Shown here: positions 1 to 64,000 of the stretch, piece by piece
Position numbering within the stretch: the first letter of the stretch is position 1
Layout of the letters: every line of letters starts with the position of its first letter
Notes under the pieces: generated by a model
Told to the model about the DNA's origin: nothing
What the model saw: only the letters and a program-made list of their open reading frames with translations
The model's database searches: none
Assembly (NCBI GenBank): GCA_033439295.1
Contig: JAVTLE010000017.1
Span: 1,364,001-1,428,000 of the forward strand
DNA length: 64,000 bases
Direction: 5' to 3'
Source: Deuterostichococcus epilithicus
Taxonomy: Eukaryota > Chlorophyta > Trebouxiophyceae > Prasiolales > Stichococcaceae
Program-made: the position numbers and the translations under genes

Positions 1-3000
1 TGTGATGCGCAGGCGGCTTCCTGCACGCGAACCGCACCAAGTCGCTCAGCCTGCTGGAGCTCATCTACGATGGCTTCCTCGCGCCGCGAGAGTCCCGCAA
101 GTGAGTAATCCTTCAATCTCGCCGAGAGGACAATCACTCTGTCATCTATACCGGCCCGCTGACCGGTCGTGTCGAGCGATGCACGGCGCCATCCAGTGCT
201 TGTGTGCCTCAGCCTGCGGACCGGCCGCCCTGCGCGCCCTGCCGCAGCCGCCCAGCCGGCTTGTGGACCAGCGNCCAGCGCCAGCCCCGCCGTGATGCAG
301 CATGGCGCGCGAGCGCCGCTCCCCGCGTGTCCGCACCATGCCGTGCTCCCCGCGCACCGACGGGAGCCCAGAGGTGGAGGAGGCGGGTCCGTGCCTGCGC
401 AGGGGCATGCACGGCGGCGGCAGGTCGTCAAAGATCGTGCACCGGCTGGCGGTGTTCAACAAAGCAGGGGACGTAGAGGCCGTCGTGTCGCAGTCGGACG
501 TCATCAGGTGGGTGCGGGTGCGCCGTGAGGGGCCCCGCGTGCGTCCATACATGCTTGGCGGCGTGCGAGAGGGGGGGTGGGGCACGTGCAGGNTGGGGAG
601 TGCTGCCGGCGCGGCACCCCCCCAGCACACTGCGCGTGTCTGGGGCGCGGCGCGCGCCAACGGCGGCGTCCCCTCCGTGCCGACGAGGGGGTGAGCGTGC
701 GGTGCGTGACGCACGGCATGGGCCCGCTGCTGCAGGTACCTGGCAGCGCGCACAGGCGAGCTGGGGCCGCTGGCAGAGAAGACCACCAAGGAGCTGGGGT
801 GGGCACAGCGGGAGGTGCGCATCCAGGTTGCTCCAAACCAGGAAGTTCTCAAAGTTCACAGCTCAAAATTTGTGAAGGGTTCTCAAGGTGCGCTTGGGAT
901 GGGGATACAAGATTCTCCAGGGCCCAGGATGCATGCGGGCTCACGCCTGCCTGCCAGGATGCGCGCCCAGGCAGAGTGTGTCGGCAGGGGCTGCCGTCAT
1001 GCCCCTGTGGCAGGCCGCCGCAGCAGCTGCCGTCCAACCGGGTGGCACGGCCTGCGGCCAGCCCGTGTATCACGCAGCCCCGGTCGCTGCCGCTCCGGCG
1101 CCGGCGCCACGATGTATACTCAGCCTGATGATGAAGGCAGTCATCTGTGTGACAGACCGCTTTGGGTGCTGAGCACAGCGCCACACGTGCCGGCCTTCGA
1201 GGGTATGCTCAGTATGTTAACAGCGGGCATTCTGTCCATTGTCGTCCGTTCCGACCTACTTCCCCTGCTCCACTTGTTGCAGGTGCTGTGCACGGCTCCG
1301 GATGTGTCGGCCTTCGAGGCCATGCTCAGCATGTCGGAAAAGGGCATCTCGGCGCTGGCGGTCGTGGCTGACAGCGGCAAGTTGATAGGCAACTTCTCGC
1401 TGTCCGAGCTGCGGACCATCATGGCCGACCACTTCGGGTCGCTGGCGCTGCCGGTGAGCATATTCAACTTTTGGCCAGATGGAGATGAGAGCGCACCCAG
1501 TGCTCCCTGCCTTCTTGTGTTGTATCCTTCTTTTTCTCGGAGCCGCGCGCTGCCATGGCGGAGAATCCTCGCCAGCTGGCGCGGACGGTGAGCGCAAAGG
1601 GGTTTCGATGGGTCATCCACACAGCATGAATCATCCATACTGTCACCAGCCGCACTTCGTGCTGTGCAGCTGCAACCATCTTGGCGTCCAGTCGCACACT
1701 CCTGCATGGTCGGCTTGGTTGGGCACTATGTCGAAGCCTTCCTGGCTGATGTGAGCCTGCGAGTCGCCACATATGCTGCTGCCCGCGCATGGCTGTGGGT
1801 CTGTGGAATTCTGGTCCCTGAACCCAGAACCCTCAACCCTGGTGTGCGGCTGCAGGTCGGAGAGTTCCTGGCACTGGAGCACGGCACCGAGTACCATGGT
1901 GTGCCCTAGTCGTATGATCAGTGTAGTATGTCGACGTAACATTCACTCGTCGATGCTTGTCGGGATGCTGCTTGGTGAGTTGCTGTGCATTCACTGATGC
2001 TGTGTATGAAGGGGCCCAGCCGTGGCAACAGCCGCAACCCCAGCTCCTTGCGCTGGACACCCCTCACAGCCGCATGCTCAGGCGTGCCAAGCGGGATGGA
2101 AGTGGGGCTGTCCTCTCTTGGGGCTCCCCCCGCCTGCGTGGGCGCCTGCGGTGGTGCCGCCCTCTCACACTGTATGGCGTCCGGTGCCCGCAGGCTACAT
2201 CGCGCACTCTGAATCAGATGCCGGCATCGAGAGCAGCTCAGGTGCGACCCGCCAGACTCGCCGGGCTCCGCTGCGGCCGCACCCGCGCCTGCCACCACCG
2301 CATCAGCTGCAGCTGCCCCCTGTGCTGTGCATCGGCTCGTGAGCAGGGTCTGGATCTTGCAGTCACAACCAGGTCTGCGCCTGGGCAGTCTTGCGGCCTG
2401 TAACCGGGTGCGCTTGGTCTCGTGTGGGCCGGGCGGCCGCCTCCAGGTTCAGGGTTTAGGCTTTCGGGTGCGGCACCCAGCCTCTCTTCCACTGCAGGGG
2501 GGCCTGCCGCGCCCGCGGCGTGGCGCGCCCTGTGAGCAGCTGTGGCGGGCCGCGTGCTGAGCTGCGCTTGCCGTTGACACGACGTGCAGGCGCGCAGTGG
2601 GCAAAGGACCGGCAGCAGCGCGGCGCCGCGCCGGGCCAGGAGGTGGGCCAGCAGATCATCTGCTGCGGCGCGGACACCACCTTCGCGGGTGCGGCTCATG
2701 ATTCGAAACTGCTCCGTTTCATGTACGATCATAGACTCTCATACACACAGCTGCCTGGCCGGGAGGTGGGCCAGCAGATACTCTGCTGCGCCGCGGGCAC
2801 CACCTTCCGCACGCTCCCGGGCTGCTCGCGCCTGCTGAGCCCGCGACCTTGACGCCTGCTGCCCAGCGCCAACTTCCACAGGGGATGTTGATGTTGGAAC
2901 GTGTTGGCACACTGTAGGCAGGGAAAACTTGGGCGCCCGCAGAACGAGCTCAGCCACTGTGCAGAAAGTTGCAGCCTGCCCGCCCGAACTTGGTCTCAGT

Positions 3001-3321
3001 TGTTTGTGGGCTGTCCATTGTTGAACATCCTTCGGCGCTGCATCCCTCCTCGTGTGCACCCCTTGCCCTTGTGCGCAGGCGTGATGCGGCTGCAGGCAGC
3101 GTATTAGCCTGCAGCAGCCAGGGCCTCCTGATGTGTTCGGGTCCCCACGGGTCAGGGTTCCCTGAGCAGTCATCGTGCCCCTCGCAGAGGTGCTGCAGCT
3201 GCTCACACAGCACCGGCTGCACCGGCTGTACGTTGTGGACCAGGACACTGCGCCCATCGGCCTCATCACGCTGACCGACGTGCTGCGGCGGCTGTGCAAC
3301 GAGGCGGGCACACCCGTCTGA
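1..3321 (+). CDS. SNF4/AMPK-gamma-like CBS-domain protein, 5' end missing
   Basis: Spliced frame from exons <1-100, 424-507, 736-798, 1283-1453, 1856-1898, 2194-2241, 2590-2688 and 3188-3321 (stop TGA 3319-3321). All junctions are GT-AG with matching phase. The pieces read as CBS modules: VVSQSDVIR in exon 2, VADSGKLIGNFSLSELR in exon 4, and HRLHRLYVVDQ...PIGLITLTDVL in the last exon. The last exon is joined through ADTTFAEVLQLLT across the 2688/3188 junction. CBS pairs bind adenine nucleotides, and the order resembles plant SNF4/KING1-type gamma subunits of the SnRK1 kinase, a nuclear/cytosolic energy sensor. The N-terminus lies left of the window. Introns after exons 3 and 7 hold decayed exon copies. 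It could instead be another multi-CBS protein; the CBS assignment is firm, the SnRK1 role is inferred. Confidence 0.75.
1166..1236 (+). repeat. Decayed direct copy of the 5' edge of the exon at 1283
   Basis: Reads TAPHVPAFEGMLSM, against TAPDVSAFEAMLSM in the real exon about 115 nt downstream. It lies in the preceding intron and lacks the rest of the exon. Confidence 0.75.
2757..2816 (+). repeat. Decayed direct copy of the 3' half of the exon at 2590-2688
   Basis: Reads REVGQQILCCAAGTTF, against QEVGQQIICCGADTTF in the exon, about 130 nt further on inside the intron. The donor-equivalent position reads cgcac rather than cgggt, so it is probably not spliced. Confidence 0.8.
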
Positions 3322-4057
3322 GCCGGCGCATCATGCGGCGGCACACGGGGTGCGAGGCTCATTGCTGGTACCCCCTGCCGAAGCGGTCGGCTGCCCTAAT
3401 CGCATGGCTTCGGCTTCTTTGCATGTCAGGAGACATGCACTCCGAGGCTGAGCGCTGAGTTATGCATGCAGGCTCAGCACCCAGGCGACATCTTGACCAC
3501 CTGTCATTTTGCTGAGGTTTGCGGCGGCCATGGCCGAGTCAGCTGGCGGGCTTGGCACTCTGCGAGGAACACCGGTGGCAACAAGCTGCCGCCAATCTTC
3601 ACTACGACCGGCTGTACGCTGTTGCCTGAGAGAGAAAGAAGGGGGGGGGGAGGGCGGGGGGGGTGCCCCGCCGCTGCGGCGCGCCGACGAGATGCGCCAA
3701 CAAAACATGTGAACTCATGCCGAGTGTGGCGGGCTTCACGAACGAGACCAAAACCCGTTTCGCAAGCCAGGGATCACAAGCTAGGGATGAGTGCTCGACT
3801 TGACGTCTTGACAGAGCAGAACAGTCATACGGAGAGGAGCGGGAAAGGGCTCGTGGTGCCATTTCAGTTGTGCGGCTCATCTGTATCATATGGACGGTTG
3901 GCAAGTCTGCTGTGATCAAAAGGCTTACTAAGGTCTTGAAATAGTTTGAATGGCCCAACCCGATAGACGGACGTTACAACGGTGCCTCACGCCACAATCG
4001 CAGTTGCCAAGGTCAATCAGCAGTCTTGATGACATGTGCCACACTCGAACTTCGTCT
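3322..4057. other. Convergent intergenic region
   Basis: Lies between the 3' ends of the CBS gene (+) and the aminotransferase (-). It contains a G-rich run near 3639-3664. I see no convincing coding frame, tRNA or mobile element. Confidence 0.5.
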
Positions 4058-7000
4058 TTACAATGCCCGCACCGCCGCCACCAATGAGTCCACCTCCTCC
4101 TCAGAATTATAGTAATGCACAGATGACCTGCAAGACGCCACAGGTATAATCCTGTTCAGCTCACCAGCACACAAATATGTCGGCACCAACCCGCGGCCGT
4201 TATCCGTCGACTTGCAGCAGGAACCGCAGCACACGGTTCACGGCGCCATTGCAAGCCAGGCAGCTGCGTGCCCCTCTCGTACCACAAGAGCGGCCTTGGG
4301 TACGGATCACAGCACGTAGGTTATCTCAACCGCACCTGACCACCGAGGCAAGACCGCGCGCCTCCATGTCGATGCGCGTGCTGCTGAGCGGCGAGATCCA
4401 CACATGGATGCGCCGCTTCCGCAGCGCCGCCTTGATGTCGGTCGGGTCACAGCCATCCTGCGGTTTGACATCAGGATTCCAGTAACGCGGTCGTGAAGTA
4501 GCAGGAGCGGCTCACGGCTGCAGACTCGGCGTGCTGCATGGTTTCGTGCGATCTAAATATTGGATGGCGCTGTCCGCAGTTGCAATAATTGCCAGCGCAT
4601 TATAGCGCGTCTGCTACCCAGCGGCATGTAAGAATTCGAATTCCGGCTCATGCACTCGTCCGCCAGACAGCACGTACGCAGGCGGGCAGACATGCACAAG
4701 TTGTGTATTGTTCAATTTCTGAGATGTTCCCTGCAGGCGGACGCCGGCGCACCTTGGTCCAGGTAACTATGCCGCACAGCAGCCGCCCCGTGTCTGTAAT
4801 AGCCACGCCGGGGATGCTCCGCAGCCCATCGCGCAGCCGGCTCGCCAGTGCTTGTATGCGCGCCCAGATGACGTCCGCACCGATGCCCACTGCCTGCTGC
4901 ACTGCTACCCCCAGCCCCACCTGGGGTTCAGGCGACGGTTTCAGGGTTCGGGAGACAGTTTCATTCTCGTGAAGCCGCAAAGTTTGGCTGCTGCAGGTCA
5001 GAGTGGCACCAGCAGCTCAAGCCGCGTGCCGGCATGTGTGGATGCTAAAGCATGCGACGCCTGCCCTGATGCCCGCTCCTGCTACACCGCCACGTCAGGT
5101 CACATCTGCTTCGCAGACTTTTCACGGAGATTATCAGGATCTCTTTCAGGATAACCTGCTGGCGACACCAGATCGAGGCTGCATGCTGCAAGTGAGATGG
5201 GCACGCCGACAGGCGACGTTCACCTGCGTCAAAAACCTGCTGCGGTGTCGCGCACCAAGACGGCCTGGCCTTCCTTGGCACAGCACGGCGGCCAGTGCTA
5301 TGCTGGGCATGCAGGCAGTGCCGGGGCCAGAGCAAATCGTCGAAGCCAGCGGACCCGCGTTCATGCAGCTAGTGTGGTTCGCGATACATGCTCCATCCCG
5401 ATCTGACCACCACGGCTGCTGACCGCAGCACTCCGTGCTGGCAAAACCTCACACCGCCAGCTCGAGCGATATCGCAGCATGTCGCCGCCGGGAAGATTAC
5501 TGCAGCGCCTGGCCGCTGTTGCGGTGGCAGCCCTTGCGCGCAGTTCTGCGCAAGGCTTACTTTGCCTCCGCTTGTGCTCCCCCTTTAGCTTCGAAACTGC
5601 AGTGACTGTCGTGCAGTCAATGCCGAAAACCAAGAACTAACAAACCTGCGCAGCGGAGGTAACTTCGGGCTGCATGTGACGGCGGCGCCGAAGTGGACGT
5701 CGCAAGCTCAAAAATTTGAATGGTATTTCTCAGCGTCGGAGGTCGCAAACCTTGGCTGCGAAGGCGACCTCATACTGCTCGTACCGCCGCGCTGTCGGCG
5801 CTGCCTTGTACGCGTCCTGCGCAGTCCACTCGCCGCCCCACATGTCCAGCATCGCAGGTTCTGTAGATTTCATTACCTCCCTGCATCATGCAATGAAGCC
5901 AGCACCTCAGGTGAAATGGCGGCGTCCGTCAACAAGGCACATCCGTTCGCAGCATCACAGATTCCGTGGCAGACGTCGTGTCCCTGCGCCAGATGACCTC
6001 CAGTGTGGAACCAGACTCCATGGCGCAGAAGGCCGCAGTAGAAAAGTGCGAAGCATGTTCCCCGAGGCAGCGCAGCGTGGCATTGCACTGACACAGGGGC
6101 TCAAATCACGGATCGAGTAAACCAACATCATTGCTGCCACATGATACACATGTCACCCCGACAGCTGGGCGACTTTATGCCCCAGCTCCAGCACCGAGGC
6201 AGCTGCCTGATGCAGCGCGGCTTGCCTGCTGCTCAACACGAGTCGGCTTGCAGCACGCTTTTCTGACTGTCCTGGTGTGTGCATGCTGCTGCCCGACCCT
6301 GCATCCGCTGCTGCCGCAGCATATCCCAGTGAGTCTACCAGTGAGTTCACCGGGCGGTACCTGGAGGCATACAGGAAGCCGATGCCGCGCGGCCCGCGGA
6401 GGTACTTGCGGGAGGTGCCGCTCAGCCAGTCGCAGCCGATGTGTCGCACGTCCAGCGGCAGCTGCACGCAAGACGGAATGTACGTCCAGCCCGGCTACTA
6501 GGTTCTGGGGCCGGATGAATGACAGCAGGCAGAGGCAGATGCTTGCAGCGCGGCGCTGCGCTGTGTGAGCAGATGGCGTCAGGGATCGGGCCAGGTGGCG
6601 CGGCACCGGGCACAGCCTCCCTCTGCAGGCTTGGCCCGCAGCAGCCAGGCAGTCGGCCAGCATCCCTGAGCCGGCCAGAGGCTGCATCCGCGCAATATCC
6701 ACACCCTAAATCCAAGTGGGCACCTTCGATGGTGCACACCTGGCCAACGCTCTGGCAGGCATCCAGCAGGAAGGGGACGCCATGCCGCTGCGTGACCCTG
6801 CCCACTGCAGCGGCATCGTACACACGCCCTGCAACATCGGCATTGTGAGAGCGTCGTCACCAAAGGGACGGCATGCACAGCCCCACAACACGCTCGTGCC
6901 CGTTTCTGCACTGCAGGCCGCTGCCCAGGGTGGATGCTAGCAAGCCCACGCAAGCTGCCGTCCCAGCTGGCGCTGCCCTGCATTTGCCACCCTGATTCGC

Positions 7001-8260
7001 TAGCCACATGCCAATGTCGGAAGAGGTTGCCAGACGTGAACACTAACCCGAAGTGAACACGAACCCCACCTGAGCCGGTGCCGATGTGGCTGATGGCCAC
7101 GAGCTTGGGCTTCGGTCCTGTCGTGATGAGCTCCTCCAGCGCCACTGTGTCGATGTCGCCCTCCTCGGTGTGCGGCACCACCTCGATAACGACACGATGC
7201 CGCTTCTGAGCCTGTGCGGCGGTCCAGGGCAGGTTGAGTTAGGTTTGGGGATTCAGGGTTTAGGAGCCATTGGGACCAATGCGATATCTGTGGCATCGGT
7301 GTTGCCAACCTCAGTCTGCGGTGTTGCCGTCCTCAGTCTGCGGTAACACCTCGATTTTTGTCAAACAGATTTTCTTTAGCATGAAAATGCATTGTAAATG
7401 ATGGAGGTGCGGTATCGCTTGTGGGCCTGCACAGGCGCGGGCACAGACCAGCGATCAACACCGGCAGCATGTGAAACGGGCCCCTCCTGCTGCTGCTCTG
7501 CTGCTTGCAGCTGTAGAACAAACTACGAGGCGCTTGCCTCTCCGCACTGAAAATGCCGATATCATGCAATCGCCGGGTCCGGAAGCGCAGAGAGAGGCGC
7601 TCCAAAATATGCAAAACTTGCAAGGGCCATGCGACCACGCGGGTCAGGCATAGCAGGGGAGGCAGTCCAGCAACATGCTGCACCTGAAGGAAGTTGATGT
7701 AGTTGCTGGCGTACTCTTGGACCGAGGTCAGGATGCGGTCGCCAGCAGCATACTCGATTCCAAAGAATGCCTGCTGCCATGCCGTGGTGGCGCTCTGCAC
7801 AACGGCAATCTCGGTGGCGGCGCAGTTCAGAAGCTCCGCGAGCGCATCGTAAGGAAGCTGCAGCTCGTCTGCGTGCTCCACTGTTGCCTCGTACCTGCGC
7901 ATGCAGGGCACAGGGGGACTTGATGTGTGAGTTCGGGCGTGCCAACATTGCAGCAGCTGCCAACCGATGGCTGGTTTGCAGTGGTATGCGTGCGTGATGG
8001 ATGATTTCCAGTCCTGCACCTGCACGACTCAGGGTCAACTTTGAACTGCAACGTGAAGGCACGCACCCGCCAATGTTGGCCTCAGTCTCCAGGAAGGTCT
8101 TTTGCGCATCAAGCACCTGCCGTGTCGGCAGCGCCGAGCCGGCGGCATTAAAGTGTGTCGCATGCGCGGTGCCCGGCGTGTCGCCCCGCGTCCAGTCCTG
8201 ACCGCTGGCGCCACCCATGGAGGAGCACCTGCGGCCGAAGCAAGTGAGCAGACTGACCAT
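4058..8260 (-). CDS. Class V PLP-dependent aminotransferase (isopenicillin-N-epimerase/cysteine-desulfurase-like)
   Basis: Minus-strand exons 8067-8260, 7684-7894, 7070-7205, 6740-6828, 6361-6461, 5751-5860, 4753-4920, 4336-4457 and 4058-4127 (stop 4058-4060). Motifs in order: [10 protein letters not shown] at the N-terminus; [21 protein letters not shown] carrying the cofactor-binding Asp; [16 protein letters not shown] with the Schiff-base Lys; [10 protein letters not shown]...ARRYEQYE; and [16 protein letters not shown] at the end. This is a fold-type I PLP enzyme that could act as an epimerase, lyase or desulfurase; substrate unknown. The start at 8260 is the nearest ATG upstream of the first conserved block. 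Exons 6361-6461 and 5751-5860 do not join in phase, and family members have about 7-10 more residues there, so a small exon is probably missed. Confidence 0.85.
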
Positions 8261-8389
8261 GAGCGCTGCAGCCGCGGCGTCACTACATCGGGCGTCTGCA
8301 TGCCGCCAGCGGGATGCGGGCTTGTAATTCGCGAGGTACGATCAGGAGTTCTGACTTCTCAAGCAGAGACAACTGCTCCATGAAAGGCA

Positions 8390-9562
8390 GAATGGCCTGC
8401 GTGCGCTGGAATATGTGAGCTTGCCTCGCTGCCGTGCCGTTGTCCCGGAATGGCTGTCTCGCAGCGTTCGGTGGCGAGGCTGATCGGATTGCGTTTGCGG
8501 AAGACGACGGCCGATCCAGGCCCCAGATCTGTGGCAGTCGTGCTGCGCGTGCTCAGATCAGCTTGCGTTGCTCAGCTCGCGACACGCCTTGCGCGCGATC
8601 TGACGAGCTCGAAAAGGTATATGAAAGGTGATGATTTAGCGGTGGGAGGTCGGGTTGCTTGGGATGCTGTGTTTTACCTTCCGCTGCACCTGCAACAGAA
8701 ACTGCTCCGAGATGACTGATATCCCGACCACCCAATGCAGCTCCAGAAACACTGGTTGTCTCAGTCTTGCAGTTTACAAGCCATTGGACTAGTCGTGGCG
8801 GTTGCCGCTTGGTCTTTGAGTCTGCAAGGCATTCCTAAGAGCGGCCTTCGCACCTTCATGCGCATCGGCAGATCGTGGTCTACAAGGGACACCTGCAACC
8901 TTGATACACAGTCAGCCGTCATGCGTTCCAGCTCAGTTCTTCCACTGGACGTCTGCCTGCTGATCCTGATTCCTTCGCAAGCACGCCTCACAGAGGCGGC
9001 TGCCCCAGCTGACGGCGAACGCCCTGCAGCACGTGCTTGGCGAGGCACTGGCAATGTTCCCGTGGCCGCAGAACCACCGCAGGTATGCTACTGCAGTAAG
9101 CAGTAGCATAAGTGCTGTAGCAATTGGGAAACCGAAAGTCCTCGCCATAGAGACAAGTTCTAGCGCTGCGGGCCATGCTGTGGGCCGCCATGCCTGATGA
9201 ATGAAGCTGGCAGCCCTAGCAAATCATTCCGTTCTAGGACATGCATATATGTATGTAGGAACTATCTGCGTACATTGAATTGGAGGTGACTGCCCGGATC
9301 AACAAGGACATGGTAGCAATACCTCCAGGCATACCATGCATGCACTCCGCAATGTGCTGATCGGTCATTTTCACTCATGGATGCGCAGGCAGCTGCACAA
9401 GACGCCAGAGCTGGCTCCAGGAGTCCCACACCTCAGTGTACCTGCGGGCACAGCTCAAGCAGCTTTCCTTTCGAGCATTTGGAAAGCTGGTGAGCGCAAG
9501 GACCGGCATCTTGGCGACGCCGGGATCCGGCAGCCCGAAGTCTGCTCTTGGCTCCAACATCG
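8390..9562 (+). pseudogene. Truncated, frameshifted copy of the M20 amidohydrolase 5' region
   Basis: Colinear with 16260-17443 (the upstream flank, first exon and second exon of the intact M20 gene), about 75-80% identical by eye. The first-exon copy begins with an ATG at about 8921 and has a similar hydrophobic stretch. A one-base insertion (GCGAACG versus GCGACA) shifts the frame before the exon end. The second-exon copy keeps LHKTPELA and ARTGILATPGSGSPK. Homology stops at about 9562 inside what would be the DIDAL motif and continues directly into seryl-tRNA synthetase sequence. No zinc-binding exon follows, so no working hydrolase can be made. Confidence 0.8.
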
Positions 9563-10990
9563 ACGTGCTGGCGGGGCTGCGCATGGAAGCAATCTTGCCA
9601 ACCTCCGCACTGCCGCTGCGGCTGGCGGCCTTTGCAAGCGCCTTCCGCACTGAGGCTGGCGCTGCTGGCGCCGCCTTGCGCGGCCTGTGCACCAGTTCAG
9701 CAAGGTGAGCCGCTGCTGTGGAGCAGGCTTTGCACACAACGTGAACATCCTCTCTCGTCACCAGCTAGCTTGCATCACTCTGCTGCAACGCCTCTGTACC
9801 AATTTGTGCGGCCACTGATTCATGGCGCTGCCACAGCTTGGGGTTGCACTTGATGCTGTAGGCAAAGTGCACGGCGCCTGCCGGAGTCGCCAGAGGGCAG
9901 TCGAACGCAAAACTTTCACTGCACTGCACACAGGTGGATATGTTCGTGAACTGCACGCCGGAGCAGAGCGAGGCGATGCTGGTGGAGCTGGTGGCGCTGG
10001 AGAAGTCGCTGTATGCAGAGCTGGGGCTGCACCTCAAGGTGCCGGACATGCCGACCGGCGACCTGGGGCGTCCGCCTACCACAAGATCCACTTCGAGGTG
10101 CGGGTTTCCGAGGCTTCCGATGTAAGGCCGTACCGAGCAATTTGTCCGACCGCATCGCATGCAGGCATGCTGGTGGCGGGACTAGTGTGTCTCGCGCCAA
10201 ACAACTGATGCGGCCTGGCTGAGGAGTTCAAGGGACAGACGATGTTACTCACGCTGCTGTGCACATCCGCATCACACTGCGGAGCACCTTCATGCTGGCT
10301 CATCATGACGTGCACATGTACGACGCTGTAGGCGTGGATGCCGGGCATGCAGCGTGGTACGGCGAGATCAGCTCAGCCAGCAACTGCACCGTCCACCTGG
10401 CCCGCCGCCTTGGGTGCGCCTCCCTGGCTGTGATTACCACTTGTTATGTGTACTTGATACTGGAAAGTTGCCGAAGCTTCTGCCCCTGACACCTCCTGAG
10501 GAGTCTTGCAGCTGCTGCGCTGGAACCCTGGCTGCAACAAAGCGGTGCACTCCTGCAAGCAGGATCCGGTATCGGCCGGATGCGCCAGAACCGGAGGCCA
10601 ATGGCGCAGACGGCAGCAAGCCAACAAAAAGCAGCACAAGGTGAGCTTTGCCGCTGGCTGACTGTACGTTTGCACTTGGTTGCGGTGTTGTGGTACCAAG
10701 GTGGCAGGGCTGCGCTTCTGCCACCTTCAAGTAGCATCAATCAGGCATCTCATTCCGAGCGGTTTGTAGGGTTCATGAACGCGGCACAGCTGCAAGGAAA
10801 ATGGTTATCTAGGTCTGCCATCGTGACAATGTGTGACAGCTCACTTCGTTGCTGCGCTGTGCAGGTGCCCACGCAGTACGTGCACACGCTGAACGCGGCG
10901 GTGGCAGCGGTGCAGCGCCTGATCGTGGCCACCTTGAGACGCACCAGCAGACGGACGGCAGCGGGGTGTGGTGGCACCCAGCAGAGCGGG
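9563..10990 (+). pseudogene. Seryl-tRNA synthetase C-terminal fragment, frameshifted
   Basis: Class II SerRS core pieces in correct order: LPLRLAAFASAFRTEAGAAG (motif 2, 9595-9670), then HQFSK, VDMFVNCTPEQSEAMLVEL from 9934, LGLHLKVPDMPTGDLG, WYGEISSASNCT, RIRYRPDAPE from 10563, and YVHTLNAAVAAVQRLIVATL from 10874. Splice sites look intact (donors about 9700, 10098 and 10414; acceptors 9933, 10331 and 10562). The frame is broken at four places: near 9690 (about 7 nt lost in GLYR-VHQFSK), 10066 (one G lost), about 10355 and about 10938 (one G lost). The N-terminal arm and motif 1 are absent. Most simply a relic; uncorrected sequencing errors could mimic some breaks but not the truncation. Confidence 0.8.
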
Positions 10991-11229
10991 GTGGGTAAGG
11001 GAGGTGTGTACGTCACTTTGTCTCCCTTGGCGTGTTAACTCTCCGTGGATGCTCACTACTGTTCAGCAATGCTTCCGTACGTAGGCATGGTGATCAAACA
11101 TAACACACGCAAACTGCCTTCAAGTGCACGTCCAACAATATTGTTGTTCTAAAAAAGGATGCAGACGTGTGCCAAGAGTGACACATGATGCGCCAGATGT
11201 TGCTGTCGCCAGTTCATTAAAATTCATCA
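10991..11229. other. Short intergenic stretch
   Basis: Between the SerRS relic and the 3' end of the minus-strand membrane protein gene. It is relatively A/T-rich; no feature recognised. Confidence 0.4.
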
Positions 11230-14156
11230 TCAGATAATAACCCGTCCGTGGGCCGCTGGCAGGATCAGGTCCAGCAGCACCCAGCACACAAGAGCGAGAC
11301 CGAGGAAGGTGGTGTACAGGCCACCCAACAGCCCAAGAAACTCAGTAATACGGGACCAAACCTTCTTTTTCTGCATGTGCCAAGGACGACGGAGACGCAA
11401 TAATCAAACATGTGGTCATGATACACGCTTACCCCGGCGGTGCATGCTTGCTCAGATTTGGCATCAACACCACTGGTACATCAATGATAAAACATGATGC
11501 GTGAATATTACCTCTGTGAAGTCACAGTAGAAGGGATCGCATGCGCTCGCATACTTTTCGTAGTCCAGCGACAGAGCTCCCGCGATGATTCTAACCATGC
11601 GCCGGTTGAAACTCGCATCAGAGATGAGTGCCTGCTTGTTGACGCTTTTGAAGAGTTAGAAGTTGACTGGCATGTCATCTGCACCATACCCCGATCAAAC
11701 AGGTCGCCGCTTCAGCATCGAGCAAGTCAGGCTGCAATGGTCGGTGTGCAATATCAGTTGAGGGAAATGCGACACACGCACCACAAGCGTCGCTCGCGCG
11801 GTGTCGCTGATGTTGAAGAAGGTCTCAAAAGCAAATGCTGCGGCATCAATTTCAATCTGGGTACTATCAGTCACAGCCGTGCTGTTCTGCGCCATTTGGT
11901 CCACTATCTGAGCAGTGCTGGTCAAGGTGGAGGCTGTGGTTTGCACGATGTCGTGTTGCAGGGTGAGTTGTCTGGTAGCCTCGGAAGTGTATTGTACAGC
12001 AATCGCCCCTGTACACAGCAATCCAAACGAAAAACTGCTATTCTTGCGTACAGAATCGATGCACGATTGATGAGCAGTTAACTTTAGTTGGCAGTGTCAT
12101 TATCTACGCTAGTATACCATGTATGCAATGTACACTTGCACGACTTGAACGGACAAGACTTCCATCTCACCGACGAAGGTGTCAAGGCGAAAGCGAGCTT
12201 GTTGCTTGCTGAGCAACTCTGTGTTGTAGAAGTTATCACCTGCAAGCAGAACAGATTCTGATTGTAGAGCGTCTGATGGCAAAGCAGCGTGCGCATCATT
12301 TCACAAGGGAACAAAACGATCTCACAGGGAAGCACTTCTGAGTTCTTTCCAGAGATGTTACCTAGTCCATAGAAGTGGGTTTCGGGATCTGGGTCAAGTG
12401 CAGCCACTATTGTGAACAGTACACTGCAGGAGCAAATCCACACAAGTCGGTCTATATTTTTTTGAGCTCTGCACACAGGCGCCCGTCACTACGTGCGCAA
12501 AACACTTTGCGCTCAAGTACGCGGTGACAGGCGTGTAGTGACACGTGTGGTTCAACATGCTCGAATGTTGATCGTGTGTAGCTAGTGCGCCAGCTCACAG
12601 TGAGCAAGCCTGAAACCCGCCAATGTTGTCGTTGAATTTGCTCGCCAGAGCGTTGTATGTTTCATTTTCGGCTGCAGAAGTTGCAAAAGTTGGCGCTGGC
12701 AGATTTGCCAGTTCCGGCACGATGATGGCTTGGCACAGGAGCCCCTGCAACCAGCACTCCATCAATGCATCAGCCGGCCGTTCAACCTCCACCTGACAGC
12801 ATGATGCATTGGTATGTTTCATACTGCACATCAATGGAAATGCTGGGCGAAGCTGGCTAAACCATATGCGCACCTGTTCTCCAGTGTCATTCGTGAGCGG
12901 GGCTTTGTAGGTTGCAAACTCCGACCAGAATATGGTTGCATTGCGGCAAGGGCATAGAGACACCTCGATTTGTTCCTGCGCAAATGCATACGATTTTGAT
13001 CGCACTAAGTTGAGCCAAAGAGGCCTGGATGCTGGCACAGTGGCACATGGTTTCCTTAGCATTTATTTGCCAGAATGCATACGGTGCGCCGTCTGTCAAT
13101 CGTACGATTGCCGTGGCAACACATCCATGGAACCTCACAAAGATGTAATGGCCCTGCACCTGGCTGAGGTCCTGGTAGTTCTGTTCGCGAGAGGTGATGG
13201 TGGCTGTGCGCAGGGAGCCATCGGTGGCGTACTTGTATGCCACAAAAGAAACGGTCATAGCAAAAACAGCCGCCACAACCAAGGCGCGCAGCACGTTTCG
13301 CACCCGGCTGTGCGTCGCGTACTCCTGTGCCAGGTCAGAAGCAGCACGCGAACGTCAGCTCAAAATATATCATGACTGGTGCGCTGATGAGTCAAGGAAT
13401 GCGATGATGAGCGAGTCCAGTCATGCATCTCGTGTGCAGTGCAGCACGCGAATGCATCGACATCCTGCCCCGCGCGGTGCACCCAATGGGCAATGACTTT
13501 TTGTGCATGTTTGTCGCCAAGAGGGTTGATTACAACGAAAGTCTTGCCCAGCAGCAGCTCAGTAGCATACGAGTCACCTGGGGTGAGTCGGCCAGCACAA
13601 AGGCGGTCGCCCTATGAAGCATATGCCCACGGGTTGGCGCTGCATACGGACCGCTAATCGCAGGTGACGCCTGCGCCTTCATGCCTGCACATAATCGAGC
13701 ACAATAACGTGCGCGTCTCGCTTGATGTGAGACGCCGCATCATGCTTGCATTCTTACTCCTGCAAGGCACGGCCAGCGCTAGCAGTATCCGGCAGCCGGC
13801 GCTGCATGCTGCCGAACTGCATGTATGTGTGCGGCGGGATGGTCTGCAGGTACGGAAGCTCCGTAGCACAGAGGCAAGCATGCATCATCGAATCGTTCAG
13901 GCGCGAGATTGTCAAAGGACAACTGGACAAGCTCGCACCTCCCGCTGCGTAAAAAAGAGGACCTCTGCTGACAGGCAGGCGGAGCAATGAGCCGCCGGTG
14001 CGTCGTCTGCTCGCTCGCTGTTGCCGCGTGCCCGCGGGGACGATCAGCTTCTCACAGATTGCTCACCCTGACTTGTCCGTGCAAGCCTCGGGAAATGTGC
14101 CGTCATCGCACGCAGCATTGCCGCCCACCGGGGCGTCAAGATATACTAAGAAGATC
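11230..14156 (-). CDS. Unknown multi-exon membrane protein, 5' end unresolved
   Basis: Minus-strand exons I can support: 14067-14156, 13854-13944, 13483-13577, 13160-13324, 12874-12975, about 12600-12792, 12362-12423, 12171-12239, 11782-12008, 11512-11631 and 11230-11370 (stop 11230-11232). Several junctions agree in phase, for example HFYGLG/DNFYNT. Exon 13160-13324 has a transmembrane helix (VLRALVVAAVFAMTVSFVAY). Between it and the last exon lies a region with repeated Cys (SLCPCRNAT, ACDPFYCDF) and N-x-S/T sites, suggesting a lumenal or extracellular face. The last exon has a second helix (FLGLLGGLYTTFLGLALVCW) and a short polar tail. I do not recognise the family. The first exon is uncertain, and this could be two genes. 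Confidence 0.55.
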
Positions 14157-14213
14157 CTGCACTTTTCGTGGTGTGATGCATGTTGCATGGCCGCATCTGC
14201 GACGATGATGTTG

Positions 14214-14257
14214 TGCCGTGCGGGCACGTCGCCGCCCGTTGGGCTGGCATCGATATC
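14214..14257 (-). repeat. Decayed copy of the exon edge at 14100-14156
   Basis: On the minus strand it reads DIDASPTGGDVPARHN, against YLDAPVGGNAACDDG in the exon about 100 nt downstream in the direction of transcription. Confidence 0.5.
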
Positions 14258-14879
14258 TGGTGAGGGAGTGCTGCCAGCAGTCATGGTCGAGCAGTCTTGC
14301 ACGGTGATGCCAGCCGCCACACTAGTGTGCCTCCTGTCGTTGTGTTGGGGTCGCTGTCAGAAAATGCGCTTTTGTGGACACGACAGAAGCTCTTAACCCC
14401 TTCCCGATACGATGCCTGCATGTGCTATTGGCCCAGCTCGGCTTAGGAGGCGGCTTGTTGGAGCAGTAAAGCCGTTCGGCGTTCCGTGCACATCAGCTAT
14501 GTGTCAGTCATACGGAGTCAGCCATAGATTCGTACATACCAACTTATCTGCTCTTGAACCCTTCATCCCCGACATGCAAGGCGCGAGGAAGTCGAGCAGA
14601 TAACCAGAAGCGCGAACAACACGAGACCACGCTGAACCCAACAGCACCAGTCCCACAGCTCGCACCAACCTCGGCACCAGATGCACCAACCTGTCACGCT
14701 CTATCACTGCGGTGGAACAGACATGTGACGCATCCAGCTGAACCTCAGCCGGTCGAGAGGCCAGGGAATCCTCCCCTGCTGTACTCCGCTCCTCGAAACT
14801 CACAGCCCAAAAAGAAATCATGGAACGAGACTCGCAAAATTCTACAGTGCTGCCTCCCGTGCATTTCTGTTGGGCACGC

Positions 14880-15027
14880 CTGTTTTAAGAATGTGCAAGG
14901 GGTCTGTGATCACGACGGCGAACAAGCCCAATTCTGCCTCGGTGCAAATTGACGCCGGCAGGCTCGCCAGATTTACGTGTACATCTGCGCCCACAACCTC
15001 TTTGGGCTTAAACAATGCTGTCAAACA
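14880..15027 (-). other. Possible minus-strand exon
   Basis: After a T-rich tract ending in gacag there is an open frame reading LFKPKEVVGADVHVNLASLP and LGLFAVVITDPLHILKTG on the minus strand. It may be an upstream exon of the unknown membrane protein, but I could not connect it in phase. Confidence 0.3.
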
Positions 15028-15056
15028 AAACTACCTTGTGATAGGAGGCCCAACCA

Positions 15057-16259
15057 TGAACGACGGTGCCGCCGCCGGCGGTCAGCCCCCGGTGCCCATG
15101 CTGCATGCTGGCCAGCTCCGGCTGTCCCGCACCGGGGCATGGGGACCCATTCATTGCCGCGCTACCGGTCCACCGCCGCATCAAACCAGCCCCAGGCGTA
15201 CGACGCCATGATCGAAGGGGACGGTGCTGCCGGTTCTGACGCTGCCGCCGGCTCTGAAATTACCAGCATGGCTGGCAGCGATGCCAACAACACCAGCGCC
15301 GATTGGGATGGCGATCAGCTGCTGCCGCCGGGGGCCGGGCTCTTGAACATGGACGACGCCACCGCAGCTGAGCCAGCCGGCTGGGCCAGCGCGCCGGCGG
15401 ATCCCACGGCCAATGCGCCCACGCCATTTCGTTGCCGGCGGCCCGTCTGGCACAACGACCCAGACAGCCACAGCCAAGCTAAAACTGGAAGCTTCTCCAG
15501 CAGTCTGAACACCATGCGCTACTGCATCGCGAACAAGTCCGTGGTGCTGGTAAATGGCGTCACGCGGCATCTGCTGCTGCCGGAGGCATCGGCTGCCATG
15601 CTGCGCGCCGTAGCTGACAGCGGCCTGGCGGCCGCTACCATCGCCAGGGCGCCCCCGCACCCCATCGACAGCAGCCGCTCCGCCGGCATCACGATGCTGC
15701 GGCTCCCGTCAGCCGGCCAGGCCCGCACCCTGTGCACGCACCCGCACCGGAGCGGCGTTGATGCTGGGACAGCCCTTCGTGGCCCCTTACACCGGCAAGG
15801 CGCCGCAGCACAGCGTTGAAGCCACGTGGCTCACAGCCACCTCCGTCGCGTTTACCGGCAAGGACGCCAGCGGCGTGGTCGTGACCCTCTACCGAGCGCT
15901 TAACCGCTGGCATGATCTCAGCTCAAAGCTCCACACCATGGCGAATGCCCTGTTGTCCGGTCTGCCGGCGCCCGGCACGGTGCCTCCAACAGCACTATCC
16001 GCCGCCACGTAGCATCAAACCAACGTGGAGCACAGCTGTACAGCAGGCTGGCCGCCGCCGTGCATTTTGAGCCGGAGACACTGTGCGGCCGGCTTCCAGC
16101 CGCTGCTCGTTGGCGGCGAGATCGTGCTCGGCGACGACGTGGCCAGCGACCGCATTGAGATGCAAATGCTGAGCGCCGGCGGCGCGCGCGTGCTGGTCTC
16201 TGGCTTTTCAGGCGGCGCCACGCAGCCGGGCCACCACGTGATCGCTCCAGCAAGGGGAA
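15057..16259 (+). other. Orphan coding-like block, unrecognised
   Basis: GC-rich, intron-poor stretch with a long open plus frame to 15819 (NTMRYCIANKSVVLVNGVTR, LPEASAAMLRAVADSGLAA). It appears to continue after a frame change at about 15755 (APYTGKAPQHSVEATWL, VTLYRALNRWHDLSSKLHTM), then a third stretch near 16075-16240 (LLVGGEIVLGDDVASDRIEM). No family recognised. Two frame changes without clear splice sites suggest a decayed gene or insertion. It ends where the duplicated segment at 16260 begins. Confidence 0.35.
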
Positions 16260-17443
16260 GTTGGCCTGTGCGCTGAAATCTCGGAACTTTGCCTTGCTGC
16301 CGTGCCGTTCTGTCGGAAGGGCTGTGTCAGGAACTTCGGTCGCAAGGCTGATCGGATTGCTCCTGCTGAAGACGATGGCCGATCCAGGCCCCAGTTCTGT
16401 TGCAGACTCTGCGCCTCCTCCGATCACCTTGCGGTGGTCAACGGCGAGTTACGCCTTGCGCGCGATCTGACGAGCTCGAAAAGGTGTATGATTGCGATCA
16501 AGCGGTGGGAGGTCGTGTTGCTGTTTGCTGGCTACCGCTGCACCTATAAAGGTTTCTGGCTGGTTGCTGGCTTCCGCTGCAACGGCACCTCCTCCAAGAT
16601 GACTGATTTCCCGACAAAGCATTTCAGAAACAAATGGTTGCCTTAGCTTCGCGGTTCACAGCTTGTCGGATCGGTCATGGCGATCACCGCTCGGTCTTGA
16701 ACCTCAAGGCATTGCTGGATTGGCCTTCGCGTGTTCGTGTGTGTCGGCAGATCGAACTTTAAAAAGGCAGCCCTCAGCAGTCAGCCCATCATGCGTTCCA
16801 GTTTCGTTGTGTTGCTTGACATATGCCTGCTGAGCCTGATCATCCTACAGGCTTGCCTCATGATAACAGCTGCCCCAACCGACGGCGACACCCTGCAGCT
16901 GGTGCTCGGCGAGGCACAGGCCATGCTCCCGTGGCTGCAGAACCACCGCAGGTGCGCCACTGTTGTGAGAACGCCCGCTTGCCTGTGTCGTGGCAGCTAA
17001 ACTCCACAAGCGCTCGCAACGGCGGCAATTTCCAGCGCTGCAGCCGCCATGCCTGATGAGCAATACATTGCGAAGGGCATGCCTAGCGTGCCTGGAGGTA
17101 TTGCTACCGTGTCCTTGTTGATTCAGGCAGTCACCTCCGCATCAATATGGTGCTTACATGCGAACGTGCATGTCCGGGAACACAATGTCTTTGCTAAGGC
17201 TGCCAGCTCCAACCTGTCATTTTCAACCCACCATGATCGCGCAGGCAGCTGCACAGGACGCCAGAGCTGGCCTTCGAGGAGTCCCGCACCTCTGCGTACC
17301 TGCGGGCGCAGCTCAAGCAGCTGAACATCCCCTTTCAAACGTTTGAAAAGCCGGCGGGTGCGAGGACAGGAATTGTGGCGAGGCTGGGATCCGGCAGCCC
17401 AAAGTTCGCTCTGCGCTCCGACATCGACGCGCTACCCATCAGG
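16260..17443 (+). repeat. Segmental duplication partner of 8390-9562
   Basis: Direct-orientation repeat about 7.9 kb from its partner. It covers roughly 500 nt of 5' flank plus the first two exons of the intact M20 gene. Shared landmarks include ggctgatcggattgc, gccgatccaggccccag and gcgcgatctgacgagctcga in both copies. Confidence 0.8.
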
Positions 17444-20409
17444 GTGACATGATACATCGCCTGTGTTCCAGATCCCACAACACATGCATCGGAGCTGTGT
17501 GTGGCATGCATGACATGCATTGCAGCTGCAGCGCTTGGCGGGCATGAGCACGGCGTGCTGAGGCTACACCGCGGCCGTCTGCTGACGAGCGATGGTCGTG
17601 CCGTGCTTGTCCTGCGTCCTGCGTGCTGCTGACAGCTGTCGAGCCCGATGATCTGTGATAATTGTCACGAAAGTGCGACCTCCAAAATCAGGAGGAGAAC
17701 GATGTCGAGTACAGAAGCATCTACCCAGGGCGCATGCACGCGTGCGGGCACGATGCCCACATGGCGATGCTGCTCGGCGGTGCGGCACCAGCGCCTCTAA
17801 CTCTAAAGTTTAGGGTTTTCGGGTCCCCAGCGCCTCCTGCCCTGCGGACTGCAGTCAGCCGACGACGCTGAACTGCATCGCTGCTGACGAGCGGCTGCCC
17901 CTTGGCGTCAAGCTGGCAAGGCGTCAATTGCGAGGGTCCAGCCGCGGCGCAGCATGGCCCATGCCATGCACTGCGGCGCTTCAGACAAACTCCTTTTCTT
18001 ATGAAAATCTGGTGTCCTCTGCAGCGGCCAGGCTGCTCAAGGCGAGGGAAGCAGAGCTACAGGGCACAGTGCTGCTGCTGTTCCAGCCGGGTGAGGTGCC
18101 ACTGCCTGCACCTGTGACTCGTCGACGTGAACGTGTGCACAGTGTCGTCTTTCGGGGCACTTGCATCATGCGCCACTGGTCCCGGCAACTTTCCACAGAG
18201 CGTCTGCGCTGTTGCTAACGCGGAGGTGGCCGGGGGGGGACGCGCACGCGGGGGCAGGGGATGCATCATTCCCTGCAGCAGATTCTTTCTGGACTGGTGA
18301 AGTGGCGCGCTGTATCTGCAGCCGAGGAGTCGCGTGGCGGTGCGAGGGACATGCTCGACACGGGGGCTCTGGATGGCGTAGCCGGCATCGCAGGCATCCA
18401 CGTGTGGCCCGACCTGCCATCCGGCACCATCACCACAAAGGCGAGGCCCGGCACCAGGGAGGGCCAGACGAAAACTTTGCCCAAACTTGGGCAATCATGC
18501 GAGCTGTATCTCCCTTTCTATTCCATGCTGCGGATGCTGCGGATGCTTGCACGCTGGCGCTGCCGGGCTTGCAGCACCGCTAGCATTGTCGTGAGGGGGC
18601 GCCTTCAAGGGGTAACCGGGTGCGGCAGCAAACCCTAATCCCTAAAGCATGAGGCTTGATCATTACCACGTGGTGCACGGGCGTCGCAAAGCCCTGCGCC
18701 ATCCGCAGGCCCGCTGCAAGTGTCGCACTCACCAGCGTGATGGTTTGACCCACATCGTGGCTTGTTCAGCTGAGTTCATCCGTCACGATCTGTCACAAAC
18801 CAGGTGGGAACCATCATGGCGGCGTCTGACCGCTTCAACATCACAGTGCTCGGCCGCGGCGGCCACGCGGGACTGCCGCACCGGACGCGGGACCCGGTCG
18901 TAGCCGCCGCCGCGCTGGTGGGCGTGTTCCAGACGCTGGTGTCGCGCGAGACGGCGCCAACAGACGGCGCCGTTGTGTCCGTTTCGCGTTTCAACACAGG
19001 TGCCGGCTTCGGCGCTTGAAAAGGCCGCTGCCTGCCCGCGCACGACTCCGCTTTTCATGGACCTCTGCGCTGCTGCAGTTGACGCGGTAGTGAACACCGC
19101 CGCCGCCGACGCTGACGCTGCTGTTGCTGTCATTACTGCCGCTGCCGCATGCCGGGACATCCGATGTTCGAAACATATGCTTGGTCAGCTCCACCGCCCA
19201 CTGGAGTAGCTGACCCCACTCCCAACGACCTTATCCACGAATGCGTCTGCGTACGTCACTGATCCACTCGTGAAGGACCGTGCCATCCGCAGGCGTCGGC
19301 GCGTCCAACGTGATCCCCAACTCCGTGGAGCTGCTGGGCACCATAAGGGCGCTGACGCCGTCGCACTTCAAGACTCTCCGTCGCCGCGTGGACGAGGTGG
19401 CAGCCGCGACAGCCGCCGCGCATGGCTGCTCGGCGATGGTGGCCTGGTCGGACCGACCCTACGTGCCTACTGTCAATGACGCCGGCATGGCCCGGCTGGT
19501 ATGATTGGGGTTTCAAGCCCTAGGCATTTGAGGCTGCCTTGCCGCTGCTGAACGACATCTGTCTCTGTGCCCACCGACAAGTGACGCCGACATGGCCCGG
19601 CTGGCGGTCGGTTTGCGGCCATGTCCATGCCCTATCAGAGCTGCCTGCTGCGGTGGGGATGTGCAGTTGCCGCAGGAAGCACATGCTGTTCCTGCTAGCT
19701 CTGGACATCCTGTCATGGTCCTGTGCGATGGGCGCTGACCATGGCAAATGCACTGCAGGCGCATGGTACCCTTGAGGCTTGCCCAGCTGCCAGCCTGCCG
19801 ACAATGTCTCTGTGCGAGCCTTCCCACTGCTGCTGGCCGCAGGTTCGTGGAGTAGCGAGGCAGCTGGCCACGTTTGAGCCGCTGGCGGAGCCATCCATGG
19901 CAGCAGAGGACTTCAGCTTCCTCGCGGGTGACTGCGCACTGCTTAGTCCAGGACCCCATACATTGTCCCTGTCGCACCATCTCTTCAGCCTGCTGCAGCT
20001 CCAGGAATGTACACAGGCATTTACTCATCCCTTCTGGCTCGTGCTGGCAAGTAAATGCGCTGAAAGGCCACAGATGGTATGCACTCGAGTGCATCGACTC
20101 CGCTGCGCTAGGGTTTAGGGTTTGATACTTCGCTTTTGAAGGGATGCCACATTCGGGGAGACGCGGTTTCCCGCTGTGCACACAGAGCGAGCGCCCGGCG
20201 TGTTCACGTTTCTGGGCATCCGCAACGAGAGCGCCGGCAGCGTGCACAGCCTGCACACGCCGCACTTCACGATGGATGAGGACCAGCTGCCGCTCGGCGC
20301 GGCGTTGCATGCGGCGACCGCGCTGCAGTTCCTGAGGGCGGCATCAGAGACCGGGGCGACCGGAGCGGGCGCCGCCAGCAGTAGCTCGGGCGCCAGCGAC
20401 GAGCTCTGA
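16791..20409 (+). CDS. M20-family amidohydrolase, IAA-amino-acid hydrolase (ILR1)-like
   Basis: Exons 16791-16951, 17245-17443, 17692-17779, 18025-18090, 18322-18440, 18804-18999, 19293-19498, 19843-19927 and 20186-20409 total 1344 nt (447 residues), fully in phase and the usual family length. Motifs: [38 protein letters not shown] (metal ligands Cys/His), [40 protein letters not shown] (dimerisation-domain His), [12 protein letters not shown], and [11 protein letters not shown]. The family hydrolyses amide-linked conjugates such as auxin-amino acids; the real substrate here is unknown. The first ~25 residues form a signal peptide and the protein ends ASDEL, so it probably resides in the ER. 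The intron after 18440 starts with GC. A truncated copy lies at 8390-9562. Confidence 0.9.
19572..19606 (+). repeat. Decayed copy of the 3' edge of the exon ending at 19498
   Basis: gtgacgccgacatggcccgg here matches atgacgccggcatggcccgg at the exon end, about 100 nt upstream. The copied donor has become ggcggt. Confidence 0.7.
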
Positions 20410-21358
20410 GCTGTTTAAGGGCTCAGGGGTTTCGGCAGCGGCCAGAGGCGCTGCTGCTCCTGACCGGTCGGCCGCAGGCGCGCAGCGNCGGCGGCACCGC
20501 CGCTGCCGCTGGCGACAGGCTCTGGGGACTGCGGTGGCCCACCAGCGGCCACCACTCTGCAAATCCTGGGCTAGAACCTGGCCGCCAGGGCAGGCGTCGC
20601 GAGGAGCATTGGCCGCAAGGGGCAAACTGTGCATGACGGCAAGTACAAACCTGCGGCGCTGGACAACACCCGAGCACCAAGAGGCGAAAGCGGCACCGCT
20701 GCCAGCAACGATATGCGGGGGCCTGCAGTTTCTGCTGCAGCGGCAGTTCTCAGGCGGCTGCCTACAGGCCAGCGGCGAGCAAGGCAGGAATGCATTTTCG
20801 GCAGCGTATTGGGGTCGTGCCGTGGAGCTGTCTCCTTCGTCGAGCCATAGGTAGGAAATCTGTCGGTTTGCAATTTAGAACAGGTGGCTTTGTGAGCAGC
20901 CAAATCACGTAAGAAATTTCAAAAGCGCAATCAGCTGTGGGTCGCAAAAGTACGGGTAATCGCATTGCGACATGGATTCTTGGTCCTCCTGACAAGTGCA
21001 TCTGTCAGGAGCGATCGATTAGTTTGCGCAGCTCCAACAACTGCAACACTATGAATCTTTCCGACAAGAAGATTTGATGCCAAAATTTGCCGGCGGAAGC
21101 GCCAACTCCTCAGGCGACAGCTGGTTTGGCACTTCGTGTTTCCTTGGCCTGCGGCACAGCGACATTCTCGCCATCAGAGGTCTACCGGCACTGCACAGGC
21201 ACCCGCTGCGCAACTGGGTGCCAGCAAACACGCAGTGGAATGCATTACCTACCAAAGGCGAAGCATCAGGCAAAATGTTGGGTGAGCATCTACTACTTGC
21301 AAGAGGCGCAATCCCCACAAGTTGCCAGTGGGCGCCCAGGCGCCATGGGTGCCAGGAG
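20410..21358. other. Convergent intergenic region
   Basis: Between the 3' ends of the amidohydrolase (+) and the MFS gene (-). It contains one ambiguous base at 20488. The stretch around 20722-20765 weakly resembles the hydrolase last exon (cctgcagtttctg versus cgctgcagttcctg) and may be a decayed copy. No separate gene seen. Confidence 0.45.
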
Positions 21359-24300
21359 TTAGCCGAGCAAGACGCCCACCGCGAGTGCGAAGAAGCCCAT
21401 GACGGCGGCGAGCACAGCGGCATTGGCGCACAGCGCCGTCTGCACGCTGGTAAAATCCGCCAACAACCCCAGCAGCGCCGGCCCAAACATCAGACCTGCA
21501 TTTGCGTTGGGCAGCCACACATTGAGCGCCTGCAGAGGGTGAGCGCCACATGGCAAACGTGTTTCTGCTGACAGTAGGTTGGGATCATGCAAAGCCACTG
21601 AATACAGACGATGTTTTCGAGTATTGAGCCTGTGCTGGGCTGCAATGCATGCGTATTGAGGAAAGACGGCTGCAGATCTGCAGCGCAATGTTGGCCGGCT
21701 GTCACAGGTCGCAAAAGCAGCGGTGGTTATGGCCAGCCCCAGACCCGTGGAGCCGACGAACCTTCACCATCATACGCATCGAAATCTGTCATCTGCAATT
21801 GGGATATGCAAGAATCTGCTGGCCGAGCAAATGACGCACCCAGGTCGCCGAAGCAGCGGTAGATACCCAGCCCCAGCCCCGCGGCGCCGGCGGGCATGAC
21901 GTCCGCGGCGTACGCGGCGGGCGACGCACCGATGATGGCGGTGCCGATGGCATACACCGCTGAGGCACCAACAAACGCCTCCATCCGCCCTGCGACCACA
22001 TCAAAAGGGGAATGTCACAACTCGGCTGGGGCCGCCCGACCCCGAGCTTGCAGCACTGGCGTCTGCAAGCGTCGCAGGAAATGTGGGAATGTGGGAAACC
22101 ACAAACAGGTGCGCCAGTGATCAACTGGGCCAGTTGTCGCTCAGTGAAAGCGAACAGGCTGCGTCAGCTGTTGCAATTTCGGCTGTGAGCGTAGAATATA
22201 CGGTGGCATGCCTTGTGATGAGAGTGCTAATGCAACTGCTTGTCAGGCCTGTGCTGCTGGCGGGCTACATGACGACTTCAAATGCAGTCTGACTGTCCTG
22301 AGAGCGCACCAGCGGCAGCCATCAGCAGCAGCGCGGTCGCCATCGCAATGGCGGACGGCACAATGGTCCACTTGCGTCCAAGGCGGTCCGACACGCGGCT
22401 GGCCGGCAGGATGACCAGGAAGCTGACGACCGCCATGCCCGCAAAAACAAAGCCTGCGGCATCGACAGCACGACGAGTTACTGAGAGATTTCGGAGCCTC
22501 CCTGCAGAGCGAGCTTGCCGACGTCCTCATTCTCATGCCACATCTGCGCAGGATTCAGACTTATTCCAACAAGCAACTGCTGCAGACGTACCTGCAGGGC
22601 GCAGCATCAAGCATGCTGGTTTTGAACGAATCCCGCTGTAGGATCTGGCCCTTTTCTGAAGACCCTCTGGAGGTGGAAGCAAACTCACCCAGTGTAGAGG
22701 TTGACATAGCCAGGTGCTCCTTTGCCAGCAGCGGCATGAGCACCGAGCGGCCGCCATTGTTGGTGCAAAAGATGACGGCGTTGACGGCAGCGATCGCGCG
22801 AAAGTCGGGACTCCGCAGCAGCTTCTTCCAGGCTGGCTCGTCCCGCCTGAGTAACATTTGAGCAGAACAACTCAGTGCAATTGAGGAGCACTCAGAGCAC
22901 AACCAACTGCGGGCACTGGCCAAGGCACATCAGAGAGAATGAACAGGGCTGGCCGCACAGCTTGTGAACCCGACAGCATTGGAATCTCGCCTGTCAGCCT
23001 CGGCTGGCAACATGGCAGACGCAGGCGCCTGCGCCGGCGAGGCCGCGGCGCCGGCCGCCTGCTGCGCGCTAAGCGCGCCGGATGCCTCAACACGCGCTGC
23101 TGACTGCGCCTCCTGCTCTGCCGCGGCCTTCCAGCACCGCGTCTCCGGCAGCCTGATGAGGCCATACATCGCCGCCAGCAGCGCCGCGCAGCCTGTGGCG
23201 ATGAAAGGCGCCCTGCGAGTCATGGCAGCAGCAATTCAGGAGGGCCTTCGCAGGATGGACTGCTTGCCTTAGCCACCGGCATGCCAGGCCCCTGTGCCCT
23301 CGCCCATAGCCCAGCCTGGCTATGTGTCGTTTTTAATGTGTAACACTGGTGAGCTGCACGCGAACAAAGCAGGCTGAAAAGAGGGCTGCTCCATTCATGC
23401 GAAGGAGGGCTGCTCTATCCATGCAATGGAGGGCTGCTCTGGTCAGCTGGTGCACCTGAGGCCGCAGAGGTCTGCGAGCACGCCGCCAATGGCCGGTCCC
23501 ATGAAGGAGCCGCACAGCGATGCTGCCTGTGGCATAGACATGCGTGAGCCCCAAGTCAGCAACCTGGCTGCCTGGTTAATGCATCGCGGTGCACGAAGCG
23601 AACCAGTGCGCATGGCGGAACACGGAGCGCATGCCGCAAGTGCTGCAGTGCAAATTTGCGCTGCTGTGCTGCACTGCAAACCTGCGTGCATGCAGGAAGG
23701 GCACTAGGGTGCCTGCCTGGTTGGTGCCGAGGCACTGCGCGCGGTTCTCGCTGGTGGAAATGTCCGCCAGGAACAGCTGCGCGCCGGTGTTCTGCAGCGC
23801 CGAGCCGACGCCGGTGAGGCAGCGCGCCGCCAGCAGCTGCCCGAAGTTGGCCGCCAGGCCGCAGCCAACCATGCCTGCATCCCAGGCGGTGCTGGGATCA
23901 CTGGATGTACAGGCTTGTGTGGCCACGTGTGTGTACGATCTTGTTCGAAAGCCGATGCAGAAGTACATGGCTACCTAGTACTGAGTGCATGAGGAAGTCA
24001 GAAGCCACACCCATGGCGGTGATGGCAGGGCCCCAAACGAGCAGGGGTTTGCGCCCGCGGCGGTCCGCTAGAATCCCTGCATGAGCAGTAAGGGATGCTG
24101 CTTGATGGTCCTGTCTGGCCAAGGGACGCACCAGTGAACACTTGGCATGCAGAACTGCAACCCTGCCTCGACAGGAGTCGCGAACAGTTTCAAATGTAGC
24201 GTGGACAGCACTTCACCTGATGGGATGTTCATGCACAGCCGGGCCAAGGCATAGGCTGACAAAGTCGTCCCCACAGCCGCAGCGCCCACGCCAAAGCTCT

Positions 24301-25174
24301 GCGAGCAGAGTCGACCGTGAGAACCGTGTTGAGAGGGATGCTGCATCGCATGCGTAGGGGTGCATATCCGGATGCGGGTGCTGCTGCGCCCATTGATATC
24401 AATGAGCACAGGGTGGTCCACTTACCTACTTTGCGTTCGCGTGCGCCAAGCACCAGCAGTAATGTGCTGCGGCAATGATCCGGGGGTAAGGGGCTGTACA
24501 ATGAGTCGGCAAATCCGCACCTTGGCGAACAGCGGCAGCACAGGCCGCAGCGCTGTGTGGCTGACAGACATGAGCATGGAGGACACCGCCACCACCAGCA
24601 GGCGTTCATTGTCGCGCAGTTTGCGTCGCAGCCTGATGCCGCTGCGCTTGACCTTGCCGCCGGTCCGCACCAGCCAGCTGCGCCGCTGCGCACGTGAGGG
24701 TGGAGGTCGGGTAGGACGGGTGCACAACTCATGTGATGCATGCCTGGCGCTGCGGCCGGAACATGATGGCACTGAAGTCAAGTGGTGTCGCCCGCTGCAT
24801 GTGCGCTGGCATACCTGAGCCTGAACACGAAGCAGGATGCACCCTCAAGGAAGCACCTGCGGGGCTGTCAAGGCGGCCTGTGGTGCCAGCTGCCCAAGCA
24901 GCTGCCGCTGCAGCTGCGCCGCCGCCTCTGCCCGCTGCGCTGGCGATGCACGCGCGGTGAGCCGCTGCTGCGTGGGAGACGCCCGCTCCGCTGATGTGTC
25001 AGGAGCGCTGGACGAGGGAGAGTATCCCGGGCTGATCGAGGGGAAGTTGGCGCCCCATGACAGCGGCTTAGGGCGGCTGTCGCTGGCTGGGCGCGGGTCT
25101 GCCCACCAGCTGTCTGCGAACGATGACGCTGCCTGGAGCTGTACCTGAAACATCCACGAAATCATGAGATCCAT
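21359..25174 (-). CDS. Major facilitator superfamily transporter
   Basis: Minus-strand exons: 24857 to about 25144 or 25174, 24521-24685, 24217-24298, 23975-24076, 23713-23874, 23456-23526, about 22965-23212, 22689-22846, 22310-22453, 21840-21989 and 21359-21495 (stop 21359-21361). Two MFS motif-A loops (GILADRRGRKPLL and ASRVSDRLGRKW) mark the halves. Other typical segments are AARCLTGVGSALQNTGAQLFLAD, SFMGPAIGGVLADL, and the last helices GLMFGPALLGLLADF plus LAAVMGFFALAVGVLLG. It moves a small solute across a membrane; substrate unknown. About 100 N-terminal Ser/Ala/Gln-rich residues precede the first helix and could be a targeting region. Start: ATG 25174 (MDLMISWMF), unless an acceptor at 25145 makes this an internal exon. 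The donor after 23713 appears to be GC. Confidence 0.85.
21705..21764 (-). repeat. Decayed copy of the exon edge at 21840-21897
   Basis: aagcagcggtggttatggcc then agccccagacccgtgg here matches aagcagcggtagatacccag then ccccagccccgcgg in the exon. The copy lies inside the following intron, 130 nt away. Confidence 0.75.
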
Positions 25175-25399
25175 GCAGGCCCAATTAGTGTCAAGAGTGC
25201 AAGAGAACCCGACAGTGATGGATGAGCGCGACACCCAGCCGCGCAGCACGGCACCGTGCAGCGCTTGATGAGGGCGGCAGCGGAGGTTTCCGCTGATTGT
25301 AGATGTCTCAGTTTTCAAGTGCTACTGTTTGTGGCGAAGTGGCTCAACAGAGGATGCTCGACTCCATGCATGGCGCGCAGATCCCTTGCTTGCCTGAGC

Positions 25400-26290
25400 A
25401 CACCACACTTGACAGCCATCGATGGCGGATGCAGATGCGGTTCTGATTGTGTCACGACCGTTTTCAATTGAAGCAACGTGCACAGCTGCCACCACTGCGT
25501 CCGTGCTGCAGCGGCTGCGCTCCGCAAGTCGGTGTGCGGAAGCCAACCCCCTGACGGAATATGCCAGCGACAGCAGAGTGGTACGCAGACGTGCGAGGCA
25601 CTCTGAGAACGTTCGGTCGACTGTTTGAAGGTTTTACAGGCTGTTGGATCGTCGTTCAAGCCTCTCAGCCCGGAGGGCGGGTGGGAGAAAAACTCCTCCA
25701 ATGCCTCACCTGAAGACATGTTCTCTGTGTCGATGGCCTCTGCAGCAGCACAATGCGTGCATTTGAAGGCCTCACCACTCCGCCCAGGACGTGCGTTGAG
25801 GACAGCAGGCGCTGGTGCAAAGACTCTCGGACACACCGCTGAGCCAGCCGGTCCGAAGCCATGCGAGTCAGCTGCTGGACTGCTCGCTGGAAAACCTGCT
25901 GCGTCTCCTGTTGAGGAGAAGAAGACAGTTGAAGTGTGACGTCGCGCTGCGGCGAGGCAACTGATATCTGGGAACCTCACGCCGCACGTGCAAGCACGAG
26001 ACCAGGAGCCCAAAGATGCTTTCTGCAGGGCATCTCAGCCGGTTCTGATGCGAAATCAAGCAGCGTGCGGCCACGACGAACCTGCACAATGGACAGAGCC
26101 ATCAGCACTCCCGCGTGCGTCCGCTATCGCACGCCAGAGCGCCACTGCACGTCGGCTCACCAGCAGCTGTCCCGGAAGACGAACAGCATCAGCAGCAGGA
26201 GCTTGGGCCTGGTGCATCGCGGGACGTCCAAAAGCACCGTACGCAGCAGCACAGTTGCGATGTGCATGCGTCAGCTGGCCCACGACACCG
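25400..26290 (-). other. Coding-like blocks of an unidentified minus-strand gene
   Basis: The best block is 25710-25907, a 198-nt open minus frame bounded by cag and gtgagg that reads ETQQVFQRAVQQLTRMASDR and LHQRLLSSTHVLGGV, a helical protein. Further open pieces lie near 25480-25620 (TFSECLARLRTTLLSLAYSV) and 26040-26270 (VRRGRTLLDFASEPAE; RTVLLDVPRCTRPKLLLLML). I could not join them in one phase or name a family. They may be upstream exons of the MFS gene or a separate gene. Confidence 0.35.
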
Positions 26291-26550
26291 GCAAGAGGCG
26301 CAAGCTCGCCCGGGGAGCTGAGCTAGGCCTGCCAGGAGACATCGGAGCAGGTGCACCCGGCTGGGCGCTGCCCTCGAGGAAGCAGCTGCGGCTTTCTGGC
26401 AGTCTGCGGAGGTGAAAAATCATATGAAGCCCCACTTGTGCTGAGACATCCCGACCAATCCCCAGGCTCATCGAACATGCTGTCGCCACGCGCGGCACAG
26501 GTGTTGCCTCGCTAACAACGCTTCCGACATGCTCGATATCGAGGCACGCT

Positions 26551-26597
26551 GTCTCACGTCTATCTCACGTCTGTCTCATGTCTATGTCACGTCCCAG
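26551..26597 (+). repeat. Tandem 11-mer over the SQD2 start codon
   Basis: About four imperfect copies of tctatctcacg. In the third copy cacg has become catg, which creates the first ATG of the SQD2 reading frame (26578). A second in-frame ATG is at 26584. Confidence 0.7.
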
Positions 26598-29500
26598 GTT
26601 TGGCCTTCTGAGGCCATCATCAATTCGCAGGCGTTCCGCCGGCGCACGGTCCGCGGCTCACCGTGCGGTGCTCACAGCGGACCCCTATGCCGACCTTGCC
26701 GACTCGGCGGTGCTCGACGAGGAGGCCCTCGCGCACCGCAAGCGCAACTCCTCGGCAGCCGAGCCGGTCCTGCGGGATGGCAGGTACGCAGGCCAGACTG
26801 GCTCTGTTACTGCAGTGTTCTGCTCCTGCTGTACTCTGCTCCTGCTCATGCTGAGATTTGGCTCCTGCACTGACCATGACTCAATCCGCAGCTTACCAGT
26901 GGTGTGAGCAAGCCCTGCCTCGCCTGCAGGAATGGCGCAGCGCCGCGAGTGGCCATCTTCATTGAGCCCTCCCCCTTCAGGCGCGTCACTGGAGAAACAA
27001 TGCGTTTGGACAGCCAGTGCAACCCAATCAACGCATGTACGCCAGGCTTGCACACCTTGCCGTGATTTTAGAGGTTGCTTCTCGGAGGTTCCTAGTGTGT
27101 GTCTCCCTCAGAAGACAAAACATGCTGGCGTCTGTACAGAAGACAGTGAATCTTCTGTGGGGAGAGACCGGAGGTCTTGCGCATTGAAGTTTGAAATCTT
27201 GGATAATGAAAGCTAGTGTGTGAGTTTGCAGCCATGTGAGCGGCATGAAAATCCGGTTTCTGACGCTCATTGAGGAGCTGCGCCGTGCTGGTGATGACGT
27301 GCGCTCCTTCCCGAGCTCTGTTGCTCTTCCTTGATTGGATCTGCGAACAGGCCTTTCTCGCATGCTCAATATGACATTGATAAACCAGCAGACCTCCCTG
27401 GAAATTGTGACTTTCTTGATGTAGGAATTGCCCGCTGAATATGGCCCGCAATCCACGACGGGAGTTAGTTGTTCTTCTGACGGCGCTGTGAGATTGTGTA
27501 GGTGCTGGTGGTCACACCGGACCGTGCTGCGCCGGACGAGTACCACGGGGCAAAAGTGGGTGCACTAAGGAATCACTCAAATCCGACAAAATCACTGCTC
27601 CTGATCGTTGAGCCATTGCAACGGTCACCCTGTAGCACGTGCATGCCCATTCAAACCAGTCTCGTTTGGCAATAACGCTGGATGATGACTTTGCTTTCAC
27701 TGACTGTCTCACGGCTGCAGGTCATGCGTGTGCTGGGCATGCCGCTTCCGTTTTACAAGTCCTCCACGCTGCTGCTGGGCTTTGGGCTGTCTCCCTACGT
27801 CTTCTGGCGCCTATGGAAGATCCGGCCCGACGTCATCCACGTCGCCTTCCCGGGTACTTTTCCAATCTGAGCGTGCAGCGTCAAGGCCGTCTGTATGCCT
27901 GTTCACCCGCATTTGAGGTTTTCAGCTTCAAAGTACGGCAGCGCAATCGCCGCACTCCAGCCGCCGTCTTTGCTGTGCTGCCTGAGGCTGTTGTAGGGTC
28001 TGGATACCATCCAGACGCATGTGATTAGTTCCGAGGAACAGCTCGTCACTGCTTGCAGGGGTGCTTGTCTTCGGAGCCATAGCGTACGCTCGGCTGCTGC
28101 GCATCCCGCTGCTCGTAAGCTACCACACACACATCCCGCACTACATCCCACAGTGAGCTCTTCTGGCCCCCGCTCCCCTGTGCATCCACTGCACATCAAT
28201 TGCCACAGACATCTACCTGCTGCTGCCCGCAGCCCTGGCTGCTGTCAACACGCCTAGCTCCCCACTGAGCAGCTCTTGCATCACGCCTGCAGCAGTCTCC
28301 CTCATGACTGCCTCGTGAAGCACCCTGCCGAGGGCGGCCATTGCAGCCAGTCCCCGCAGCAGCAGCTCACAGGCCTCGCGGCCGCTCACAGCGACAAGCC
28401 GGGGTTGGTGCAACCGGCAAAATCCCGCTGCCCGTGCACAGGTACACATGGAAAGGGCTCGTGGGCCCCATGTGGGCGGTCATCCGCTTCTGCACCGCCA
28501 TGGCGGACCTCACCCTGGTCGTCTCCAGGACCTCANGGNTGCCCCCCCAGCCCNNNNNNGTAGCAGGCTCCCCAATTTTTGCCTCATCCAGCCGGGCCCG
28601 GTTCAGGGGGGACCCCTGCCGCCGCCGCGGGCACGGCACTGCTGCTGCCTCCGCACTGCAGCTGCCGCAGCAGGCACGCTGGCATGCGGAGGGCACAGCA
28701 GACCTGAGTAGCAGCTGCAGCCGAATGTTGCACTTCCTCCCATCGCACAGCTCTCCGGGCAGCCAGCGGCCAGCTCGACCATGGGTCTTCACCCCTCAAC
28801 CCCCTCGCATGAGGAACCTTCGCCCCCCGCCCAAGCCTGCCGGGGGACGTTTTGTGAAGAAATGGCGTTGAGGACATGCGGCTGAGTTGTGTGACTGCCA
28901 TCGTGCTGCCTGCCTTTCCCCCGAGGGCATCAAGGAACATCGTGACGCAGGACATCCTACGCACGAACGGCGTCAAGGAGAAGCGGCTGGACGTGTGGCA
29001 GCGGGCGGTGGACACGCAGCGGTTCAACCCGCGCTTCCGCAGCGAGGACTGGCGGCGCCGCATCACCGGCGGCCACTCCGAGCGGGTGGTGCTCACCTAC
29101 GTGGGGCGGCTGGGCGCGGGTGCGAAGCTCATAAGCTAGGGTTTAGGGCTGCCTGCCTTTCGATGGATTCGAGGGGCTTCAGGGCAGTGTGGACAGGGCA
29201 GATGCTTCAGAGTCTGTGAAAGCCTGTCGCCAGCCCCGGCGCACAGGCCGCAGCGTGTTCACACCCCGGTATTCTCGCACCAATGGCGGCAGCAATGACG
29301 GCCGGTCCTAAGCTGCGGCGCCACCTGCCGTGCCAGCAAGGAGATTCAAGAGTTTTCAGTCAAAATCTGTTCAAGAGTGTTCAAAATCTGCTCAAGGCGC
29401 TGCGGGAGTCTTCCGGTGGCGATTGGGCCGGCGGCAGTCCTCAAAAGTGTCGGCACGCATCCCGGGCAGGTTCCGCAGCCGCAGAAGCCGTCTTCTGAGC

Positions 29501-30873
29501 CGCGGCGGCTTGTCGTGTCCGCAGAGAAGAACCTCAAGGCGCTGCGGGAGATTCTGGTGGCGCTCGGGCCGGCGGCGCACCTGACCTTCGTTGGCGACGG
29601 CCCCTACCGACCGGACCTGGAGGCTCACTTTGCTGGCACGCAGACCAGCTTCACGGTGAACGCCGCACCCACATCCCTGCATTGGGCGCTCCTTGCAGTT
29701 GGCGCTGCCAGGTTTCATGGAAGCCTCGGCACCGGACAGCAACTCCTGTCGACCCATGTGCTGATGATGACTCAATACGCCCCCCGCCGGAAGCGTACTG
29801 CCTGGCATACTTCAAACAGCGGAACGCTTGCACTGCAGGGCATGCTGAAGGGAGATGACCTGAGCGCGGCGTACGCCTCGGCAGACGTCTTCGTGATGCC
29901 ATCCGAGTCCGAGACGCTGGGCTTCGTGGCCATGGAGGCCATGTCTTCGGGGCTGCCGGTAGTGGCGGTCGCCGCCGGCGGTCTAGTTGACATCCTGCGC
30001 AACATTGTCGGCGAGGCCGGTGAGTCTGTTTCCACCGCCAGGTCATCCTGACGAGCTACTGCTACTTCGAAAGCACCAACCCTGACTACCCAATGCCGCC
30101 ACCAGCCTAGCGAACGAAGCTGCCGCTCGCTTTAACCGCCCTAAACCCATCAGTTTCTGCCCCTGCCTCAGGCTTCGTGTACGAATTTGGCTACTGCTCG
30201 GCGGTCACAGGGCGACATTTTGGGATTTTCTCTGCAGACTGCTTACATCGTCAACCCATTCCCATGTTTCTGCTGCTGCAGGGTTCCTGTACGACTCAGG
30301 AGATTATGCAGCCGCGACAGGCCATGTGCGGCGGCTGGTCGAGGATGCCGGGCTGAGGCAGCAGATGGGGCGGGAGGCACGGCTCGAGGTCAGTGGCCCT
30401 GCTCGGTCCTGAAGTGTGTTGTCGCAGCCCTGATTGCCGCAGGGGTTTCGCATAGGTACATGGATTCCGCCTCGCACAGGTGCCGAGTCAGAGACCTGCT
30501 AGCATCGTGTGGTGTGTGACCTTCCCGCCGCAGCACCTCCTGATGAGCATGCGCCGGCTGCCGCTGTGTTTGCTTGCGGGTAACCAGGCGCATCCCAGCA
30601 TGACACACGAGAGAGCTCCTCTGCGAAAAGCAGCCCACGAGCACCTGATCCTGCTGCAAGCAGGCGGAGCGCTGGGGCTGGGGCCCGGCGGTGGCGCGTG
30701 TGCGGCGGCAGTATGGTCGCGCAATCCGCATCCACCGGCGCCGCATGGCGGTGTGGACGCCGCTGTCCTCCCTCGCCACCTTCTTCAAGTTCTGGCTGGC
30801 GGCGCTGGCGTGGCTGGCGCAGCAGCCGCTGCGCGCGCTGTCGGGCACGGTCACATGGAGCAGCCCCGCGTGA
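26578..30873 (+). CDS. SQD2: Sulfoquinovosyltransferase SQD2 (sulfolipid synthase)
   Basis: Exons 26578-26783, 26930-26980, 27232-27298, 27502-27555, 27721-27853, 28059-28152, 28442-28538, 28951-29119, 29525-29655, 29839-30019, 30282-30388 and 30664-30873 total 1500 nt (499 residues, close to plant SQD2), in phase throughout. It is a GT4-family GT-B enzyme that moves sulfoquinovose from UDP-sulfoquinovose to diacylglycerol in plastid membranes. Evidence: IFIEPSPFSHVSGMK, VLVVTPDRAAPDEYHGAK, LVSYHTHIPHYIPQYTWKG, LDVWQRAVDTQRFNPRF, LTYVGRLGAEKNLKALRE, FVGDGPY, and the donor-binding PSESETLGFVAMEAMSSGLP. The Arg/Ser-rich N-terminus suits a chloroplast transit peptide. The intron after 26980 starts GC. 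At 28539 an ambiguous base must be G to give a GT donor in the required phase. Intron 10 carries a pseudo-exon. Confidence 0.93.
28554..28559. other. Assembly gap (six N)
   Basis: Run of N in SQD2 intron 7. Ambiguous single bases at 28536 and 28539 flank the exon end, so the sequence here is unreliable. Confidence 0.95.
30173..30222 (+). repeat. Pseudo-exon: decayed copy of SQD2 exon 11 start
   Basis: After a tcag acceptor it reads GFVYEFGYCSAVTG, against GFLYDSGDYAAATG in the real exon at 30282. The acceptor, phase and frame are preserved for about 17 codons. No donor gives a full-length equivalent. Confidence 0.75.
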
Positions 30874-31581
30874 AGTGCCGTTGGCTCCAGCCCAGATGTG
30901 ATAGGTACCAGATGTTTACAAGCTGACAGAGTTCGCAGACGTGAAGTTTAACATTCATGCAGGCTGGTTGGGCGGCAGTGGTTGTACACAGACAGGCAGA
31001 CAGAGCATACGGGCAAAAACATTCAAACGAGGAATCACATCCTAGGTCTCGAGATTTTTACTGGACGAACAATTTCTCGCCATACCCACAGACAAGCTGA
31101 GAACTGCATGTCAGCCAATTTTCCTTGTATGCTTACGACAAATCCACTGACTCACAACTGATGAACCAGCTGACTGCACTCTTTGTGCAGTGTCCGAAGC
31201 ACTCGTCACAACAAGGTCCCTGTGCACAACCCACCAACCCCCTCGCCTTGGCCCAGCCTCATCCCCACATGATATGCTGTTGCTGCATAGGTAGTTACTC
31301 TGACAAAGTAACAGAGTTTACCCCCCCGGCTCCTGAGGGCTAACGGATGTTTCCTGATTGAACTCCCGTTTCCATCAGTCCCCATCCTCCAACCCACGGC
31401 GTCTGCATTCCAGCTCGAATTTTTCCGTCTTGCTGCAGTGACGCCCGCAGTGAAGCTTTCGCACCCTGCGGTGTCACTGCAGCAACCTGTTGCAACCATC
31501 CTCTTGATAAGGTCCAGGCACATGACCTGGCAAAGCACTTTCCTCCCACATCTGGCGCGCCCCGCAGCAATCAACACAACT
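30874..31581. other. Convergent intergenic region
   Basis: 3' flanks of SQD2 (+) and the Pro/Ala-rich protein gene (-). Less GC-rich than the genes. No open frame or RNA gene that I can support. Confidence 0.5.
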
Positions 31582-33231
31582 TCAGGCTGCGGCCGATGAT
31601 GGGCGGCCGCCGATGAGGGAGCGCAGCCACGCCGACAGTGCCTGCAGCATCTGCGACAACCATTGCAGTGGCGCCTGCGAGTGAAAGAGGCGATGTTCGC
31701 TTTGCGATGGCCAGTCGCAGGCTCGAGCAGCCAGGCACAGGGTGGAGACCGACTACAGATATGATGACAACCCAGGAAGGCAAGTGGCAGTGAAGGTCCT
31801 GCGGAGGCAGTCAGCAGCATCGAAAGCAGGTCCGAGAGTCGGTATATAATTCGGCTCGTCCTGCAGGTGGCAAGGGTGCGACCTACCATTATAAAGGCCA
31901 GCGGCGAGCGACCGCCGTCCTGCGCCTGCAGCGCCCCGGCATTCGGACTTGTCCTTGCCCCCGACTCCGCCGTCGGCTTACGAGCGGCCGCGGCCCCGAC
32001 CCCCTGCATGCATGGTGCAGCAAGTTGGCACGTCTAGCAGCCGTCCAGGTGCAAACCCCCGCCTGCTATGCATGCCTTTCAAATAATGGATGCTGTCGGC
32101 ATGATGTGGCACAACAGCATCAAGTAGAAGCAGGTAATTGTCTCTCACGTACGATGCGCTTGTTCAAGCCACACCTGTGTTGGGGCTCCGGTCGTGCCAC
32201 GGCCATGCGCCGCCTTCGCCGGCGAGGCCGCCGCCACCGGCACGGCAGCGGCCGCCAGGCGCAGCGAGCGCGCGCGATCGCTGGGCGTCAGGGTGGGTGC
32301 GGCGTCGCGCGCGCCATTGAGCTTGGGGGCTGTGGCGCCAGAGCTGTTGGCTGCCTGGCCCGCGGGCGCAGCTGGCGGCGGCGGCGGCACCACCGCTGTA
32401 GGCGCTGCCGTGGCTGGCGCCGCGGGCGCTGCCGCTGTCGCTAGCGCCGCGGGCACAGCCGCTGGCGGCACCACCTCTGCAGGCGCCGTCGCTGGAATGA
32501 CCTCCGCCTCGATGGGGTCGGCTGACGCACCAGCTGGATCGGCCGGCGCAGGAGCACCGTTGCTGCTGCCGACGGGGGCAGGCGGCAGATCGCCGGCGCG
32601 AGCCTTGGAGTGGGCCGGCGGCGCAGCCTCTGCTCCAGGGGCGCGGGCAAAAGGCAGCAAAGTTGGTGCGGAGTTCCGGTTTGCGTGAGCTGGCTCGGCC
32701 AGCGGCGTGGCTGCAGCCGGCTCGGGAGCGGCGGCGGGAGCGCTGGCCGTCGGCGGCGCAGCAGGCGTCGCCTCAGTGGCGGGCGCCTTGGATGGCGGGG
32801 CAGGACCGGTGACCGCCGGCTGCGAATCGGCCTGCTCGGGAAAAGTATGGCATGTACATGAGGCGAGCGACTGACGATGGAGCCATGGCCTGATTGGCGA
32901 CATTCCGGAAGTGGCAAGCTGGTGGGTGAGCTCTCCAGCTCATGTCACCACGGGTCGGCGAGAAGGAGCGACATTTTCGCGAACCATGGATGGAGAACCA
33001 GCGCTGGCGTGGCCCCACCTGCAATGGCAGAAGCGCTTGCACGAAGGCAACCACCGCGCCGCTGGCCGCCAGCGCCGCGAACGCCATGGTCCTCTGCTGC
33101 GCGGGGTCGGCGACGACATCAGCAGCAGCTGCAGCCAGCACCCCCGCCGGCAGCAGCACCGGTGTCAGCAGCAGGGCGGCGGCTGCGGCGCGGGCGAAGC
33201 TCGCCACCCGCTCTGCGTGTTGGCTCGCATG
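31582..33231 (-). CDS. Pro/Ala-rich protein with hydrophobic N-terminal helices, function unknown
   Basis: Minus-strand exons 33019-33231, 32175-32831, 31887-32003 and 31582-31674 (stop 31582-31584), in phase. The first supported exon has two hydrophobic stretches (AAAAALLLTPVLLPAGVLAA and MAFAALAASGAVVAFVQALL). The second is about 219 residues of Ala/Pro-rich low complexity. The last ends in an amphipathic helix (PLQWLSQMLQALSAWLRSLI). This suggests a membrane-anchored protein with a flexible linker and a terminal membrane- or protein-binding helix. The first exon follows a cag acceptor, so an upstream exon with the true start may exist between 33232 and 34103. No family recognised. Confidence 0.5.
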
Positions 33232-34103
33232 CTGCACGATTGAACACCACCAAGGACGTGATCAGTAGTTGATCTTGTCCTGCTGCACAGCTGCAATGAA
33301 ACAGACCCTTACTTGGGGTCTTGAAGTTCCGCGCAAAACCTCTGGGACGCAACATGTGGCGCTGCACGCGCACTGCTGGTAGTGCCACACCGTTCGAACT
33401 GTGAAACAGCGTTTCATCTTGTGCCATGTCAAACGCCGCTTGCGCTGTCCCAAACATTCGCTTGGTGTTCTGAAAAGATCTTCCATACAGCGAGCAAGCG
33501 CTGCAAGGTGTTCCAGCAAGGCCACAGCGCCTATCTGTTCATCATTATCCCTCGACTAACCTGCTGCGAGGCAGAGACGAGATGGCGACTGCGAGGCCGC
33601 AGGCAGCAGGGTGTGAGTGTGACGGACGATGATTTTCTCAGCGTCTCATAACTGCAAGGCGGGTGTCCCAGCGGCCGCCGGATGGTGGCAAACTGACTCT
33701 GCATCGTGTGACCTGGCAGACAGCGTATCGCCAGGTTTCACGGCTGCGCAGGCGGCTCTCGCCACCACGGATCTGAAAATTGTGGATAATCCAGTGCGCT
33801 GAAGGCCGCGAGGCAACTTCAGGGCTTGCACAAGGCGTGAACGCGTTTGCGTGCACAGTAACCACAGAGACGATCGGCTTTGATCAACAGCAATTCCAAC
33901 ATTCCCCTTGTTTTCAGAGAATCTATTGCCCGTTCCCCGGCATTGAACAGATCGCACGTGCGCAGTATCTCCTGGGGTGCACGGCAGCTACACATGCCTG
34001 TCGGTGGGCCAGCATTCTCGAACGACTCTGTTTGGAAAGTTGGTTCTTATTCTGATAGCTGCGCCACCTTCAGCGCGTCTCCATTGGGGAATCCTGCAGC
34101 GGG
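33232..34103. other. Divergent intergenic region, probable promoters
   Basis: Lies between the start of the GRXS16-like gene (+) and the 5' end of the minus-strand Pro/Ala-rich gene. No conserved coding motif found. A non-coding or short first exon of the minus-strand gene may be here. Confidence 0.4.
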
Positions 34104-36276
34104 ATGGCGGCCAGCAGTCTCCGCCCGTGCAGCCACGCAAGCGCCCGCGAGGTCAGTCGGGCAATCACTGGCCGCCTGTATACCCCGCACGCCGCCAGCG
34201 GGCCCGCAGCTGCTGCAGCGGCCCGCAGCCTCGCATGCCGACACACCAGCGGCGCGCTCGCGGCGACATGCGTCAGCGTCAGCAGGCAACCAGCGGGGTG
34301 GCGCCTTGTGGCGATGGCGGCAGCAGCAGATGGCCCTGTGGCGCAAAGCTCGCTGCCGGATCCGCAGCCGGTTGTGGGAGAGGACGGTCAACCGACGGCA
34401 TTCCCAAATACGGCGGGCGTATACGCCGTGTACGACGCAGAGGGCGCCCTACAATACGTTGGCATGTCCCGCAAGGTGATAGTTGTCTGGCGGTCATCTC
34501 GAGAACAAGCTGGCGGTGTGCTGCAGTGCCGCCACGGCCTGCGCAGCCGCATCCAGCGATGCTCGGCGGCGATATGGAAAATCAGCCTTGCACAGCCAGC
34601 TTCTGTCTCTGGGGCGCAGGTGGCGGTCAGCGTAGCCAACCACATGCAGGACCTGCCGGACCGGGTGCACGCAGTGGCGGTGGTGCCGGTTTCGGACGCC
34701 TCCCGAGACGCGCTCACGGCTGCATGGACCAGTGTGGTACAGGAGGCCGGTGAGAGTTGTGGCGGCTGCTATTTTCTCGTTGAAGAGGTCATTCATTCGA
34801 AGTTTCCTGAAGGCGACGAACTTCTCCTCTGCAGCCGGGATGCTGTGCTCGCTGCCTCCAGACTGGCACTCTGCATGCGCTTCGCTGGAATATGCGAGTG
34901 CGTGCCGGGTGTAGAGGCCCGCCGTGTGATACTCTGCGGCAGTCTTACAGGCGACGAAGCAGGAGAGCGACCACACAGCAGTGGCCGATCAGGAGGCCTG
35001 TGCACCACGCTTTGATTCGTTTGGAGGCGTCATATACCAGTTTCGCATGTCATTGGGCGAGCACTGCCCCTGCTGCGCATGCCGTCTGCAGCGCCCTGCC
35101 CCCTGCTCCTGCTCGGTTCGCCGCCCACGGTCCCGCCATTTTTGCCGCGTCCGCAGTGGCAACAACGGGACAGGTGCCGCCCGGCAACGCCAAGGGCGAA
35201 AAGTCCTGGTCGCAGCGGCGGCAGGCGGCAAAACCGGAGATCCGGCTCACGCCCGGCAAGGGCATCCAGGATCTGACGGTGCCGCTGAGCGACATCATAC
35301 AGCAGGTCGTCACCCAAAACCGGGTGAGCTCCAGGCCTGCTTCGGGCCTCGTTTCCGATCAAAGTCGCCACCAGAAAGACCTGTTCTGCCACCCTGCACG
35401 CAACGCCTGCCCATTGCCGACGCCTCTGCCGCCCGCGGTCTTGGCCTTTCAATTCGCAATTACAGGACAATGGCAAGGCCCACCTTGCACCCTGTGGCAG
35501 GTGTCGGCCTGGCAGAGGGCACTTGGACGGCACCACACTGCAGCAGTTCATCCGTTACAACAGCAAGCAGGGTGTCGGGGCAATCCACATTTACAAGTAC
35601 TGCAACTGCAGGTGGTGGCATTTGTGAAGGGCACCCGCACAGCGCCGCAGTGCGGCTTCTCGCACCGTGTGCTGACGCTGCTGAACGAGTCGCGCGCTGA
35701 ATATGAGGTGCGAGCACCGCAACCAGTGACGGTACTTTTCTGTTACGGCTTTCTGTACAGCACTGATCGCTGTTGCAAGGTGCTGATGCCCAGTCGGCTA
35801 TGTCCGACAACAACTGCGAGCCGTGTGCTCCCTCGCTTGATGCAATTGGTAGGAGCATGGCGGCATGTGCTGCTGGCACATGCAGCATCCCTGTTCCAGC
35901 AATCCTCCTGATCCTGGGAATGATTATGAAGCTTCAATATCCATTCGCCACTTGCAGGTCGTGAACGTTCTGGACGACGTCCACAACCCAGGCCTGCGGG
36001 AAACCATCAAGGAATTCTCCCAGTGGCCCACCATACCTCAGGCATGGGCTCAGAACCCCTGACATGCCATGAGCACGATGTGTTGCGCCCTCCTGCTCAT
36101 TTAGACAATCTGCAGTCCCTTTCATATGCTGAGCACGTCGCCTCTCGTGTCAATGGCTGCCTCCTGCTTTTTTGCAGCTGTACGTCGACGGTGAGTTTGT
36201 CGGCGGCGCCGACATCCTGGACGAAATGGTCGGCAAGGGCGAGCTCATGCCGCTGCTGCGCGGCCAGTCAAAGTGA
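34104..36276 (+). CDS. GRXS16: Chloroplast monothiol glutaredoxin with N-terminal GIY-YIG-like domain (GRXS16-type)
   Basis: Exons 34104-34475, 34620-34749, 35157-35323, 35612-35707, 35958-36041 and 36178-36276 total 948 nt (315 residues), fully in phase. The N-terminus is rich in Ala/Arg/Ser (transit peptide). Then comes a GIY-YIG-like module ([20 protein letters not shown]), a linker, and a glutaredoxin domain with the CGFS active site ([16 protein letters not shown]), [19 protein letters not shown] and a Leu/Arg-rich end. CGFS glutaredoxins bind glutathione and a [2Fe-2S] cluster and deliver Fe-S clusters in plastids. The same two-domain order is known for Arabidopsis GRXS16. The intron after 36041 has a GC donor; the junction PTIPQ/LYVDG is fixed by the conserved motif. 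Tandem decayed copies of the last codons follow the stop. Confidence 0.92.
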
Positions 36277-36420
36277 GAGCTCCGCTGGCGCGACGACGCC
36301 GCGGCCACACGGCCAGGTCTGAGTGGCAACGGCGCAACGTTGCCGCTGCTGCACGGCCAGAACTGAGCGCCGCTGGCACGATAGTGCCGCTGCTGCGCGC
36401 CCCAACATGAGTGACGTTGA
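36277..36420 (+). repeat. Tandem decayed copies of the GRXS16 terminal codons
   Basis: Two or three copies after the stop read like the exon end: ccgctgctgcacggccagaa-ctga (36336-36359) and ccgctgctgcgcgccccaac-atga (36389-36412), against ccgctgctgcgcggccagtc in the exon. The flanks (gctccgctggcgcgacg / gcgccgctggcacgata) repeat too. Confidence 0.8.
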
Positions 36421-36761
36421 CGCCGTAGCATTCTCCGCTGCCGCATTCTTACGGCAAGCTGTCCCCCGGGGCTGAGCTGAGGGACCAGGGTGTAGGCTGT
36501 ACCAATCGCTGCAGTCGCAGTCACGGCCGCAAATGCGGTTGGTGGTGCTGGCAAGCTGGAGCTGGTGTGCCAGATCATGCAGCATCTGGCTGACATGTTT
36601 GGACAGATGGGTCGAACCTCTTGCGAGCTAGCCCTCAGAGGCCCGCAACCATGGGTATGTTGAGGAACATCCCCATCATAGATGTTCGATATTCGATATT
36701 CAATCTTCATCTGATACCTAGAGGCGCATTCCTTATTGCAAGCATGCAAACAACCAGCCTA

Positions 36762-39700
36762 CTAAAACGCTTTCAGCACGACGTTAAAGATGATCTGCAA
36801 GAGGCTGCGGTTCATCTCGTCTCGGCATCCAGCATCTGGTGGCACCTGCGAGGGGAGATTACTGCAGTTGGAGGATGCCGTGGACTGCCGCGCAGCAGTG
36901 GTCATCTGGTCGTCAATTTGAACATCGAAGTACCTTCCGACACAGGCAAGAGCAGCGAGGCATGATTCATGCGCTTGACAGATCAGGACAGACGGAAGCA
37001 CGCACAGCCGTGCCAGGCCGGGGGGATGCAGGACGCACCTGCAGCGCTACTACGGGTGTCCCAAAGCGCCGGTCCCGCAGCATGTTCTTCTTCTCGTACT
37101 TTTCTGGGTGTGCTGTATACCGTGTGTAACATTGGTAATGCGTGTCATGGACCTGCGCCGGAACAGGTTTCAACCTGGTTTTCAGGCTCAGAAAGTAAAC
37201 AACAGTTCCTGCGACGGGTGAGCATGGCCCTGCGTGTTGGCCGTTGGAACATCTGTGGGCTGCTGTGCTGACGTTCGCCGAGCCCCCGGCTGGCATCATG
37301 GATATCCCTTGCGCTCGGCCGCTGTGCGCCACTCGGCGGCGGGTGCCGCACTGGGTTTGAGACCCTTAACACCACCGCACACTGTTGGACGGCCTCGGCC
37401 GCCTGGCTGCTCATGGCGCATGTGCCGCGGTGCGCCGTCTTCGTTCAGACCCGTCTGGTCCCGGCTCTGAGGTGTTGTGCAGACCACACATGAAAAGGTT
37501 TTTGGGAGGAGGCACTGCACCAGGATGGGCGGTGCCTCGGGGTCCCGGCTGAGCGCATCGAAATCGACGAAGGCGGGAAACAGCGCGCCGGGACCTCCGG
37601 CCGCGCGCCGCTCTGCCGCCCACGACCGCATCGCCGCGTTGCGGGCTTGGTAGGCCTCGACGAACTGCACAGCACGCCAGCATCTGAAGTGTCGGTGCGA
37701 CACGTCGCAGGAGTGCGGTGTGTGCGCTGCGTGCCGCTGTTGTGGTGCGGAGGACCTGAAGCTGTGCCCGCACTTGCTGCGTCTGCTGCGCACCTCTCGG
37801 GCCAGGGGCGCGTCTGTGCCGGCTCACTGTTCTCGCAGCAGGCGGCAGATGGCAGATGGCATTAGACACATGACAGGGAATCGGGATATCAGTATTGAAA
37901 GGAAACATGCCGAGCCGCCCCCTTGCCGGAGTGGCCGGCGGCATCAACAGATCATCGGGTGGAACAGACAGGCAAAAGATGGATTCGAGGCTCTTGCTGC
38001 CTGGTTATGTGCATAAAAAATTAAACGAACTTCCAACCTCCGGATGCGCCTCTGCCGCTTTCGTCGCGGCCGCCACATGCACCACCCGCACACCAGCCGC
38101 CGGCAGCCCATCCAGGAACGCCAGGTAGTCAGCCGGAACCTCCTTCCGCTTTTCGAAGTTGCCGACTCCCACCACCAGGACCACCTCCTGCGACATACGA
38201 GCAGCATGCGGGTTCAGAGAATGCGCTGCACACAGAAACATGGTTAAGGGGTTCGGAGCGGGTCTTCATTCAAGGTCTGAAGATCAAAGGTTGCAACCCG
38301 CGCGAGAGCTCAAGGCACTCCGACGGCGCCTCGCTCCTTTCCCGAAGTTGCTGGTGCCCAAAACAGCGACCGCCCTCCACAGGCCAAGCAACTTGAGCCG
38401 GGTTGTGGGATGTGCCACATGAGAAGGGGATTCAAGCCTAGGTGCGGGCCAGGCCTCTCGTGCACCTGACCATGCTGAAAGACTGGGGCAAGAAGGCCTG
38501 CCGCAGGTCGTGAGGGACGTGTGCTGCTGCATCGCACGCGATTGCGAGTTAGGCGCCTCCAGGCGAGCATGGCGGCATTCCCGGCGGCGTTCCCAGAGCG
38601 CTCAGAGCCGAGAACGCGGTGCAGTTGTCACCGTGGACCCCTGCTTATGTGCCGGCCCCGCAGCCAGAGTCAAGCCTGAGACCGGCGGCTGCACCCCCTG
38701 CCACACCCGTGGTGCCTCGCGCTTGCGGCGCATGGCCTGACAAGCTGGTGCACACCCTGAACCCAGACAGAGATCCGCGAAGCGCAACACAAACATACCA
38801 CAAGGGGTTTGAGGAGGGTGGCGCCACGCGTCCCGGCAGCAGCCTCCGGCGCCGCGTCGCCGCAGGCGGCGCAGGCCAGGAGGTGCAAGCAATATAAGTC
38901 GGGAAACCGGCTCTAGTGTTCAGGGTCAGACGGCCCGTCACCTGGCCCGGCGGCAGCAGCCGCAGGTACTCCCGCACCGCATCGACCTGCGTCCGGAAGA
39001 AGGTGGCGTGCAGAAGATCCGCCGTGAGCGGCGCCGTGCGGCACCGGCGCGGCCACCGCGGCGGGCCGCGGCCGAAGAACGGCGCTATCAGTGTTTGCTG
39101 CACGGGCAGGGCCGCGCACATATCAGCGTCGGGAGCTTTCATCTGTGCTGCAGCCCGTGGGCTGCATGCTGCGCCGGCCTGCTGGCTGCCATTGCGCAAC
39201 GCCACTGAAGACCAATGCCCCGAGCGCCCCCCTGCGGCGGCCAGCAGGCCAAGGTGCTCTCGCCTGTGCTCTGCTGTGGCATCCACCAGATCAGGCCCAT
39301 TGCAGAAGCACAGGGCTGCAACCTGCACCATCAGAGCGTGCCTCCGCCAGCTCGCCAGGAGGGGCGGGAAACACCAGCATCATTTTCGATTTTAATTACT
39401 TACTTATCTGTCTGTTTTATCCTATACATATTCTTCATACATAAATTCTGATGCTGGCAGCCGGTCGAACATCCCAACCCGCTAGCATTAAAGGGCACTG
39501 CTTTTCGGTCCGTCTCTCCTCGACACCCACTCACCTGCACTGTAGAATTCAGGCCCCGGATGTGCGCATCGTAGCTGTCTGGCGCCACAGCCACGGCATC
39601 GCCCTCCCTGCACACCTGCGCAGCACCCGGGGGGAACACGGCTCACCCCTTACTGGGCTCGCGGTGCCTCGTGTGTTCGCAGGCGGCTCGCACAGACGGG

Positions 39701-41665
39701 AAAGCAGAGCACCTCCTGCCGATGGATGTGGGCATCCAGCGGTGCGTCTGCGGCGCTTGCCAGGCAAGCGGACACGGGGGACGATTCCCCTGCCAGCGCA
39801 TCGAGGAGCGGGCGTGCTGGAAGACTGGAAATGTCTCCGGCGGTGAAGACGCCACCTGCTGCCGATGCGGCCTCTCGGGCGCTCGTGTCGGAGACTGGCT
39901 CACCGAGTGGCGGGCCTTTCATACATTTCAATCAAAGGTTGCTGTGTTGGAGGAGCTCACCGAGTAGCGGGCATGCGTGAAGACACGAAAGTCCACGGGG
40001 CGGCGCTGCTCCCGCATCAGGGCGATGAGCCGCACCCACAGCTGGTGGAGCAGGCTGTCGCCGACGAAGAGCAGCCGCACCCCCGCGCCGCTCAGCCGCT
40101 CCAGCACCTGCGCGGCATGCACGTCTTGAACCCTGAATGTGCCCTGCGGTTCGCGAGCTGGGGGGTTTGTGAGCTGGCACCGCCAGGCGGCAGCCGCGCC
40201 CCGCGCGCCGCTCGGCCGCTCCGTGGCTGGATGAGATGACCACATTCTTGGAGCTGCGCGTACAGCTGCAGGTGGCTGCTGCCCACAAACGACAGGCACA
40301 GGCCCGCCGCGCACACCTGCTGCACTTGAGCCTCGCGGCAGGGCCCATGATTCCTCGTGGAGCGCCGTGGTGCAATAGCATCAGTCCAAACTGGCGGGCA
40401 CACGCACTGGGCTGGAGGGTACGGGCATGGCGCAGGCAGCACTGTCGTCAAGTCGAAGAGATAGTGCCCAGCCTCATGCAATCAGCTCGGGAGCGCAGCA
40501 CACCATTGAAAGGGCATGTTGGCAAGTTCACCTCGCTGCTGCTGTAGTGGAAGTAGGAGCAGTCCGCCTTCGCCTCGTCTGCCTGCCTGCACAGCAACAG
40601 AAGGGGGGTCAGCATATATGAGAAAGGCATTGGAACCATCGGAGCCGACACCTGCTGGTGACGGCAGGAGTGCTCCCGCACACGCGCATTTGGACGTTCG
40701 CTCCACGGCACCATCACTGGGGGCAATGGCGTCAGCGCGCACGCGAAGGGAGCATCATACTGGCTGGCGAACGGAAATCGCAGTGTGTGAGGCGTTCTAA
40801 ACTGCTGTAGCGCAGGTGATCTCCTGAGACGGACGCGCAGCTGAGGGGGATTCGCTGCGCTGGAGACAGGCAGACGGCAGTGCGTGTCGAGGGACCGCAC
40901 GGCAGCCTCACCACACATAGCGGCCGTCACTGCTTGGCGACTTGAAGAATTTCCCAGGCGCATCGCCGACGCAGCAGGAGCTGTTGCAGGTGGGCAGGAT
41001 GCGTTCTGCTTCTGGTACTTCCTCCCCGCCAGTGTCGCAGGCGGCCGCCGGCGCGGGGCGGAATGTGCCACGGCTCGCGAACGGGCACTTCAGCACTGAA
41101 GCCGTGTCCTCGCCAAAGGCGCAGCCGGCCTTGCCGCAGGTGGGCTGCACCAGCGGCGCGCGGGCGTTGCTGGTCCAGAAACACTCCTGTGAGGGGAAAC
41201 GGGTCCGTTCAGGTCGTACTGCACGGCGGCGCTGCGCGATGCAAAGCGCTGGCGTCTGCAGCATGGGCACAAAGTGCGCCAGCATCCTTCCGTTTCATCA
41301 TAGCAGTAGACGTCGGACGGCTCGGACGCGAGATGGGTGCGCCGCCGATACGAGGGGCATATATGATTGCATATATATGCCGCAACGGCAGTGCGCGGGC
41401 GCAAGCACACCTGCGGCACAAACTCGCGGCACATGGCGGGCTGGTTGCCCGGCTGCAGCAGCAGTATGAGGAGCGCCACGACCGTGAATCCCGCTGCAAC
41501 GATGGCCACCCGCTGATATACAGAGCCATCGGGTCCCAGCCATGCCGGCGCGCGCGTTACATCCTGATGGGGCAACTTCAGCACCTCAGTGGCAAACGCC
41601 CTGCCGGGAACGTGGCTGAGGAGCGCCTCACTGTCCTGCAGTGTGCTACGCGAATTGCCGCCCAT
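36762..41665 (-). CDS. Type II membrane protein with SGNH/PC-esterase-like domain
   Basis: Start ATG 41665. Supported minus exons: 41411-41665, 40912-41186, pieces in 40240-40830, 39961-40107, 39535-39607, 38942-39097, 38038-38187, 37521-37664, 37039-37152 and 36762-36845 (stop 36762-36764). About 50 cytosolic residues precede one helix (VAIVAAGFTVVALLILLLQP). A Cys-rich region follows (FWTSNARAPLVQPTCGKAGC). Then GVRLLFVGDSLLHQLW carries the GDS nucleophile block, and near the C-terminus VHDTHYQCYTRY supplies a possible Asp/His pair. This order fits Golgi PC-esterase/TBL-like polysaccharide O-acetyltransferases or other SGNH hydrolases; the function is inferred. Exons between 39097 and 39961 and between 40107 and 40900 are uncertain. 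Confidence 0.65.
39373..39452. other. A/T-rich island in an intron
   Basis: About 80 nt of T/A-rich sequence (for example tttaattacttacttatctg) abruptly different from the GC-rich surroundings, within the SGNH-like gene. Confidence 0.6.
39897..39925 (-). repeat. Decayed copy of the exon edge at 39955-39980
   Basis: ctcaccgagtggcgggc here matches ctcaccgagtagcgggc at the real exon/intron border, 56 nt away, so it includes the donor site. Confidence 0.75.
40183..40222 (-). repeat. Decayed copy of the exon edge at 40073-40110
   Basis: gcagccgcgccccgcgcgcc then gctcggccgctcc here matches gcagccgcacccccgcgccg then ctcagccgctcc at the exon start. It lies in the upstream intron. Confidence 0.75.
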
Positions 41666-42321
41666 GCGGTGGCATGAGTCAGTCCGCAGGGCTTGCCAAA
41701 ATCAGGTTGCTGCTCCCTGACACCAGAGGATCGGCAGGCAAGGCCGGACTAATGCGGTGGTGGAAGTCGTGCGGTCTGAGCAGTGCGTCGCGTTCCGGAT
41801 TGTGACAGTGTAGGTCAGACAAATATATGTGCTTTCGTGCAAAACTCATGAAAGATCCATGATCAGAAAACCCCTCCTCCCGTACACAGCTCATCTCGTC
41901 ATGACGCACAGGGGCACAAGTTCCGGCAGCCGATCGCGGTTTCCTCGGCTGTTTTCAATGCACGAGCAGCCGTTGCCGATGGTTCGAAGTTGGCGGCCTT
42001 GCAGCACTCCTCGTTATCTGGACAACATTTACTGCCGCTGCTGCGGTCATTTGCAGGATACACAAAACGACTGGACAACCAAGTTTCCATGCGGTCTTCT
42101 GTGCGGTCTGGCGAGACGACGAAAAGCTGACGTTGCTGGTTTCTGCGTTCGAGCCCAGGGCGTGGCATTCATCTGCGAGCAGCCGGGCAAGGCGCTGCTC
42201 AGCCACCGCAAACTGGAATCTGCCCCCCAGCTCCTTGCGCTTGCGCTTGCAAGGGGAGTGGCCGCAGCGCCATCCCAACCCGAGAGCTTCACGACCAGCG
42301 CCCAGAAGAGTCCGGACGGGT
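41666..42321. other. Intergenic region upstream of the SGNH-like gene
   Basis: Promoter side of the SGNH-like gene and 3' flank of the small gene at 42322-42716, both on the minus strand. No supported gene. Confidence 0.45.
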
Positions 42322-42716
42322 TCACCGGCCCCTGGGCTTTGGCGCCTCCTTCTGGCTCTGGCCACCCTGGTACCCGCCCGGCGGGCCGCCAGCCTTGCGC
42401 CGTCCGCCCTTCGCCTGGAAGTCTGGCACGATGTCGTTCTGCAGCACGGAAGCGACCCCAGGTGAGCCTTGCATCGTGATGACGTCGGCGCGCAGCAGCT
42501 CTGACTGTAGAGGGAATGACGACTGTGCAATGCGTTGGCATCTCGTACTTGAGGCATTCTCAGGAGCCACTGAATGGCAGCGGCAGGTTCCCTCACCTCG
42601 AACAGGTCGTCCGACTCGCCGAACAGGTCTGCGAAGGGGGCCGGGTCCAAGCCCGACTGCTCGTCAAAGGTGACTGTGCGGAACTGCCGCCTGCAGTGGT
42701 ACACCGCAAACAGCAT
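42322..42716 (-). CDS. Small unknown protein, two-exon candidate
   Basis: Minus-strand exons 42597-42716 and 42322-42504 (stop 42322-42324), joined in phase as DDLFE/SELLRADVI. The product is about 100 residues: an acidic first half (TFDEQSGLDPAPFADLFGES), then VITMQGSPGVASVLQNDIVP and a Gly/Gln/Lys/Arg-rich tail. The ATG at 42716 (MLFAVYHC) is the only in-frame start. A cag acceptor within the first codons leaves open that this is a 3' exon pair of a longer transcript. It lies only 128 nt downstream of the bS21 stop on the same strand. Family not recognised. Confidence 0.45.
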
Positions 42717-42844
42717 CAGCAAGACCACACCAGGTCACATGAGGGCGTCCCCAGCAGCGCAGCAGTAGGCAGTCTGAAACCAGGGGGGGTGGCGCAGATC
42801 CGCCGCATCCGGCTCGCAGGCAGTGTCAGCAGCGGATGGCCTGC

Positions 42845-43423
42845 TCACTTCTTCCGCTGGCCACGTTCCTTGATCTTCCGCTTCTTGATGTCCTGTGTGT
42901 TCTCAAAGTTCCGCCTCCTGCGCGCCTGCAGGGCAAAAAGCAAAATAAGGCTGGAACACAATTGTTGAGCACCCCAGGGCGCTGACACTGCCCGATCCTC
43001 GCACTGGCTCACGCCGGCGCTCGAGTCAAGCTGACGCAGCTGACCGTGCAGCGACCCCAGGACATCTGCCACCCACCTCCATCAGCAGGTTTGAGGCCAT
43101 GACTGCCCGCCTGAAGCGACGCATGCCGCTGTCCACCGGCTCGTTCTCGTCCAGGGCCACCTGGACAGGGCAAGGCAGAGGACACATGACCACGAGGGTG
43201 TCGAAACTATCGGCTGGGGCTGCGCTAGCTCTCCGATGGCCCCGGCGCACCGCACACGGGCGACTGCACATGGAGCAGCACTTACCTCAACATGGAAGGT
43301 GTCCTTGGTGCGCATGCAGGTGTGCGATAAGGTGCCATTGCTGACGCCAACGCCAGGGCGCCTGCAGCTGCGGGTGAGGCTCAGCGAGTTCATGGAGGCG
43401 TTCAACATTGCGAGGTGCGCCAT
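42845..43423 (-). CDS. RPS21: Organellar ribosomal protein bS21
   Basis: Exons 43286-43423, 43077-43160 and 42845-42925 (stop 42845-42847) give 100 residues. The core VALDENEPVDSGMRRFRRAV then NLLMEARRRRNFENTQDI and KKRKIKERGQRKK is the bS21 pattern: an acidic start, a helix with paired Arg, and a very basic tail. bS21 is a small-subunit protein near the mRNA exit site in bacterial-type ribosomes. About 46 leading residues rich in Ser, Arg and Asn with few acids suit a transit peptide, so plastid (or mitochondrial) location is inferred. Start ATG 43423 opens the first exon. The gene is divergent from N-myristoyltransferase across 392 nt. Confidence 0.85.
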
Positions 43424-43815
43424 CTTGACGTGCAGGCACGCTCAACGCACACTGTGCGAGTGTCAAACTGGGGCAGTGGCTCACCGCGGCGCTGCTTGTC
43501 ACGGAATTAGGTGTGAATATTAAATAACGCTAATATCACCCCTACTTTCCTCGCCGATCCTTGATGGCTACCCAATTGCCTGCGGTCGCCGTTTGCGCCT
43601 GCGCACCTCCCGCGACCTTTCCTGCACGCTCCTCACTGTAATCAGCACGGTTGCTGAGTCTTGGGGAAGGGAAACCCGACACATCCTTCCCAAGTGCTCG
43701 GCTGTGTCACACACCCCACACTCCGCCAGCATCAAGTGACGCAGATCCAGATCTCCGCTGCTGTGATTCAGCTGCACAGAATTCCTGGATGCGGAGGTGA
43801 AGAGCACCAACCCTC
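43424..43815. promoter_or_regulatory. Shared divergent promoter region, bS21 / NMT
   Basis: 392 nt between the start codons of bS21 (-) and N-myristoyltransferase (+). No coding feature. It must hold both 5' UTRs and promoters; no specific element recognised. Confidence 0.5.
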
Positions 43816-46800
43816 ATGGAGAACTCCGGCAGCGGCGACGCCGCCCAGCCCGTGAGCATACAGGAGCAACGGGAGGCGGAGCAGAAGGCGCAGGTGAGTT
43901 TTGTGTGAAGTTTCACCGACAGGACGCGCCTGCACGGCATATGCCCTGACTGCATTGCGGCCGGCGCCGCCCTGCGTGTCAGATCATGCAGCAAGCGGTG
44001 ACGGGCATGCTGCGCCACCCTCTCGCAGGTGCTGCAGCTGGGGCAGGCGCTCAGCTCGCAGAGCCTCGCGGCCGCACGCGCGCCGGCGCAGGCCAGGGGG
44101 CAGAACGGCGCCGCCGAGCCGCACGAACATGCCTTCTGGGGCACGCAGCCGGTCGTTCAGTTCGGTGATGACCCGGGCACCGCGGTGAGTCCGTGGCCCA
44201 AGGCGGTTGCTGCTGTGTGGGTCTGTCTGGGTCTGCACTTCCACAGTGCATGAGAAATATGTATCTAACGGCATGAGAGGAAGCTTCAGGGTGCACGAGC
44301 ATGAGAGATGGCCTGGTGCCGCCGCGCAGGCGGAAGATGGGCCGATTGACGCGCCCAAAACCGTGGAGGATGTGAGGAAGGAGCCGTACAACCTGCCGGC
44401 AGGGTACGCGGCTGTGCGTGGTTTTTCCAAAAGAGGCCCTTCCCGATGGACTCGCACCAATCCGTACAGTGCTGGCGCCGCTTGAAGGTTGCAGCACCCG
44501 CAGCCAGTCAGCTAGACAGCCTCTGATCTGGTCTGCGACGCAGCTGCATTTGCCATAGCTCTGCTGGCCTGCCTGCGCCTTCACATGGCATTTCCTGCGA
44601 TGGCATGTGGCGTCACCAGCAGAAGCACACCATCCATTGGTGACATGCCCTTGCCGATTCGGTTGCAGCTTCGTGTGGAGCGACTGCGACATGACGGACG
44701 CGGACACAGTGGCCCAAGTGTACGAGCTGCTGACGCGGAATTACGTGGAGGACGACGACGAGATGTTCAGGTGATCCGCTCCAAAGAGTTTTGGAAAAGG
44801 CTTCGGCGCTGCACTTTCCCATGTGTTCTAGGGATGCGCTGCTGACTTGAAACCACATGGAGGAGAACGACGAGATGTTCAAGTGATCCGCTCCATAGAC
44901 CTGCAAAGGTTTCTAGCATTGCGGTTCCTATAATGTGGCTGCCGACGTTGAGTTATGTGGGAGCCGCCGGCGAGATGACCAGGTAGACCCGTTGTTCAGG
45001 TGCCGCCGCTGACAGCTTGAGGATCTGATGGCGCAGAACCATCCTGCGTGCTGAACTGCTGTCATGCATTGGGTTCTGTCCAGTGCGGGGTTTACCGCGT
45101 GCAAGGAACCTCCTTTGCAATCTCGGGTACCCGCGGGCCTTCCTGCAGTGGACGCTGCAGGTTGCTGGTGTCATGCCGGAGGGGCTCCGTCAAGGATCGG
45201 GATCTGTCTGACAAGATTTCAGTGGTGCATTTCCCCCTCCCGCAGCTGCAATCAGTTGCGAGCCTCCCGGAGTGGGCATGGCGGGCGCCCGGCTTCGTCT
45301 CGAGTGGCGTTTCAGGGACCGGACTCTGTTCGATGCATGGTGATTGCCGAATGTGACTGCCTTGAAACCTACACCCTTGCTCCGGCGCAGGTTCAAGTAC
45401 TCGCAGGCCTTCTTGCAGTGGGCGCTGCAGGTGCCTGGCTTCGTGCCCGACTGGCACCTGGGGGTGCGCGTCGGCGGAAGCGGGAAGCTGATGGCCTTCA
45501 TCACCGCCATCCCCGCGCGCGTGCGCGTCGACGCATCGACTCTGGACATGGTGGAGATCAACTTCCTGTGCGTCCACAAGCGGCTGCGCGCCAAGCGCCT
45601 CGCGCCCGTGCTGATCAAGGTGCCCATTTTGCTCGTCTCTGAGGACACTTCGAGCGGTGTCTTGCTCGTGACCCGGCCAGGCCCCGCTACCGTTCGCAAG
45701 CACAGCGCACCACGTGCCTGGCGCCTGTGGTCGAGGTGCGCATGCTGCACCTTCGTTGCCAGGCTGTTCAAAGTGGCCACATGCAGCGTGCTGCCCTTGG
45801 CCAAGCGCGTGGCCGGTGGCGCAGGCATGGCAGGGCAGATGCTACACGATGGGTGCACAGGGTTTTGTCAAATTCTTTTGCTTCACCAAGGTGCTGGAGG
45901 AGCTCTTCGCACCCTTGTCGCCTCGGCATGCTGCGCTCCTGTCGTTAACACCATCCCGGCCTGCGGCATGCGCAGCAGTGGGTCAAACATGCGCGGCACC
46001 TGGTGGGCGGCTGTCGCTGTTCCTGCCGCGACCCTGACTGTAACCCGGAAACCCCTCACCCCCGCAGGAGATCACGCGGCGAGTGAACCTGCGCGGCATT
46101 TGGCAGGCGGCCTACACTGCGGGGGTGGTGCTGCCGAAGCCGCTGGCCACCTGCCAGTACTGGCACCGCAGCTTAAATCCCAAGAAGCTCATCGACGTCG
46201 GGTTCTCCCGCCTCCAGGCATGCAGTTTTGTTTTTCTGCTTCTTTTTCCGTATTGCCAGGTTCCGCCAGTCCTGTTGGTTCTGGTCCGCATGCGCGCGTG
46301 CGCGCGCGCGCGGGGGGAGNTGCGAAACGCCTGCTTGCAGGGTTGCTGAGCCGCCAGTTGGGGGGGTCATGCTTCAGGCCAAAGGAGCATCCAGTGGGCT
46401 CCACACGCCGCATGTGCAGCTGTGGCGGGCCGCCAGCAGCAGGCCAACGCCAATGCCTTGACAGGACAGGGGTTACCAAAGCTTGAAGTCGTTGCAAACC
46501 TTTGACCACTCATCTGCACAGGCATGCTTGACAAATGGCAAGCACCCCAGAGCTGTGCAGGCCCTGGCTTGGTTCTATCGCCAGCACGATGCGACTGCTG
46601 GGAATCGATCCGCGCAGGCGCGCATGACGATGGCGAGGACGCTGAAGCTGTACAAGCTCTCCGAGGAAACAGCAACGCCCGGCATCCGGCCCATGGAGCC
46701 GCGCGATGTGCCGCAGGCAAGGGTCGCCTCCTCCCTCTGCCTCCGCCCGTCCCTTTGGTTAAAACCGCAATTCTCTGCTGGCTGCCGGCGTCAATATTGG

Positions 46801-48351
46801 CCAAGGCCCGGTTCTCGCAGTAAATTACTACCGAAACCCTGGCTGACGTCGTCTGCCCTGCTGTTTCAGATGAAGTAGCTGCTATGCTTTCGATTGGCGC
46901 GCTCCCTTGCTGGCGCAGGATTCCCATTGGCAAGCGTCGGCTTTGGTTATCAGGACGCTATCTGACCTGCGGCTTGTCTCTCTTGCTCACAGGTGAAGCA
47001 GCTGCTGGACGGCTATCTAGCGCGCTTCTCGCTGGCGCCGGTCTTCGACGAGGCAGAGCTGGCGCACACGCTGCTGCCAACGCCGGACGTCGTCAGCTCC
47101 TTCGTCGTGGAGGCAGAAGGTGACTTTTATAAATAATGTTCAACATCAATCATTGAAATACAGATACAACCAAATGTTGCCGGCGGCGGCTCCTCCGTCG
47201 TGGAGGCACAAGGTACCGAGTGGGAGGTTTCGGAGTCTTAACAACACAGTCGTAGGCACAAGTGCTGCTGCCGTTCGAGTCTCAACAACATGAGTCGTAA
47301 ACACGAGCATTGCTGCCGACGGCGGCTGTCCTCAGCAGGCTTGTGGAAGTTTTTAATTTATCGTGTGACGAAGTAATTCACAGAGTCACTGTCATGGAGG
47401 CGCCAGGTTGCGGAGGGAACGGGCCGACTCTGTCGTCCACAGGGTTCTCACAGCCTTTGCTGGCATTGTCTGGTGACAAACTTGCCAGACTAGCGTGCAG
47501 AGCCGCTCCTCTGGCGGGCAGAGATGGAGCTCCATTGCATTTCGCGGAAGCAGATAGGTGCCGAGACAGCGATCTCGTATTATTTCATCGTAGTATTATT
47601 TCATGTCAACAGTCATATAGCTTATTGAAATATTTCAAAATTATAATTATATTATAATATCCGGCATGCAGACGGGCGGCTGACAGACCTAGCCAGCTTC
47701 TACACGCTGCCCTCCTCCATCATTGGGCACGAGCGCCACAGCGAGCTGAAGGCGGCGTTCCAGTATTACACCGTTGCCGGCGCGACGCCGCTGCCGCAGC
47801 TAATGGCAGACGCGCTGGTGCTGGCGCGGCGCAGCGGCCACGACGTCTTCAACGCGCTCGACCTGCTGCAGAACCAGGAGTTCATGAAAGTAGGTCTTAT
47901 CCAGGAATGAGGGTCTAGGGTTTAGGGAGCTCTGCTCCGCGCCCTGGCTGCACTGCCGGAGCCGAGGCATGCATGTTTCAGGCACCATGGCACCTGGCTC
48001 CACGCCTGTCAGCAGGGTATGGCGTAGGGCCCCCAGACGGCCACAAGCAGGTTGCTGATCACGGCAACAGCATGAACAAGATGCTGTTGCCTTGCTGCTG
48101 CACATGGCGCTGCATGTGGCTGTCGCCGACAGCTGGCAGCCAAAGCAGCATTGATCGTGCAGGGCGCCCTGGGGCGCACTGTCCCAGCAACACAAGCTCG
48201 GCAACGGCTATTCTGCCAAGCTCGCATGTCCATTGGTTCCTCGCAGGACCTCAAATTCGGCATCGGGGACGGCAAGCTCCGGTATTACTTGTACAACTGG
48301 CGGGTGCGGCGGGAGCTGCGGCCGGAGCAGGTCGGGCTGGTGCTGCTGTAG
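43816..48351 (+). CDS. NMT1: Glycylpeptide N-tetradecanoyltransferase (N-myristoyltransferase)
   Basis: Exons 43816-43893, 44029-44184, 44330-44403, 44669-44770, 45391-45619, 46068-46217, 46618-46716, 46993-47119, 47672-47889 and 48247-48351 total 1338 nt (445 residues, normal for the family), all in phase. It transfers myristate from myristoyl-CoA to N-terminal glycine of cytosolic proteins. Motifs: [38 protein letters not shown] (CoA-binding region with EINFLCVHK), [52 protein letters not shown], and a C-terminus ending VGLVLL (the usual C-terminal leucine). The introns after 46217 and 46716 both have GC donors, fixed by conserved sequence on each side. Intron 4 contains decayed copies of both neighbouring exon edges; intron 8 has an A/T-rich island. 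Confidence 0.93.
44845..44900 (+). repeat. Decayed copy of NMT exon 4 end plus donor
   Basis: acgacgagatgttcaagtga tccgctcc here matches acgacgagatgttcaggtga tccgctcc spanning the exon 4/intron 4 border at 44770. About 88% identical by eye over 45 nt. A weaker third copy lies near 44955-45000. Confidence 0.85.
45105..45310 (+). repeat. Two decayed copies of NMT exon 5 start
   Basis: gcgggccttcctgcagtgga cgctgcagg (45133-45161) and gcctcccggagtgggcatgg (45262-45281) match gcaggccttcttgcagtggg cgctgcagg in the exon at 45391. Both lie in intron 4. Confidence 0.8.
47573..47662. other. A/T-rich island in NMT intron 8
   Basis: About 90 nt dominated by A and T (attataattatattataata) just before the acceptor at 47671, in a GC-rich gene. 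Confidence 0.7.
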
Positions 48352-48723
48352 CAGCCGAAGCCATCTGAGGCAAGGACGTCTTGGGGACGCCCTGAGCGCG
48401 TCCATTTGCGGCAGGAGCTGCTGCTGCAGCGAGTTAGGCTGATGTGGCCACTGCGTCCCTGCTGCAGAGAGCCTGCAAAATCTCGCGTGTGGGGCTGCAT
48501 GAGCCCAACGATGGATGGACGCTGCTTTGGCGAACATATGAGTTTGGACAGGCAGGGCGCTCACGTCATGTGGAAGACGAGGCTCAGTTCAGATTGCCAA
48601 GTTGCACGTGCGCGGCAGGTGAATCACGCTAAAACCCTGGTGTGAAAATGGATCAACAAGATCAGCTGGGGTGCCGGGCAAGGCAAATGATCTGGCGCAA
48701 CGCCAGTGCATCGCGAATGCACA

Positions 48724-49451
48724 ATGAGCGTCGTTGCCTACAGCAGTGACGAGGACGTGGGGGAGGAGGAGCTAGCACCACATGTGCAGAGAGCCAACAT
48801 AGCGACGAAGAAAGGCGCGCATGCAGCCGCAGCTGGACGCATGGCCGGGAGCGGCACATCGCGGCGGGCCGGCGAGCGAGGGGATGAAAGCATGATGCAT
48901 CAGAATCAGCCGGGTGGCAGCAGCACCGCGGCCGGAGCGGCAGGCGCCGCGGTGGCCGTGCTGGGTGCCGGCATTGTGCTGGCCAAGGTGTTGCGCCGGC
49001 GGCTTTTGCGATCCCGGGATCCTGCCGTCTCTCAAGGCACGCGCGCTCATTTCATACTTATCCATTGACACAGCCTGCTTTGCCTACACTGCATGATATG
49101 CGCGTCGAGTTGCTTGGTCTCGTGAGGGGCAGCAAATGGGCTGCTACAGGATGCAAGACCTTCCCCGCTGCCTGGGCCATGCGGGAACGCTTGCCACGAA
49201 AAGCCCCATTCAATCGTCTCCTTGTCTGTGCGTGACGCATGCGGTGATTGGGATTATTTGCTGCAACTCATTGCATTGACGATGCACTGACCACCACTTG
49301 CGGGCCTGCCACAGGAGAGACCGAGTCGCCGGCCGCATCTCCGTCGCGGTCGCCGCTGACCCGGCGCCGAAGGCAGGAGCTGCAGCAGGAGCAGGAAGAG
49401 GCCAGCCAGACGGCGTCGCACAAGCGCGCCGCCGCTGCCCGCACCAGGTGA
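48724..49451 (+). CDS. Small Ala-rich single-helix membrane protein, function unknown
   Basis: First exon from ATG 48724: an acidic start (SSDEDVGEEEL), a basic Gly/Arg stretch, then one hydrophobic helix (AAGAAGAAVAVLGAGIVLAK) and an Arg cluster. An unspliced frame stops near 49068. A second coding-like block after a cag acceptor at 49314 reads SPLTRRRRQELQQEQEEASQ and ends in a stop at 49449-49451, or at a donor overlapping it. The join between the two blocks is not certain. No family recognised. It may be a tail-anchored protein or the 5' part of the long gene downstream. Confidence 0.4.
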
Positions 49452-50076
49452 CAGCTGCCGTGCAGTGCTGAAGTCAAGCCAAGTGCTGCCGCTGTCTCAC
49501 TGCGCACATGCGGATGCGTCGGCGCTGCGCATATGCATTGTTTGCCGAGCTGACATTGCGCCGCATCACCGGTGGCAAGTAACTCCGGGTCGTCACAGCT
49601 GTGAGCAAACACGTTCTGGGCGCATACCAGATGATCCCTCCCGTGACCTGCTGCGCGTGCACCTCATTCATCACCTAGATATGCGAAGCCTTCAGTGTGC
49701 GTAGCAGCATCACAGGCTGTGCCACTGCTGCACCTTGGCCAGACCCTCTATGCTGAGGAACTCCCTCGCATATGCTGTGCCACCGCTTCCTATTCCTCGG
49801 CAAGACGGCCCACGGACCCTCTGTGCGTGCAGCTCGCGGGACCTGGGGCCATTCGGGCCGCCCGCCAGCCCGCGCACGGCATCTGGCTTGGCGCCGAAGG
49901 NGCCGCGCCACGCGGGGAGTCGCCCGGGCGGCGGCCGCCGGCCCAGGACGGCGGCGCCGCCGCGGCGTCGCCCAAGAGGCCGTCCGCCTCCAGCGGCGCC
50001 GCCGCCGGCCGGCCCAGGCGCACGGGCGCGCCCGGCGGCCGCGTTCCCGGCGGCGGCGCCCGCCGCCGCCCCAACC
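49452..50076. other. 5' region of the PAM2 gene; low-complexity GC-rich
   Basis: From about 49740 on, two plus-strand frames are open and very Pro/Ala/Arg/Gly-rich, with an ambiguous base at 49901. Coding sequence may begin here rather than at 50077, but I cannot tell which frame is used. Confidence 0.35.
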
Positions 50077-53000
50077 ATGAACGGCCTCCATACGGCGGCT
50101 TGCACGGCGGGCTCTGAGAGCGACGAGCCCGCATCGCCCTCAGCCTCTGCCTCCAGCCAGCACCGCGCCAATGGCCCCGTGACCGCGGGTGCTGCGGCGG
50201 CGCCCCCTGCGCTACCGGCGGNGGCCGGCACGCCGCCCCCCGCCCAGCGGTCTCAGACCGAGGCGGAGGCGGAGGCGGAGGCCTTTGCCACCGAGTTCGA
50301 GCGCGCCCTCTCGCAGCCGATGGCCGCATCAGACTCCAGCGGGGCTGCAGCCACTGCGCCCAACGCCCGCAGCAGCAGCGCTGGAGGCGGCGCAGCCGGA
50401 GCCGCCCCGTCGCCTGCTGGCAGCAGCGGCGCGGCGTCGCAGCCACAGGCCCAAACTGCAGGCGGCACGCAGCCTGACGCAGATCCTGCAGAGGCAGCTG
50501 GTGCCGTGCGGAATAAGCAGCCATCGGCCCAGGCTGACAGCGATGCTCTATCTGCCACAACAGCGGATGCACAGCAGGAGCCCGCTGCAAAGCAGCCTGC
50601 CGTCTGCCAGGAGCGGGCATTCGCAGCCAGCCAGGCGCCGCAGCAGCAGCCGGCAGACCAGCCACCTGCGGGGCAGGCGCCGGCAAATCAGATTCCAGCA
50701 GATGCGTCGGCTGCGGAGCAGTCACCGGCGCAGGAGCAGGCGGCGGCGCCGCCGTCGAAGCAGCCGCAGCTGCCGCAGCTGCAGTTTGGCTCCGTGCCGA
50801 TCAGCGCCCTGGGCGACATGACGGCACCCCAGGCGCCGGCCGCAGCGGCACCCACCGCGGCAACGACCGCCGCAACGTCGAGGCTCAACCCTGCGGCACC
50901 AGAGTTCACGCTGAACCCTTCTGCCAAGGAGTTTCAGCCGCGCCCAGCGTCCGCACCCGCAGTGTCATGGGCAGACCGCTTGAAGCGCGCCCCAGAGCCG
51001 CCGAAGCCCGGTGCGTGGCATCTGCAGCAACGCTGCAACACGGCCTGTGGGCAGCCATGTCTTCCTTTCCTTGGCAGCGCACATCTTCAGCATGCCCGCC
51101 GTCATGGGCATGTATTTACCAGGACTGCCGGAACAACCACCGAGGCATGTCTGCTTTCCTTCAGTCACACACGACGAGATGTGCAGGCACGCCTGCACAG
51201 CAACATGTGCACCTTTGCAGATGCAGCTGCTGATTGCCGATTATGCAACAGGGGACGCGACCACCAATGCTCTTTATGCTCCCTGCTGCAGCGCCCAAGT
51301 CGGCCGCCGCTCAGGGCAAATCGTCGTCCAGCGAGCCGGAGGTCCCCCCCGGCAGGCTGCCCCAGGGTGGTCGCAGCCGCAGCGAGAGGCGGCGCGCCGG
51401 CGCAGCCGCAGAACCGGCCGNCAAGCCACGCCGCGGCGGCGGCGGCGGCGCAGCAGCGGCTGCGGAGACGCCTGCGGCTGCGGAGGCGCCTGCGGCGGCA
51501 GACGCGGCGGCGGCGCCGCAGGCCGGGGCCTCAGCGCCCTATCGGGCCGCCACGCCTGCGGCAACGGCTGCGCCGGCAGCCGCCGATGCCGGCGGCGATA
51601 CCGCTGCACAGCAGGACGGCGCCATGCCGATGAAGCGGACATCCTGGGCGGACCTGGTGGCAAAGCACGAAGATGCGGCAGCCGCCGGCGCTGCGCCTTC
51701 GGCATCCCCGCCAGCGTCCCCCGCGTGGCGCGGCCGCAGCGGCAGTCCGGCGGCCGCGCCGGCGCAGGCGCGGGCCCCGCAAAGGCTGGCCCAGCGGTTT
51801 CGGCAGCCGCCGGCGGCGGCGGCGCCCGACGCCACGGCGGCCGATGAGGACGAGGGCTGGACCCAGGTCACGAGCCGCGGCGCCGGCAGCCGACGGCGGC
51901 CCGATAGGGCGCCGGGTGGCGGCGTGGAGGCGGCAAGGGAGCAGCCGCCGTCACCTGTGCGCGGCCGGTCACGGGCGCAGGCTGCCAGCGGCCCCCGCCG
52001 CGCCGCCGCCGCCCTGGCGGTCGACGGGCGGCCGGGCCGGCGGCGGCGGCGGTGGCGGGCCGCGGAGCCGTGGCCCGCCGCTGCGCAGCAGCAGCGGCAG
52101 CGACATGGCACGCGATGCAGGCNTCGCAACCGCTCTGCGGGCGGCGCCGCCGCAGNCGCGCGGGCAGCCCTCTCTGGCGGGCCGTGCGGGCAGCGATGCG
52201 CCTGCAGCAGGCCAGCTGGATTCGGCGCCGGCGGCGCCGTCTGCTGCAGAACATCAGGTAGAGCCCGCGCCGAAACCGGCGGCAGCGCCAGAGGAGGAGC
52301 CAGAGTCCGTGCAGAAGCCGGCGCCAGCAGCGGAGCCGGGTGAGGGTGCGGCGCTGCCAGTGGCCGCGCAGCAGCCGGAGCCCGCGCCTGCCACTGAGCG
52401 TGAAGCGGGGGAAGCACCATCGGAGGATGGCGTCCAGGGGGTGCCGGAAAATGAGCAGCCGCCGGCTGCGGAGCCCGACGCCGCGGGTGGCTCACCGCTG
52501 CGGGGCGAGTCGGCGGCAGAACCCCAGCCAGCACAGCGTTGCGCACCAACTGCAGCCCCGGCCCTGGCGGCGGAGCCGGCAGCGCAGCGCCTGCAGCAGG
52601 AACAGCGGGAGCAGCCTGTCGCAGAGGCCGCGCAGCAGCCGTCCGAGCAGCCAGGCGAGCGGCCGGCGTCCGCCGCAGAGTCGACAGGGGCGTCGGGCCA
52701 GCGGGCGGCAGCGCCCGAGACCGAGCCGGAGCCGGTAGCGCCTCCGGCAGCCGGCGCAGCGGCCGGCGCAGCGGCCGGCGCAGCGGCTGGCGCTGCGCCC
52801 GGCGGCAGCGGGGTCAAAGGCGGCAGCGACAGCAGCGATCACGAGGATGGCGGCCGCCGGCGGGTGGCCGCCCTGGCCGCTGAAGCGGACGCAGAAGACC
52901 CCGACATGCCGGGCACGCCCGATCAGGAAGCATCCGCTAGCCACCAGGTGGGACGAAACGCCTGTCGCACTGTTGAGTTACACTTGTCAGACGGTAGCCA

Positions 53001-56000
53001 ACCCCCACGGCCGGTCCGCTGGACTGTCAAAGGCGTTGCGATGCCTCCAGGAGCTGCCCCGCATGGTGACCAGCTGCACAACTCTGCGCTGCGCCACTCT
53101 CGCGTCCCCTGTTGCCAAGCAGTCCCCTGCCGGCGCTCCCCCCCTGCCACGCTTGCGGTACGTGGGCGGGCGTGCCTTTCTGAGGGTATGCACCCCGAGT
53201 CAGGGCAGCTCTGATCCCAGCCCTGATCCCAGTCCAGATCCCAGCCCATGACACCCTCCACCCGCGCACAGGCGGCGGCAGCATGAGCACCGTGGAGGAG
53301 GAATCTCTCAAAAGGCTTTTTCAAATGTTCCTTCATATAGAACATTTGTCTCATAGAACATTTCTTTTCAGGCGGCCGGCAGCATGAGCACGGCTGAGGA
53401 GGACTTTTCAACGCCCGCCGCCAGCGAGGCGGGTGGGTCGACCACCTCCGCTGGCCGCGCCGCCAGCTTCGACCCGCTCGGCATGGTGCGCCAGCATGTA
53501 AACCCCTAAAACCTGCCTGGTGTGTGCACTGCGGAGCAGGGCGGCCGAGGCTGGGCGGCAGATCCCTACATGGTGCTCGGTCCCTACACGGTGCTCGGCC
53601 ATCCCTGTGCCATGCATGTTGCTGGTGCATCACAACCGCAAGCTTTCCTGCACCCGGCTCCCTCCGATGCTTGGCGACTTTGGATGCCGTCGCGGGGGGG
53701 CGGCCGTGCTGTTGTGTGCTGGATGGGGCTCCAGGCTCTGCGCTGGAGGTCGTCCCACCAGAGGCTCCGCAGCGACCTGACGTAAGAATCCTTCTGCCGC
53801 CAGGCCGCCAGCGCGTCCCCGGAGGAGCAGGCCAAGGCTGTGGAGCAGGCGGAGAAGCTCGTGGCGGCAGGACTGCACGCATACACCGAGCGGGGGTGCG
53901 CCTTACCTGGCATCCCATCTTCCGCGCACCCCCTGTGCTGCGAGCTCCTAACTCGATGAGATGACCAGTGACATGGCAGGCGAACTTCAGTTCTGAGACG
54001 CACAGCCGGCATGCATGCTTCGATCACCCTGTGCCACGACTGCTCTTTCCGTGCACCTGCCTCATTCGGGGGGAGTATGGTCAGGGGCCGGCGCAGGTAC
54101 GGCCTGCGTGGTCGACAGGTCCCTGCCCCACAATCGCCTGTCTGCGTGAACCACCCCCCGGCGGAACCACCGTCGCCACTGGCACTGCAGACTTCCTGAC
54201 AGCCGCTCGATGCGATGAAAGCTAGCCTCGTCTTCATTTCGAGCATGATACCCAGTGCAAGGGGAAAACATATGGGCGCAGAGGACCTAGTTGATGCGGA
54301 CGGCGCTGCGGTTGCTGCGCGATGCCTTGACATCAAGAAGAGCGCCACTGAAGCCGGAGCCCTGCTTCCTGCCCTGCAGCAACGATAAGGGCGCGGAGAA
54401 GATGATGCAGACGGCGCTGCGGCTGCTGCGCGACGCGGGCGTGTCCGGAGAGCCCCTCGCCTATGCCGAGTATGCGCTGAGTCATCTGTACTACGCCACT
54501 GGCCATCCGGAGGACTCGCTGGACCACCTGCGCATCGGGCAGCAGGTGCGATATTGATGACAGTGTCAGTATGAGCATTGTGATGGGAACTCAATCAGCA
54601 GCTCCGTAATGACCAAAAACGGAGCTTGGTAGTCGAATGATGGAGTGGCGGTGCGGCATGCAACAGGGTGTCCAACCCATGTGCGCCTACGGGCTTTGCT
54701 CCACTCTGTTCCGCATCGTGCAGTGTGCAGGCTCGTTTTGTCATGTTTGTTGGCTCTGCTCCACAACATGGACCGCACAGGTGTTTCCTTGCTACATGTG
54801 CCTCCTGCTTCTGGCCTCAGCTGTGGCGTGTTTCCCCAGCTGGTGACAGAGAATACTCCAAGGTCGCAGGCGATGTTGCTCAAGGTCCAGCCGGCGCAAG
54901 CCGAAGACCACCTGGAAGGCTGCGTCGACATGCGGTTCTGCATCTGAACTTGCAAAAAAATGCTGACGGCAGGTCGCGGAGGACGCAGACGCGGCGGGGG
55001 CGCCGCTCAAGATCCAGCTGGCGCGGCAGCTGGCAAACAACCACTGCCTGGTGCTGCAGGCGCTCAACCGCAAACGGGAGGTGCGCCTTTCGTCAGTCTG
55101 GAAACGTGTGTGATTGGATTTTCAAGAATGACAACTGGAAAATGGCAGGCGCTCGAGCGCAAGCCGGGGTGCGCCGCTCTTTTGTGTTGTGTACTGCATG
55201 TGCGTCTTGTGAAACGCAAGGCAATGGCGTGGAGGTCGACAGCCCACGCACCGCATGCAGATTTTGCGAGCCAAGGCCAATGCGCCGAGCAGAACGCGCG
55301 GTCTACTGCAGCCCGCGTCCTTGCTCCTTGTCAACAATCTAGACGTGCGAGAAGCCTTGTGCAATGCATTGTGGCTGCGCTCTGCAACTGCTGCGCGAGC
55401 CGGCTGTCCTCAACACATCGATGCTCATCACGCTGATGTTTGTCTGGTGTGCCGCACGGGCGGCGGAGGCGCTGCGCCTCTCACTGCGGACGCCTGCCTG
55501 GTGCAACGGAGGCGCCGCATTCTGAGATGTCGCCTCCCTGCGCCACAAAGTGCCCCTTTGATGTTGCTGCACAGGCGGCGGAGGTGGTGCGCCGCTTTGC
55601 GGACGCCTGCCTGGCGCGGGAGGGACCTGCATCCAATTGGACCACGCACGCACGCATGCACCTCGCGGCGGCGCTGGAGGAGGCTGACGCCCGGGTGAGC
55701 CGCTGCACTTGAGCGTTAGGTTTCAGGGTTCAGGACGGGTTCCGGGGCCTTGCATCCGCTGTTGTCGGCAGCTGAAGAGGCGCGCCCACGCCGCAGTCAG
55801 GGCGGTGCCGGCGAGGGAGGGGGGGTCGACAGGAGAGTCTCGACTGCTCGTGTTGTTTCGCAGGAGGTGGGAGGCTCGACAAGAGAGACTTGGATGTCCG
55901 GCTTGTTTCGCAGGACGAGGCGACGGCGGGCCGTCAATGCTACAGGCGAGGTGAGAGGCTCGGAACGAGTTTCGATTGTCCGCCCCAAAACCCTGAATGC

Positions 56001-58699
56001 TTGTTTGCAGGACGAGGCGACGGCGGGCCTGCAGTGCGCGGCGGACGAGCTGCTGGCGGTGGCGGACCGACTGGCGGCGGCGCAGGGCGACGGTCCTGCG
56101 GGCGGCGGCTGCGGCGGCGGGGACGCCGGCAGCAGCGGCTGCAGCGGCGGGGACGGCGGCGGCGTCGCGGCCGGCGGCGCAGCAGCGGGAGCAGCGGAAG
56201 CAGCGGAGGACGCCGCGGCGGCAGGCGGCGGCCGCGCCGAGCAGCACGAGGTGAGAATCCTGCATCATATTGTTGCTTTGTGTGCCTGCGGCACAGCTGG
56301 GCCTGGTGCTAAACCCTGAAACCTCTGGCACAGCTGGGCCTGGCAGCGTGGTCGCAGAACCTGCTTACTGCCTCAGATGCACCCTCCAAGGTCCTGGACT
56401 GCCTTGGAGGCTCAGGTTCTGACTTCCCTTTGCACTCGTGACACCCCAACCACCTCCATTGCCATGCGCCCACACATACACAGTCTGTGCACCCAATGCG
56501 CCAATGCACCATGCGGACCCCAATTTTGCACCCGCACCCAGGGCCTGCAGGCCAAGAGACTCCCAGCTGGGTCTGGCATGCTGGTTACATCTGCTTCAGT
56601 CATTCAATCTGTGTCGATGACGGTGAGCGCGGCAGCGCTGCCCAGCGCGCACTCGCTGGGCAGCGTGCTGGACCCGTGTCCTGAGCCGGGGTCTGGCGCC
56701 AAGGCACCTCGTCACAGGGAGGAAACCCTAAGAAATCCTGCTTGAACCGCCAGGACGCCAACGAGGACGGAGAGCGCGGCAGCCCGGCGCAGCGGGCGCG
56801 CTGGGCTGCGGCGCGGCTGGTGGTGGCCGCTGGGGAGGCGCACGCTCGGGGCGAGGCGCCGGAAGCGGCGGAGGAGGCCCTTCGGGCCGCCGACGCGCAG
56901 GCGGACGCCGCGTGGGGCGCCGACGACTGGCTGGCCTTCAACGTCCGCGCCAAGCTGGCCGGGTTCCTGAGGTGGGGGCTCTTCCGGTGCCTCCGCATGA
57001 GGCAGGGCACCTGCCACCCTCGAAGGAGGGTTTGGCTCGGTTGGTGGCCTGCAGGAGCAAGACGGTGTTGACACATCTGAGGCTGGGGGACGCTGCCGGT
57101 TGGCTGGCCTGCGACATGCGCGCCCAGCCGGCCAGCTGCCTGCGGTGGAGGGTGTTGTTCGCCCTTGCTTCCTGGCGTGCGTCACACCCCGAAAACCCAT
57201 AAGAGGGGAGAGGGATCCCTGAAGCACTGGCGGCAAGCGCTGGTTTTCGGGTTTCGCATCGCTCACCCCTTCTCGCGACCAGGGACTTCGCTCTTGCTGT
57301 CTCGTTTGTGCTCATCCGTGAGCAGCTCCCCAGGAAGACCGCCTGCCCGGGGGGTCGCCTGAAGAGAGCCTTCTGACAGGTCGCAGTCTGGCGACCGGCT
57401 TTCGGGCTGTTGCGGAAATTGGGGACACCCTGCACCCTTAAAACTCGTTGTTGCGCCCCCTTTGCAGACTGCTCAAGACGGACGCGGCGGCGGCAGAGGC
57501 GGCGCAGCTGCACGAGGGCCTGCTGAAAGTGACGAGGCGGCATCACGGCGACGCCGACGAGCGCACCGCTGTTGCTTTACAGACCATGGCCAAGGCACGT
57601 TTCGGAACAGTTCAATACACATTACAGAAAGTAAACTCTGCGGCTGCGTGCGTGAGGCGTTGAGGGTTATCGGCCCAGGTGGCAGGCTCGACAGCTCAGC
57701 CGTTCCTCCCAACGCGCAGCAGTCCAGCTGGTCAGATTCCGGGCCCGGATGGTGCCGGATGTCCGGGGTGGCTCAAGGATCATGGCTATAGGGCACACGA
57801 CATCGTGGGCGCTGCGCGGCTCTAGGTTGTTGCCCCATGCCGGTGACCACGGGTAAAATTCCAAGGGTTTTCGGATGGTGTGTGCCCTCAGGTGTATCTG
57901 CAGGCTGGCAAACCACTGGAGGCGGTGGCAGCTGCCCAACAGTCGCTGGACATCATGCAGGTTGGATCCTACATGCTTGAAGACTTATAGTGGAGTATCA
58001 TCAAGAGAAATCCGGTCCTCAACTCGCATTTCAGTTGGGCAAGCGATGCATCATCCCAGCCGCCAGCGCTTCCCCTTTGCTTTTGTCTGCAGACACTGAC
58101 CGCATTCCAGCCCATTGTGCCGGCAGCGCGCTCCCCGGATGCCAGCAAGCATGGCCGATCAGTGCGCGCTCCATGCCGCCTGGAAGCTGCTCCAGCCGCC
58201 ACGGAACCTGCTGTCGCAGCACTTGTTCTCCGACACGGTGCCCGTCCCCTGACTCGTGGCTCCTGTGCCGCGCAGCGGCTCCTCAAGAAACACGACGTGC
58301 GGCTAGAGTCCTTCTGGGCGTGCCTCGCCGACGCCTTCGAGGCGGTGCGCCCTGAACCCTAAAACTCGGACCGTCCCTGTCTTGCAGCTACCTCGGCTCC
58401 CCCCTTGGGCTCATCAAACCGGAGCGCGCATGTGTTCGCCAAGCCTGCTCGGCCGCAGGCGGGCGACGCCGCGGGCGCACGTGTGGCTACGAAACTCGAA
58501 ACCGTCAACCCTGGAGCCTTCGCGGCCGCAGGCGGACGACGCCGCGGGCGCACGGGAGGCGCGTCGCCGGGCGCACAAGCTGGCTGTGGCGGAGCTGAAG
58601 GAGCAGCAGCGGCGGGGTGCCGCCAGCCGGGCCGCCGGCGCAAAGCCGGCGGCCAGCAGCCGCCCGCAGCGCCGCCACCCGCCGCCCGGCGGCCACTGA
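50077..58699 (+). CDS. Long PAM2-motif protein with C-terminal helical (TPR-like) repeats
   Basis: Exons 50077-51010, 51292-52947, then 53372-53485, 53804-53895, 54380-54545, 54973-55080, 55575-55694, 56011-56250, 56754-56971, 57468-57594, 57892-57960, 58093-58344 and 58388-58699 (stop 58697-58699). The last eleven are in phase (605 residues). The first half is Ala/Pro/Gln low complexity with two overlapping PAM2 cores at 50881-50940 (LNPAAPEFTLNPSAKEFQP), which in ataxin-2 and CID proteins bind the MLLE domain of poly(A)-binding protein. Two SWAD motifs and DEDEGWTQVTSR follow. The second half has paired helices (AYAEYALSHLYYATGHPEDS; VYLQAGKPLEAVAAAQQSLD) as in TPR proteins. A one-base frame change lies between about 51950 and 52100, near ambiguous bases. 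Exon 53372 has its own acceptor, so I treat this as one gene; two genes remain possible. Confidence 0.6.
53266..53302 (+). repeat. Decayed copy of the exon start at 53372
   Basis: caggcggcggcagcatgagc accgtggaggagga here matches caggcggccggcagcatgag cacggctgaggagga at 53369. The copied acceptor (gcacag) is still present. Confidence 0.8.
54274..54330 (+). repeat. Decayed copy of the exon start at 54380
   Basis: atgcggacggcgctgcggtt gctgcgcgat here matches atgcagacggcgctgcggct gctgcgcgac in the exon (TALRLLRDA in both), about 115 nt apart. Confidence 0.85.
55455..55522 (+). repeat. Decayed copy of the exon start at 55575
   Basis: ggcggcggaggcgctgcgcc and gcggacgcctgcctggtgca match ggcggcggaggtggtgcgcc and gcggacgcctgcctggcgcg in the exon. 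Confidence 0.85.
55855..55955 (+). repeat. Decayed copies of the exon start at 56011
   Basis: At 55908 gcaggacgaggcgacggcgg gcc, preceded by ttgtttc, matches the true acceptor and exon start at 56005. A shorter, more decayed copy (tgtttcgcaggaggtgggag) is at 55854. Confidence 0.85.
56614..56662 (+). repeat. Decayed copy of the exon edge at 56766
   Basis: gacggtgagcgcggcagcgc tgcccagcgcg here matches gacggagagcgcggcagccc ggcgcagcggg in the exon. Confidence 0.8.
57049..57118 (+). repeat. Decayed copy of the exon end at 56971
   Basis: ggctggcctgcgacatgcgc gcc and gccagctgcctgcggtgg match ggctggccttcaacgtccgc gcc and gccgggttcctgaggtgg across the exon/intron border. Confidence 0.75.
58444..58484 (+). 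repeat. Decayed copy inside the last exon
   Basis: cggccgcaggcgggcgacgc cgcgggcgcac here matches cggccgcaggcggacgacgc cgcgggcgcac at 58523. The frame stays open through both, so it may be translated or spliced out. Confidence 0.85.
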
Positions 58700-60482
58700 C
58701 GCCCCCCCCTGCTGCCGCGGGCTGCCCGCGTGGGGACAGGTCGGAGGCAACGCCTCCGAGGGGTTCGTGAGACCCTTGCGAGCCGGCGGCGCCGGCGCTG
58801 ACGGGCACTGCTGACACAGCTGCCACTGCCGCGGGCGGGCACACGGAAACGGGCTCTGTTTTGACGGGGAGGAAGGCTGGGACAGCAGCAAAAAGGGGGG
58901 ATAGGGGTGTGGCTCGGAAGGAAGGAACACACAGCACTGGGGGGCTAGCGCCTGGTTCAAAGGCTGCTCTGGTTCTCAAGTTGACGGTGGCGCAGCAAGC
59001 GGCACAGGGGCCAGGGCGCAATTTCGAGCGGCTCGCCTCGGTATGGCGGCTGCACTCCACGTGTCTGGTCCCGGCCTGCAGTGCGCGCAGGCTCTGGCTC
59101 AATATAGCAATCTCAGGCAGCGCCGCCAGCAGCACAGTCTGGCAGTCTCGTGGGAGGTAGTGCGGCGTACACAAATTTCGGGTCCTGACATGGAGGCACT
59201 TCCCTGACGATTACGAAACAGACCCGCCCAAACATGCATACGAAGTGCCCTCGTGATGAGACAGCAGTGCGCCGCGAGGCCTACGATGCAGCCGCAGACG
59301 AGCAATTGTATTTGGATTGGGATGTTTTCTCAAGGCTTGATGGCTTGGCATTGGCGCCGTGGAATATGAACGCAGCAGCGGCTCGCTTGATAGACAACCA
59401 AGGATGTGGATGTTTGCGACAATTTGCCGAGACAAGAATTGTTTGAGGAGATGATTGGCGGGTCACGCCGAAGGTATAACGAGATTTCAACATGAATGCT
59501 GCACAGATACATACAGCACTGCAACACCACTCCGGCCTCATGCAGCGGTCCACTGCTGGATGATTGGCACGCAATTGTGACTTCCTTTCTCAGTGCATCT
59601 TGCAAGACACTGATATGAGCAGTTCGTATCCTGCCTTTTGCTGGTGATGCAACTGCAACACATCGACGTTCCAAGAGTGCAGCATAGGTGCCTGCTTTTG
59701 AAAACAGTAGACCCAGTGGCGGTGCTCTTCTGTCAGTACAGAATGCCGGTGGGCGATACGGACATGTACCTAGAATTATGGCTGGACAAAACGAAGGCGT
59801 GTAGCCGCCTTCATGCCTGGCAAAAACGATGCCCGCGATGCTGGCCAGCCACAACCAGGCGGGCGCAGCACTGCTGGTAGTTTCCCACTAGAGGATGTCC
59901 GCATATTTGGCGGTGACATGAAACCCCTAAGACGCTCCCCCGACAATGTGCCGACGGGACCTGAGACGTGTCCATGGAACCAAAACCCCAAAAACCAAGG
60001 AGGGCGTCTACCTAGACGAAACGGACCACTCCCTGCCTGCCTGCCCGGCGCTGTCGGCGAACGCCTCTGTTTCTGTTGCGATCTCCTGGCCCTTTACGAT
60101 TCGTGTCACAGTGCAGTCACTTCACCCTGATTGCTTGTGAGGTACCTGCCCAGCAGGGGCTCAGGCCATCGTTCTCGCCAAAACTGCAACTGGTCGCACG
60201 CTCCCAGGAACCTGGCCAAAACCCTGGCGAGTGCGGGCGCGCGTCATGCCAGCTGGACCTCCTGCTCTGCTGGCGCCGCCTTCCCCTTCGACGACTGCGC
60301 CTGCGGAGAAGAAACTCATGGCTCAAATTCCAGCCTCGGACTCCAGGCCGTACAATTTTGCTCCAGGAAGGAGCTGACGCAAGAAGCAGATGACGGTAGT
60401 GACGTCTGGTCGACGGATGGCGTGGCCATCAGTAGCTCCGAGCCAGCAACTGTGACGCTAGCCTTCCGCAGGCGGAGTGTGC
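58700..60482. other. Long convergent intergenic region
   Basis: Lies between the 3' ends of the long plus-strand gene and the P450 (-). Open frames of up to about 170 codons exist on the minus strand (near 59330-59850) but show no recognisable motif and no consistent splice structure. I see no RNA gene or transposon ends. Confidence 0.45.
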
Positions 60483-63400
60483 TCAAGGGACAGCTGGGAT
60501 TCCGCCGCTGGGTGACGCGCATGTGCAGGCCGCCGCCAGTGGTGGACGGAAAGCTGATGGGAGCTGAAGTCCGGAATTCCATCGAGCAGACACCTTCACA
60601 ATGTCCTCACCTGCTTCACTTGCATGTGCAGGCCATCGCTGGCGTGAATGCAAATTCCGGGGAGAGATTCTTGGTGCCAGACGCAGCAGCTCGCTCACGT
60701 GGTGCTGCCGCCGGGTCACGTGCATGTGCAGCCCGCCGCTGGTGTGAATGGTGGCTCCAGTGGTCATGCCAACCTCCGGCGCCGCCGGGTCCAGCGTGAA
60801 ATCGTAGCGCCGCATGAGCATCGCCAGCGCCACGATCGCTTCGAACAGCGCGAACTGGTCGCCTGCAGGCGAGTCACAAGAGCTTTCTTTCCTAACATTT
60901 CTGAGTGAACTCCCATTGACAACGGTGTGCTGCAGGAGCACTGCCAGCGCGGTTTGCACTCTGAACAGCACGATTCTGATCGCCTGCTGGCCAGGGCCAT
61001 CAACTTAGACACCTTGATGCGGATCAAAGTGGGCAAACAGATGAGACATATCATGGGGAGGCATGATGTGACCTGTACAAAGCCCCCTGCGAACACGATG
61101 CAGAGGTGACATAGCCAAAAGGGGCAGGCGGAAGAGGAGCCGCACCGATGCACTTGCGGCGGCCGCCGCCGAAGGGCAGGTATGCAAAGTTGTGGGTGGT
61201 CTCGTTGGGGACGCCGCGCGTCCCGTCAAAGCGGGTGGGGTCGAACTCATTGGGGCGGTCCCAGTACTCTGGCGAGCGGTGCAGGTTCCACACGCTGATG
61301 AAGATGTCCGAGCCCTGCTCCACCTGTGCGACGAGGAGAAAAATGGAAACATTAGAAGGGTTTCAAACTCGTTGTGGTCGGACTACCCATCGAAGGGTTG
61401 TGACCATCAAGCCGTGCAAGGGGAACACCACCCGACCTTGAAGCCGCCGACGACGTCGTCCTCGAGCGCCCGCCGGATGAGCACGGGCGGCTGCGGGTAC
61501 AGCCGCATCGCCTCGTTCAGGCAGCGCGTCGTGAAGTACAGCCCCTTGATGTCCTCCAGGGTGGGCGTCCTGTCGCCCAGCAGGCTGTCCACCTGTTGGG
61601 AATCACAGTTTTTTGAGTTTCACGCCAGAGTCCACGGCGTTCCATGCCCCGTGATGCCTCACCGTGACGGCGCGCCTCCTGTCGCAGGCGCTGCGCGTGC
61701 TGCGGGCGCGCCGCCCGGCCAGGCAGCCCCGCGGCTGCAGCAGAGGACCCAACCAGGCGGCCGGTGATCGGGCAAGCTGGGCCCTGAACCCAGACATAAG
61801 AAGCAGCGCACCTCATGCTGCAGGCGCTGCACGTGCTGCGGGTGCGCCGCCAGGCAGTAGAGCGTCCACGTCAGCACCGCCGCCGTCGTCTCGTGGCCCG
61901 CGATGAGCAGCGTCATCAGGTCATCGCGCAGCTGTTTGCTGGAGATCCGGTCCCCGGACGCCAGCAGGAAGTGGAGGATGGAAGGGTCCCGCTCGCCCAC
62001 AAACTCCTCGGAAAACTCCTCCTCCTCCGTTTCCACCTGGGTGCAGACAAGAAAGCTTGGTTGCTGGAGTTTTGGGGAGTCTCAGATGGAGGCGTCCCGC
62101 TCGCCCACAACTCCTCACCTGTTTTTTCTGCTGTTTCCACCTGGGCGCAGACAGGACAGCTTGTCTCCTGGAGTTTCGGGGCACGGACGCCCGCAGGGAG
62201 TCTCGACTGGAGGGCTCCCGTTCTGTCTTCACCGCACATAGAGACAGAGGACGTAGAAGTTCCCCGCAACCTTCTCGGAGGGTTCCTTCTGCTCTGTCGT
62301 CCACTTATGACGAAGACAGCGGATGACTGCGATGGCTTCAGGGCCTGCGAGCCGGCAGGTCTGTGCCCCCTGACGAAGAAGTCTTAACATTGCCTAGTCT
62401 GCGGCGTGTTGCCCTGTCTCCACCAGGTTGGAGACACCAGAGGCTGGTGACAGGGGGTGCAGCTGCGGTAGGCTTGCACTGAGTTGTGCGAAAACACCAA
62501 GGGCGACAGCCTGTTTCTGCCCGCTCGCACAGCCTCCACTCATACCAAGATTGCTCGAGCTGCCCACTGATAGGAAAGGACAGTCCCAGCGCGCTGCTGG
62601 TGGTCGAAAGGCTCGCAGTCGTGACACTGGGCCTGCACACAGAAAGCTCTCTCAACATCACACAGAGCGGTGCTCACCAACGTCTTGCATTTGTTGATGA
62701 GCTGGTCCAGTGTGGTGTTGACGACCTTCATCGCCGCTGTGCAGCGGCGCTGCCGCGGTACCAGCCACCGCAGCAGGGGCACCTGCAAGGCGTCAAGCAC
62801 GTGTGAGGAGGCGTATGCATCCTGGGGACCGCAAGTGGCAGCCTGGGCTGCTGCGCGTGCTGAGGGGGCTAAGAGCCACCGGGTCGGCGCCCGAGACCGT
62901 TATCAGTGTCAGGTTTTTGGGTCCTTTGCTGCACTCGACAGGCAGCACGAGGGTGTGCCGGCCCGTGTGCTTCACACAGGGAAGCCGGCCCAGGGGCAGC
63001 AGGGGACATGCACATCCAAACATCTCATGCACCACTGCATCGCAGAAGACTCACATTCCAGTAGGGCACGAAGGCTGTGCTCCGGTACTCAGCCTCGCGC
63101 AGCGCCACATACACCGCCTGCAGCATAGTTTTATTTTCCATTTCTATTCTATATTCAAATAAAAATCAAAAATAAAACAGAAGGCTGTGCGCCTCCAGCT
63201 TGGCACTCCCGGGGTCCAGATCTGGCATCGGCACGGCCCATGGCACATGCCTGACGACGCGGTCCCTTGGCTCACATGCATGATGTTGCATGCTGTGCCG
63301 GGCTGCGCAGGGCCTGATCGCGAGACAAGCCATCCTCGTCATCCTGTCGCACGTCTCGTCTAGCCGTCTTGAACCGTCCGGTCTGATGTATAACCAGTCC

Positions 63401-64000
63401 GGCTGCATTCAGCCAATCCCCACCAGCGACGGCCTAGCCCACCGCTACAACAGGGAAACTGCACGAGAGAAAAGCAGAGACCACACCTGGATGACAGGGT
63501 CGTCATGGGTCAGCGAGTCGAAATCGTAGTCGAAGACCGCCTTGCCAATGATGTCCAGCGTCAGGCGCGAGAACAGGTTTTCCATTTCCACCACCCGTCC
63601 TGTCTCTGCCGCCTCGTCCAGCAGCTGCATCATTCGACAGGTACAGGGTAAGGTTATAGACCGAAGGCTGTCCGCAATTTGCATTCGCCATGAGTTGATA
63701 ACCGCCCGCTGCTGCCGCCTCATCGAGCAGCTGCAGGAGCGCAATTCAGGAGCGGCGCCTCCCTGAAAGCACGTCAACACACTCGGCGAGGTCCCTACCC
63801 TCCTAAAAGAGCCCCGACAGGGCGCATGACAGGCTGCTCGGGTTTATCGCAACACACCAGCGGCACGTGTGCATCGCGCGGGCCAGCACCGGACGGCACA
63901 AGCGGAAAAATGTATGCCAAAAAACCCACTTTCGTTGCGTGCAACGTGCAGTCGCCAAACATGTTGACCATGGCGGCGATGTAGGCGCGGTGCAGCGAAG
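60483..64000 (-). CDS. CYP97A: Cytochrome P450, CYP97A-type carotenoid beta-ring hydroxylase, 5' end missing
   Basis: Minus-strand exons >63930-64000, 63487-63624, 63055-63117, 62678-62782, 61812-62036, 61437-61592, 61146-61323 and about 60699-60862. Motifs: [55 protein letters not shown], the I-helix oxygen-activation site AGHETTAA, ExxR in [36 protein letters not shown], and the heme-Cys loop [12 protein letters not shown]. The C-terminus is [20 protein letters not shown]. These sequences are characteristic of plant CYP97A/LUT5, a chloroplast hydroxylase of carotene beta rings in lutein synthesis; subfamily A rather than B or C is inferred. The exact last codon is unclear: after VTRRQHH there is a gtgagc donor, but the frame stays open to 60483. 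The N-terminus lies right of the window. Confidence 0.88.
60505..60660 (-). repeat. Two decayed copies of the P450 C-terminal block
   Basis: Minus-strand [14 protein letters not shown] (near 60610-60652) and [14 protein letters not shown] (near 60505-60547) mirror [16 protein letters not shown] at 60705-60752. Three copies are spaced about 100 nt apart. Confidence 0.85.
62080..62232 (-). repeat. Decayed copies of P450 exon 61812-62036 5' part
   Basis: ggcgtcccgctcgcccacaa ctcctc (62091) and ggctcccgttctgtcttcac (62213) match gggtcccgctcgcccacaaa ctcctc in the exon. The adjoining intron start (gtttccacctgggtgcagac / gtttccacctgggcgcagac) is copied too. Confidence 0.85.
63128..63178. repeat. 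A/T-rich inverted repeat in a P450 intron
   Basis: gttttattttc (63128-63138) is nearly the reverse complement of aaaaataaaac (63168-63178). About 50 nt of A/T-rich sequence in a GC-rich gene, able to form a hairpin; resembles a tiny inverted-repeat element. Confidence 0.6.
63690..63740 (-). repeat. Decayed copy of the P450 exon start at 63624
   Basis: On the minus strand cctgcagctgctcgatgagg cggcagcagcggg here matches atgcagctgctggacgaggc ggcagagacagg at the acceptor 63625. It lies in the upstream intron. Confidence 0.8.

Follow-up and report, generated by a model that had tools for sequence, protein, structure and literature searches.

Why do introns in this stretch of DNA hold copies of the edges of the exons beside them? 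A sequence-only reading of the 64,000-nt stretch, part of an alga-like nuclear genome (the window, whose positions serve as coordinates), had named 17 such pairs and attributed them to one active process of short tandem duplication at splice junctions. Our analysis indicates that the copies are probably relics of tandem duplications of ~85-150 nt across exon-intron junctions, hidden by splicing, that have lengthened the introns in which they lie.

Results

Each named pair was tested by local alignment against 200 dinucleotide shuffles. Sixteen of the 17 outscored every shuffle, so the exon-edge copies are real; 15 of these 16 align over 31-62 nt at 81-94% identity, and pair 45262/45391 is weak (45/62 identical, score 27 against a best shuffle of 23). 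Pair 14214/14110 showed no likeness on local alignment beyond an 8-nt match. Direct repeats point the same way: with low-complexity repeats filtered, as in all our direct-repeat scans (window, 264-kb sample, gapped scan) and intron-internal counts, the window holds 10 ungapped repeats scoring at least 18 at spacings of 90-120, and none under the same scoring at 1000-1060, 1500-1600, 2000-2200 or 5000-5200.

A directed search of the window introns gave 16 exon-edge matches (features are collected in the table), spread over 8 of the 11 gene models, one of which is probably several genes fused. The proposed figure of at least ten genes is thus approached, though not by a strict count. Matches additional to those already named lie in introns 1042-1282, 7212-7683, 47120-47671, 53066-53371 and 56251-56753. 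Copies also occur in series, as had been proposed, both beside exon edge 60707-60750 and in intron 44771-45390. Scans of the window for Rfam families (gathering scores) and for tRNAs returned no match. At 55901..55940 the gene finder mistook the copy for a small exon.

Table. Exon-edge copies, their parents and junction tandem units (window positions unless a locus is given)
Position	Strand	Feature	Parent	Identity	Spacing (nt)
1165..1217	+	intronic copy of exon start, acceptor side	1282-1334		117
2630..2684	+	copied exon end, donor side			
2753..2807	+	intronic copy	2630-2684	89%	123
7322..7355	-	intronic copy of exon start	7154-7187		168
19567..19604	+	intronic copy of exon end	19463-19499		104
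21705..21758	-	intronic copy of exon end	21841-21892		136
44726..44787	+	N-myristoyltransferase exon end plus 17 nt of intron (border 44770/44771)			
44838..44899	+	intronic copy including decoy donor region	44726-44787	84%	112
45127..45188	+	intronic copy of N-myristoyltransferase exon start	45397-45458		270
47181..47214	+	intronic copy of exon end	47088-47121		93
53276..53302	+	intronic copy of exon start	53377-53403		101
54267..54325	+	intronic copy of exon start	near 54381		114
55450..55504	+	intronic copy of exon start	near 55565		115
55901..55940	+	copy of acceptor and exon start	55999-56037	90%	98
56615..56647	+	intronic copy of exon start	56762-56794		147
60504..60536	-	series copy 2 of exon end, CYP97-type gene	60707-60739		203
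60616..60650	-	series copy 1 of exon end	60716-60750		100
62085..62181	-	intronic copy of junction unit, near full-length tandem unit	61977-62077	78%	108
L013:7540-7710; L003:9393-9643; L014:4648-4940; L019:5865-6051; window 61977-62181		five junction tandem units (joined-coordinate names L012 17540, L002 19393, L014 4648, W 99865, W 81977)			

The pattern extends beyond the window. In 264 kb drawn from nine places in the genome the spacing of direct repeats peaks at 100-120 nt, and three far control spacing ranges held none. Using self-trained gene models and 60-nt exon edges as queries (score at least 28), a copy was found in the exon's own intron for 19 of the 452 edges on the donor side and 32 of the 445 on the acceptor side, compared with frequencies of 0.0022 and 0.0015 respectively in other introns, and of 0 and 0.0022 for the reverse complement – a genuine signal, both local and directional. 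These null frequencies apply to 60-nt queries; a separate directed search, which yielded 52 matches, used 200-nt queries. Copies are on the same strand at short spacing, and inverted copies show no excess. A genome search with three introns, passing over very common words, matched only the intron itself and its adjoining exon edge; such is the case for the intron holding 2753..2807.

Evidence that the duplication runs across a junction already in place, as the sequence-only reading held, comes from a gapped scan: five of 30 pairs at spacing 75-150 are full or near-full tandem units, and a sixth lies outside genes. The youngest, L013:7540-7710, is a whole 85-nt unit repeated head to tail at 97% identity, the ends of which, by eye and in this single young unit, share ~1 nt of microhomology. 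The other four are older (the window unit 61977-62077 comprises 60 nt of exon start and 41 nt of intron), and most remaining pairs lack a recognisable intron half. When the 30 pairs were reduced by four without a usable predicted junction and one outside genes, the intron sides of the resulting 25 outscored mismatched pairs (Wilcoxon P = 0.002). Two observations count against the tandem reading: past the first dozen nucleotides most pairs show intron-side homology close to background, and the exon part averages 49 nt, shorter than the 62 nt expected from uniform breakpoints (P = 0.0007).

Most copies have diverged by 10-20%. Exon identity exceeds 0.91 in only 2 of 29 usable pairs (near at most 15, spacer at most 110, score at least 30), where a steady process expects 38-68%, and it exceeds 91% in 2 of 34 pairs of the gapped scan; because so few copies are young, the notion of one active process is unsupported. 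Random tandem duplication at a steady rate followed by decay was likewise rejected as it stands, both on this count and because it expects the intron half to be kept in 64-71% of detected pairs. If ages are set at ~0.15-0.35 substitutions per site, a neutral tandem model approximates what is seen in the identity bins, the intron-side windows, the number of gaps and the fading of intron homology, and gives a similar step at the junction, although this age range was picked after the data were seen, only such ages rescue the tandem model, and the simulation filters differ slightly from those of the 29-pair set. Because old-age neutral duplication approaches the identity spectrum, gap count and intron-homology loss, no junction-specific mechanism is needed; such a mechanism nevertheless keeps some probability, since intron-internal duplications of equal size are rarer than the model expects.

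Differences at codon positions 1, 2 and 3, pooled over 37 alignments (near at most 20, score at least 34), stand at 0.125, 0.143 and 0.202, showing that the copies lack coding constraint, in line with neutral decay of the inner copy. On these rates, taken over the 37 alignments together, we reject coding-constrained or alternative exons. In two genes compared with solved proteins the copied segment is absent from the protein, and a third gene is consistent with this. The suggestion that decoy sites are left behind is supported. An exact splice dinucleotide (GT or AG) survives in 17 of 32 copies, a count that gives no clear sign of selection against decoys.

Discussion

A critical issue is how relics of exon edges alone could come from duplications of exon and intron together. 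We propose that tandem duplication of ~85-150 nt across a junction would take in 30-80 nt of exon and usually at least 53 nt of intron. The outer splice site would stay in use, presumably leaving the message unchanged; the inner copy would join the intron together with its decoy donor or acceptor and, as the substitution pattern shows, decay without coding constraint. The intron half would decay in both copies, the exon half freely in one only. Since the exon parent is constrained and the intron half decays twice, old events would be seen mainly as exon-edge copies, an appearance that simulation yields when most ages are old. Recurrent events would produce series of copies and longer introns; the association of copies with length is seen both in the medians (365 nt for copy-bearing introns, 215 nt for all) and in the 31 of 149 introns of at least 300 nt that carry a copy, against 17 of 337 introns of 90-300 nt. 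Where a junction duplication left too little intron between the copies, it would probably have spoiled splicing and been removed by selection, the simplest account of why such cases are missing. As to molecular cause, fill-in of staggered breaks or paired nicks would, by analogy, be the leading candidate.

A different possibility is that exon edges are placed 55-100 nt into introns by copying targeted to junctions – through, for example, a lesion tied to splicing or exon chromatin – with the spacer not duplicated. We regard this as unlikely, although several observations speak for it. In the junction-profile set (n = 32; near at most 12, spacing 75-175, score at least 32; donor exon side from 9 of 13, short exons yielding no sequence) homology drops from ~0.8 to near background around the junction. 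Copies rarely lie within ~53 nt of the junction: in 27 of 29 pairs the spacer is at least 53 nt, and in 21 of 29 it falls at 53-70 nt. The idea that the spacer is a whole ~60-nt mini-intron within the unit was dropped because many spacers, by eye, lack a GT start or AG end beside the copy. At lags of 75-160 there are 26 junction events and five intron-internal ones, of which three are intron halves of junction units and one lies between exon copies in series. The single clear internal event falls short of the ~4-14 that the neutral tandem model expects, and the junction excess is greater than decay bias readily explains; looser scoring (lag 80-150) gave two internal events against 30 exon-plus-intron pairs (classes EI, IX, XX). 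One pair, L004 9767-9934, is 95% identical over 41 nt yet shows little intron-side likeness. Against targeted copying, five full or near-full tandem units include the intron half, the old-age tandem model yields a similar junction step, and inverted copies are not in excess as they are in many templated insertions.

That the copies are functional, as alternative or mutually exclusive exon edges or as splicing regulators under selection, is very improbable. Some do retain good donor or acceptor motifs, and exon-copy identity exceeds intron-side identity, but codon positions 1 and 2 have diverged as constrained coding sequence would not, the intronic N-myristoyltransferase copy contains an in-frame stop, and for two genes the solved homologues carry nothing additional at the corresponding place. 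Less credible still is the proto-splice model, in which an exonic AG/GT site is duplicated in tandem and a new intron results: tandem duplications of ~100 nt do involve exon sequence, yet this model expects intron length to equal the spacing, with copies at both ends, whereas in all 31 pairs retained from the 52 matches (near at most 15, spacing 75-150) an intron of 145-620 nt exceeds a spacing of 85-150 nt, often several-fold, and the copied unit spans a pre-existing junction – a distinction the sequence-only reading had drawn correctly. Chance, low complexity or assembly artefact we consider least credible of all; the genome is GC-rich and its coding sequence repetitive (the exon-exon background), but the far-lag, other-intron and reverse-complement controls yielded almost nothing, and assembly errors do not produce the divergence that most copies show.

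Relics of duplication across existing junctions have several partial parallels. One study reportedly describes internal duplications that include splice sites, as do the relics here. Proto-splice gain, described in Drosophila (PMC2891723) and reported for the potato RdRp gene (PMC4974935), is, like our relics, a local tandem duplication with exon sequence whose extra copy is hidden by splicing, but it creates a new intron of unit length, whereas here an existing intron is lengthened. New Daphnia introns carry direct repeats from staggered double-strand breaks, some of them repeats of the adjacent exon end, and intron lengthening is proposed there (PMC4202315); those exon-end repeats, however, measure 4-12 bp and sit at the far end of the new introns, while ours are copies of 30-80 nt, most of them 53-100 nt away from the junction, in introns that may not be new. 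Stwintron formation in Lipomyces duplicates a donor within an existing intron, as here, but by 4-7 nt and with nested introns as the outcome (PMC7138796). The introner elements of Micromonas, a green alga, likewise tie repeated sequence to splice sites (PMC3488318); they form multi-locus families, unlike the three introns searched here. Among the titles and abstracts surveyed, and in passages of PMC2891723, PMC7138796, PMC3488318, PMC4202315 and PMC8355091, no description of junction-spanning duplication relics was found, and on intron lengthening without transposons such sources yielded little beyond the Daphnia work.

It is doubtful that a junction-tied duplication process has repeatedly copied exon edges genome-wide and been a main source of intron growth in the lineage; were it so, there would have been ~0.2-0.6 events per intron (32 pairs, 551 introns, simulated detection of 10-34% at ages 0.20-0.35). 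Because the parent exon is constrained, tandem-duplication relics mark events that within introns soon become invisible, and they allow one to measure what sizes short tandem duplications take and how far splicing tolerates them. They also urge caution in gene finding, since several intronic copies were called as exons by the self-trained gene finder.

Results

The genome spans 46.8 Mb in 21 contigs, and the window lies on contig 15. We scanned 264 kb in all, the remaining 200 kb comprising 160 kb from eight other contigs and 40 kb adjoining the window (W denotes the window plus 20 kb on each side; L002-L019 denote other sampled stretches, and in L002-L016 coordinates above 10,000 refer to two joined stretches). 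The genome is intron-rich, with a GC content of 58-63% in the parts sampled. A gene finder self-trained on the sequence predicted 593 exons and 551 introns; the splice motifs of these models (donor CAG/GTGCG, acceptor GCAG/G) resemble those of green algae. Seventeen N letters, mostly single, are scattered through the otherwise continuous window sequence (274, 593, 20488, 28536-28559, 46320, 49901, 50222, 51421, 52123, 52156).

The copies are in direct orientation and of local origin. Among the 17 pairs named by the sequence-only reading, 16 outscored all 200 dinucleotide shuffles in local alignment, one of them weakly (45262/45391), while 14214/14110 proved absent. Across the 264 kb, ungapped direct repeats scoring at least 18 numbered 6, 1, 2, 4, 18 and 6 in successive 20-nt spacing bins from 20 to 140 nt and 15 from 140 to 600 nt; at 1000-1200, 2000-2200 and 3000-3200 nt there were none. 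Gapped pairs scoring at least 40 numbered 14 at a spacing of 100-120 nt, where distant pairs predict 0.012 per 20-nt bin.

By the gene models, the members of most pairs are an exon edge and a segment of the adjoining intron; some pairs have both members called as exon edges, and two or three are non-coding in both copies. That introns carry copies of their own flanking exon edges was upheld by directed alignment of 60-nt edges (score at least 28), which found matches for 19 of 452 donor-side and 32 of 445 acceptor-side edges; control rates were far lower, at 0.0022 and 0.0015 for the same edges in other introns and 0 and 0.0022 in their own introns after reverse complementation. Queries of 200 nt (score at least 30) gave 52 matches in 48 of the 486 introns at least 90 nt long. 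All nine sampled regions hold at least one match, the window region 30 and the others 1-5. The proposed link with longer introns holds as an association: copy-bearing introns have a median of 365 nt, against 215 nt for all introns, and carriers make up 31/149 introns of 300 nt or more versus 17/337 of 90-300 nt.

In 31 matches near a junction, spacing is 85-150 nt, the junction and the copy are separated by 32-100 nt of intron, and the exon part is 30-82 nt, with a mean of 49 against 62 under uniform breakpoints (P = 0.0007); of the 29 spacers in a comparable set, 27 measure at least 53 nt. Among the 30 pairs spaced 75-150 nt apart, five are complete or almost complete head-to-tail units that cross the junction (Table); a sixth such tandem is an array outside predicted genes. 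At L011:8507-9006 several tandem copies of about 85 nt, the size of junction duplications, lie outside predicted genes and are about 75% alike. Copies in series, also noted earlier, are present. The intron with an exon-edge copy at 47181-47214 also has a 45-nt tandem repeat (1.9 copies, window 47233-47318).

Table. Head-to-tail duplication units spanning exon-intron junctions
Feature	Location	Unit
Head-to-tail junction unit	L013:7540-7710	85 nt, 97%: 55 nt intron + 30 nt exon
Full or nearly full head-to-tail junction unit	L003:9393-9643	
Full or nearly full head-to-tail junction unit	L014:4648-4940	
Full or nearly full head-to-tail junction unit	L019:5865-6051	
Full or nearly full head-to-tail junction unit	window 61977-62181	

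The copies decay without coding constraint. Over 37 alignments with 45 gaps, exon and copy differ by 0.125, 0.143 and 0.202 at the first, second and third codon positions, as expected when the copy does not code and its coding parent is altered mostly at silent sites. Exon borders were checked against proteins: that of an N-myristoyltransferase (a 14-residue peptide) aligns with glycylpeptide N-tetradecanoyltransferase 2, and that of a CYP97-type P450 at 62036 with LUTEIN DEFICIENT 5, both without an extra segment, in models that are imperfect (about ten extra residues elsewhere in the former, two unaligned stretches in the latter). For a Trf4-type poly(A) polymerase in L004 the match reaches the exon end and ceases at a false exon predicted on the copy; this is consistent with the copy being outside the protein, and is weaker than the other two checks. 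The gene finder takes exon-edge copies for small exons (window 55914-55950 and about L004:9889-9923), and automatic annotation of the genome may do likewise.

Discussion

The most probable explanation is tandem duplication across exon-intron junctions, the inner copy decaying within the intron. The competing proposal, that exon edges themselves are copied into introns while the intron spacer is not duplicated, we consider unlikely. On the exon side, identity is 0.75-0.87 over the three windows nearest the junction; on the intron side it is 0.54 in the nearest window and mostly 0.42-0.51 further out, against a background of 0.39-0.46. Over 25 pairs the intron sides nonetheless outscore mismatched pairs (P = 0.002), the full units contributing much. 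Because of a second young-looking pair (L004 9767-9934), together with the weaker Trf4-type check, we hold junction duplication slightly less firmly, and targeted copying slightly more seriously, than we otherwise would.

Simulated duplication at a steady rate was rejected: it leaves most of the intron half in 64-71% of detected pairs, and many young pairs. Ages of 0.20-0.35 substitutions per site, with small indels at 0.2 per substitution and large ones few or absent, came close to the data, in a post hoc fit whose settings were scanned and picked after the data were seen: two runs gave identity bins of [0.35, 0.31, 0.27, 0.08] and [0.24, 0.32, 0.31, 0.13] (observed [0.28, 0.31, 0.34, 0.07]), 1.7 and 1.3 gaps per alignment (observed 1.2) and intron-side windows of 0.44-0.52 (observed about 0.45-0.54). 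Since old-age simulations approach the observed values, the exon-edge appearance of the copies can stem from differential survival.

Intron-internal events are scarce: at lag 75-160 and score at least 30 there are 5 against 26 junction events, three of the five being halves of junction units and one lying between two copies in series, and looser scoring at lag 80-150 gives 2 versus 30. About 4-14 would be expected from the ratio of 0.15-0.24 per event in two old-age runs, with 85,605 intron-internal start positions against 37,316 to 86,222 at junctions. Short lags are likewise depleted in exon-intron pairs, with 0 of 1.81 M position pairs at lag 41-74 versus 14 of 3.45 M at 75-117 (score at least 34), or 2 versus 16 at score at least 30, despite an excess of shared 10-mers within introns at lags 20-100. 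This scarcity probably reflects selection: a junction duplication with too short a stretch of intron would impair splicing and be lost. Under junction duplication, splicing would hide the duplicated segment, and selection would filter out events with too little intron.

The duplications might originate from filled-in overhangs or staggered breaks. In mammalian cells, filled-in 3' overhangs yield small tandem duplications, in a study that defines short insertions as under 100 bp (PMC8355091), and in Daphnia staggered-break repeats have been proposed to lengthen new introns (PMC4202315); the present units exceed most such duplications in length. Intron gain at a proto-splice site was rejected because intron length exceeds the spacing, and the earlier distinction from gain by exonic duplication thus stands. 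An introner family is also unlikely, judging by three introns searched against the genome, which matched only themselves and the adjoining exon edge. The phenomenon is a variant of the tandem-duplication remodelling of genes, present in all regions sampled (264 kb of the 46.8 Mb).

Two further duplications were observed. In L019:8665-9204, two 120-nt stretches, both read as exon, lie 419 nt apart and are 75% identical, forming an internal coding duplication. A case of longer range than the rest occurs at L006:5164-5789, where copies of two lengths of exon, 81 and 40 nt, lie 457-467 nt away in sequence read as non-coding.
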